A DNA stretch of 64,000 nucleotides from Acarospora socialis. Its lineage: Eukaryota > Ascomycota > Lecanoromycetes > Acarosporales > Acarosporaceae. The first letter of the stretch is position 1. Every line of letters begins with the position of its first letter. A program made the position numbers and the translations under genes. The DNA lies in NCBI GenBank assembly GCA_025617375.2, contig JAMYGW020000001.1, positions 3,100,001 through 3,164,000 on the forward strand, read 5' to 3'. A model generated the notes under the pieces. It did not search any database. It was not told the origin of the DNA and saw only the letters and a program-made list of their open reading frames with translations. Shown here piece after piece: positions 1 to 64,000 of the stretch.

Positions 1-288
1 GGCGTGGTTTTACTGCTGTACACAATAAATGGGCTACATAGATCAATCATCCAATCATAGGGGTGCAGACCACATTTTGTCGCGTGCTTGGTGCGCTAAA
101 TTGGTAGCACCGATTACTTATTATAGGTAGGAGGGAACCGCTGAAGTGTAGGTACAGTAGCATTGGCGGTGATAGCCATCATTTTCACTAATTTAGTTAA
201 CCAATCTTCCTGATGCACAAATATGCACCATAAATGTAACAAATCCGTTATACTGTGTATCTCTACCCTCTCGAACCTCTTCCCATCT
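1..288. other. 3' flank of the NmrA-like gene, no gene seen
   Basis: This stretch lies downstream of the minus-strand oxidoreductase gene. It has balanced base composition and keeps CpG dinucleotides, so it belongs to the unmutated host compartment. I see no convincing coding frame, only short shadow frames, and no clear polyadenylation hexamer for the neighbouring gene. Confidence 0.5.
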
Positions 289-1339
289 CTACAAACTACT
301 CCCCCTCGTCTGCCTCTCAATACTCTGCCTTACTTGCTCCTCCAAAGTCTCCATCCTTGGATTCCCAATCTTCCCATTATCCCTTTCTTCATACAGTGTC
401 CCGCCCTCAACCCATATCCTCTTCAGGGTATAGGACGTCGCTGTGGGTGAGCCTTGAGCCCACATCTCCTGTTCCCGCTTCTTCAGGACGTCGAGCGATG
501 TGTACGAGACTTTCCATTCTGTGTCAGTCTGCTTTTCGTATTCATGCAGAATGTCCAGCATGCTCGTCGTGAAGGAGTTTACTTTTAGGATTGCGTTGCG
601 GGAGGCGTCGGGATGGAGGAGGCAGGCTACGACGAGTTTACCGACGCTGGGGTTGTGGGAGGGGAGGTTAGCTAGTGTACGTTTAACAGATTCAAGTAGG
701 TTTGAGGTCATACTCCGCCATAGTCGTGAAACTGATCTTAGCTTTCCCATCAGCAAGCAATACCGCCTTTCTGGCTTTCACATCATAACTCCCAATCTCA
801 TCGGGATGCGCTTTCCCAATAAACATATCCGAATACGGTCCCGTGACCAGGTACGTGAATTCGACATCCTCGACCGTTTTGGCATATGCCCGGACCTTGA
901 GCTTCAGTTGGTGGGGCTTCTCATGTGCGGAAGCAGGGCTGTATTCGACATCTGTGCCGTATTCGGAGGGGAAGAAGCGCTTGATTTTGCTTTCGGAGGC
1001 CCATTGGATGAGCTTGATCTGGGTTTCTATGGCGCCTCGGCCCACGCAGGAGATTACAGTGTCGAAGCCTTGCAACGTTAGTGGAACGGTGGAACGTGCT
1101 GGCGATTCGGTCTCACCATGATAAGCCTGCTTGACGTCTTTCTCGTTCGCAAGGTCGCCTGTCAAGACATTCACTCCTTCATTTTTCAGCGTTGAGATCT
1201 CGGAAGCTTTCTTTTCCAGCGTTGAGGGGGATGTCAGTATGCCAATGCGCCCGAAACTGGACTTTGAGTTGATGATAGCTCGCGTGATGTGTTTTCCAAT
1301 GACGCCGGTAGCGCCGACAATCAAGAGGCTGGAAGGCAT
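289..1339 (-). CDS. NmrA-like / isoflavone reductase-like NAD(P)-binding oxidoreductase
   Basis: Two-exon gene, complement(join(289..646,714..1339)), encoding 327 aa, the usual length for the NmrA/PCBER-like atypical short-chain dehydrogenase family. The start is placed at the ATG at 1339-1337 because it puts the dinucleotide-binding strand right at the N-terminus (MPSSLLIVGATGVIG, with the G-x2-G-x2-G loop at residues 9-15). A substrate-pocket motif FFPSEYG lies at residues 122-128. The 67-bp intron (647-713) begins GTATGA, has a GCTAAC branch site and ends CAG. Splicing turns the frame into TTMADVGKLVVACLLHP, the conserved family segment, so the intron is well supported. Family members act on NAD(P)H in the cytosol, either as reductases of small aromatic substrates or as redox sensors; which applies here cannot be read from the sequence. 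No disabling change was seen although the gene ends only about 530 bp from the mutated island. Confidence 0.9.
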
Positions 1340-1407
1340 GAGGTAAGGTAGGTAGACACAATGACCAAACGCCAATCGTCTGCTAGCTCGGCGACTACAA
1401 GGCGATG

Positions 1408-1416
1408 CTTATAAAG
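1408..1416 (-). promoter_or_regulatory. Possible TATA box of the NmrA-like gene
   Basis: The near-palindrome CTTATAAAG lies about 70 bp upstream of the chosen start codon, reading CTTTATAAG on the gene's strand. The position is plausible for a fungal core promoter, but this is only a motif match. Confidence 0.35.
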
Positions 1417-1855
1417 ATCCGCACACTTACCTTACTCGTAGGTATTTGGAGCAATTGTCTCTCGTAAGCGGTCCCCACCATTGAGGCCCGAGGCCATATG
1501 CCAGAAATGATGGCAGACCAAAATAATCAAGCGACCACAACACCTTCAATTCTCTCATAGACTTAGATGATGACAGTCCACAAAGAGTCCTAGAAATTTA
1601 TTCTATGATCAGTGACACTTAGAAGCAATAACAATTACTTATATCAAGCAGGAATGTCTCTCTCAGTGCATTGTAAACATGTTTTTGCTGTCTGGTGCCA
1701 CTTATGGTTCTGCCATGACCTCTGACATGAAGTCTCGGCCTTGGCCGTACTTCCCCGCGGCACATGATGATAAGATAAGATAACATCTTACAAAACTGAT
1801 GAGGAAGCAAAATTCTAACCAGATCAAGCATTGAACCACTGTTTCCAGGAACTAC

Positions 1856-1867
1856 CTTAGGTAGCAC
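1856..1867 (+). repeat. Probable LINE target-site duplication, left copy
   Basis: CTTAGGTAGCAC here matches CTTAAATAGCAT at 49872-49883, the differences being only G-to-A or C-to-T. The left copy lies on the unmutated side and the right copy on the CpG-less side. This fits one 12-bp target duplication flanking the LINE whose right copy was later mutated. Confidence 0.6.
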
Positions 1868-1899
1868 AAAAAACACCTCAAACAGCTCAAACCGAACTT

Positions 1900-3640
1900 T
1901 TGAAATAACTCCACCAAATCAAGCCCTAAATCACCCATTTTTGCAGTGCTGAAATTGCTCTGTTGTTCTCTATCTTTTTGATCTGAGTTAATTGATAAAG
2001 AATGATGATGACATCATTGTGATTCAAAATAGACATAAAATCTGTCTCTTTACTCAAGCATGTCACTCAAATCAAACACAAAGCATTGAAACTTCACACT
2101 TTTGTCATAGACAAAAGTAATGATGACAAGTTCAAGAAAATTGTTCAATGATTTTATATTGAACTCTTTGTTCTATTGATGAAAAAGCTGATAGAAAGAA
2201 TTTTGAATTAGTTCAACATGATTTAAATTGTTGCAGATCTTGAAGTTTTGATTCAATGAATGAACATAGTGAAACAGAACATCATCATAATGAAGAACTT
2301 ACTGAAAGTTTTCATCAATAAAAACTCAATTTCATCATTTTTAATCATCATCAGATACAGAAACATGCATCTTTGAACTTAGATACATCTTTTTCTTTAT
2401 TAACAGTTTTTTTTTTATTCATATTTGTGACTCAGAGCATTCAGAACACTATCATTAATCTTTTTAGTCTTGATAACTGTAGAATCATTGTCAAATTGAA
2501 TTTCACTTTTAATGATTATTACTATACTCTTACTCTCAGAGTCTTATGTAATTGAATCATCAGTCATATACATGCATCTGTTGATTGAAACATTGTAGCT
2601 TTGTATGTAACTGTCATTAAACAACTAAAATTCAAAAATCTAACAATCTACATTCAGACAGTAATTGAGAAAAAAACTCTGTAGATCAGTTTCAATTAAA
2701 TCTGTATTTTTGAGATCTGTAAAATGATGATGATAATTTACAGTGTTATAGTTCACAAAATTTCTGCAATCAGCATCAGAATAAATAATCAGAAATAAAT
2801 CATAATTTATATTCAGACTGAAAATTACAAGATCAGTATTGATATCTCAATCAACTACATCAGCTGATTATGTTTTTCAAAATACATCACAAACTTTATA
2901 ATTGTAAAATTTCTAAATACTGAGCAGATCAATTTAACTCTACAGACAGATCTGATTTGAGACTTTAAATATAAAAAAATAAAACTGTACAATAGAACTT
3001 GTTGAATTCAGAAGTGCTTTCAATGTCATAAATATAATTACATAAGTGCTTAATGCAGTGAGTAGCAAAAATGCAATAACTATGCTGAGAAACATAAATT
3101 TAAAAATTATTTCTTCAAGAATTTCAAGAAACAGAAATATGCAAACTGTAAAGATCTGCATAGAACTTACAACAATAAGTGTTTTAACTATCAGAAAGAA
3201 ATAATACAAGTGTAAATAATATGTAACATTAAACAGATTTTTTAAACTTCAGAGTTTACACATATTTTTTAATCTTCACATCAGTATCAAACACATCACA
3301 ACTCAATATTATTCTTGACAATTTTTGTTCTGTTCAAAAGAAAGTAAGCTTTTAGAACTGAGTAAGTACTCAAAGTGAAGTAAATGCATTCTTTAAGATT
3401 TCAGTGATAAGAACTCTGAAAAAAACATCAATTTTATTTACACTGAAGTTGAAATCAACTTTGAACATCAATGAGAAATACTCTGCATCACTTATGAAGA
3501 TAGTTATCAATTATATATTTTTGAACTTCATTATCAACAATAAAAGAAACAAGTACATCATCACAAAGTTTCTGAAGCAACACAGCATAAAGATGAAAAA
3601 GAAAACAATAAAATCAGTTAATATCTGAAAGATGTTCAGC
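1900..3640 (+). pseudogene. LINE ORF1 remnant (CCHC-knuckle protein)
   Basis: Around 3015-3190 the + strand encodes closely spaced Cys/His clusters (CFQCHKYNYISA, then CNNYAEKHK, then CKDLHRTYNNKC), the multi-knuckle arrangement of ORF1 proteins in Tad1/jockey-type LINEs. These proteins bind the element RNA. A lysine- and serine-rich tail follows to about 3640. The frame is interrupted by many stops. The N-terminal limit is a guess. Confidence 0.65.
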
Positions 3641-3779
3641 ACAGTGAAATTGATGTTTATTTTCATCTTAATGAGCTTCATCATCACATCTATTGCTGTT
3701 ATTATCTTTATTATCTTCAAAATTTATTCTGAGACATTTAAGAATAGTATGATTTTAAAGTTTGAAGATTTTATAATTA

Positions 3780-5154
3780 CAGACACTTTTATCTTCATCA
3801 GTATTTAATGTCAGAACATTAAATTTTAACAATTTTATAATACAACATCATAAAATTATACAATAAGATCATGATCTTCATGCTTTGAGATTCACAAATA
3901 TGAAAGTATAACATTTTAACAATTCAGAAATTTTAAAGAAATCTTTTCAGTATTAACATTTATCATTTCTGCAGAAATTACTTTTACTTAATTTATTTTA
4001 TTCATCAAGATCTGAAACTAAAATCTATTAAAATCTGTTTCTTTATGAACATATATTTAAACAGATTACAATGAATCTTCAAGAAGCACTTTAAAGATCT
4101 GATTACTCTGAATTTATATTACATGAAGAATAATGAATTGAAATGTCTACATATTCACAACATTTATTGTAAAACAGTCTGAAAAGACATCATAGAGTTA
4201 TTCAATCTACTTAACAATTTATTAAAAGAAAATCTAAAGAGACAGTATTTAATGATGAAAAATCTCAATTTACATTATCTGACATAAAATAATCTGAATA
4301 TTGAAAAAGACAAAAAGACAGAGCAGCTATTTACTATTATAAATAAGCAGCAACTATTTCTTCTGTCTTTTCAGAAATTTATTATTTAAAAAGTTGATGA
4401 GCTTCAGAATCTGTTTTTGAGCATATTAATAGTGATATAAAGATTGATGAATTGTAAGATGATGAAGAAGAATCATGACTTAGATCACTACTCAATTTTG
4501 ACAACATTGTTTTTTAAGACACTGAAAGTCATTTCTTAAATAAGATAACAATGAGACAAGCTTAATGCAGAAATCTTTTGAAAGACTTTTGCTGCTCAAT
4601 TCACAGTTACAACTTTTAAAACAATGAAGCAACAAGTAAAAGTCATTACAAAAACTTTACAGTACATCATTCAGAAAGCAGTCTTAATGATCTGTTTCAG
4701 CAAATAATTGAAATCAAACTTCAGTTCAATAATCAAGAAAGTCATTTAGAAAATAAATAAAATTCAAAAAAATGACAGAGAAATTGAACAGAGAAGATAT
4801 GAATCAACTACTGTAAAACTCATAACAAGAAGAAAAAAAAATTATTGAAGTTGCTGTGACAAACTTATTAAAAACATAAAGACAGTATTTATAGATCTGA
4901 AAAATCTCTGAAAACTAACAAAGTAAATAAGAAATAGAAAAGCAGAAAGTCAAACTTTTATCTTAACTTTACAATGTCTTGACAGAATTTTAACTCTGAA
5001 ATCTAGTGATAAGATGAAACTGCTACAAATTATCTTCTTTTTGATTTTTTCTGCAGTAAATCTTGATGACACAAAGAATTATCAGTATTCAGAGTCAATA
5101 TCAATGTCATTAATTATGAAGTACAAATTCAGCAACATTATTCTTCAAATATTA
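3780..5154 (+). pseudogene. LINE ORF2 N-terminal part (endonuclease) remnant
   Basis: From about 3800 the + strand reads ILTILQYNI and, some 25 codons on, a YDILAIQEPW-like stretch, the opening motifs of APE-type LINE endonucleases. The region to 5154 would hold the rest of the endonuclease and the linker to reverse transcriptase. It stops at the C1 insertion and resumes at 29214. Mutated throughout. Confidence 0.55.
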
Positions 5155-5714
5155 AACAATATTGATAGATAAAAGAATACTTGTGCTATACTGCTGACTA
5201 ACTGTCTATCTAGTGAAACATACATCATTAATTTAATTATGATCAATGTAAATTGTAAAGATTATCTATTCACATGTGTAATATTCTGACCTGAGATTCC
5301 TTGAGTATGTAGAGCTAAGAATTTGTGCTTATTGATATAACAGCTGGTCTGAAATGATTCTGATCTTTAACTCTTAAATGATTATTTAAGTTGAACATAA
5401 TTGTTTTCATAAGAGAAATAATTCTACTATATAGAATGTGCTTAATGTCTCTGTGTTGAGCATTCTTGATGTTTTGACATCTTGATGTTGAGAAATTGAG
5501 TTCTCAGCTCATCTGCTCATCATTGAGTTATTATGCTGTTATATGACTGCTGTCTAGCAGTTCTTTCTGTATGTGCTTTAAGTGAACTTTTAATCACAGA
5601 TTCACAAGTTTTTTTCTCTTTAAACATGATTATAACATCATTCTCTTTCTTCAGATGCTAGTTCTCTAGAATTTATTTAAGTGAGAATATATAATAATTT
5701 CATCATCAGCAATG

Positions 5715-6107
5715 ATGCTTTCTAAAAATTTCAATCACTTAAGAATTGCAAAGAAAATTTAACTCAGTGATAGTCTCATCACATTTTTTTGTGAATTCTG
5801 TACTGCTCATAATTTCAATTGCTTTGTCATGATTAATGAAAGATCAAAATGTGATAAGTGTACTCACTGCAATCATTCATGCATTGTAATTTTGTGAGAG
5901 TCTCTCAACAGAACTTGTCTTTTTCTTCAAAAGAAAATAAATGATGCAAATGCAGCTCTTGATGTTCTTGCTGTCAAGATAATGCATTTTCAAAAGACTT
6001 TGAATCAAATGAATCATCATATTGCACAAAAGACTGACTGTCTTGCTGCTGAACTTAATAGTGATAATGATGAGATTGAGAATGAAGATTCTCAAACAAT
6101 GTTATAA
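5715..6107 (+). pseudogene. Extra antisense Cys-rich ORF of gypsy element A
   Basis: A 130-codon reading frame spans from an ATG just inside the left LTR to a terminal stop, on the strand opposite to gag-pol. Its position and terminal codons are the same in E and F, and a 136-codon relative occurs in B and D. It starts MLSKNFN, has a cysteine/histidine cluster in the middle, a helical stretch and an acidic Ser/Asp/Glu-rich tail (NSDNDEIENEDS). Fossil copy, degraded. Function unknown; the Cys/His cluster suggests metal binding. Confidence 0.6.
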
Positions 6108-9100
6108 CTCATTAACTCAATATCATCATTCTTCTGAACTAATATTAACTTCTTTTTTTAAAATGTTGAAGTGTTCTTGTGCAGTTCTTGAGATTCTTTT
6201 TGAGTTCTCAGATATTCTCTGAGATATCATAATCTTTTTATTTTATGAGATAGTGAACTTTCTCATTAATCATTCTCTTTTCTAAAATGTTCTTGACTTC
6301 ATATTCTTTATTGAATTTGACAGATGTTTTAATGATTTAAAGTGATATGAACTGATTGTAATGCTGTAACATGAATGCATGAAATACTGAGTGTATTCTC
6401 ATTTTCTTGAGTAAGTCTAACTCATAGTTTAATTCTTTAATGTTTCATATAATCTTGAATGATTCAATGTTCTTGTTCTTCAGCTTCTTGATTTTTTCTT
6501 TAGTTTTTATATTGTTTGTTCTTAAGTATATCTTTTTTTTTTTTTGAATAATCTTGCTTCTGTTGTTTGTTCTGTCTGTTGTTTAATTTATTTTATTAGA
6601 TCTTGATGCAGTTTCTTTATCTGAGTGATATTCAAAATTGCTTTTTGACTTCATGATTTATGTTCTTTGAAATCTCATTATACTTTTGAATTGTAGTCAT
6701 AGTTCACATAAAAAGACATTTCTTTTGTGATTTTGTTTCTTGTGTTGTTGTATGCAAACTGTGCTGTTGACAATAGTTATACTCAGTTGTCTTGACTCTT
6801 GTTGACATAGTGTCTCAAGTATGTTTCTATTATCTGATTCATTCATTTGTTTTGTTCATCTGTCTGTAAATAATATGTTGTTGACATCTTGTGTTTTATT
6901 CTGAGTTCTGCTGTGAGCATTTCTCAAAACTTACTTATAAATAGTTTGTCTCTGTTGATGATAAACTTCTTTGATAGTTTATAATTGTTAATTAATTCTT
7001 GCAGTATAATGTATATCAATACTGATGCTGTCACAGTTTCTTTGAATGAAATGAACATTGTGTATTTAATCAATCTATTCACTATTGTCAATATGCTGTT
7101 GAATCTTATTCTTCATGCTGAATTCTTTAATGATAATAGCTTTATAATAAAGTTCATAATAACTGACTTTCATGATGTGTTTGATGTGTTTAGTTGTGTT
7201 ACTTCATTATATTGTTTGTCTTAATTAATCTTGTTTCTTTAACATGAATCACACACAGTAATCATCTTGATGATTCAATTTCTAAGATTGCTGATGTTGC
7301 ATTTTCTTTGCACTAAATTCTCAGTGCACTTGATTTTTAGATGTTCACTGACTCTGCTGTAGTGACATATCTTAATGAGTTTTTTGTTCATCAAGAAAAC
7401 TTACTTCATCTTGTACATCACTGCTAAGTTCTTCATGAGAATTTTTTTGTTATCTTCACTTAAAATTTTAATGTGTATCATCTGTACATCTTCATGATCA
7501 GATTATTTACTTAAAACATTCATTTCATTATTCTCATTACTTTTCTTGTAATGAATCTGAAATTCATAATCTGTTAACTGCTCTGTTCAACAAATCTGTT
7601 GTTGATTGAGTTGTTTTGTCATTATGAAGTTTCTCAGATTCTTGTGATCTGTATAGATCTGAATTGATTTATTTGTTTTTGTAAGATAAGATCTTCAATC
7701 TTGTAGTGTCTTCACTATCACAAGAAGTTCTTTATTGTAAACTTTATATCTTTCTTTGAGTTCTGATAATTTTTTAAATTGATACACTATGAATTTCTGT
7801 TGTTTCTTCTCAATTTAATATAAATATGCTTTTACTGCAAAATCTGAAGCATCAGTTTTCAGTATTTTCTCACATACTGAGTTGAGTATTCTCAGATGTG
7901 TCATTTCACTAAAACTTTTCTTTAATACATAAAATGCATCTTTCTGCTTCTGATCTCAATGTTATTTTTTGCTTTTGTGTGTCAAACATGTTAATGATTC
8001 TGCAATTCTTGCATAGTTTGATATGAACTTTCAATAATAGTTTATTAATTCTAGAAAAACTTGTACTTTCTTGATTCATTTTGATGTTAATCAGTTTCTG
8101 ACTGCTTCTGTTTTCTTTGAATCTTTTTTGATTTGTTTAGATCAAATTACATAGTCTAAAAACTTAACTTTCTTGATCTTGAATCTGCATTTTGACTTTT
8201 TCACATACAAGACTTTCTCATTGAGCTTTGTCAATATCTTGTGCACATGTTCTCAATGTTTCTCAAGATCTTCTGAGTATATCAGAATATTGTTTAGATA
8301 TATGATTACAAAATCATCAAGATACTCTCTTAATATGTTGTTGATCAATCTCTGAAAGATGACTGATGCATTTTTCAGTTCAAATAATATAACAATGTAT
8401 TTATAGTGTTTATATCTTGTTCAAAATGCTGTCTTTCACTTCTTATCTTCTTTCATTCTGACTTGATAATAGATGTTCTTAAGATTTAAACTTGTGAATC
8501 ACTTAATCTTGTTTATTTAATCTTGCAACTCTTTTATCAGTGATAAAAGATAACTATCTTGATGAGTTATCTTGTTGAGTTATCTGTAGTCAACACATAG
8601 TCATTTCTTGTCATTTTTCTTTAACACAAACAGAATTGAATATTCTGCTGATGATTTTGATGATTTTATGAATTTTCTTTTAAGATTCTCATCAAGATAA
8701 GTTCTAACTTTCTTGAGTTGTTTTTTGCTCATTGAGTATAAAGATATTCACTTAGATTGTTTTTCATTCAATAGTGATATTTCATGATTTCATAACTTAT
8801 ACTCTGATAAGCTTATTTCTGATTGTTTAGAAATTTTGTATGCATCTTTGATTGCATATATTTTTTTTATAACTCAGTCAATCTTCAGATTTTTTCTGCA
8901 CAATCAGAGTATCTTTAGCACTGCATTGTATTTAATTGATCTCATAACATCAAACATTATCTCTTGTGAGTTTTCAAGAATTGAGACTTTCACACAGATT
9001 TTCTCATCAATTCTTTTGATGATTTCATTCATCATTTGTATGTTGAATGAACAGTGCACTCATCATGTCTCTAATCTCAACATATTGACTGTTTTTTAAT

Positions 9101-11303
9101 TCATAATATTATCATTCACTTCAAAATTCATCAATGCATTGATCTGATGTTCATTAATCATAATTTTAATTTATATTCAATGATCATTATCTTGTCTTTG
9201 AGACATCACTAGCTTCTTATTCTCTAGTCTCATCAAGAGAGTTCTTCATTTTTTGACTCACTCAGTTGTTCAGCTCATCTTCAAAGTTCTTGAAATTATT
9301 TTGATTCTCTTTCAATCATAAGATTTACATACTCTAAGTTGTACTGCTCAATGTGTCTTTCTGAATGTAGTCAAGATTCATATTGATTGTATTTCATTTG
9401 TAATTGACTCTCAAAGACTCTTACTCTTTGCAGAAATTTAAGTGATATATATTCTTCACTGAAAATTCATCTGTCTTCATTCTGTGTAATATATTCTTCA
9501 GATAAGCATATTTTGATTTTGTGACTCTTAATTTTTTACACAAGAGATTCTGATATCAGTTCTCTTGTAACTGTTTGTATATTTTTCATTAAATCATCAA
9601 ATTCTTTGCATATCTCTGCTTTCTGATTTCAAGTCTTTTGTTTTTTCTTTCACATTATATTGTAATCTGATGTCATTTTTCTCTGAACACTTAGATTCTT
9701 CTCAATTTTTGCTTGATACTTTCTCAAGAGCTTTATCTCAGCATTGTTTAAACTTTCTTTTACAAGTGTATCACTATCAGAAAATATTCAAGATTCATCA
9801 ATCTGAAATTCATGATCATCAATCTCTTCAATGTCATCTTCAAGAACATTGTTTTCTTTCTCAGCATCAAGAACTCTTTTCTTGATAAAAGTAGCTAATT
9901 CTTTTTTGTAAATTGACTGACTCATTGTATTGTATCTATTCTTTATGTCTTTGTGTGATCTCTGAAGATATCATTTGACTTTATTTTTTGTGCTTATGTG
10001 TATTTCACACATGTCATTGTAACAGACTGTTCAGCTAAGAGCATCATGCACTATATATGTATTCTTTTTGACTGTCACTGCAACATTTTTTCTTTTTATT
10101 CAAGATTTGTTGCATTCTCAGACAAGATGTTCAGATTTTTTGCAGTTGTAATACATTTATATCTTGTTTCACAGTGTTATCTGAGACTTAGTGAATCACT
10201 TTGACTGATATTCATACTTCACTCATTTAGTCTTTTATGACTTCTGACAGCACTTCTTAATTATATTGAGATTTATAGAATCTGTTTCTCTATATCTTAT
10301 TGATAAAACATATTGTTTCACTCACAGTCAGAAGCTTTCTTCTTGATCTTTTATCATAGATGACATTTGATATTTTTTTTGTTTCATTTATTGTTTTTAC
10401 TGACAACTGTCAATGTTAATACTCAGATTGATCATCTTCTGAAGATTGTTTAATCATTTTGCTTGAGCTATCTTGTTTTTGATGAACTTTCTTAATTCAC
10501 AATAGTACTAATAAATAAGTGCTTCATCATTTCATCTGATAAGTGCTGTTAATCACTGAAACTTTGTAATGTATATCATCACTGATTCACTCTGTTACAA
10601 GATGTGAACTCATTTCTTGACTGCTCTTTCTTCATTAATCACTTCAAAGACTTTTCTCAATTTCTTCTTAAATCATACATAGTCATTGAACATAGACTTT
10701 GTGTCTGTATTACATTCTTTGTATCTCTTTTTCAGAAACTCATGCAGCTTGAAATTAACTTAATCAAAAGTTGCATTCACAAGATAGATTGTTGTGAACA
10801 GTGTCTTTTCTTGATTGATTTAAAACTTTAATTGATTAAATTCAATATACAAATCAAGTTTAATCACAAAGATTTGCAGCTTTTCTCTTTCTTCATCAAA
10901 GATATCTGATATCTGTATCTTCAGTGTACTCAAAAGTAATTATATAGCTTGAATCAGCATCATCACTGATTGTGTTATCATTCTATCTGAAGTAAATAGT
11001 AAAGGTGAATTTGTCTGAGCTTGTTTCAAGAATGAAGTTAAGACATTTTTTTGTGTGTCAGACATCATACTCATTATATTATAAGAATATTCAAAGTGTA
11101 ATATTCTGATCTAAGATTTCTCAGATATGTAGAACTAAAAGTTTGTGCTTATTGATATAACAGCTGATTTGAAATGATTCTGGTCTTTAACTCTTAGATG
11201 ATTATTTAAGTTGAACACAATTGTTTTCATAAGAGAAATGACTCTACTATATAGAATGTGCTTGATGTCTCTGTGTTGAGCATTCTTGATGTTTTGACAT
11301 TTC

Positions 11304-14300
11304 TGTAATGTTTTAATCTGAGATTTTTCAGATATGTAGAGTTAAGAGTTTGTGCTTATTGATATAATGACTGATCTGAAATGGTTCTGGTTTTTAACTC
11401 TTAAATGATTACTTAAGTTGAACATGATTCTTTTCATAAGAAAAATGATTGTGACTATATACTAAGTTTGCTTGTTGATCTCATTGTTGAGTTTGTTGAG
11501 ATGACTTGTCTATGCAATTTGTTGAGCTTGCTTGTCAAGCTCATCATCAAGCATGTTGAGATGTCACATAACTGCTGTCTAAACATTTTCTGAATGTACA
11601 TTTCTCACATATATGCATCAGTTTGTTCTAAGTTTCTACTAACTTAATCATAACATTATTCTTTTCTTCTCAGGTGCTAGTTCTTTAGAGTTTATATAAG
11701 TGAGAGTATTTATATTGTTCATTATCAGTGATGATGTTTTCTAAAAATTTCAATCATCTAAGAATCACAAAGAAAATTCAAATCAGTGACTCACTCATCT
11801 TATTTTCTTGTGACTATTGTGTTCATTGTGACATCAACTGTTTTGTAATGAAATCTTGATCAAAATGCAATAAGTGTACTCATCATGATCATTCATATGT
11901 CAGTGTATCATGAAAGTCTCTCAATAGAACTCATCTTTCACTTCAAAAGAAAATAAGTAAAGCAAACAGTGAATTGACAGTCAAGCACACTGAGCTTGCT
12001 GTACTTTTCTCAAAAGTCATACATCTTTAGAAAACACTGAATCAAATAAATTGTCATGCTTCACAGAAGACTGACTGTCTTGCTGCTGAACTTGATAGTG
12101 ATAATGATGAAATTGAGAATGAAGATTCTCAAACAATGTCATAACTTGTTAACTCAATATTGTCATTCTTCTGAGCTAATATTGACTTTTTTTCTCAAAA
12201 TATTGAAGTGTTTTCACACAGTTCTTGAGATTCTTCTTGAATTTTCAGATATTTTCTGAGATATTGTAATCTTTTCATTTTATGAGATAATGAACTTTTT
12301 CACTAATTATTCTCTTTTCTAGAATGTTCTCAACTTCATATTCTTTTTTGAGTTTGACAGACATTTTGATGATTTGAAGTGATATGAATTGGTTGCAATG
12401 CTGTAATATGAATGCATGAAATATTGAGTGTATTCTCATTTTCTTGAGTAAGTTTAGCTCATAACTTAACTTCTTGATGTTTCATATAATCTTAAATGAT
12501 TCAATGCTCTTGTTTTTCAGCTTCTTGCTTTTTTTCTTAGTTTGTATATTGTTTGTTCTCAGATATATCTTTTTTTCTTTCTCAAATAATTTTGTCTTTA
12601 TCATTCATTTCATCTGCTGTTCAATTCATCTCATTAAATTTCAATGCAGTTTTTTCATCTGAGCAATATTCAAAATCACTTTTTGACTTTGTGATCTGTG
12701 TTCTTTGAAATCTTGTTATATCTCTGAATCATAATTATAGTTTATATAGAAAGATGTTTCTTCTGTGATTTCATTTTTTGTGTTATTGTATGCAAACTGT
12801 GCTGTCAGCAACAGTTATACTCAGTTGTTCTGATTCTTGTTGACATAGTGTTTCAAGTATGTTTTCACTGTTTGATTCATTTATTTGCTCTGCTCATTCA
12901 TCTGTGAATGATATGTTATCAACATTTTATGCTTTATTCTGAGTTCTGCTGTGAGCATTCTTTAAAACTTACTCATAAACAGCTTGTCTCTGTCAGTGAT
13001 AAACTTCTTTAATAATTTATAATTGCTAATCAATTCTTGCAGTATGATGTACATCAATACTGATGCTGTTGCAGTTTCTTTGAATGAAATGAACATTGTA
13101 TACTTGATCAATCTATTCACTATGATCAATATACTGTTGAATCTCACTTCTTATGCTGAGTTCTTTGATGATGATAGTTTCATAATGAAATTCATGATAA
13201 TTGACTTTCATGATGCATCTGATGTGTTTAGTTGTGTTATTTTGTTATATTGTTTATCTCAGTTGATCTTATTTCTTTGACATGAGTCATACACAGCAAT
13301 CATCTTGATGATTCAATTTTTAAGATCACTAACATTACATCTTCTTTGCACTAGATCTTCAGTGCATTTAACTTCTAGATGTTCTCTGATTCTGCTGTAA
13401 TGACATATTTTAATGAGTTTTTTATCTGTTAAGAAAGTTTACTTCATCTTGTATATTGCTGCTAAGTCTTTTGTGAGAATTCTGTTGTTGTTTTTGCTGA
13501 GAATTTTGACATGTATTGTCTGTATATCTTCATGATCAAGTTATTTACTTAAGACATCTACTTCATTATTCTCATTATTTTTCTTGTAATAAATCTGAAA
13601 TTCATAGTCTGCTAACTGCTCTGCTCAATGAATCTGTTGTTGATTGAGTTACTTTGTTGTTGCAAAATTTCTCAAATTCTTGTGATCTGTATAGATCTGA
13701 ATTGACTTACTTGTTTCTGCAAGATAAAATCTTCAATCTTGTAGCACTTTTACTATCACAAGAAGTTCTTTATTGTGAATTTCATATCTTTTCTTGAATT
13801 CTGATAACTTTCTAAATCAATACACTATGAATTTCTGTCATTCATTCTTGATCTGATACAAACATACTTTTATTGTGAAATTTAAAGCATTAGTTTTCAG
13901 TGTCTTCTTGCATGCTGAATTGAGTATTCTCAGATGTGCTGTTCTGCTAAAACTTTTCTTTAATATGTAAAATGTATTCTTCTGCTTCTGATCTCAATGC
14001 TATTTTTTACTTTTGTACATCAAATGTGTCAGTGATTTCACAATCTTTGTATAGTTTGATACAAACTTTCAATAATAGTTCATTAATTCTAGAAAGATCT
14101 GTACTTTCTTGATTCATTTTGATGTTGATCAGTTTCTGACTGCTTTTATCTTTTTTAAATTCTTCTTGATTTGTTCAGATTGAATCACATAGTTTAGAAA
14201 CTTAACTTTCTTGATTTCAAATCTGCTTTTTAACTTTTTTATGTACAGAGCTCTCTCATTAAGCTTTGTCAATATCTTGCACACATATTTGTAGTGCTTT

Positions 14301-17300
14301 TCAAGATCTTCTGAGTATATCAGAATATCATTAAGATATGTGATCACAAAATCATTGAGATATTCTCTTAACATGTCATTGATTAATCTCTGAAAGATGA
14401 CTGATGCATTTTTCAACTTAAATAACATAACAATATATTCATAGTGTTCATATCTCATTCAGAATGCTGTCTTTCATTCTTTATCTTTTTTCATTTTAAC
14501 TCAGTAATAGATGTTCTTAAGATCTAAGCTTGTGAATCACTTAATCTTGTCTAGTCAGTCTTGCAACTCTTCTATTAGTGATAGAAAATAATTATCTTGA
14601 TGAGTTATCTTGTTAAGTTGTCTGTAGTCAACACATAGTCATTTTTTTTCATTCTTCTTTGATACAAACAGAATCAGATATTCTGTCAGTGATTTTGATG
14701 ATTTTATGAATTTTCTCTTAAGATTCTTGTCAAGATAATCTCTAACTTTCTTGAGTTGGTTCTCACTCATTAAGTATAATGACATTCACTTAAGTTGCTT
14801 TCTATTCAATAGCAGTATTTTGTGATTTCATAACTTATACTTTGATAAGCTCATTTTTGATTGTTTAGAAATCTTGTATGTGTCTTTAATTGCACATATT
14901 TCTTTCATGACTCAATTGATTCTCAAATTCTTTTCACACAATCAAGACATCTCTAGCACTGCATCATATCTGATTGATTTCATAACATTGAATGTTATCT
15001 CTTGTGAGTTTTCAAGAATTGAGACTTTCACACAGATTTTCTCATCAATTCTTTCAATGACTTCATTCATCATTTGTATGTTGAATGAATAGCACACTCA
15101 TCATGTCTCTAATCTCAATATATCAACTGTTTTCTGACTCATGATGTTACTGTCTGCTCTGAAATTCATTAATGTGTTAATTTGATGTTCATTAATTGTA
15201 ATCTTGATTCATATTTGATGACTGTCATTTTTTCTTTGAGATGTCACTAACTTCTTATTCTCTAGTCTTGTTGAGAAAGCTTTTCATTTTTTGACTCATT
15301 TAATCACTTAACTCATCTTCAAAGTTCTTGAAATCATCTAAGTTTTCTTTCAATTATCAGATTTACATACTCTAGACTATACTGCTCAATGTGTTTTTCT
15401 GAGTGTAGTTAAAATTCATACTGATTGTATTTTATCTGCAACTGACTCTCAAAGACTCTTACTCTTTGCAGAAATTCAAATAATATGTATTCTTCACTGA
15501 AAATTCATCTGTCTTCATTCTGCATGATATATTCTTCAGGTAAGCATATTTCAATTTTGTGACTTTTGATTTTTCACACAAGAAATTCTGATATCAGTTC
15601 TCTCATAACTGTCTGTATGTTTCTCATCAGATTGTTAAATTCTTTGCATATTTCTGCTTTCTGATTTTGAGTCTTTTGCTTGTTCTTTTGTATTATATTG
15701 CAATCTTATATCATTTCTTTCTGAGCACTTAGATCTCTCTTAATCTTTGTTCAGTACTTTCTTAAGAGTTCTGTCTCAGCATTGTTCAAACTTTCTTTCA
15801 TGAGTGTATTACTGTTGAAGAATATTCAAGATTCATCAATCTGAAATTCATGATCATCAATCTCTTCAATGTCATCTTTGAGAACATTGTCTTCTTTCTC
15901 AGCATCAAGAACATTTTTCTTGATAAGAATAGTTAATTCTTTTTCATAAATTGATTGACTTGTTGCATCATATCTGTTCTTCACATCTTTGTATGATTTC
16001 TGAAGATATCATTCAGCTCTGTTTTTTGTATTCATATGTGCTCAGCACATATTGTCATAACAGATTGTTTAACTTAGAGTGTCATGCACTACACTTAATT
16101 TCTTTGTCTTTGTTTTGATCATTACTGCTGCAATATTTCTTCTTTTTATTTAAGATCTGTTGCATTCTTAAGCAAGATGTCTGAGTTTTTCACAGTTGTA
16201 ACACATTTATATCTCATTTCACAGTGTCATCTGAGACTTAGTGAATCACTCTGACTAACATTCATACTTTATTCATCTAGTCTTTCATGACTTCTGACAG
16301 CACTTCTTGATCATATTGAGATTCATAAAGTTTATTCTTCTATATCTTATCAATAAAACATATTGCTTCATTCACAGTCAGAAGCTTTCTTTTTGATCTT
16401 TTATTATAGATGACATTCAATATTCTTTTTGTTTCATCTGTCATTCTCACTGACAACTATCAATGTTAATATTCAGATTGATCATTTTCTGAAGATTGTC
16501 TGATTGTTTTGCTTGAACTATTTTGTCTTTGATGAACTTTCTCAACTCACAATAGTACTGATAGATGAGTGCTTCATCATTTTATCTGATAAGTGTCACT
16601 AATCACTGAAACTCTGTGACATATACTGCTGCTGATTCACTCTGTCACAAGATATAAACTCATTTCTTTGCTGCTCTTTCTTCATCAATCACTTTGAAGA
16701 CTTTTCTTAACTCTTTCTTGAACTGTACATAGTCATTGAACATAGACTTTGTGTCTGCATTGTGTTCTTCATATCTCTTTTCTAGAAACTCATGCAGTTT
16801 GAAATCAATTCAATCAAAAGCTGCATTCACAAGATAGATCATTGTAAACAGTGTCTTTTCTTAATCAATTTGAAACTTCAACTGATTAAATTCAATGTAC
16901 AGATCAAGCTTAGTCACAAAGACTCACAGCTTTTCTCTCTTTTCATCAAAGATATCTGATATCTGTATCTTTGATGTGTTTGAGAATAGTTGTATCATTG
17001 AGACTGACATCACTGATTGTGTCATCATTCTACTCAAAGTAAACAATAGAGATGAGTTTGTCTGAACTTGCTTCAAGAATAAAGTTGAGATGTTCTTTTG
17101 TGTGTCAGACATTGTACTCATTATATTGTAAGAATATTCAAAGTGTAATGTTCTAATCTGAGATTTCTCAAGTATGTAGAACTAAGAATTTGTGCTTATT
17201 GATATAATGACTGATCTGAAATGATTCTGGTCTTTAACTCTTAAATAATTATTTAAGTTGAACATGATTCTTTTCATAAGAGAAATGATTGTGACTATAT

Positions 17301-17495
17301 ACTAAGTCTGCTCACTGATCTCACTGTTGAGCTCATTAAGATGACTTGTTTATGCAACTCATTGAGCTTGCTCATCAAGCTTGTCATCAAGCATGTCAAG
17401 ATATCACATAACTGCTGTCTAAATATCTTCTGAATGTATACTTTTCACATGTACACATCAGTTTGCTCTAAGTTTCTACTGACTTGATTGTAACA
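11304..17495 (-). mobile_element. Ty3/gypsy chromovirus B, 352-bp LTR subfamily, nested in an LTR of A
   Basis: Inserted in the right-hand LTR of A with the 5-bp duplication ATTTC/ATCTC (11299-11303 and 17496-17500), identical apart from one C/T difference. LTRs 11304-11655 and 17144-17495 are both 352 bp. Coding on minus: gag about 15950-17120 (short MSDTQKN-type N-terminus near the right LTR), reverse transcriptase about 14120-14790, RNase H about 13620-13860, integrase about 12600-13500, chromodomain about 12240-12430. Extra antisense frame at 11734-12144. Youngest layer on this side by nesting. Broken, many breaks. Confidence 0.88.
11734..12144 (+). pseudogene. Extra antisense Cys-rich ORF of gypsy element B
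   Basis: A frame of 136 codons plus stop sits just inside the left LTR, antisense to gag-pol. It is homologous to the frames in A, E and F but 18 bp longer, the same length as in D. It shows the same N-terminal SKNFN motif, central Cys/His cluster and acidic tail. Degraded fossil copy, function unknown. Confidence 0.6.
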
Positions 17496-17752
17496 ATCTC
17501 AATGTTAAAAAATTGAGTTCTCAGCTCACCTGCTCATCATTGAGCTGTTACACTGTTATATAACTGCTGTCTAGCAGTTTTTTCTGTACACACTTCAGGT
17601 GAACTTCTGATCACAGACTCATGAGTTTTTTTTTCTTTAAACATGATTATAACAACATGCTCTGTTACACAGACTATATGAATAATGAATAATTTCTGAT
17701 GTTAGTTTTAACTAAAACTATAAAAGCAGTTAGAACATTGCACTTCTCAACA

Positions 17753-20700
17753 CTTTCACTTAATGATGTTGCATTTATTGACTTTTATTAACAGTAAGTC
17801 TCAGTTGTTCAACAAAACACTTAAAGATTCATTTAAATAAAAACTTAATTAGTTCATCAATCATCATATCTTAACTGAGCACAAAGTTCACATTAATCTG
17901 ATGTTGCTTGTACAGATCATAAATATGATAATAGATAATGTTAATGTGTTTTAATCACTTATACACATGTGCATTTTTAATCAAAGTCAAGACAGTCTGA
18001 TTGTCTTTCTTGAACTGAAAAAATGAGATTACTTAATGAACTTCATTCTTCTTAATGTTCACACAATATAAATTGTCTTCAAAATACTTACTCATATTTA
18101 TATCTTGCAGCATCTGTATAAGTTAGATTTCAGTTTTTGCATATATTGATATAATCATGTATTTAGTCTCTGTGATTAAGATAACAACAAATTTTTATTT
18201 TTAATTTGCTCATGACACTGATCTATTTTTAAGCATATATATATGTTTCAGAATTGATTTCTGATCTTGTTTATCTGATGTATAATTGAAATTAAAATAT
18301 TTAAGTATAATTTAACTCTCACTGAATCTGTACACAATATTAAAATTAATGATTAATTTCACATATTGCAGCAGTTTCTTGAGCACATATTCATGATATT
18401 TTATAAAATCACTAAAATACTGATTTAATTAATCTAAAACAAAGATGATGTTCAGTTAAGTATAAATTACTGTATACATTAAACTTTTAATTGCATGTTA
18501 ATACTGTCTTTAATCTATTCTTTGATCAGCTGAGTTGATGAAGTGAAAAATATTCTATTTATTAAGTGAGATTGTTGTGATCTTATGCTTGTCAAACTGC
18601 ATATGAAGATTTCTCAGCATCTTATTCACATAATGAGTTTGATTTAAATGTAGAGTTTTTCTTTTGTGATTGTGTGTAACTTATATGTCAAGACTTTTCT
18701 GTGTCTCTTTTAAGTTCTTAACTTTGAACATTTTCATAAGAGCTTTCTTGAATCAGAAAATGTGTATCAAATTTGTTGAGACTACAATCATATTATTTAC
18801 ATAGAGAAGCAGTATGATTTTTTTTGATGCTGTTGATGAGAAAACATGAATCAGTATTGCTTTAATGAAAATTTAATTTGCACAGATCAGTAATGCATCA
18901 TTTATATCAATTTTACACAGTTTACTTCAGATCATAAAGACTACACAGTATACACAGTGTACAATTAAATGCAATTTAAACTTCAGAAGAAACTGTCATG
19001 TAGATGATTTTTTTAAGAAAGAATTTTGTAAAGATATTGTTGATGTTTATTTAATGACATTTAAGATTTTCAAGAACAACAATAACAAGAAAGACTCAAA
19101 AAGTATTGAACTTGACTGTAGATGCAAATGTGTTCTTATAATTAATGTTATACATTTATGAAAAATTTCTCATCACAACTTTTGTTTTAAACTTGTTCAG
19201 AAATTTATCAATGTTTAGTTTAAATTTAAACATTCATTTACTGATCACTATATTTATATTTTTTGATAATATAATCTCTTCTTATGTTTTATTAACTGTT
19301 AGAGTTATTAATTCTGCATAAATAACATTTTTTTACATTTTTTCTCAGACTGAGTCTCTCACTGCTTCAACATAGATGACAAATGTGAAAATGTCAAATT
19401 TAATGTTCTCAGTGTCTTTCTTATTATCTGTGATGAATGTTGTGAACATCAGTATAGCTTGTAATATCTTGATCATGAATTCATTAAAGTTTTTATTGTT
19501 GTTGTTTCATTTCTCTTTGAAATCTCAACACACAAGAATGTCTTGACTTTCTCAGTTAAAATATTCAGTGCTTTGCTAACAGAAATTTCAATATGTAAAA
19601 ACTGCTTAATCTCATTCTATTTACTTGTCTGTGATTTGTTTAAATTAACTGCAGTTAATTTATTCATTATATGAATATTTAATAAAAATGTATCAAAATT
19701 ATCTACAGTTAACTTAAACTCTTCTTTGTCATCTAAACTCATGAATCTAAGTTTGTAAATTTGTTCAAAGACAGTAAACAGAGTTGTAAATGCTGCAGAA
19801 TCTATGATGATTGCATTTTTTTATGATTATTCAATTAACTTTTGTTCAGACAGAATATTCAGCATTTATCTTTGCAGTTTAAGATCAACACTGTCTTTCT
19901 TTTCATTCTTGATGAACTTTACAGCATAATTCTTGATGATTTATTTGAGATCTGAGATTCAAAGCAGATACTGCTTTGTGATTTTATTTATATAGTTTAT
20001 AAAGACTTTCACTTATTCTTAATTCATGAACTTATTCTGTCTGTTCTTCAACAACAATTTAAAATTAACATAAAAGTAGTATTTGCAATCTCAGACACAA
20101 ATATGATCAATGAATAGTTGTACATTAGTGAAAGTCTTTTTCAAAATTATTTGTCTGTCATTAATCAAGAAATCAGTTGTTGTTCAGTTATAAAAATAAA
20201 TATTTGTTTACACTGTTTTTATTCAGAACTCTATTGAAAGTTTTGTCTTTTTGATCATAATGTGCACTGAATTCTCAGTAATATGAATGATTTTTTCAGC
20301 AACATTATTCTGAATAAACATGTAGAACACAGTGTACTACAGTGTAATGTTAAAGAATTTGCATCAGTCATTTAGAATTGATCTTAGTTCTGTGACATTG
20401 TCACTCTGTATAGTAAGCATTTTCATATTAGTTTGAAGTTCAATTTTTAATTGTCACTCTTGCAGTTTCTGTGAAACATTATCACATTACTTCAGCAATA
20501 TTGTTTATGTCTTTCAAAAATAATTGTTTACAATCTTCAGAAAGTACTGATGTCTGATAAATGATAGAAATAAAAAATTATATATATTAATGAAAATTAG
20601 AACAAGAATGTTGATCTTTTGCTCACTTACAGTGTGCTTTTGCTGATTAACAAACATAATGATGACACAAACTTCACATATATTCTTCTTGTCTTCAGTA

Positions 20701-21217
20701 ATGAAAATTGACTTCTCAAGAGTTATGACTTTGTGAAGATTGCAAAGCTTTGTGAAGTCAAAATGAATAAATCATTGATGTTATAACTTATAGATCTTAA
20801 TCTTTTCACTTAAAAATGAAGTATCAACAGAAAATAAAATGTCAGCAGAGCTTAATAAGTCAGTTTGTATCTAAAAGTTCATATTCAGTATTGTGATTGA
20901 AAAAGTCATCTCTAAATTGAATAACATGTGTATAACAGATAACAGAACAAACTCATTTAATTTTTTCACAATGTATTTGATTATATAGATACTGCTTTAC
21001 TCAAACACTTCTATCATGACATTGTTATATTTATTTTACATGTAAAGACTGTGTTGATCAAAGCTTTTTTGCAATTTCATTTTACATATTTACTTTTTCA
21101 ATAAAAGATTAACTTCTAGTTCAGACACATAAAGTATTAAACTTAGACTTACAAAGTTTCTGAATTTGTTTTATATCATAGTTACTTCACAGTAATTAGA
21201 GTATAAGTGTTTTTTTT
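17753..21217 (-). pseudogene. C1 copia pol remnant (RNase H, RT, integrase part)
   Basis: Left internal block of C1, matching C2 at 30782-32194 and 38383-40430. The minus strand carries the copia reverse-transcriptase region around 18600-18850 (by correspondence with C2, where LLLYV and a downstream TLCLNQTHYVNKML stretch are readable) and the integrase core around 20100-20900. Mutated throughout. Confidence 0.7.
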
Positions 21218-24200
21218 TGTTACAGCCAAGTCAGAATGAGCTTAGAGTGAACTGATGCATGTATGTGAGAAGTGTATATTCAGAGAATATTTAAGCAGCA
21301 GTCATGTGACATCTTAACATGCTTGATGATGAGCTTGATGAGCAAGCTTGATGAGTTGCATGAATGAACTGTCTTGATGAACTTGACAGTGAGACTGATG
21401 AGTGAACTCAGTATATAGTCACAATCATTTTTCTTATGAAAAGAATCATGTTTAACTTAAATAACTATTTAAAAGTTAAAGACCAGAACTGTTTCAGATC
21501 AGCTGTTATATTAATAAGCACAAACTCTTAGTTCTACATACTCAAGAAAGCTCAGATTAAAATGTTACACTTTGAATACTCTTATAATATAATGAGTATG
21601 ATGTCTAACACACAGAAGAACATCTCAATCTTGTTTTTGAGACAAGTTCAGATGAACTTATCTCTATTATTTACTTCAGATAAAGTGATGACACAATCAG
21701 CAATGATGTCAATTCAGACAATACAACTATCTTTAAGTGCATCTAAGATACAGATACTGAATATCTTTGATGAAGAATGAGAAAAACTGTGAGTCTTTGT
21801 GACAAAGTTCAATCTATACATTGAATTCAATCAACTGAAGTTTCAGATCAATCAAGAAAAAATATTGTTTGTGATGATTTATCTTGTGAATGCAGTCTTT
21901 AATTGAATTGATTTCAAGCTGCATGAGTTTCTAGAAAAAAAATGCAAAGAACACAATGCAGATACAGAGTCTATGTTCAATGACTATGCACAGTTTAAGA
22001 AAAAACTAAGAAAGATCTTCAAGATAATTGATGAAGAAAGAGCAGCAGAGAAATAAGTTCATATTTTGTGACAGAGTGAATCAGCAGCAGTATACATCAT
22101 CAAGTTTCAGTGATTAGTGATACTCATCAGATAAAACAATGAAGCACTTATTTATCAGTACTACTGTGAATTGAGAAAGTTCATCAAAGACAAGATAGCT
22201 TGAGCAGAACAATCAGACAATCTTTAGAAAATGATTGATTTGAGTATTAATATTGACAGTCATCAATGAAAACAACAGATGAAACAAAAAAAATATCAAA
22301 TGTCATCTATGATAAAAGATCAAGAAGAAAGCTTCTGACTGTGAATTAAGTAATATGTTTTATCAATAAAACATAGAAAAACAAATTCTATAAATCTCAA
22401 TACAATTGAAAAGTGTTGTCAGAAGTCATAAAAGACTAAATGAGTGAAGTATGAATGTCAGTCAGAGCAATTCACTAAGTCTCAGATGACATTACAAAAC
22501 AAAATGTGAATATATTACAACTGTAAGAAATCTGAACATCTTGTTTGAGAATGTAACAGATCTTGAATGAAAAGAAAAAACATTGCAGTGACAGTCAAGA
22601 AGAATACATGCATAGTGCATAACATTCTTAACTGAACAATCTGTTACAATGACATGTGCAGAGTACACATGAGTATAAAAAACAAAGTCAAATGATACTC
22701 ACAGAAGTTTAGAAGAAAAGATAAAGACAAATGCAATAGATCAGTCTACAAAAAAGAATTAGCTATTCTTATCAAGAAAGATGTTCTTGATGCTGAGATT
22801 GAAGAGATCAATACTTAAGAAACTCAGATAAAAGAAAACTACAACAATAGTATCTGACAAGCACTGAATTTGAATGTAAATCAGAAAGAAATTAATAAAT
22901 AAAAAGTCAATATAAAGCTAAAGACAGCATATCAACACTCTGAGAATCAACACTGAGTGTTGAAAGAAGAAAAGCTTCAATTCAAGAAGCAAGAGCTTGA
23001 GCAAGAGATGCAAACTTAAAAACAGAAAGCATAACACAAGAATGTAAAAGAACAGAAGACATATGATTAGCTAGAAAAGCTGATGACAGCTGTTAAAGAT
23101 GAATGTTTCAGCAGTGATGATGCAGTATTGTCAAAATCTCTTGTTTAAAGAACAAAGAGTCACAAAGTTGAGATACACTTATCTGAAGAGTATATCACAC
23201 AGAATGAAGATAGATGAATTTTCAGTGAAGAATACATATCATTTGAATTTCTGCAAAGAGTAAAAGTCTGTGAAAGTCAGTTATAGATGAAGTACAATCA
23301 GTATGAACTTCAACTACACTCAGAAAGACACATTGAGTAATATAGTCTAAAATATACAAATCTCATGATCAGAAAAGAACTCAGATAATTTTAAGAGTTT
23401 TGAAGATGAGCTGAATGACTTAGTGAATCAAAAAACAAAGAGCTTTCTCAATGAAACTAGAGAATAAGAAGCTAGCAGCATCTCAAAGACAAGACAATGA
23501 TCATTGAATATGAATCAAGATCATGATCAACAAACATTAAATTAACACATTAATAGATTTTAAAGCAGACAGTAACATTATGAATTAAAAGACAGTCAAT
23601 ATGTTGAAATTAGAGACATGGTGAGTGTGCTGTCTCTTCAACATATGAATGATAAATGAAGTTATTGAAAGAATTGACAAGAAAATCTGTGTGAAAGTCT
23701 CAATTCTTGAAAATTCACAAGAGATAACATTTGATGTTATGAAATCAATTAAATACAATGCAGTGCTAAGAATGTCTTGATTGTGCAGAAGAAATTCAAA
23801 GATTGACTGAATTATAAAAGAAATATGTGCAATTGAAGACACATACAAAATCTTTAAACAATTAGAAATAAGTTTATCAAAGTATAAATCATGAAATTAT
23901 GAGATATCACTGTTGAAAGAGAAGCAATCTAAGTGAATATCATTATACTCAATGAACAAGAATCAACTCAAGAAAATGAAAGCTTATCTTGATGAGAATC
24001 TCAAGAGAAAATTCATAAAATCATCAAAATCACTGACAGAATATTCAATTCTGTTTGTATCAAAAAAGAATGACAAAAAATGACTATGTGTCAATTACAG
24101 ACAACTCAATGAGATAACTCATCAAGATAATTATTCTCTATCATTGATAGAAGAGTTGCAAGATCAGTTAAACAAAGTTAAGTGATTCACAAGCTTAGAT

Positions 24201-27200
24201 CTCAAAGACATTTATTATCAAGTTAGAATGAAAGAAGATAAAAAATGAAAGACAGCATTCTGAACAAGATATGAACACTATGAGTACATTATCATGTTAT
24301 TTAAATTGAAAAATGCATCAGTCATCTTTCAGAGATTGATCAATGATATATTAGAAGAATATCTCAATAATTTTGTGATCACATATCTTAATAATATTCT
24401 GATATACTCAGAAGATCTTGACAAGCACTGAAGACATATGTAAAAGATATTAGCAAAGTTTAATGAGAGAGTTCTGTATATGAAAAAGTCAAAAAACAGA
24501 TTCAAGATCAAGAAAGTTAAGTTTTTAGACTATGTGATTTGATCTGAACAGATCAAGAAGAATTTAAAGAAAATGAAAGCAGTCAGAAACTGATCAACAC
24601 TGAAATGAATCAAGAAAGTACAAGTCTTTCTAAAATTGATGAACTATTATTGAAAGTTTGTGTCAAACTATGCAAAGATTGTGAAATCACTGATGTGTTT
24701 AACACACAAAAGTGAAAAATAGCACTGAGATCAAGAGCAGAAGAATGTGTTTCATGTATTAAAGAAAAGTTTTAGTGAAATGACACATCTGAAAATACTC
24801 AATTCAGTATGCAAAAAGACACTGAAAACTGATGCTTTAAATTTTACAGTAAAAGTATGTTTGTATCAGATTGAGAATGAACAACAAAAACTCATAGCAT
24901 ATTAGTTTAGAAAACTATCAGAACTCAAGAAAAGATATGAAGTTCATAATAAGAAACTTCTTGCAATAGTAAAAGCACTATAAAACTGAAGATCTTAACT
25001 TGCAAAAATGAACAAGTTAATTCAGATCTATACAGATCACAAGAATCTGAAAAACTTTGCAATGACAAAGTAACTCAATCAACAACAGATTTGTTGAACA
25101 GAGCAGTTGACAGATTATGAATTTCAAATTTATTACAAAAAGAGTAATGAGAATGACAGAGTGAATATCTTAAGTAAATAACTCAATCATGAAGATATAC
25201 AGATGATATATGTTGAAATTCTGAACAAAAACAACAAAGAAATTCTCACAAAAGACTTAGCAGCAATGTATAAGATGAAGTAAGCTTTCTTAACAGACAA
25301 AAAACTCATTAAGATGTGTTACTACAGCAGAGTTGATGAATATTTAAAAATCAAATGCATTGAGAATCTAGTGCAAAGAAAATACAACATTAGTGATTTT
25401 AGAAATTGAATCATCAAGATAATTACTGTGTACAACTCATGCTGAAGAAATAAGATCAGTCAAGATAAATGATATGATGAAGTAATGTGACTGAATACAT
25501 TAAATGCATCATGAAAATCAGTTACTATGAACTTCATCACAAAACTATCACTGTCAAAGAATTTGACATGAAAAGTAAGATTCAACAATATATTAACTAT
25601 AGTGAATAGATTGATCAAGTACACAATGTTTATTTTATTCAAAGAAAGTGTAACAGCATCAGTATTGACATACATCATACTATGAAAATTAATTAGCAAT
25701 CACAAACTATCAAAAGAATTTATCACTGACAGAGACAAACTGTTTTCAAGTAAGTTTTGAGAAACACTCACAGTAAAACTTAGAATAAAACACAAAATGT
25801 TAATGACATATTATTCACAGATGAATAAACAGAACAAACAAATGAATTAAACAGTGAAGACATACTTGAAACACTATGTCAACAAGAGTCAAGATGACTG
25901 AATATGACTGTTGTCAATGACACAGTTTGCATACAACAATGCAAAAAATGAAATCACAGAAAAGACATCATTCTATGTGAACTACAGTTACAACTTAAAG
26001 ATATAATGAGATCTCAAAGAACACAGATTACAAAGTCAAAAAGTAATTTTAAATATCACTCAGATGAAAAAACTGCATCAAGATCTGACAAAACAGGTTG
26101 AACAGCAGACAGAATGAACAATAAAGATAAAATCATTTGAAAAAGAAGAAAAAGTATACTTAAGAATGAACAACATACAAATTAAAGAAAGAAGCAAGAA
26201 GCTAAAAAACAAAAGCATTAAATCATTTAAGATCATACAGAACATCAAAGAATTAAGTTATGAATTAGACTTATTTAAGAAAATGAAGATACATTCAGTA
26301 TTTCATGCATTTATGTTACAACATTGCAATCAGTTCATATCACTTCAAATCACTGAAATATCTGTCAAACTCAAAAAAGAATATGAAGTTAAGAACATTT
26401 TAAAAAGAAGAATGATTAGTGAAGAAGTTCACTATCTCATCAAATAAAAAGATTATGATATCTCAGAAAATATCTGAGAACTCAAAGAGAATCTCAAGAA
26501 CTGCACAAGAACACTTCAATATTTTGAGAAAAGAAGTCAATATTAACTCAGAAAAATGATGATATTGAATCAACAAGTTATGACATTGTTTAAGAATCTT
26601 CATTCTCAGTTTCATCATTATCACTATTAAGTTCAGCAGCAAGACAATCAGTCTTCTGTGAAGCACAGCAGTCTGTTTGATTCAGTATTTTCTGAAGATG
26701 TATAACTTTTGAGAAAAGTGCAGCAAGCTCAGTGTGTTTAACTGTCAATTTGTTGTTTGCTTTACTTATTTTCTTTTGAAGCAAAAGACAAGTTCTGTCA
26801 AGAGACTTTCACAATACATTGACACACAGATGATCATGATGAGTATACTTATCACATTTTGATCAAGATTTTATTACAAAACAGTTGATGCTGCAATGAG
26901 CACAATAGTCACAAGAAAACAAAATGAACACATCATCAATCTGAATTTTCTTTGTGATTCTTAGATGATTTGAATTTTTAGAAAGCATTGTTGCTGATAG
27001 TAAATAATGTGAATATTCTCACTTATATAGATTCTAAAGAATTAGTGTCTGAGAAGAAGAGAATAGTGTTATGATTAAGTCAGAATGAACTTAGAACAAA
27101 CTGATGTGTGTATGTGAAAAGTGTATATTTAGAAAATATTTAGACAGCAGTCATGTGATATCTCAACATGCTTGATGATGAGCTTGATGAGCAAACTTGA

Positions 27201-27418
27201 TGAATTGCATGAATGAGTTGTCTCAACAAGCTTAATGATGAGATTGATGAGCAGACTCAGTATATAGTCACAGTCATTTTTCTTATGAAAAAAATCATGT
27301 TCAACTTAAATAACTATTTAAGAGTTAAAGACCAGAACTGTCTCAGATCAGCTGTTATATTAATAAGCACAAACTTTTAGTTCTACATATCTGAGAAAGT
27401 TCAGATTAGAATATTACA
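21218..27418 (+). mobile_element. Ty3/gypsy chromovirus D, 352-bp LTR subfamily
   Basis: The only gypsy copy on the + strand; it sits in the internal part of C1. LTRs 21218-21569 and 27067-27418 are both 352 bp. The flanks TTTTT/TCTTT fit a 5-bp duplication with one C/T difference. Parts in order: gag from about 21600 with a zinc knuckle near 22510-22555, a charged helical spacer, protease about 23540-23800, reverse transcriptase about 23950-24600 (short readable motif FVSKKNDKK near 24060), RNase H about 24830-25070, integrase about 25200-26130 and a chromodomain about 26270-26450. Extra minus-strand frame at 26578-26988. Broken, many breaks. Confidence 0.88.
26578..26988 (-). pseudogene. 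Extra antisense Cys-rich ORF of gypsy element D
   Basis: A frame of 136 codons plus stop on the strand opposite to gag-pol, between the chromodomain end and the 3' LTR. Its length equals that in B. The C-terminal half keeps a leucine-rich helical stretch (LAALFSKVIHLQKIL) and the acidic tail. Degraded; function unknown. Confidence 0.6.
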
Positions 27419-27423
27419 TCTTT

Positions 27424-28500
27424 TAACTTTAATTCTTCAACATCATATGCATATCAAAAGATCACTAAAAAGTTAATATTGATTAGTTATGTGTGTAAAA
27501 TATTCAGAATTTACAACTCATTCAGAGCTGAGTATTTTATTGACAGTTTTCTTGAACAAAATGACAATTTCATCATTTTTCTCTACATCAGACTCAAATA
27601 AGAATGAGTTATTGTTTTTTTCAGTTTCAGCATCAAAAACTTTATGCTTTCTGTTTCTGTACTTGAATTTTATCTTGTTTTTATGATGTAAATTGTTTGC
27701 AGACAATTTGTCTGATTTTCTAACTAATTTAATCACAATTAAAATAAATAACTTTCTTAACTTAACATTTTTGTAAACAGCAGAAAGATATTCACAGTTT
27801 TAAATGTGACAAGAATTACAGCAGAGAAGATATTTAACTGATTTATGCTGAGAAGAATGATTGTTGCTAAAGTTTAACAATCTTCAATAATGATATCTCA
27901 CATCATACTGATATAAGTGTGTCAGATTTTTCTCTTTGTGTCAATCTGTTCACAAAATAGTCTCAACAGTTTTTAATTGTATTTTCTTCTCTTGAAGCTT
28001 CTGCAGACTTTTCTCAATATTTAAAATGTTTTAAGTGTTGATTGCATCACAGATCACTGTATAGTTCTTAGATAATATTTGAAGAAATGTCTGAAATTAT
28101 TGCTCAGACTTGAATAAATCAATCATATCAAACTGAGTTGCAGCAATTTTTCTGCTCAGTTTGCTGAGATGTGTTTATGCTTTATTGATAAATACATTTG
28201 TTAACATTTTATATTTAATAAACTTCATCAAATATTATTTTTCAGTGATCTGCAGCTTCTTCTTGTATTTGAACTTCAAAACATTTTAAGCATTTTTTGC
28301 ATTAATTTTATCTACAATATACTTCTAATCATCTGTACTGATGTAGATAATAAGTTAGTACAAAGTTTTTGTGTCAGACTTCTGACTTTTAAAGTTAAAA
28401 TTGCTGAATAAAAAGAAGAAATCACTAACAGAAGTATTGATCACTGAGATTTCAATAGTATATTATAGATCTTCATTTATCAATCATTTTCTCATGAAAA
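27424..28500 (-). pseudogene. C1 copia gag remnant
   Basis: Right internal block of C1 (matched in C2 by about 40430-40953 and 47141-47700). The minus strand around 27518-27736 gives a lysine-rich stretch with an Asp/Glu/Asn-rich tail, as expected near the gag/protease boundary. Cys/His pairs near 27780-27860 could be a mutated zinc knuckle. The exact gag limits are not clear. Confidence 0.5.
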
Positions 28501-28694
28501 TGAATCATTAATTGCAGTTCTTGCAACTAAGAATTGAGATGAGTTGTTGCTTCATAAAAGAGTTGTTGAAATTCATAATGTAGCTTTTGATGACAGTTGA
28601 CACATAATATAAAAAATAAATAAAATGAAATATTAAGATGTACAGAAGAAGATAATGTAAATAAGAGAAAGAAGAAGTGTGTATACTTGTTTGC

Positions 28695-28950
28695 TTAATC
28701 ATTGAGCATTATATCAAGTTGTCAATTAGTTTCATTTTACTCAATCTTAAAGTTTCATATTGAGTGTCAAAAATGTCATTTTGCTCAATCTTTGAGTCTT
28801 ATATTGACAGTCAAGAGTGCTTATTTTGATCTCATATTAAGCTGCTAAGAGTGTTGTTTTGCTCAATCTTAAAGCTCTGTATTGATGATCAGTAATGTTT
28901 GTTTTGTTTAATTTTTGAGTTCTCATATTAAGCTGTCAAGACACTAAAAC
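28695..28950. repeat. Tandem repeats in the leader of copia C1
   Basis: About six imperfect units of roughly 45 bp, one of them shortened. Each has the pattern TTTTGCTCAATCTTTGAG, then a short segment ending in GTCAAGA-like sequence. They sit between the gag end and the right LTR, which is the 5' leader of this minus-strand element. The same array recurs in C2. Confidence 0.75.
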
Positions 28951-29213
28951 AGTATGCACTTTCTTTGAGAAGCTTTTTGCTAACTTGAACTCATAATTTA
29001 TTGATAAATAAAAGAATACTTGTGCTATACTGCTGATTAACTGTTTATTTAATGAAACATACATCATTAATTTGATCATGATCAACATAAATTGTAAAGA
29101 TTGTCTATTCACATGTTCTGTCACACAAACTATATGAGTAATAAGTAATTTTTGATATTAGTTTCAACTAAAACTATGAAAGCAGCTAGAACATCACACT
29201 TCTCAACAAACAA

Positions 29214-30570
29214 CAAGATTTTCAATCTGAACAGCATATTAAACTGTATTTTTCATCTTACATTACTTCAGATTCTTCTGCTACTTCTATTATTATATAA
29301 TTGATGTTTTATGATGAAACACATTCAAAAGTATTTAAGTACTTTATCATAATTACTTTTCAAAAATCAAATAAGAAGAACTACAGAGTGACAAAAATCT
29401 ACAGACTGATGACACTTCTAAATATACTTAAAAAAATACTGAAGTCAGTGATAGTCAGAAGAATGAGCTGAATGATTGAGATTTATTAGTTATTACTTAA
29501 GACTTTGCTCAGTAAAAAAAAGAAGATATTGATAAAATATACAGTTTATATTCTCATGAAAGTCATTCAGAAAGTATGAAACTTCAATACATTAATAATT
29601 TCATTTTTTATGTTTGACATCTTCAGAACTTTTGACAACATATTACATCAAAGATTGTTATACAATTTAAAAAAGTAATAAATCTCACTGATACTGATTA
29701 ACTAAATAGATAGTTTTCTGCAGAAACAAATCTCAATACTTAAGTTTCTGAAGTTTAAGTTTGAACTTTTCAGTATATACATCAACATTCTGTAAGATTT
29801 ATCACTATTATTTATTCTTTATTTCTTTTACAATGCAGATCTACTTAATATTGATAACAGAAGTAATTTTGAGTAGTGACAGCAAGTTAAATTGATAATA
29901 TTAACTTTACAGTGTTAAACATCTTTACAAAGACAAATTATCAAATACTGTAGACTCTGCATATAAAGACAGAGATTTGAGCACATAAATACATTTTGAT
30001 TTTCATCTTCATCAAATATAAACTCATTCACTTCATCAACAAATTTAATAATCACAACATCTTCATCATGCTGACTCTAAAATTTCACAAAATTTCTTTC
30101 ACAAAAATTTGCTGAGTTCTGAGCATCATTCTGGATTTACAGCTGAAGTTTGAAGTTTATGTTTGATATATTGAGTTAAAAACAACAATAAGTCTAAAAA
30201 AACTGACTATCATTACAGACTTTATCTGAGAGTTTGATCTCAGAGACTTACAAAGATTGTACATCTCAGTAATTATTTTTCAAATTATTTACTGCTGCTC
30301 TGTCTGATATATGACAGATAGAATTTATAAAATAGTCATATAATGAAAATGTATTCTTTAAAAGCTCATCAGTATTCAATGATACATCAAAATCATCATA
30401 ATTGAAGCATTTTGCACAACAGTGAGTTCTGTTTTAGACATAAAGTTTAATTTTTTACTCATGAAGCAGCAACTGAAAAAAATCACTGAAGATGCTGTTG
30501 TCTGCATTCTGATCTTCTTGATACATTATAACATTATGATGAGTTTGAAATTCAGATAAAAGAAGACATT
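29214..30570 (+). pseudogene. LINE ORF2 reverse transcriptase remnant
   Basis: Middle piece of the LINE, between C1 and C2. The + strand shows the order expected for a Tad1/jockey-type RT: an ITFQKSNKKNYRV-like start at about 29355, then MTLLNILKKIL, DIFRTFDNILHQRLL (about 29620-29660), ISTGISQGSPLSPLLF-like and GYVDD-like regions (about 29770-29900). Many stops and frame breaks. The sequence continues across C2 at 48405. Confidence 0.75.
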
Positions 30571-32194
30571 TATTGAGAGATAAAAAGAATACTCATGCTA
30601 TACTGCTGATTAACTGTCTATCTAGTGAAACATACACTGTTAACTTGATTGTGATTGACATAAGTTGTAAAGATTGTCTATTCACATGTTCTGTCACATA
30701 GACTATATGAGTAATGAGTAATTTTTGATATTAATTTCAACTAAGATTATGAAAGCAGCTAGAACACTGCACTTCTTAACACTTTTACTCAGTGATGCTG
30801 CATCTATTGACTTTCATTAACAGTAAGTTTCAGTTGTTCAACAAAGTGCTTAAAGATTCATCTAAATAAAAGCTTGATTAATTCATCAGTCATCATATCT
30901 TGACTGAGTACAAAGTTCACATCAATTTAATTTTGCTTGTGCAGATCACAAATATAATGATAGATAATGTCAATGTACTTTGATTATTTATGCATATGTG
31001 CATTCTTAATCAAAATTAAAACAGTCTGATTATCTTTCTTAAGCTGAAGAGATAAGACTGTTTGATGAGCTTCATTCTTTTTGATGTTCACACAATATGA
31101 ATTGTCTTCAAGATACTTGTTCATATTCATGTTTTGCAGCATCTGTGTAAGTCAGATCTCAGTCTTTACACATATTAACATAATTATGTATTCAGTCTCT
31201 GTAATTGAGATGACAACAGATTTTTGTTTTTGACTTGTTCATAATACTGATCTGTTTTCAAGCATGTATATATGTTTCAGAATTGACTTTCAATTTTGTT
31301 TGTCTGATGCATAATTGAAGTCAGAATATTCAAGTATGACTTGACTCTCACTGAATTTGTACACAATGTCAAAATTAATAATTGATCTCACATATTGCAG
31401 TAGTTTCTTAAGTACATGTTCATGATACTCTGCAAAATCATTAAAATACTGACTTAGTCAATTTAAAACAAAGATAATGTTCAGTTAAGTGTGAATCACT
31501 GCATATATCAGACTTTCAATTGCATATTGATATTGTATTTGATCTATTCTTTGATTAGTTGAGTTGATGAAACAAAGAACATCATATTTATTGAGTAAGA
31601 TTTTCATGATTTTGTGCTTGTCAAATCACATATAAAGATCTCTCAGCATCTTGTTCACATAATGAGTCTGATTTAGACATAAAGTTTTTCTTTTGTGATT
31701 ACATGTGACTTATATGTCAAGAATTTTCTGTGTCTTTCTCAAGTTCTTGACTTTGAACATCTTCACAAGAACTTTCTTAAATCAGAGAATATGTATCAGA
31801 TTTGCTGAAACTACAATTATATTGTTTACATAGAGAAGCAGCATGATTCTTTTAATGCTGTTGATGAGAAGACATAAATTAATGTTGTTTTAATGAAAGT
31901 TTAATTTGCACAGATCAGTAATACATCATTTATATCAATCTTGTGCAGCTTACTTCAGATCATAAAGACTATACAATATATGTAGTATACAGTTAAATGT
32001 AATTTGAACTTCAGAAAAGACTGTCATGTAGATGATCTTTTTAAGAAAGAATTTTGTGAAGATGTTGTTGATGTTTACTTAATGACATTTAAGATTCTCA
32101 AAAACAACAATGACAAGAAAGACTCAAAGAGTGTTGAACTTAACTGTAAATGCAAAAATGTTTTTATAATTAATGTTATATATCTGTAAGAAAT

Positions 32195-35100
32195 TGTAAC
32201 ATTTTAATCTGAGATTTCTTGAGTATGTAGAACTAAAAGTTTGTGCTTATTGATATAACAGCTGATCTGAAATGATTCTGATCTTTAACTTTTAAATGAT
32301 TACTTAAGTTGAACATGATCATTTTCATAAGAAACATGATTCTACTATATAGAATGTGCTTGATGTTTCTGCATTGAGCATTCTTGATGTTTTGATATCT
32401 TAATGTTGAGAAGTTGAGCTTTTAACTTGTCTGCTCATCATCAAGCTGTTGCATTGTTATGTGATTGCTGTCTAGCAGTTTTTCTCATACACATTCTGAA
32501 TAAACTCTTAATTTCAGATCTGTAAGTTTCTTTCTCTTTAAATATGATTATAACATCATTTTTTTTCTTCAGATGTTAGTTCTTTAGAGTTTATTTAAGT
32601 GAGAGTATATAACAATTCTCATTATCAGCAATGATGCTTTCTAAAAATTTCAATTGTCTAAGAATTGCAAAGAAAATTCAACTCAGTGATAGTCTCATCA
32701 TGTTCTTTTGTGAATTCTGTACTGCTTGTGATCTTGATTGCTTTGTTATGATTGATGAAAGATCAAAATGCAATAAGTGTACTTGTCACAATCATTCATG
32801 CATTGCAGTTTTGTGAAAGTCTCTCAACAGAACTTGTCTTTCTCTCTGAAAGAAAATAAATGATGTGAATGTGACTCTTGATGCTTTTGTTGTCAAGATA
32901 ATGTGTTTTCAAAAGATTTTGAATCAAATGAATTGTTATGCTGCACAGAAAACTGACTGTCTAGCTGCTGAACTTGATAGTGATAATGATGAGACTGAGA
33001 ATGAAGATTCTCAAACAATATCATAACTTATTGACTTGATGTCATCATTCTTCTGAACTAATATTGATTTTCTTTCTTAAAATATTGAAGTGTTCTTGTG
33101 CAGTTCTTGAGATTCTCTCTGAATTTTCAGATATTCTCTGAGATATTGTAATCTTTTTATTTTATGAGATAATGAACTTTTTCATTAATCATTTTCTTTT
33201 CTAAAATGTTCTCAACTTCATATTCTTTATTGAGTTTGACAGACATTTCAATGATTTGAAGTGATATGAACTGATTGCAATGCTGTAACATGAATGTGTG
33301 AAATACTGAGTGTATTCTCATTTTCTTGAGTAAGTCTAGCTCATAGCTTATTTTTTTGATGCTTTATATAATCTTGAACAGTTCTATGCTTTTATTTTTC
33401 AGCTTCTTGCTTCTTTCTCTAGTTTTTATATTGTTCATTCTCAAGTATATCTTCTCTTCTTCTTTAAATAATGTTGTTTCTATCATCTGTTTCATCTGCT
33501 GTTTGATTCATTCTGTCAGATCTTGATGCAGTTTTTTCATCTGAGTGATATTTAAAATTGCTTTTTGACTCTGTGATTCATGTTCTTTGAAATCTTGTCA
33601 TATCTCTGAGTTGTAGTCATAGTTCACATAGAAAGATGTTTCTTCTGTGATTTCATTTCTTGCATTGTTGTATGCAAACTGCACTGTTGATAACAGTCAT
33701 ACTCAGTTGTCTTGACTTCTGTTGACATAGTGTTTCAAGTATGTTTTTACTGTTTGATTTATTTATTTGCTTTGTCTGTTTGTCTGTGAATAATATACTG
33801 TTGATATCTTGTGTTTTATTTTAAGTTCTGCTGTGAGTGTTTTTCAAAATCTGCTTGTAAACAGCTTGTTTCTGTCAGTGATAAATTCTTTTAATAGTTC
33901 ATGATTGCTAATCAATTTTCTTAGTATTGTGTATGTCAATATTGATGCTGTTGTGATTTCTTTGAATGAAATGAACATTGTGTACTTGATCAATTTATTT
34001 ACTATAATCAATATACTGTCAAATCTCACTCTTCATGCTGAATTCTTAGATGATGATAACTTCATAATGAAGTTCATGATAATTGACTTTCACAATGCAT
34101 TTAATGCATCTAATTGTGTTATTCTGTCATACTGTTTATCTCAATTAATCTTATTTCTTCAGCATGAATTGCACACAGCAATCATTCTGATGACTTGATT
34201 TCTAAAATTATTAATGTTGCATCTTCTTTGCACTAAATTCTCTGTGCATTTAACTTCTAGATGTTCTTTGATTCTGTTGTAATGATACATTCTGATGAGT
34301 TCTTTGTCTGTTAAGAGAGTTTACTTTATCTTGTACATTGCTGTTAAGCTCTTCATGAGAATTTTATTGTTGTTTTTGCTGAGAATTTCAGCATATATTG
34401 TCTGTACATCTTCATGATCAGATCATTTATTTAAAATATTCACTTCATCATTTTCATTACTCTTTTTGTAATAAATCTGAAATTCATAGTCTGTCAACTG
34501 CTCTGCTCAACAAATCTGTTGTTAATTGAGTTGTTTTGTTGTTGCAAAGTTTCTCAAATTCTTGTGATCTGTATAGATCTGAATTGATTTGTTCATTTTT
34601 GCAAGATAAAATCTTCAGTCTTGTAGTGCTTTCACTATTGCAAGAAGTTCTTTGTCATGAATCTCATATCTTTTCTTGAGTTCTGACAGTTTTCTAAATC
34701 AATATGCTATGAATCTCTGTCATTCATCTTCAATCTAATATAAACATGCTTTTACTGTGAAATCTGAAGCATCAGTTTTCAGTGTTTTCTTGTATGCTGA
34801 ATTGAGTATTCTCAGATGTGCTGTTTCACTAAAACTTCTCTTTAATGCATAAAATGCATTTTTCTGCTTCTGATCTCAATGCTATTTTTTGCTTTTGTGT
34901 GTTAAATGTGTTAGTGATTTTGCAATTCTTGCATAGTTTAATACAAATTTTCAGTAATAGTTTGTTAGTTCTAGAAAGATCTGTACTTTCTTGATTCATT
35001 TTGATGTTGATTAGTTTCTGATTGCTTTTATTTTCTTTAAATTCTTCTTAATTTGTTCAGATTGAATCACATAGCTCAGAAACTTGACTTTCTTGATTTT

Positions 35101-38100
35101 GAATCTGCTTTTTGACTTTTTCACATACAAGACTCTCTCATTAAACTTTGTCAATATCTTATACACATGCTTTCAGTATTTCTGAAGATCTTCTGAATAT
35201 ATCAGAATATTATTAAGATATGTGATCACAAAATCATCAAGATATTCTCTTAATATGTCATTGATCAGTTTCTGAAAGATGACTGATGTGTTTTTTAACT
35301 TAAATGACATGATAATGTACTCATAATGTTCATATCTTGTTCAGAATGCTGTCTTTTATTCTTTATCTTCTTTCATTCTGACTTGATAATAGATGTTTTT
35401 AAGATCTAAGCTTGTGAATCACTTAGTCTTGTCTAATCAGTTTTGCAACTCTTTTATCAGTGATAGAAAATAATTATTTTGATGAGTTATCTCATTGAGT
35501 TGTCTGTAATCAACACATAATTGTTTTTTATCATTCTTCTTTGACACAAACAGAATTGAGTATTCTGCTGATGATTTTAATGATTTTATGAATTCTTTCT
35601 TAAGATTCTTGTCAAGATAAGTTCTAACTTTCTTGAGTTGATTCTCACTCATTGAGTATAATGACATTCACTTAGATTGCTTTTCATTCAATAGTGATAT
35701 TTTGTGATTTCATGACTTATACTCTGATAAGCTCATCTCTGATTGTTTAAGAATCTTGTATGTGTCTTTGATTGCACATATCTCTTTCATAACTCAATCA
35801 ATCTTCAAATTTCTTCTGCACAATCAGAGCATTCTTAGTATTGCATTGTATCTGATTGATTTCATGATGTCAAATGTTATCTCTTGTGAATTTTCAAGAA
35901 TTGAGACTTTCACACAGATTTTCTCATCAATTCTTTCAATAACTTCATTTGTCATTTGTATGTTGAATGAACAGCACACTCATTGTGTCATCAATTCTAA
36001 CATGTTGACTACTCATTAACTCATAATGTTATCATCTACTTCAGAATTCATCAATGTGTTAATCTGATGTCTGTTGATCATAATTTTGATTTATACTCAA
36101 TGATTATTGTCTTATTTTTGAGATGCTGCTAGCTTCTTATTCTCTAGTCTTGTTGAGAAAGCTTTTTGTTTTTTGACTTATTTAATTACTTGACTTGTCT
36201 TCAAAGTTCTTGAAATCATCTTGATTTTCTTTCAATCATAAGATTTGCATACTCTAGACTGTACTGCTCAATGTGTCTTTCTGAGTGTAGTTGAAGTTCA
36301 TATTGATTGTACTTCATCTGCAACTGACTCTCAAAGACTTTCACTCTTTGCAGAAATTCAGATGAAATATATTCTTCACTGAAAATTCATCTGTCTTCAT
36401 TCTGCATAATATACTCTTCAGATAAGTATATCTTAATCTTGTGACTCTTAGTTTTTCACACAAGAAATTCTGATATCAGTTCTTTCATAACTGTTTGTAT
36501 GTCTCTCATCAGACTGTCAAATCTTTCATATATTTCTGCTTTCTGATCTTGAATTTCTTGTTTTTTCTTCAGCATTTTTTTGCTGACTGATGCTGTTTTT
36601 CTTTGAACACTTAGATTTTTCTTAATCTTTGTTTAATATTTTCTTGAGAGTTCTGTCTTAACATTGTTCAAACTTTCTTCTGTGAGTGTATTGCTATTGA
36701 GAAATATTTAAAATTCATCAATCTAAAATTCATGATCATCAGTCTCTTCAATGTCATCTTCAAGAATCTTATCTTCTTTCTCAGCATCAAGAACTCTTTT
36801 CTTGATAAGAGTAACTAATTCTTTTTTGTAGATTGATCAACTCATTGTGTCATATTTGTTCTTTGCATCTTTGCACTATCTCTGAGAATATTATCTGACT
36901 TCATCTTTTGTGTTCATGTGTACTCTGCACATGTCATTATAACAGACTGTTTAACTGAGAATGTTATGCACTACACATATATTTTTCTTGATTATCACTG
37001 CAACATTTTTTCTTTTCATTCAGAATCTGTTGCATTTTCAGACAAGATGTTTAAGTTTTTTGCAATTGTAACATGTTCACATTTTGTTTTGTGATGTCAT
37101 CTAAGACTTAGTGAATCACTCTGACTAACATTTATGCTTTATTTATTTAGTCTTTTATGACTTCTGATGATGCTTCTTGATTATATTGAGATTTATAGAG
37201 TTTGTTTTTCTATGTCTTATCAGTAAAACATATTGCTTCATTCACAGTCAGAAGCTTTCTTCTTGATCTTCTATCATAGATGACATTTGATATTCTTTTT
37301 GTTTCATTTGTTGTTTTCACTGACAACTATCAATGTTAATACTCAGATCAATCATTTTCTAAAGATTGTCTGATTGTTCTGCTTGAACTATCTTGTCTTT
37401 GATGAACTTTCTTAACTCACAATAATACTGATAAATGAGTGCTTCATCATTTTATTTGATAAGTATTGCTAATCACTGAAACTCTGTGATGTATACTGCT
37501 GTTGATTCACTCTGTTATAAAATATAAACTTATTTCTCAGCTGCTCTCTCTTCATTGATTATTTCAAAGATCTTTTTCAGTTTTTTCTTAAACTGTACAT
37601 AGTCATTGAACATCAACTCTGTATTGATGTTGCATTCTTCATACTTCTTTTCTAGAAATTCATGCAGCTTGAGATCAACTCAATTAAAGACTGCATTCAC
37701 AAGATAGATCATTGTGAACAGTGTCTTTTCTTGATTGATTTGAAACTTTAATTGATTAAACTCAATGTATAGATTGAACTTAGTCACAAAGACTCACAGC
37801 TTCTCTCTTTCTTCATCAAAGATATCTGATATCTGTATCTTAAATGCACTTGAGAATAGCTGTATAGCTTGAGTCAGCATCATTGCTGATTGTGTCATCA
37901 TTTTACTCAAAGTAAATAATAGAGATGAATTCATCTAAACTTATTTCAAAAACAAAGTTGAGATGTTCTTCTGTGTGTCAGACATCATACTTGTTATATT
38001 GTAAGAATATTCAAAGTGTAATGTTCTAATCTGAGATTTCTTGAGTATGTAAAGCTAAGAGTTTGTGCTTATTGATATAACAGCTGATCTGAAATGATTT

Positions 38101-38377
38101 TGATCTTTAATTCTTAGATGATTATTTAAGTTGAACATGATTGTTTTCATAAGAAAAATAATTCTACTATATAGAATGTGCTTGATGTCTCTGCATTGAG
38201 CACTCTTGATGTTTTGATGTCTCAATGTTGAGAAATTGAGCTCTTAACTTGTTTGCTTGCTGTCAAGCTGTTGCATCATCATGTAACTGCTGTTTAGCAG
38301 TTCTTTCTGTATGTGCTTCAGGTGAACTTTTGATTTCAGACTCATGAGTTTCTTTCTCTTTGAGTATAATCATAACA
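32195..38377 (-). mobile_element. Ty3/gypsy chromovirus E, 361-bp LTR subfamily
   Basis: Inserted in C2 with the exact duplication GAAAT (32190-32194 and 38378-38382). LTRs 32195-32555 and 38017-38377 are both 361 bp. Minus-strand parts: gag about 36850-37990, protease about 35750-36060, reverse transcriptase about 35000-35660, RNase H about 34490-34750, integrase about 33500-34420, chromodomain about 33110-33310. Extra antisense frame 32634-33026. Broken, many breaks. Confidence 0.9.
32634..33026 (+). pseudogene. Extra antisense Cys-rich ORF of gypsy element E
   Basis: 130-codon frame just inside the left LTR and antisense to gag-pol, co-terminal with the frames of A and F. This is the copy in which the cysteine cluster is easiest to read: CEFCTACDLDCF followed about ten residues later by CNKCTCHNHSC. 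The many Cys/His pairs resemble a small zinc-binding module, but I do not recognise the family. An acidic tail closes the frame. Degraded fossil. Confidence 0.65.
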
Positions 38378-40953
38378 GAAATCTCTCATCATAACTCTTG
38401 TCTTAAACTTGTTCAGAAATTCATCAGTGTTCAGTTTAAGTTTAAATATTTACTTGCTGATCACTATGTTTGCATTCTTTGATGACACAATCTCTTCTTA
38501 TGTTCTGTTGACTGTTAAAGTCATTAATTTTACATAAATAGCATTTTTTCACATCTCTTTTCAGACTGAGTCTCTCACTGCTTTGACATAGATGACAGAT
38601 GTGAAAATATCAAATTTAATGTTTTCAGTGTTTTTCTTATTATCTGTGATGAATGCTGTGAATATCAGCATATTCTGTGATATCTTAATCATAAATTTAT
38701 TGAAGTCTTCATCATCATTGTTCTGTTTTTTTCTTGAAATCTTGACACACAAGAATATTTTGACTTTCTCAGTTAAAATATTCAGTGCTTTGCTGACAGA
38801 AACTTCAATGTGTAAAAACTGCTTAATCTCATTCTATTCATTTGTCTATGATCTGTTTAAATTGATTATGATCAATTTATTCATTATATAAATATCTGAT
38901 GAGAATGTATCAAGATTGTCTGCAGTCAACTTAAACTCTTTTTTGTCATTTAAATTCATAAATCAAAATTTGTGAATTAATTCAAAGACAGTAGACAGAG
39001 TTGTAGATACTGTGAAATTCATGATGACTACATTTTTTTATAATCACTTAACTGACTTTTGTTCAGACAAAATGTTCAGTGTTTGTCTTTGCAGTTTAAG
39101 ATCAACATTATTTTTCTTTTTATTCTCAACAAATTTCACAACATAACTCTTAATGATCTGCTTAAGATCTGAAGTTTAAAGCAGATATTGTTTTGTGATT
39201 TTATCTGTATAATTTATGAAAACTTTCACTCATTCTTAATTTATAAACTTATTCTGTCTGTTCTTTAACAACAACTTGAGATTAATATAGAAGTAGTATT
39301 TGCAATCTTAGACATAAATGTAATCAATGAATGACTGCACATCAGTGAAAATCTTCTTTAAAGTTATTTGTCTGTCATTGATCAAGAGATCAATTGCTGT
39401 TTAATTGTAAAAATAAATATCTATTTGCACTGTTTTCACTCAGAACTTTATTGAAAGTTTTGTTTTCTTAATTATGATGTGCACTGAATTCTCAGTGATA
39501 TAAATGACTCTTTTGACAACATCATTCTGAATAAACATATAAAACATAATATACTGCAGTGTAATGTCAAAAAATCTGCATCAGTCATTCAGAATTGATC
39601 TTAACTCTATGATATTGTCACTTTATACAACAAGCATTTTTGCATCAATCTGAAGCTCAATCTTTAGTTGTCACTCTTGCAATTTCTGTGAAATGTTATT
39701 GCATCACTTCAGCAGTATTGTTTATGTCTTTTAAGAATAGTTGTTCATAATTTTCAAAAAGTACTGATGTTCAGCAAATGACAGAAATAAGAAATCACAT
39801 ATATCAATGAAAATTAAAGCAAGAATGTTGATCTTCTGCTCACTCACAGTGTATTTTTGTTGATTGATAAACTTAATGATGACACAAACTTCACATATGT
39901 TTTTCTTGTCTTCAGCAATGAGAATTGATTTTTCAAAAATTGTAACTTTGTAAAGATTGTGAAGCTTTGCAGAGTCAAGATGAACAAACTGTTGATGTTA
40001 TAACTTGTAAATTTTAATCTTTTTACTCAAAAATAAAGTGTCAACAAAGAATGAAGTGTCAGCAGAACTTAATAAATCAATCTGTATCTAAGAGTTCATA
40101 TTCAGTACTGTGACTGAAAGAGTCATTTTTAAATTAAATAACATATGCATAACAGATAACAGAACAAACTCATTCAGTTTTTTTACAATGTGTTTGACTA
40201 TATAGACATCATTTCACTCAAATACTTCTATCATGACATTGTCATACTTATTTCACATATAAAGACTGTGCTGATCAAAGCTTTTCTGCAATTTCATTTT
40301 ACACATTTACTTTTTTAATAGAAGATTAACTTTTAGTTCAGACACATAAAGTGTTGAACTTAAACTTACAAAATTTCTGAATCTGTTCTGCATTACAGTT
40401 ACTTTATAATAGTGAGAGTATAAGTGTTTTTTCTCAACTTTAATTCTTTAACATCATATGTGTATCAAAGAATCACTGAAGAGTTAACATTGATCAATTA
40501 TGTGTATGAAGCATTTAAAATTCACAACTCATTCAGAATTAAGTATCTTACTGATAACTTTCTTAAACAAAGTAACAATCTTATTGTCTTTCTCTGCATC
40601 AGATTCAGATAAGAATGAGTTATTGTTTTTTTTAGTTTTAACATCAAAAGCTTTATGCTTTCTATTTTTGTACTTGAATCTCATTTTGTCTTTATGATGT
40701 AAGTTGTCTGCAGACAATTTGTCTAACTTTCTGACTGACTTGACTGCAGTTGAAACAAATAACTTTCTTAACTCAATGTTTTTGTGAACAGCAGAAAGAT
40801 ATTTACAGTCTTAAATGTGATGAGAATCACAGTAAAGAAGATATTTAACTGATTTATGCTGAGAAAAGTGATCATTGTTGAAGCTTGATGATCTTTGATA
40901 GTGATATTTCACATTATGCTGATATAAGTATGTTGAGTCTTTCTCTTTATATT

Positions 40954-43900
40954 TGTAACATTCTAATCTGAGATTTCTCAGATATGTAGAACTAAGAGTT
41001 TGTGCTTATTAATATAATAACTGGTCTGAAATGGTTCTGGTCTTTAACTCTTAAATTGTTATTTAAGTTGAACTTGATTGTTTTCATAAAAGAAATAACT
41101 TTACTATATAAAGTGTGCTTGTTGTCTCTGTGTTGAGTATTCTTGATGTTTTGATGTTTTGATGTTGAGAAATTGAGCTCACAGCTTGTTTGCTTGTTGT
41201 CAAGCTGTTATGCTGTTATGTGACTGCTGTCTAACAGTTTCTCTTGTATACACTTCAAGTAAATTTCTGATCACAGATCTGTGAGTTTCTTTCTTTTTAA
41301 ATATAATTATAACATCATTCTTTTTCTTCAGGTGCTAGTTCTCTAGAATTTATTTAAGTGAGAGTATATAATAATTTCATTGTCAGCAACAATGCTTTCT
41401 AAAAATTTTAATTGCTTAAGAATTGCAAAGAAAATTCAACTCAGTGATAGTCTCATCACATTCTTTTGTGAATTCTATACTGCTTGTGATCTCAATTGCT
41501 TTGTCATAATCAGTGAAAGATCAAAATGTGATAAGTATACTCACTGCAGTCATCTGTGCATTGCAGTTTTATGAAAGTCTCTCAACAGAACTTGTCTTTC
41601 TCTCTGAAAGAAAATAAGTGATGTGAATATGATTTTTGATGTTTTTGCTGTCAAAGTGATGCATTTTCAGAAAACTTTAAATCAAATAAATTATTGTATC
41701 ATACAGAAGACTGACTGTCTTGCTGCTGAACTTGATAATGATAATGATGAGATTGAGAATAAAAATTCTCAAACAATATCATAACTTGTTGACTTGATGT
41801 CTTCATTCTTCTGAATTAATGTCAACTTCTTTTCTCAAAATGTTGAAGTGTTTTTGCACAGTTCTTGAGATTCTTTTTGAGTTCTCAGATATTTTCTGAA
41901 ATATTATAATCTTTTTATTTGATGAGATAATAAACTTTCTCATTAATCATTCTCTTTTTTAAAATGTTCTCAACTTTATATTCTTTGTTGAGTTTGACAG
42001 ACATTTCAGTGATTTGAAGTGATATGAACTGATTGCAATGCTGTAGCATGAATGCATGAAATACTGAGTGTATTCTCATTTTTTTGAGTAAGTCTAACTC
42101 ATAACTTAATTTCTTAATGTTCTATATGATCTTGAATGATCTGATGCTTTTGTTCTTCAGTTTTTTGCTTTTTCTTTTAGTTTTTATGTTATTTGTTTTT
42201 AAATATATCTTTTCTTCTTTTTTAAATGATCTTGTCTCTGTTGTTCATTCTGTTTGCTGTTTGATCTGTTTTGTTAGATCTTGATGCAGTTTTTTCATCT
42301 GAGTGATATTCAAAATTGCTTTTTGACTTTGTGATTCATGTTCTTTGAGATTTCATCATATCTCTGAGTTGTAGTCATAGTTCACATAGAAAGATGTTTT
42401 TCTTGTGATTTTGTTTCTTATGTTGTTGTATGCAAACTGTGCTGTTGACAATAGTCATATTCAGTTGTTTTGACTCTTGTTGACATAGTGTCTCAAGTAT
42501 GTTTTCACTGTTTGATTCATTCATTCATTCTGTTCATCTGTCTATGAATAATATGTTGTTGACATCTTATGCTTTATTCTGAGTTCTGCTGTGAGTGTTT
42601 CTTAAAATCTGCTTGTAAACAGCTTGTTTCTGTTGATGATAAATTCTTTTAATAGTTTATGATTGTTAATCAATTCTTGCAGTATAATGTACATCAATAC
42701 TGATGCTGTTGCAGTTTCTTTGAATAAAATGAACATTGTGTACTTGATCAATCTATTCATTATTGTCAATATACTGTTGAATCTCATCTCTCATGTTGAG
42801 TTCTTTAACAGTGATAGCTTCATAATGAAGTTCATGATAACTGACTTTCATGATGCATTCAGTGTGTTTAGTTGTGTTACTTTATTATATTGTTTATCTC
42901 AATTGATCTTATTTCTTTGACATGAGTTGCACACAGCAATCATTTTGATGATTCAATTTCTAAAATTGCTAATGTTGTGTCTTCTTTGCACTAAGTTCTC
43001 AATGCATTTGATTTCTAGATATTCATCAATTCTGCTGTAGTGATACATCTTAATGAGTTCTTTGTCTGTCAAAAAAGCTTGCTTCATCTTGTACATTGCT
43101 GCTAAACTCTTCATGAGAACTTCTTTGTCATCTTTGCTTAAAATTCTGATGTGTATCATCTGTATATCTTCATGATTGAGTTGTCTACTTAAAATATTCA
43201 CTCTATCATTCTCATTACTCTTTTTGTAATAAATCTGAAATTCATAGTCTGCTAACTGCTCTGTTCAACAAATCTGTTGTTGATTGAGTTACTTTGTTGT
43301 TATGAAGTTTCTCAGATTCTTGTGATCTGTATAGATTTAAATTGACTTGCTTATTTCTGTGAAATAAGATCTTCAATCTTGTAGTGCTTTTACTATTGTA
43401 AGAAGTTTCTTGTTATGAATCTTGTATCTTTTCTTGAATTCTGATAACTTTTTAGATCAGTATGCTATGAGTTTTTGCTGCTCATTCTCAATCTGATATA
43501 GACATGCTTTTACTGTGAAATTTAAAGCATCAGTTTTCAGTGTCTTCTTGTATGTTGAATTGAGTATTCTCAGATGTGCTGTTCTGCTAAGACTTTTCTT
43601 TAATGTGTAAAATGCATTTTCTTGCTCTTTATCTCAATGTCATTCTTTGCTTTTGTGTGTTAAGTGTGTTAGTGATTTCACAATTCTTGCATAGTTTAAT
43701 ACAAACTTTCAATATTAGTTTGTTAACTCTAGAAAAATCTGTACTTTCTTGATTCATTTTGATGTTGATCAGTCTCTGACTGTCTCTGTCTTCTTTAAAT
43801 TTTTTTTAATTTGTTTAGATCAAATCACATAGTTTAGAAACTTAACTTTCTTGATTTTGAATTTGCTTTTTGACTTTTTCACATACAAGACTCTCTCATT

Positions 43901-46900
43901 GAACTTTGTCAGTATCTTGTGCATATATTCTTAATGCTTTTCAAGATCTTCTGAGTATATCAGAATATCATTGAGATATGTGATCACAAAATCATTGAGA
44001 TATTCTCTTAATATATCATTGATCAATCTCTGAAAGATGACTGATGCATTTTTCAATTCAAATAACATAATAATATATTCATAGTGTTTGTATCTTGTTC
44101 AGAATGCTGTCTTTCATTCTTTATCTTCTTTCATTCTAATTTAATAATAAATGTTCTTAAGATCTAAGTTCATGAATCACTTAGTCTTGTCTAATCAGTC
44201 TTGCAACTCTTTTATCAGTGATAGAGAATAACTATCTCAATGAGTTATCTTGTTGAGTTGTCTATAGTTGACACATAGTCATTTCTTGTCATTCTTCTTT
44301 AATATGAACAGAATTGAGTATTCTGTCAATGATTTTGATGATTTTATGAATTCTCTCTTTAGATTCTTGTCAAGATAAGTTTTAACTTTCTTGAGCTGAT
44401 TCTTGCTCATTGAGTATAATGATATTCACTTAGATTGCTTTCTGTTCAATAGCAGTATTTTGTGATTTCATGACTTATGCTTTAGTAAGCTCATTTTTGA
44501 TTGTTTGAGAATTTTGTATGTGTCTTTGATTGCACATATTTCTTTTATAACTCAATTAATCTTTAAATTTCTTCTACACAACCAGAGCATCTTTAGTACT
44601 GCATCATATTTAACTGATCTCATAACATCAAATATTATTTCTTGTGAGTTTTCAAGAATTGAGACTTTCACACAAATTTTCTCATCAATTCTTTCAATAA
44701 CTTCATTCATCATTCATATGTTGAATGAACAGCACACTCATCATGTCTTTAATTTCAACATGTTGACTGTCTTCTGATTCATGATATTATCATTTACTTT
44801 AAAATTCATCAATGTGTTGATCTGATGTTCATTGATTGTAATTTTAATTCATATTTAATGATCATTGTCTTGTTTTTGAGACATCACTAGCTTCTTGTTC
44901 TCTAGTCTTGTTGAGAAAGCTCTTTGTTTTTTGATTTACTTAATTGTTCAGTTCATCTTCAAAGTTCTTGAAATCATCTTGATTCTCTTTTGATCATAAG
45001 ATTCACATACTTTAAATTATATTACTCAATGCATTTTTCTGAGTGTAGTCAGAGTTCATACTGATTGTATTTTATCTGCAATTGACTCTCACAGACTTTT
45101 ATTCTTTGCAGAAATTCAGATAATATATATTCTTCACTGAAGATTTATCTGTCTTCATTCTGTGTGATATATTCTTCAGATAAGCATATTTCAATCTTGT
45201 GACTCTTGATTTTTTATACAAGAAATTCTGATATTGATTCTCTTGTGACTGTTTGTACATCTCTCATTAAACTGTCAAATTCTTTGCATATCTCTGCTTT
45301 CTGATTTCAAGTCTTTTGCTTTTTTTTCTGCATTATATTGTAATCTGATGTCATTTTTCTCTGAATACTTAGATCTCTCTTAATCTTTGCTTGATACTTT
45401 TTTGAGAGCTCTGTTTCAGCATTGTTCAAACTTTCTTCTGTAAGTGTATTACTATTGAAGAATATTTAAGATTCATCAATCTGAGATTCATGATCATCAG
45501 TCTTTTTGATGTCATCTTTGAAGATATTGTCTTCTTTCTCAGCATCAAGAACTCTTTTCTTGATAAGAATAGTTAATTTTTTTTTGTAAATTGATCAACT
45601 CATCATGTTATATCTATTCTTTATGTCTTTGTGCAGTTTCTGAAGATACTATTCAGCTTTATCTTTTGCACTTATGTGTACTTTGCACATGTTATTGTAA
45701 CAGACTGTTCAGCTGAGAGTGTTATGCACTATGTGTGTATTCTTCTTGACTGTCACTACAACATTTTTTCTTTTCATTTGAGATCTGTTGCATTCTTAAA
45801 CAAGATGTTCAAGTTTTCTGCAATTATAATATATTTACATTTTGTTTTGCAGTGTTATCTGAGACTTAGTGAATCACTCTGACTGACATTCATGCTCTAT
45901 TTATTTAGTTTTTCATGACTTCTAACAGCACTTCTTGATCACATTGAGATTCATAGAGTTTGTTCTTCTATATCTTATCAATAAAATGTATCACTTTATT
46001 CATGATCAGAAGCTTTCTTCTTGATCTTTTATCATAGATGACATTTGATATTCTTTTTGTTTCATCTGTCATTTTCACTGACAACTATCAATGTTAATAC
46101 TCAGATCAATCATTTTCTGAAGATTGTCTGATTGTTCTGCTCAGACTATTTTGTTCTTGATGAATTTTTTCAGTTCACAATAGTACTGATAAATGAGTAC
46201 TTCATTATTTCATCTGATAAGTATCACTAACTGTTAAAACTCTGTGACATACACTGCTGCTGATTCACTCTGTTGTAAGATATAAACTTGTTTTTCTGCT
46301 GCTCTTTCTTCATCAATCATTTTAAAGATTTTCTTGAGTTTCTTTTTAAACTGTTCATAGTCATTGAACATAGACTTCATGTCTGTGTTGCATTCTTCAT
46401 ACTTCTTTTCTAAGAACTCATGCAGCTTGAGATTGACTCAATCAAAGACTGCATTCATGAGATAGATTGTTGCAAACAGTGTTTTCTCTTGATTGATTTA
46501 AAACTTAAGTTGATTGAACTCAATATACAGATCAAGCTTAGTCACAAAAACTTGCAGCTTTTCTCACTCTTCATCAAAGACATTCAGTATCTGTATTTTA
46601 AATGCACTCAGAGATAGTTGTATAGTCTGAGTCAACATCATTGCTGATTGTGTCATCATTCTATCTGAAGTAAATAATAAAGATGAGTTTGTCTGAGTCT
46701 GCTTCAAAGATGAGATTAAGATGTTCTTTTGTGTGTCAGACATTGTACTCATTATATTGTAAGAGTGTTCAAAGTGTAATATTCTAATCTGAGATTTCTT
46801 GAGTATGTAGAGCTAAGAGTTTGTGCTTATTGATATAACAACTGATCTGAAATGATTCTGATCTTTAACTCTTAAATGATTATTTAAGTTGAACATGATT

Positions 46901-47135
46901 GTTTTCATAAGAAAAATGATTCTACTATATAGAATGTGCTTACTGTCTCTGTGTTGAGCATTTTTGATGTTTTGATGTTTTGATGTTGAGAAATTGAGTT
47001 CACAGCTTGTCTGCTTGTCATTAAGTTGTTATGCTGTCACATAACTGCTGTTTAGCAGTTTCTCTTGTATGTGCTTTGAGTGAATTTCTGATCACAGACT
47101 CATGAGTTTCTTTCTTTTTAGATATGATTGTAACA
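40954..47135 (-). mobile_element. Ty3/gypsy chromovirus F, 361-bp LTR subfamily
   Basis: Inserted in the gag side of C2. The flanks ATATT (40949-40953) and GTGTT (47136-47140) fit a 5-bp duplication altered only by G-to-A changes. LTRs 40954-41314 and 46775-47135 are both 361 bp. Minus-strand parts: gag about 45590-46745, reverse transcriptase about 43780-44400, RNase H about 43250-43490, integrase about 42250-43200, chromodomain about 41870-42070. Extra antisense frame 41392-41784. Broken, many breaks. Confidence 0.9.
41392..41784 (+). pseudogene. Extra antisense Cys-rich ORF of gypsy element F
   Basis: 130-codon frame with the same start, end and layout as in A and E: SKNFNCLRIAKKIQ at the N-terminus, a Cys/His cluster in the middle and an acidic Asn/Asp-rich tail. 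It lies between the 3' LTR and the chromodomain end, on the strand opposite to pol. Degraded fossil, function unknown. Confidence 0.6.
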
Positions 47136-47892
47136 GTGTTGATCTGCTTATAAAACAATCTCAATAGTTTTTAATTGTATTTTCTTCTCTTGAAGCTTCT
47201 GCAGACTTTTTTTGATGTTTGAGATGTTTTAAGTGTTGATTGTGTTGTAGATCACTGTGTAGTTTTTAAATAATGCTTGAAGAAGTATTTAAAATTGTTG
47301 CTCAAACTTAAATAGATCAATCATATCAGACTGAGTTGCAGCAATTTTTCTGTTTAACTTGCTGAGATGTATTTATACTTCATTAATAAATATATTTGTC
47401 AGCATTCTGTATTCAATAAACTTCATTAAATATTGTTTTTTAGTGATTTGCAGCTTCTTCTTATATTTGAACTTCAAAACATCTTAAGCATTTTTTGTAT
47501 TGATTTTGTCTGCAATATATTTCTGATTATCTGCACTGATATAGATAATGAGTCAGTACAGAGTTTTTGTGTTAGACTTTTAACTTTTAAAATTAAGATT
47601 GCTGAGTAAGAAGAAGAAGTTGCTGACAAAAGTGTTGATCATTAAAATTTCAATAACATATCACAGATCTTCATTTATCAGTTATTTTCTCATAAAAGTA
47701 AATTATTGATCACAGTTCTTGTAACTGAGAATTAAGATGAGTCATTGCTTCATGAAAGAATCATCAAAATTCATAATGTAGCTTTTGACAGCAGTCAGCA
47801 CATAATATAAAAAATGAATAAAGTAAAGTATTAAGATGTACAGAAAAAGATAATGTAAATAAAAGAAAGAAGAAGTGTGTGTGCTTATTTAT

Positions 47893-48150
47893 TTAATCAT
47901 TGAGCATCATATCAAGTTGTCAATAAGTCTCATTTTACTCAATCTTAAAGTTTCATATTGAGTGTCAAGAATGACATTTTGCTCAATCTTTGAGTCTTAT
48001 ATTGACAGTCAAAAGTGCTTATTTTGATCTCATATTAAGCTACTGAAAGTGTTGTTTTGCTCAATTTTAAAGCTCTGTATTGATGATCAGTAATGTTTGT
48101 TTTGCTCAATCTTTGAGTTTTCATATCAAGCTGTCAAGACAGTATGCACT
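47893..48150. repeat. Tandem repeats in the leader of copia C2
   Basis: Same array of about six imperfect 45-bp units as in C1 (28695-28950), at the same distance from the right LTR. Its presence in both copies shows it is part of the element and arose before the copies spread. Confidence 0.75.
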
Positions 48151-48404
48151 TTCTCTGAAAAGCTTCTTGCTAATTTGAGCTCATAATTTATTGAGAAATA
48201 AAAAGAATACTTATGCTATACTGCTGACTAACTGTCTATTTAGTGAAACATACATCATCAACTTAATTGTGATTGACATAAGTTGTAAAGATTGTCTATT
48301 CACATGCTCTGTCACATAGACTATATGAGTAATGAGTAACTTTTGATGTTAGTCTCAACTAAGAATATGAAAGCAGCTAGAACATCACACTTCTCAACAA
48401 CATT

Positions 48405-49871
48405 AAAGTTTTAAACTTTTATAAAATAAATCACAAAACAGAAAAGAACAAACTGCTGATTGTTGAAAGCAGAAATTGAATTTAAAATCAGATATCTGTA
48501 TGTGATTTCTCAGTGATGAATTTTTCTGAATATACACATTGTTTTTTCTGTTAACAACATCATTTAAATTCACAATATTAACACTCTGTACAGAGACAAT
48601 AAAGTATTTAATGTCTTTATAAATAGCAGCATCATCAATGATCAAATAAAACAATCAGCAATGATTTTTAAGCTTTGACAAGAAAGACTGTGCTACATAA
48701 ACATAAAATACACAACAACAATTTTTGAGACAGAGCTTCAGAATCTAATTATGATTATAAGTTTTACTTTGAAGATTAAAGAGTTTCAGAACTGAGATTT
48801 ATGAATAATTAATGTTTATATTGATAATCAGATAATCATTTAAGTCTTTGTTAATCTGAAACATCAGTTAAGACAGTACTTACTTTGAAATATAATTTAA
48901 AACATTGACAAATTACAGAATGCTGAAATATGAATGCAGATTCACTGAATCTCAGTTTATATGAAAGTTTTAGACAACAAGAAAACAGACAAAACTGTTA
49001 AGATTACTATCAAAAAAGTTAAAGTCTACTTTTAAAAAATCTATCATTTCTTAATTACATGTAAGCAGAGTCTCTGTTGTCAAGTTATTAAATAATGAGT
49101 TGATAAATGAAAAAACAGAATTTTAAAATGAACAACTTTTCTTCTGAAAAAGAAGCTCAATCTTAAGATTTTTGTCAAACATAATGACATACAATGTTTT
49201 TTGAGCTTGCTGATTACACAGTTACAAATGAGAAAGATAGAACTTATTCACTATTTATATAAGATTTAAAGACAGAACTTTTCTTAATATTTGTATTCAC
49301 AAAACATTTAGATGATACAATCTGTTCTTATTGAGTGTTTATAGATTCAGAATTTCTGCAAAAAACTTTTAAAATGAATTAATGATGTTTGAAAAATTCT
49401 TAAGAATTCAGTATTAATCAGATTGACTGCTATTTTAATATTATGAAACAATTTTCTGAAATAATTTCAGAATATAATGAAAATTTTAAAAGATCTATAA
49501 AATTCAGAAAAATTACTGAAGAATTTTGAAACAGAAGATTTAAGAACTGTTAATTATTAATTATAGAAAAAATAATTAATTGTTTACAGCAACATTTATT
49601 TTCTAGAACAACAGTTCAAGAAAGACATTAATTTTGAACTTAACAGAAATTAAAATATTGAAAGATGCAAACACAAGTTTTAATGAAGAACTTAAGTAAC
49701 AGAGAATAATTAAAGTATAAAGATTGCAGAAAGCTGTTAGAATACAGAATCTTTTCATGACAAATACATAGTGTATAATGCACTAATCTTTGTTACATAG
49801 TTATGTGATGTATGACAGTGCTAGACAGTCTCAGTCATCTATGAATCAATCAATTAATCAATCAATCAAAT
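48405..49871 (+). pseudogene. LINE ORF2 C-terminal part (RNase H) and 3' end
   Basis: After the C2 insertion the LINE resumes. Around 48600-48650 the + strand reads INSSIINDQIKQSAMI, which fits the DGSAIND...GAA start of a LINE RNase H. About 45 codons on comes a TELQNLIM...VYIDNQ stretch, which fits the acidic E and D motifs. The region to about 49740 would be the C-terminal tail. Many stops. Confidence 0.6.
49844..49871 (+). repeat. AATC-type simple repeat ending the LINE
   Basis: About six near-perfect AATC units close the LINE directly before the right target duplication. Short tandem repeats in place of poly(A) tails are known at the 3' ends of some LINEs. Confidence 0.6.
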
Positions 49872-49883
49872 CTTAAATAGCAT
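49872..49883 (+). repeat. Probable LINE target-site duplication, right copy
   Basis: CTTAAATAGCAT, matching CTTAGGTAGCAC at 1856-1867 apart from G-to-A and C-to-T differences. See the left copy. Confidence 0.55.
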
Positions 49884-50339
49884 GATCTCTTAATCAGTTC
49901 AGAATTTACTGTTTTATGTCAAATCTAATTCAATTTTCACTTTCTTATCATTTTTGTATCATTTTAGAGAACATTATTTAGGCAATTTTACTACTGTTTA
50001 AGATAGATTAGTCAGTATTACTGCTCTTTATCTACTATCTTAAATAGCTTAAATTTTTCACTTTCTGTTTAAATGTCTTCTCTTTTATTTTTTGATATAT
50101 TAGTCTGTTATATTTCTTTCATTAAGTTTAAACAGCAATATACTAGTATCTAGTTTTGAAATCTAGAGCTATTGAAATAAGAGTTCTCAAAAACTATGTA
50201 CAATTATGATCATATTACTACTCTTGAGTCTATATTAGAAATAAGACTATCTTGTGTCTTAAGAGATGTTTCACAGCTAGATCACTTCATATAATACTTT
50301 TCTTTGTGTCATGTAACAATTTAATTGATTTAAAAAGAT
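49884..50339. other. CpG-less spacer between LINE and copia G
   Basis: This 456-bp stretch belongs to none of the recognised elements and occurs once in the window. It has lost CpG like its neighbours, so it may be host DNA mutated by spread from the flanking repeats, or a scrap of another element. No coding frame seen. Its last 5 bp are the left target duplication of G. Confidence 0.5.
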
Positions 50340-53300
50340 TATTAAAATTAGAAGACTCTTTAGAAGTTCAACTCTATTTGATTTAGTGTTGAAATCTTTC
50401 ATGTCATGTGATATTGCTTAGTCATCATGCACAAAAGTTATTCTTTGTGCATTTTAATCTTCTAGATAATTAAGACATCTAATATTAAGCAATAAAAATG
50501 TTTCAATTTTCAACAGATTATGAGCTCAGCTCTTCATCTTATTTAAAACATTTTCTTATCTTTAATTGATCTTGCTGTTGTTATTTCAACAACATCTTTT
50601 CTCAATTCAATAATCTATCTGAGTGCTTTCTCAAATGATTCTTTTGTTGCATTGATATTCTTGAATGATGTTTTTCTTTTTTATCTTTTCAATAATCTAT
50701 ACATTTTGATGTTTGTTCTGCAAAAACAATTTACATAATTATGACTTTCTTAAACAGCACTTTCAACTTTTCTCATCTTGCTGACACTAATAACTATGTC
50801 TTATGAGCTATCAACATCAAGTTTGTTCTTATGAATAAAAATCTATGAACTATTGTTTTTGACACTTTCTCTAAACTCATTATCACATTTGAAGTGATCA
50901 ACAATCTAAACTCAAAGTTTTCACTGAAATACATCATCTGAAATAGAGAAAACAACAGAACATGTGTTATTATAGTTCTTTTTTGTCAGAATAATTCTAA
51001 AATCTTCATTTAAAATCTATCTGCTCATCAGATGTGATTAAACTGAAGAAGTTGTATGAGATTCAAGAATTCAATGTTAGATATCTCACATTCACTATAC
51101 TTTTTGATTATCATTATGACATTTTTAAGTTCATTAAAAATTATGTTGATCAGCTTAAGACTTTATCATGATATTTAAAAAAGATGAATTTTATCTTTTC
51201 AGACTGAGTTATACTCAAAATTCTTCTTAACAATTTAAGTTCTACTTTCAACATCTTTGTTACAGCTAAATGTCAATTTATTTAAGTTGTTACTTCTATC
51301 TTTGATGCTCTCATCATCAAACTTATTAACAAGACTAAAATGAAAAATAACAGAATCTTAATGATCATAATCTTTCAGAACAAAAATTTGAACTTGATTT
51401 CTAGATTAAATTTCAAATTAATGTTGTCACTTTTTTGCACTCACTGTAAGAAAACTGATCATGAGAAGCATAACTGCTTTTTTAAATACTTTTATAAGAA
51501 AAAAAAATTTAATGTGACTAAGTCTGCTAAGCAAAAGAACAAGAATAAAGACAAAGTGACTAAATTATTCATTTTATTCAAATTTAGTGATAACAATATC
51601 ACAATTCTTAATTTTATGACTCACATCAACAAACTTTATTCTGATGTTCATGTCATCAAGCTTTATTCTGAAGTTCATGTTTCTGAGCTTCATTTTGAAG
51701 TTTACAATGTCATTGAGCTTCATTTTCATGTTCATGTCATTGAGTCTTATATCATAAACATATAAACAGTTAACACAGTGATCTTTGATCACTTATGTTC
51801 AACATGTGAGTTTTTCATTATTTATGAGTTTATTGATAGATTTTTTTTTACAGTTAATAAAGCAACTAAGATTATAAAAAAAAGTTAAGTTTCTCTATGT
51901 TTAATCTGTTCTGACAAAGACATATAAGAGATTATTCTCAATAATATTATACACTCTCTTATCATCTCTGCAAATCTCATTTTCAGTATCTGTATATGAG
52001 TTAAAGATATTATGTTTAATATGAAAAATTGCATTTTACATCATAATAACAAAATCATCAGATACACATCTGAAGTTGATGATTTATTTTAATTACAACT
52101 CAACAATACACTTCAGTCTCATGTCTTTGCAACTAATAAAAAGTTCAAGATATCTTTCAAAATATAACATTGTTGACTAAATCACTTAAATTATGTCAAT
52201 ATCAAGTGACTGATCAAGATCATCAACAATATTGATTTCAAGAATCTTTCTAAACATCAAAATATCTGTGAATCTTGTATTAAGATCAGATAGACACATC
52301 ACTTTTACAATGCTTTTATTGAGTGAGCAACTTGATCATGGAATCTTGTTTATTTGAACATTATTGAACTCATTACACTCATTATCTTTAACAATTCAAA
52401 GTTATTTATTATCTTCATCAATAACTTTATCAGATTTATCTGAATGTTTTTCATGAAGTTTAAGACTGAAACAGTCAAGCATATTAAGAACTTCATCACT
52501 TTAATGAAGACAAATCATTTTAACTATTCTCTGAAACATCTTTACACTAATTTTAAGCATGAATATCTTATTCTGAAAAACTGATTTGACATTAATGAAA
52601 TTACTTAAAAATCTACTATGTCTTACTCATCTGAAGAAAACAACATTTCTGAGTGACTGAATTACATTATTTGTGAATTCACTAAAACTATGCTCAAAGA
52701 CTTTAATCTGAAGTTTTATCTCTGATTGAAAGTTATTTAAATTGCTGTTTATTTAAAGAATCAATCTTCTACTTGTGCACTCAATACAATACTTTATGAA
52801 GTATGAACAGACAATGTTTTTGATCTTTCAAGTCTTCACATCTTCAGTATTACTGCTTAAACACATATTTTTAAAAAATGATGTCAGCAAGAAGTCAAAT
52901 TCAACAATCACAGTCTTAAATGTCATTATTTAGACATGAATAATAACTCTATTTATCATGTTTAAAATTTAGAATCAGAATGTGTTCTTATTACTTATAA
53001 CTGTTTTGTGAAAGAAGATATTAACATTTATAAAAACATAATTAACATAGAGATCTACAGCAAGAAGAAGACATCTAGTACTGTCAATTTTTTTTTAATT
53101 TTTTATTTTTATTCATAATTTTGTCATCATGATTTTCTTTCTCTTTAGAGAAAGTTTTCAGATCAGTTACATCATTATTGCAATCTTCATTTTTATAGCA
53201 TTTTTAAAATCTTCAAGACATCAATCTGAATAATTCTTGTTCATTGAACACATCTTAATTTAGCATGCTTGACACAGAAAATTGAGACTCAACATTATTT

Positions 53301-55397
53301 ATACAATATTTAGCTGTTGAAATTCACTCATCTTTTTCATCAACATCATTTAACATTACAATTAACTATTCTTCTCTTCATTTCAAATTCTTATTTTTAT
53401 TCTTTTCATCTCAGAATTCTTAACTTTCTGACTTTTTTGATGACTTTGATGCACACTTTTTGTATATATACATTGTGATCTCTTCAAGCAATATTGTCAA
53501 ATTCTCTATCTATAAACAAGTTGTTGAGTTATCACTATGTAAGAAGTGAAAGCAAGTGATGAAGAATGAGATACACTCTTTGAAGAAAAATAACACATAA
53601 AAAATAATCTCTGTGTCATTGAATCAGCATGTTCTTCAAGAATACTAAATATATAAGATCAAGTATGATGTACATGATCAAGTTAGTTGCTATAAGACTT
53701 GCTGAATAGTTAAGAACTACAAATAACAATTTAATGTTAACTATGATTAAATCTTTGCATCTATTATTAAATCACAAATCTACAAAGCTTTCTTCATCTT
53801 AATCACTCATTTTGATCTAGAAACTGAGCAAATAAACATGATAACTACATTTCTTTATGATTCTATTGATCAGATCATCTATATGAAGCTTTTTTATAAA
53901 TATGAGTTTTTTAACATGATTGTTTTGCTCAATAAAATCTTATATGATCTAAAGCAGACATCTCATCTTTGATATAAGACTCTATGCAATCATCTTATCT
54001 TGTTTAGTTTTTATCATCTCAATTCTGATCATAATGTCTTTTTTTAAATTAATGACAATATTATCATCACTGTTTACATTGATGATTTTCTTCTTATAGA
54101 AAAGAATAAATCAGTCATTCAAGACATCAAAGTACATCTTATTAACATCTTCAAGATGTCAGATCTCAGTTCTGTATTTTATTATTTAAATATAAAGATT
54201 GAGCATAATCATTCTGAATACATTATTTGTCTTACTCAGATGATTTATATTAATAAGATTCTTAAGACATTTCAACAGTTATAGACAGTTTTTGTTGACA
54301 TATTTATGAATTTTGATGCAGTATTCATGAAGAAGTTCATTACTCAAATTGACATCATCATTATTCAATGCTATTAAAAGACAGTAAAATCACTAATGTA
54401 CATTATGTTACAGATATGTTCTGATATTATCTTCACTATCTTTATTATTAGTTAGTTCAGTCAGAATCTGAATGTCTCACATTACAATGCTTTCAAGTAA
54501 GTCTTCAAATATTTCACTAACACTACAGACTTAAGTGTTATCTATAATATCATCAACATAAATTTTATTAACTATACTGATGCTGATTAAAACAGATGTC
54601 ATAATACTTAAAAGTTCACTGATGCTTATTTCTTTTTTCTCTTCAGAGATTCTATTAATTGATGTTTTAAATATTAACAAATTATTATTTTGTTGTTCAC
54701 TGAGTCTGAATACATGACTGAAATGCAAGCAACAAAGAAAGTCATGACTTCATCATTTTCTTACAAAAATTGACTTTCTTAATGACAGTAATTCTATCAT
54801 TATTTGTGCTGACAATTGTGATGTTATAAATTTAGCTCAAAATTCTGAGTTTCACATCTGCATTAAGTACATCAATATTCAGTATCACTTCATTCATAAA
54901 ACTGTCAATTGCAGTCTCATCAATCTTGAGTTTATCTCTATATCTGAACAAGTAGTCAACAGATTTATTAAGTCTTTACTCACTGTTAAGTTTCATTGCT
55001 TTCTTAATCAGCTAGGTCTTCTAGCTGTGATGACTTTATAAATCAAATCAATGAGACATCAACTCACTTTCTCATCTCACTGTCACCTCAATCTTTTTCA
55101 CAACTTCTTCATCATCTCACTGTCAAATCTATCTCTTGATAGAATCAGAGAATCTATACTGATTAATGAATGAGTATTTAGATTTTCTAGAATGTCTAGA
55201 TCAACTAAATTTAAGAAGAAGTATTGAAATTAGAAGACTCTTTAGAAGTTCAACTCTATTTAATTTAGTGTTGAAATCTTCTGTGTCATGTGATATTGCT
55301 TAGTCATTACATACAAAAGTTATTCTTTGTGTATTCTAGTCTTCTAGATAATTAAGACATCTAATATTAAGCAATAGAAATGTTTCAATTTTCAACA
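50340..55397 (+). mobile_element. Ty1/copia element G
   Basis: LTR-retrotransposon fossil, 5058 bp, unrelated in sequence to the C family. LTRs 50340-50515 and 55222-55397 are both 176 bp and end in a TGTTGAAA...TTTCAACA-type inverted repeat. The target duplication AAGAT (50335-50339 and 55398-55402) is exact. + strand parts in copia order: gag with a CCHC knuckle (CTHCKKTDHEKHNC, about 51448-51489), integrase about 52150-52800, reverse transcriptase about 53600-54400 (YIDDFLLI near 54075), RNase H about 54690-54990, pol end about 55040. Broken, many breaks. No other element is inserted in it. Confidence 0.9.
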
Positions 55398-55402
55398 AAG
55401 AT

Positions 55403-55933
55403 TTTAACATTATTGATTCATTAGAGCCAGAGAAAGACAACTTGAAAGAATCAGTAAGCATAAGTTAGCATTACTTTAGGAGCCTTATGCTTAACTTGAT
55501 TGTTAGCTATACTCTGAATATAACTCATTGTACTAGATATGTTGCCTGTGATATAAAATCTGCTTGCTGCCTCCTGACATCCTCACTCAATGAGAACCAA
55601 ACCAGACACATATAGGTTGTGTATCACCTGTGACGCACCGTGAGTCTACGAGTAACATCTCTGTATACACTAGCTCCCGGCACTAAACCAAATCTGATGA
55701 GAAATCAAGGCTTATAAATTAAGCTTTGATTCATAAGCTAAACTCACGTAAGTCTCTTAGGGCTAGCTTTCGCGCCACTCCAACAACGAGGGTCTTCCTT
55801 TCTGTTATCTCTACCTGAGTTGTATATCAAAGACCCTTTCCCACTACTTTTCGGTCCTGCATCTGATTTCCTGGTTCATGACACCTAGTTTTCATCTGCT
55901 ACCCCTCTGTCCAACAGTCTCCAAGTTGCTACA
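55403..55933. other. Transition from island to host DNA, 5' region of the GFA-like gene
   Basis: The first 150 bp or so are still CpG-poor; from about 55630 CpG sites are frequent again. No gene seen apart from the presumed promoter and leader of the GFA-domain gene. Confidence 0.5.
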
Positions 55934-56640
55934 ATGTCTACCACAGAAACGTGCTTCTGCGGCGCCGTCCAACTCGCTTTTGTAAGTCATATCTGCACCG
56001 AGTCAACCATCGCCCTTTGTCAGAAGAGCATCTCATGAGAGTAAGCCAACTGGCTAACGTCGTATCACTTACAGTCCATCGAAGGTGACGATCTAGTCAA
56101 CACCGTAAGCTTGCCTCCCTGCTCTTCACTCGGATGCTCATACAAAACAGTTTGTCTGCAATTGCACCGACTGCCGCAAGCTTACTGCATCGATGTTTGC
56201 TTCAAACTCACCATTCGCGATACATCTCTGAAGTATGTCCGGGGCCAAGACAAAATCAAAACGTTCGCGATGACGAAAACTATTGCGACGGGAAACACCA
56301 TGACGAACTACTTCTGCAGCGCTTGCGGGAGTCTGATGTATAGGGTAAGTTACTTTCCAGCTTTGCAGGAGATGCACCTTCTTGGCTTATCTTCAGCACT
56401 ACCTCCATTGCTCTAAAGGTACATATATGCTAGCTTACCTTCCTCAGTCCCCTCCGGCTGGCCCGGTGTGATAACATGCTGATTGGCCAGGTGGGCGACC
56501 TGACGCTGCATGGGACGACATTGAAGCCCCAGCTTGAGATGTTTACAAAAGATCGTGTTGCGTGGTTGAAGGGCGCTGAAGGGGCGGAGCAGTATCATGG
56601 GAATTATTTTGGTGGTGAGACGGAGAGAAGTGAGGTGTAG
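55934..56640 (+). pseudogene. GFA/CENP-V-domain protein, probably decaying
   Basis: Resembles fungal glutathione-dependent formaldehyde-activating-enzyme-like proteins, small zinc-binding proteins of mostly unknown substrate. Exon 1 (55934-55981) gives MSTTETCFCGAVQLAF, the CxCGAV zinc motif. Exon 2 (56075-56104) follows a good intron with a CTAAC branch. Exon 3 from 56151 gives FVCNCTDCRK and later NTMTNYFCSACGSLMYR (to 56344), the other zinc ligands. The C-terminal exon ends GDLTLHGTTLKPQ...TERSEV at 56640. Two places break it: near 56205 one base seems missing in the conserved ASNFTIRD stretch, and near 56470 the frames of SGWPGVI and LIGQVGDL do not agree. It is therefore a recent pseudogene or contains assembly errors. 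It is the first gene beyond the repeat island. Confidence 0.75.
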
Positions 56641-57265
56641 GGTAGGAGATTTGGTGGAAAAGGTGAGGAGAGGTTGAGGAAATGCGAGGCTGGGAATTGC
56701 TGCAGATGTTGTTGGACTTTGAGCAGTGATGCCACGGAGGTGAAGTTCTTACTACAACTAATTATTAGTAATACCACGAATCTGCTGCTGCGTCGCTCGG
56801 TTATGGCTGTTTCCCACTCAAAGCTCAGGTCTTCACCATCCCTTCTCACCGTCTGCCTTGCACGCCTATGTATGGCCGTGCCTTGTCCAAGTCGCGGCTG
56901 TGCGACCCCGAAGCATGGAGCTTTCTTCGATCGCTGACGCATCTCGTAGTTGGAAATGGATGGCACTAGGTGGGTGGGTAGGTAGAAAAGCTGGTCCCAG
57001 CTTGCGATATCACGCCTATCTCTTCTTCTCACAACCTCTTCCCAAACCATTGCTGCCCCAAATACTTCGCAAAACACTCATCACCCCTCAACACTTCCAC
57101 CTCATTCGACAAGACGCCGACCATCACCTCCGCGCTACATCCGGCAGTTCAGGGAAATTGCAATTACCAAGCCCTCCCTCACCCGGATATTGATACCTAA
57201 CCAGCGGCCCAAACGCCTCTCCCCAATCATCGTTATACAGTACCCCACTCTTCCGGTTCTGAATA
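56641..57265 (-). pseudogene. Remnant of an unidentified minus-strand gene
   Basis: Between about 56990 and 57262 the minus strand encodes protein-like sequence: IQNRKSGVLYNDDWGEAFG and RYQYPGEGGLGNCNFPELP in one frame, then, after a frame change near 57130, EVMVGVLSNEVEVLRGDEC in another. A pyrimidine-rich stretch ending CAG near 57262 could be a 3' splice site, with upstream exons lost or unrecognised. A more AT-rich piece follows at 57265-57400. The rest (56641-56990) is GC-balanced without a convincing gene. Family not recognised. Confidence 0.4.
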
Positions 57266-57815
57266 AAAAAGAGATGTAAGACATAAGAAACTTAACAAAG
57301 TTGAATAACAGACTGATGATTGCTACAAGATCAGTTGTAAAATTGAATGAAACTTGCTACACAATATGAGACTGATCAAGTTATGGAGTGTTTGTCTGTC
57401 TAATTGACGTGAAATAAGACCTCATTCTTGATAGAAACAAGTCATCTGGGCAGGAGGGAGTGGACTTGATCTCATGTTGAGGATGTTTGCTTTTCTCTTC
57501 TGCTACACTCTCATTAGGATGCAGCTGCTACTTGTGTGTATACGATCAGCTAGGGCGTGTTTCATGCGGTTCAATGGCTTACTCGTAGGTCCAAGAACTT
57601 TCGGTTTCAGGTAGCGCAGCAAAGTCGCCGCCAGGGTTGTGAAATCCCGGCCCGCCTACATCTCAGATGGACACGAGACTGTCCTGCAGGGCTCAAGTCG
57701 GAACACCACGGCGAGTCACACTTGGCAGCTTGAGAGACTGGACTCGGGTCGAAAGCGGGCCTTATAGGAACAAGATATCGAGATATCTTTAGTCTCTGCT
57801 TCTCATGACGAGAAG
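57266..57815. other. Intergenic, AT-rich start
   Basis: Roughly 57265-57400 is AT-rich and nearly CpG-free, then composition returns to normal. No gene recognised. Confidence 0.4.
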
Positions 57816-58000
57816 TTATTGGAAACCGCCAACTGCTTCAACCATAGCCCTCTCCTCAGAAATGGGGTTATCTACATCGACCTTCATGCTCTCGACAAGA
57901 CTGTCTCGCCTATCTCGTATCAGTGAATCTTGAGGAGTGTACGAGCAGCATCAACCACCGCGACCCAGGACTTAGGTCTTGACCGAGTGTTCAACGTCGT
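57816..58000 (-). pseudogene. Possible C-terminal remnant of a gene
   Basis: The minus strand reads DSLIRDRRDSLVESMKVDVD...SEERAMVEAVGGFQ and then a stop at 57818-57816, which looks like a genuine protein C-terminus. Upstream, in another frame, AVVDAARTLLK reads similarly. An intron or a frame break must lie between them. An overlapping + strand frame (57930-58202) is an alternative reading. No family recognised. Confidence 0.3.
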
Positions 58001-58202
58001 AGAGGATCCTCAAATTGAGATGACAGTGCTCTTACTTGATAAGCCCGGAATGAACGTAGCGGGGTTCTTGCCATGTTCGGACTCATCCATTGCTCGATGG
58101 CTTGCTTTACCGGACAAAGGAAGTCTAAATTATAGGTATCCTCCGTCGGAGATCAATCTCGTACCCAGTGGGATACGAAGTTCCTTACTAAGCTTATCTT
58201 AG

Positions 58203-59098
58203 CACTGAAAGAAGTAGGGCTAGGGTCAATGCAGCGGTCAGATGTCAACTCGATTCATGGCACATCTCTACCTGGTAGACTTACCTAACTGTGTACAACT
58301 ACTGTGTACTACCTTGGATCTAGCTAGTAGGGCTATCAGCCTGTGGTTTGTGCCATCCGCCCAGATGAAGCCGCACGCTTCGGTCACAAATTCTCCGCGA
58401 GGGTTCACGTTTTGCTTGGCACGGACCGAGATTGATCGAGGTTTTCGATAGCTCCCTAGATGCTCTTACCGTATGTTTTTTCGGTTGGTGTCAATGCCCA
58501 CTTTCTTTTGGCCATGCGGCAGTGCGGCACTGACACCCGGGAAAATGTTGAGTACTCTGGGGAACACTAGCGCGATCTCAGATGAATGGAATGCCCGTGA
58601 TTGGCTCGGCCAGCCCCATGACCCTAACTGCCGGGATGCTGTGGGTTAACTCTAAATGTGCCGATGTGCCGCAGGGCGGATCTAGGGTCAGGGAGCGAAA
58701 CGTCCCTGACTGCTCCGATTGCGCCCGTTCTGGCCACCGGAAGAATTATATTGATATCGCTGACGGTGGTGTGGGGATGGTTATAAGGTCGGGGTAGAGA
58801 CTGCGTTTGTCTCGCGATCTGAGAATCATCGAGAGCGTCGCGAAAAGCTCTTCTACATCTCGTTTTCTGCTGCCGGCGATCGCGAGTACGAGGCTGAATA
58901 AGCTTTGTGTAACCGTGTAATTGAGTCGAGGGCGTTTAATTGGCGCTGCTACACCCCGCACTCTTGGCCCTCTTGGCTTACCGTTACCGCACTTTATCTT
59001 CTCGGCACTCCCATTCCCAATTGTTTGCTGCTCGTCTGATCTCTTTCTACTGAGCATCCTACCTTGTACGCTGCAGTTCTTCAGCGACATCAGTCAAG
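58203..59098. other. Upstream region of the JEN1-like gene
   Basis: About 900 bp without a convincing gene. It should hold the promoter of the permease gene. A TTATAA box lies at 58781-58786, about 313 bp before the ATG, too distant to be sure of. A pyrimidine-rich run near 59037-59050 fits a fungal transcription-start region. Confidence 0.4.
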
Positions 59099-60797
59099 AT
59101 GCAGTACGAAAAGGAGACCGCGTTGCGAGATGTCTCGCCAGTCCATGAGGGCGACTCTCCCGAGCATATGAGCGTGGGCAGGTATTTCGCGACAAGACTC
59201 TCGACGCTCAAGCCTCCGATGGCCAAGACGCCGAACCCGTTCAAGGCCTTGGCCAGTCTCAGTGGCATGCAGTGGCTTTTTTTCTTGGTGAGCTTGTTTC
59301 GACGACTCTGTATGCTCTCCATATCTAACTCTCAGTGAACAGGTTGCCTTTCTCGCCTGGTCATGGGATGCTTTCGACTTTTTCACCGCCTCCCTGACGG
59401 TCAGCGATCTTGCAAAAGATTTCGGGAAGACGAATGCCGATATCACATGGGGCATCACCCTTGTGCTCATGTTCCGGAGTGTCGGCGCGATTCTTTTCGG
59501 TATTGCAGCTGACAGGTACGGTCGGAAGGTTAGTTTGCTGCGATGCTTTCTATGCTTGATTTGGGGTTGGTAAGCTAACCTATTCATAGTGGCCTTTTGT
59601 GGCCAACAATGTCCTCTTCATCGTCCTTGAACTTGGCACCGGCTTTTGTCAGACCTACGGCCAATTCCTCGCCTGTCGAGCTCTTTTCGGTGTCGCCATG
59701 GGTGGTCTCTACGGAAATGCGGCGGCTACCGCACTGGAAGATTGCCCGCAACACGCGAGAGGGATCCTCTCTGGGATGCTCCAACAGGGCTACGCTTTCG
59801 GATACCTACTGGCCACAGTCTTCGCGAGAGCTCTGGTCAATACCACCCCGCACGGCTGGAGACCACTATTCTGGTTTGGCGCCTGTCCTCCGATATTGCT
59901 TATCATCTTCCGACTCTGCCTCCCGGAAACGACCGTGTACCGCGAACGTGTTGCCGTGAGAAACGCCACAGGTCACATCGCAGGTACTTTCGTCGCAGAA
60001 GGCAAAGTCGCCCTCAGGAGACATTGGAAGTTACTCACTTACATGGTGTTGTTGATGGCGGGTTTCAACTTTATGGTATGATAATCGGTCTTCTATTGGT
60101 ACTGAAATCTGCTAAACTCCGGCAGTCCCACGGATCTCAGGATTTATATCCTACGATGTTGACGAACCAGTACAATTTTTCGGCAAATGGAGTCACCGTT
60201 ACTCAGGTGGTGGCCAACCTCGGTGCCATGACGGGCGGCACACTCGTCGGCTACTCTTCTCAGATATTCGGCCGCCGCTTCACCATTATCGTCATCTCTA
60301 TACTCGGTGGCGCGCTTTTGTACCCATACACCTTTGTCGCTAACAAGGGCGTCATCGCAGCCGCCTTCTTCGAGCAGTTCTGCGTGCAAGGCGCCTGGGG
60401 TGTCATCCCCATCCATCTCATGGAACTGTCTCCCGGCTCCTTCCGCACCTTCGTCGTCGGGACCACGTATCAGCTCGGCAATCTCATCTCCTCCGCCTCC
60501 TCGACCATCGAAGCCACCATTGGCGAACGCTTCCCGCTTCCCCCCAAGGGCAAGACCAAGCGCTACCAATACGGTATCGTCATCTGCATCTTCATGGGCT
60601 GTGTCTACGCGTATGTCATTCTCCTGACCTTCCTCGGTCCTGAGTACCGCGGCCGCAAGTTCGACGCCGCACATGACAGGGATCTGGCAACAGCGGCCGG
60701 TGCCGAGGCCACGGCTGTAGTTGCTCACAGACGCGATGATGACAGCGACGATGTCGGACATGAGAAAGGAACGCATGTCCATCGTGCGGCCGTTTGA
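59099..60797 (+). CDS. JEN1-type monocarboxylate/proton symporter (MFS)
   Basis: Four exons, join(59099..59287,59343..59528,59590..60075,60126..60797), encode 510 aa. All three introns (55, 61 and 50 bp) start GT, end AG, have CTAAC/CTAAAC branch sites and fall between codons. The protein is a polytopic major-facilitator permease of the plasma membrane. Diagnostic motifs are ADRYGRK at about residues 119-125 (the loop 2-3 MFS motif) and NFMSHGSQDLYPT at about residues 285-297, the signature N-x-x-S/T-H-x-S-Q-D of Jen1 lactate/pyruvate (sialate:H+ family) permeases. The latter is created exactly by splicing intron 3. Such permeases import lactate, pyruvate or acetate with protons and are typically repressed by glucose. 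The C-terminal tail is hydrophilic with an Asp/His-rich end. The upstream start is supported by the hydrophilic N-terminal domain typical of the family. No break was seen, unlike its neighbours. Confidence 0.95.
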
Positions 60798-60858
60798 GGT
60801 GGCTTACTTTTTTGGATATGGAAAGGTTCAGGATATGTACGAGGATCATCTAAGTCAG

Positions 60859-60864
60859 AATAAA
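60859..60864 (+). terminator. Possible polyadenylation signal of the JEN1-like gene
   Basis: AATAAA lies 62 bp past the stop codon, followed by T-rich sequence. Position fits fungal 3' ends. Confidence 0.5.
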
Positions 60865-61968
60865 TTGTACATATTTCAGAATGAAGCAGAATTAATTATT
60901 TGCATATTCCGTTCTTCATTGTCCGATTACCTCTACAGTTCGTATCAAGCTCAACTCCCCACTTAGCTGTAACGCCCTTTTCAGCTGACTTTCAGTTCAA
61001 CTCCATCCTCCACCTTTCTACACGCGTGCTGGCAACTCAACTACCCACTCTAGGTGAAGCACAGTCAGAGCGTGTAATATAGTCATCTTCAACAGACTTG
61101 GGTTCCGAATAAGAAGATATCAAAGGTGCCGAACGACAACGCCGTGGCCAGGCACAGAATTTGTTCGGCTTCCAAGAACCAAATCTGCAATCATTCGTTG
61201 AACAAAGCCAGGCGGGATGGATTGTTTCCCATATCGCAGATTCTGCTTCGCATCCTTCAAACCAGGAACAACAGGGACTCGATATGATGCTGCCGCAGCG
61301 GAACAGGGCTCAGATCTGCCCTAAGAGAGAAAACACCAAACCCTATCTATAAGTCGGCCAAGCTCTCAACTACAATCCTAGCCTTAGGACTAGCTGCTTC
61401 CAGAAAGAGCCCTTCGCTACGAGCACAGTCCTGTGGGAGGGATACGAGTCACGTAACATAGTTCCAAGTTCTCATGCAAATGGAGCAAAATGATCTCTTC
61501 GAGTAATCAGAGCTCTCTCTGGAAGACGAGATTGTTCGCTTCACCACGAAGATACCCTCCACTTCTTCAAGTTCTTCTGGGAATACATATGGGTTGATCT
61601 CGAAATCAAATCCTTGCATAGGCGCCCATGGTGCCTCAAGAGCTTCCCAATGATGCGAATACGGCCTTTGTTGCTGCACTAACTTGATGTTGATGTGTGA
61701 AAGAGAACATAATCACCTTGCCAGCCACAAGAAGGACAGTAATGTCACTGATAGCATTGACAGCAAGTCAGTTGTGAACTTCAGAGAGCTTTACATTTGA
61801 CAGCTCAAGTTCACACTGTAGTGATTGTTGCTGCTGTACAGTGATTCAAAATGCTGCAAGTGACATTCTCAGGTATGCACGGTAGTGCATGAGCACTTGA
61901 TGCTTGTTGTGTTGTTTTTCATAGAGTCATGTCAGAACGCTATAAACTTGGGTCATCCATTCTTTTTT
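60865..61968. other. Intergenic region with a short hairpin
   Basis: No recognised gene. A 63-codon + strand frame (61161-61352) and a 76-codon minus frame (61449-61679) lack any known motif. About 61690-61930 is CpG-poor. At 61773-61815 the 9-bp arms TGTGAACTT and AAGTTCACA form a hairpin with further AGCT pairing inside; it may be a small palindrome or the edge of a miniature element. Confidence 0.4.
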
Positions 61969-62598
61969 CTAATCCTCGTCCAAGCGTTCCCACGCGCACA
62001 CCTTGGTATCGCGCTCGATTATGATTTCCCGTCCGATCGCTTTCAAACCCGCGATTAGTAGTTTCGCCTCGTTTTCAATGATTTTCCTGCCATGCTGCTG
62101 ACATAGCACTCGCGATACAATCATCATCGTCTAAATGTTTGGTCCTGACCGTCACAGTCTCCCACCCTTTAGTCTTCCTTGCCACAATATCAATCATCAT
62201 CTCCCGCCAGTACTCCTATTGATCTTTCACATCCATTGTGTCCCTTTCAACTCGACACTATAATTATACACATTGAAATCAATTCTCTTTAAGACCTCAA
62301 GGTCTAAAGAAGACAATGTGCCTCGTGTTATCGGAACGTGGTCGACATCTCCCAAATCCATCTCCATCATCTTCGTACACCAGGCCATTTGCCTCAAGTT
62401 GGATGCCATACTTTGGGTACCCTTGCAAGAATTGTTGCCTGCCACTCCAAACTTGTAGGTGTCCTCACACACCCACTTGAATGCTGGTAAGAGCCAGTAA
62501 GAAAGCGAGGGATTAACCTCCCCCAATTGGGGAAGTTCGCAAGCGGATAAAGCAGAGTGAGGAAGGACAGCAAATTCCCCCCGATACGGAAGTTCCAA
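61969..62598 (-). pseudogene. Decayed gene of unknown family
   Basis: The minus strand encodes protein-like sequence in several frames: WVCEDTYKFGVAGNNSCKG and ITRGTLSSLDLEVLKRIDF (about 62230-62500), then EYWREMMIDIVARKTKGW (about 62150-62220), then KLLIAGLKAIGREIIIERD and a stop near 61969. Between them lie at least two frame breaks and an in-frame TAG before EYW that could come from a TGG codon by G-to-A change. The pieces look like one hypothetical fungal protein that has decayed; introns could explain part of the frame changes. I do not recognise the family. Confidence 0.45.
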
Positions 62599-63566
62599 AA
62601 CGGTCCCTCACAGCAGTCTCAGAGCTGCAGGTCGTCATCCCAGTGTCTTGGAGCTGCCGCCCGTATGAGACAGGCGAAGAAACACCGGCAACGTCCCTGG
62701 ATCTAACCGCAGAGTTGCAGTGTAGGTCTCCCCCTTCCTCTGGACAGCGGGATTATGAGCCTGGTGGTACGACTGTTTACTCATCGTTGCCAAAGGGGTC
62801 TACTCATGCCAAAATCTATTTTGTATCTTAATAGTCCTACTAACTTTCTCAAGAAGCATAAAGCTCAATTCGAAAAGTTAGTGATAATGAAACTGATGTA
62901 GTCTTCGACAGACTCTATTGACCAGAACTATAGTAAAGAGTGGATGTTCTGTTACTTATCAGACATATCATCTCCTGACAATCTTGTCTCGGAAATCTTC
63001 AGCAGATGACGAAGAAGTTCCTTGAGTTCATGGTTTAAAAGATTCCGTCTCTGAACTGAAGAATCAGTTGCAGACACAAGTCGATCATCAACTAGAACTC
63101 ATTCGTCAAGATGGAATCCTGCTATGCGCAGTGTATTGAGTGGAAGAAAGATGATTCTCTAATCCAGGTGTGAAAGCTAGATATATATATGAGGGGTATT
63201 GCCCATAAGTCAGGTAGGCCACGGTGGGTCCACTGGTGACATCACGGCAGTGAGGTCAGCTAGATAAAACAGGTATGTCCGCAAGGACCACAACAAATTC
63301 TTTCTCAGACATGTCTTCTTCAGTTTTTTCATCTTGTCTCTTGAACAGAGAAAATTTAAGTTCTGTCATGAGTGAAGAAACGACATTCTTGATGTTAAGT
63401 TACATGACACACTCATTGAATGTGTTTTTCAACGAGAGCTCAACAATAACAAGAGTTGCACAAAAATTGTCAAATCTTCAAACACAGTATTGTGTGCAAG
63501 CAAAGGTTTCATATAATTGAGGTTGAGAAGGCTGCTCGGATTTTCCTAGGCTAGATTGTCTCCAGA
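62599..63566. other. Intergenic; possible small ORF at 63275-63520
   Basis: Mostly featureless. A + strand frame of 81 codons (63275-63520) starts with an ATG, is Ser/Thr-rich and has no motif known to me; its base composition is AT-richer than the flanks. The sequence before it (63180-63270) includes an ATATATAT run. Confidence 0.3.
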
Positions 63567-63923
63567 TCAAAGGGCTGTGCCACACCCAAAGTCCTTCCGT
63601 CTGAAGTGATCCTCCAACTGCAAGAGGTACTTCATCATCCATTTGTTGCGTGCTCCATCATCATCGAAAGTGTCATACGCCTGTCCACGCTTATGGCAAC
63701 CTTTGCTGCATCGCTGCTGCTTCAGAGTCGTTCGGGTCGCCATGGTTGCTTTTGCCACTTCAATCAAGTCTCGGTTACTCAAATATAGACTGCCCATTAT
63801 GCCAAATGCAGATCCAACGTACAAAGCAGCAGGAACTCCACCAGCAGGGTCCTCCCTGATTGCCAGGTGGCGTCCATGGTCCATGGTGTGCCATGTGTTT
63901 TTGGTGTACTCAAGGTCAGTCAA
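63567..63923 (-). CDS. Hypothetical protein fragment
   Basis: An open minus-strand frame of 118 codons without an ATG at its start; an in-frame stop lies just upstream, and a TAG that could serve as a 3' splice site is placed directly before it. It may therefore be the last exon of a gene that starts beyond the window edge. The readable part includes GGVPAALYVGSAFGIMGSLY, which could be a short hydrophobic helix, and a Lys/Arg/Cys-rich middle. No family recognised, and it may be spurious. Confidence 0.3.
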   Translation of the reverse strand: MTDLEYTKNTWHTMDHGRHLAIREDPAGGVPAALYVGSAFGIMGSLYLSNRDLIEVAKATMATRTTLKQQRCSKGCHKRGQAYDTFDDDGARNKWMMKYLLQLEDHFRRKDFGCGTAL

Positions 63924-64000
63924 ATTCTACGCATTACTGCTTGAACATCCCAATGTATTCTGTATCTCATTTATAACAGCATGCAGAATCGTATGGTGTA

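Follow-up and report, generated by a model that had tools for sequence, protein, structure and literature searches.

Five antisense frames in chromodomain elements

The DNA analysed is a window of 64,000 nucleotides from Acarospora socialis (GCA_025617375.2, contig JAMYGW020000001.1, positions 3,100,001-3,164,000, forward strand), and it contains five copies of Ty3/gypsy elements, designated A to E. The sequence-only reading had described a frame antisense to gag-pol in each copy, and all five are present where it placed them, four on the plus strand and that of copy C on the minus strand (Table 1). From A to E the frames measure 130, 136, 136, 130 and 130 codons plus a stop, and they start 77-78 bp inward of the 3' LTR, that is, between pol and the 3' LTR. 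The opposite orientation of gag-pol is clearest in copy E, where Gag, reverse transcriptase, RNase H, Integrase_H2C2, SH3_Tf2-1 and Chromo all match on the minus strand, the Gag and Integrase_H2C2 matches lying below their curated cut-offs. In copies C and D the SH3_Tf2-1 domain is likewise opposite to the frame, and for copies A and B the orientation follows from the frame of the chromodomain end, recognised by eye in all five copies, and from a CCHC-type pattern in Gag, which is present, partly decayed, in all five. The two LTRs of copy B are 45 transitions and 0 transversions apart.

Table 1. Positions in the window of the antisense genes and of landmarks of their host elements
Feature	Position	Strand	Remarks
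Antisense gene, copy A	5715..6107	+	130-codon class; 2 internal stops
Antisense gene, copy B	11734..12144	+	136-codon class; 3 internal stops
Antisense gene, copy C	26578..26988	-	136-codon class; 3 internal stops; gag-pol on +
Antisense gene, copy D	32634..33026	+	130-codon class; 2 internal stops
Antisense gene, copy E	41392..41784	+	130-codon class; 2 internal stops
3' LTR, copy A	5277..5637	-	361 bp; gene ATG 77 bp inward; ends placed by reading against copy E
3' LTR, copy B	11304..11655	-	352 bp; TGTAAT...ATAACA
5' LTR, copy B	17144..17495	-	
3' LTR, copy C	27067..27418	+	From inverted repeat with copy B LTR
3' LTR, copy D	32195..32555	-	Start set by length; local alignment starts at 32191
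3' LTR, copy E	40954..41314	-	361 bp
5' LTR, copy E	46775..47135	-	361 bp
pol stop codon, copy A	6139..6141	-	
SH3_Tf2-1, copy C	26148-26327	+	
SH3_Tf2-1, copy D	33277-33456	-	
Chromodomain of pol, copy E	41828..41980	-	PF00385, E 2e-7
SH3_Tf2-1 of pol, copy E	42035..42214	-	PF24626, E 1.4e-13
RNase H, copy E	43244..43549	-	PF17917, E 2.9e-21
Reverse transcriptase, copy E	43829..44284	-	PF00078; two pieces, first below cut-off
Gag, copy E	46183..46374	-	PF03732, E 0.0042, below curated cut-off

All five copies of the antisense gene are dead, each with two or three internal stops. Including the terminal one, the antisense frame has 3-4 stops, compared with 4-21 in the other five frames. Broken as they all are, the frames could be mechanical, either an antisense shadow of pol or a chance product of AT-rich DNA from which no protein was ever made; long frames can occur in AT-rich DNA that RIP has decayed, and no frame of at least 100 amino acids is listed at these places. 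However, the frame lies outside pol, ending in copy A 31 bases before the pol stop. In 92% of counted copies a stop occupies that column, whose four commonest codons do not include CAG or TGG, and the position of the stop rejects the notion that the frame is simply the complement of pol.

Distribution and conservation across the genome

Searching the same genome gave, among the matches listed, 297 for the antisense gene, falling into three families (I, II and III). Its place is nearly constant: among the listed domains and genes, 135 of 150 pol SH3 domains have an opposite-strand gene within 1.2 kb downstream, 14 have none, 1 has a gene on the same strand downstream, and a gene on the wrong side occurs at 1 of the 150. 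In families II and III, one copy apiece adjoins SH3_Tf2-1 and Chromo in antisense, the Chromo match in family II being below its curated cut-off.

The start column is identical in 83 of 83 aligned copies, and 83 of 85 have ATG. The frame had been thought to be either 130 or 136 codons long, which is too narrow: among 85 copies, 27 end at 130 codons and 25 at 136, while the other 33 end at 128-171. These length classes align with whole-codon gaps, a pattern that must be read with the knowledge that copies gathered by protein search are biased toward in-frame copies and whole-codon gaps. Moreover, in 26 of 80 copies CAA or CAG stands in place of the nominal terminal TAA, so that the protein may run on for about 10 codons at its C-terminus.

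Constraint at the protein level

RIP makes no transversions, and counting these by codon position consequently gives a test of constraint that is insensitive to it. In family I, informative transversion columns number 12, 8 and 19 of 126, 126 and 125 at codon positions 1, 2 and 3, respectively (position 3 against 1 and 2, Fisher p 0.047), or 14, 9 and 24 at a looser threshold (p 0.0076). Taken by itself this excess is modest. The upstream leader and LTR are flat (26, 28 and 25 of 134, 134 and 133), and transversions in the gene are below those in the upstream DNA (p 0.0003). Mean transversion fractions are 0.109, 0.070 and 0.233 within family II (one pair) and 0.032, 0.016 and 0.128 within family III (three copies), one pair of which has 3, 2 and 13 transversions over 140 codons. 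Between families I and II the third-position excess is weak, at 0.240, 0.243 and 0.316.

Since third positions carry an excess of transversions, the three families share place and orientation and the start column is identical, we conclude that the antisense frame is a genuine former protein-coding gene, as the sequence-only reading had suggested in proposing a real accessory gene. The same transversion excess, together with homologues at 27-36% identity that retain the cysteine spacing and a frame that survives whole-codon changes in length, leaves a mechanical origin very improbable. Another possibility is that the conserved function lies in an antisense RNA that tunes gag-pol, with the protein secondary. 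Antisense transcripts tune gag-pol in some yeast elements, and an orientation convergent with pol and a start beside the LTR would yield such a transcript here. Nevertheless, constraint in three families is at the level of the protein, and the frame stops short of pol, so that base pairing would need read-through; we regard this explanation as improbable.

Hypermutation and the appearance of a Cys/His cluster

A RIP-like process has stripped every CpG and nearly every CpC around the dead copies: the aligned gene block is without any CpG and nearly without CpC. The copies that carry the antisense gene are heavily mutated, and the elements have been destroyed by hypermutation. Of the 240 stops, with the nominal terminal TAA included, only 165 can be derived by a single C-to-T or G-to-A change from a codon occurring at that column, a count that speaks against our reading. 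Most of the remaining 75 are TGA at two columns in which it alternates with CAA (33 and 15), as decayed CGA would give, or TAA at residue 61 (11). Residue 61 is a stop in 81 of 83 copies, which could be taken as a sign that this is not a gene; we rejected that reading, as a TGG in a CpC context would account for the stop, and TGG does occur there in one copy.

The same decay bears on the dense cluster of cysteine and histidine reported in the sequence-only reading. Nine of the 17 Cys/His columns alternate between the two residues as decayed CGY would, and so look like former arginine, a mutation artefact; the part of the cluster that stands is the 7 columns with Cys and without His. This is a practical trap, in that CpG hypermutation can turn arginine codons into Cys and His and mimic a zinc-finger-like cluster.

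Cysteine core and predicted fold

Six conserved cysteines are spaced C-x2-C-x6-C-x8/9-C-x2-C-x6-C in the window's family, and there is a seventh conserved Cys. The six cluster columns change to Tyr only, never to His, and all six are kept in 47 of 83 copies. Zn2Cys6 (Gal4-type) clusters have the spacing C-x2-C-x6-C-x(5-12)-C-x2-C-x(6-8)-C and are basic between Cys 2 and 3. The window's family, with a linker of 8-9, has this spacing, and as in Zn2Cys6 proteins the cluster is followed by a long predicted helix; family III, whose linker is 18 residues, is outside the range. Further differences are that between Cys 2 and 3 there is one arginine-like column only, and that Pfam Zn_clus (PF00172) was unmatched at E up to 10 in six frames, a search whose sensitivity is lowered by RIP-decayed input.

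Only frames without stops in their unedited sequence headed the structure predictions. Two models predict helices at 61-121 and 70-127; each model has 39 residues with a pLDDT of at least 90, and an acidic tail comes after the long helix. The N-terminal 60 residues have pLDDT below 50 in one model and below 70 by block in the other (mostly strands). With the family III model, the best Foldseek match had E 3.1 and none was below 3. A PDB sequence search returned nothing for family III and carboxysome chains at a best E of 1.5, which we do not accept as convincing relatives. When Pfam and NCBIfam were searched with the antisense frame, all matches were below curated cut-offs, among them Prefoldin, SlyX, AATF-Che1, arginyltransferase, DUF5063, DUF4796_C and Flu_C_NS1, as well as Gp-FAR-1 (E 0.00032) and a clostridial neurotoxin receptor-binding family (E 0.0046), and were rejected as reflecting AT-rich or helical composition. 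Among viral contigs there were 7 pattern matches, none of them a relative.

The protein had been proposed to bind metal or nucleic acid. It is the cysteine spacing that suggests metal, whereas nucleic-acid binding is something we would infer. Being small, and having cysteines in a zinc-type pattern with arginine-like columns between the fifth and sixth of the cluster, the protein might instead be a nucleic-acid chaperone or particle component, serving replication or packaging and not regulation. However, its tail is acidic, and Gag already has a CCHC-type pattern, for which reason we rejected the protein as a substitute for a missing nucleocapsid; the Gag-type knuckle C-x2-C-x4-H-x4-C is missing from the antisense frame, where paired C-x2-C-x6-C triplets are found. 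We consider a chaperone or particle role unlikely.

Known antisense genes and a proposed role

Accessory genes in antisense have been found in LTR elements before, but have not been explained. In Botrytis cinerea, Boty-like Ty3/gypsy elements are reported to carry an additional antisense gene, brtn (Zhao et al. 2011, Virology 417:248), and the gag-pol of its host element has gag, ZnF_C2HC, RT, IN and CHROMO domains (PMC4227169). The gene described here has the layout of brtn: it runs opposite to gag-pol, sits between pol and the 3' LTR and has a chromodomain Ty3/gypsy element as its host. The sequence-only reading had left open whether the frame is related to extra genes of other fungal gypsy elements; brtn is the likely answer, the likeness being one of layout. 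An extra gene of this kind has thus been reported before, from a different fungus and a related element, and ours is probably a further member. The same position is taken by aORF-3R, an antisense ORF of unknown function between pol and the 3' LTR in Grande1, RIRE2, Retand and PvRetro13 (PMC7264820), although those elements are of plants and ours are fungal.

Our preferred reading, to which we give a probability of roughly 0.7, is a former protein-coding gene between pol and the 3' LTR, with six cysteines, a helix and an acidic tail, that was likely a zinc-binding regulator of the element. Each element family once carried the gene, convergent with gag-pol. Its transcription would have begun at an antisense promoter within the 3' LTR or adjoining it. 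The six cysteines would hold zinc, the long helix would make a dimer, and the protein would bind the LTR DNA or the transcript of its own element to regulate that element's expression or silencing. A more specific version is speculative: an entire lineage of fungal chromoviruses would have a Gal4-like regulator of its own, a dimeric six-cysteine zinc-cluster protein expressed in antisense from the 3' LTR, recognising that LTR and controlling gag-pol transcription, and perhaps taken from the transcription-factor superfamily of the host. That the protein was an anti-silencing factor, guarding its element against methylation, RIP or heterochromatin, is rather unlikely: the host does have three loci with DNA methylase domains and hypermutation destroys these elements, but gene-bearing copies are heavily mutated anyway.

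Even as hypermutated wreckage, the copies in this one genome show that three element families kept the gene under constraint as a protein, and its defined cysteine core and helix allow zinc binding, dimer formation and LTR binding to be predicted. The leader of the antisense gene has a polypyrimidine-CAG stretch in 73 of 83 copies (loose pattern); as this is probably the polypurine tract, we set aside an antisense intron there.

Antisense frames and element layout

We regard the antisense frame of these elements as a real former protein-coding gene, with a probability of about 0.95. The sequence-only reading had described five such frames, and every one was recovered in the Ty3/gypsy chromovirus copies A to E of the window. 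No copy is open today, and none of the five appears in the list of open reading frames of at least 100 amino acids. Per copy, the antisense frame contains the fewest stops of the six frames, with 3-4 versus 4-21 in the other five. On the strand opposite the frame in copy E, Gag (E 0.0042), RT, RNase H, Integrase_H2C2, SH3_Tf2-1 and Chromo were matched in chromovirus order, the matches to Gag, H2C2 and the first RT piece falling under curated cut-offs; the integrase core was not matched in the pieces searched. The ATG of the frame is located 77-78 bp inward of the 3' LTR, as judged for copy A by reading the sequence and for copy C from the repeat listing. The gene converges with pol, and in copy A 31 bases separate its nominal end from the pol stop codon.

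Features of the window and loci of the same genome
Feature	Position	LTR (bp)	Internal stops	Source
Frame, copy A	5715-6107		2
Frame, copy B	11734-12144	352	3
Frame, copy C	26578-26988 (- strand)		3
Frame, copy D	32634-33026		2
Frame, copy E	41392-41784	361	2
Leader, copy E	41315-41391
Nested element B	11304-17495
Further repeat between gypsy copies	17655-19809			Repeat listing
Further repeat between gypsy copies	27938-32146			Repeat listing
Further repeat between gypsy copies	38379-39026			Repeat listing
Further repeat between gypsy copies	47136-48399			Repeat listing
Cytosine DNA methylase domain	C3:855595
Cytosine DNA methylase domain	C2:1420221
Cytosine DNA methylase domain	C8:614409

Genome-wide occurrence

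Protein searches of the genome (31.15 Mb, 38 contigs) with the 130- and 136-codon frames gave overlapping lists, comprising the best 150 scored of 344 and 350 candidates, respectively; 2 of the 150 matches listed for the 130-codon query lack stops. Besides family I, to which the window's own frames belong, the genome contains two more distant families. Identity was at least 43% in 15 of 148 listed matches for family II, the remainder being mostly family I, and at least 47% in 61 of 150 for family III, 13 of these 61 being stop-free across the matched part. The one copy examined from each family is antisense and adjoins SH3_Tf2-1 and Chromo, the Chromo match of family II being under the curated cut-off. 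Among the best 150 of 361 candidate pol SH3_Tf2-1 domains, 135 are followed within 1.2 kb by a listed gene on the opposite strand and one by a same-strand gene, while 14 have none among the matches listed, which is not necessarily true absence; a gene on the wrong side accompanies one domain. Gene starts numbered 297 in the list used for this count, which enters at least six places twice.

Hypermutation and protein-level constraint

The copies have decayed by a RIP-like process preferring CpG and CpC, complete at CpG and near-complete at CpC across 2000-55000. These 53 kb contain no CpG, 7 CC and 21 GG, whereas 56000-64000 contains 402 CpG; CpA and CpT are still common. CpC sites of the most GC-rich aligned copy are T in 75% of cases in other copies of its class, versus 26-28% for CpA/CpT. 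According to a review, repeat-induced mutation in Coccidioides especially affects CpG and CpC (PMC9409882). The two LTRs of copy B, C or E are separated by 43-48 transitions and 0-2 transversions (bounds of C approximate), those of D by 45 transitions and 10 transversions. At codon 61 of the 130-codon frame, equivalent to codon 60 in the 136-codon one, 81 of 83 copies have a stop and one has TGG, which fits a TGG in CpC context repeatedly hypermutated. Three cytosine DNA methylase loci are candidates for the machinery.

Because RIP yields transitions only, transversions are informative. Counting columns with the minor purine/pyrimidine class in at least 5 of 83 family I copies, the gene has 12/8/19 at codon positions 1/2/3 (of 126/126/125), the upstream LTR plus leader is flat (26/28/25 of 134/134/133), and the downstream pol end follows a periodicity of its own (7/16/5 of 148 each). 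Position 3 against 1 and 2 gives p 0.047, or p 0.0076 at a 3-copy threshold (14/9/24), and gene against upstream p 0.0003, all approximate because columns share ancestry. One family III pair differs at 3/2/13 sites over 140 codons. Between-family fractions are 0.242/0.182/0.358 (I and III), 0.288/0.228/0.327 (II and III) and, weakest, 0.240/0.243/0.316 (I and II). The start column is common to all 83 aligned copies and ATG is present in 83 of 85, in copies drawn from protein searches and biased toward intact frames. CAA or CAG replaces the terminal TAA in 26 of 80, which could place the true end some ten codons further on, nearly touching the pol stop.

Cysteine pattern and predicted protein

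A dense Cys/His cluster had been proposed; it is partly a product of mutation. In 17 columns of the 83-copy alignment, Cys and His together make up half or more of the residues: seven of these are Cys or Tyr and never His, nine have both and one has His without Cys. Loss of the CpG turns an arginine codon CGT or CGC into TGY (Cys) or, on mutation of the other strand, CAY (His), and the codon alternation suggests that the mixed columns were formerly arginine; one of the nine keeps a CGN codon in one copy. Six His-free columns are spaced C-x2-C-x6-C-x8/9-C-x2-C-x6-C, the seventh being near the C-terminus, and 47 of 83 copies retain all six cysteines. Three of the mixed columns are located between cysteines 5 and 6. 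The spacing recurs in the family II and III copies examined, where Tyr has replaced the cysteine at some positions and the family III linker is 18 residues long.

AlphaFold2 predicted a long helix at residues 61-121 (family I) and 70-127 (family III), with 39 residues at pLDDT of at least 90 in both models, whereas the N-terminus was predicted poorly. Pfam gave no family above cut-offs, a PDB sequence search no convincing relative and Foldseek no match. In having six clustered cysteines, then a helix and an acidic tail, the antisense protein resembles Gal4-type factors. However, the Zn2Cys6 Pfam model is unmatched, and between cysteines 2 and 3 there is just a single arginine-like column. Zn2Cys6 kinship is thus a candidate, and the protein perhaps worked like a zinc-cluster dimer; we consider zinc binding itself somewhat more likely than not.

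Related genes and possible role

Related genes have been reported. An additional antisense gene, brtn, of Boty-like elements is reported by Zhao et al. 2011. In other papers, brtn-106 accompanies gag, ZnF_C2HC, RT, IN and CHROMO domains in a Boty-like gypsy element (PMC4227169), Boty of Botrytis and Sclerotinia is among elements with an antisense ORF of unknown function between pol and the 3' LTR (PMC7264820), BcGypsy1 carries brtn (PMC8365987), and a Monilinia transcript resembles BRTN (PMC5987419). Open-literature searches with the terms used turned up no account of this gene from the Acarospora socialis lineage, nor any interpretation of it as a zinc-cluster protein.

The gene would be transcribed from an antisense promoter, within or adjoining the 3' LTR, into a short RNA that stops close to pol. 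The six cysteines of its product would hold zinc, the helix would mediate dimerization, and the target of the protein would be the LTR or RNA of the element itself. Because Gag holds a CCHC-type pattern, partly decayed, in all five copies, the antisense protein is suggested not to be a nucleocapsid; a regulatory role is put forward tentatively. The leader, on the antisense side between the 3' LTR and the frame, has a polypyrimidine tract plus CAG in 73 of 83 copies (loose pattern). This stretch is probably complementary to the polypurine tract; it may also serve as a splice acceptor for an antisense transcript.

Copy B is inserted within the 5' LTR of copy A, and the flanks of the nested element, ATTTC and ATCTC, are likely a 5-bp target duplication, one transition apart.
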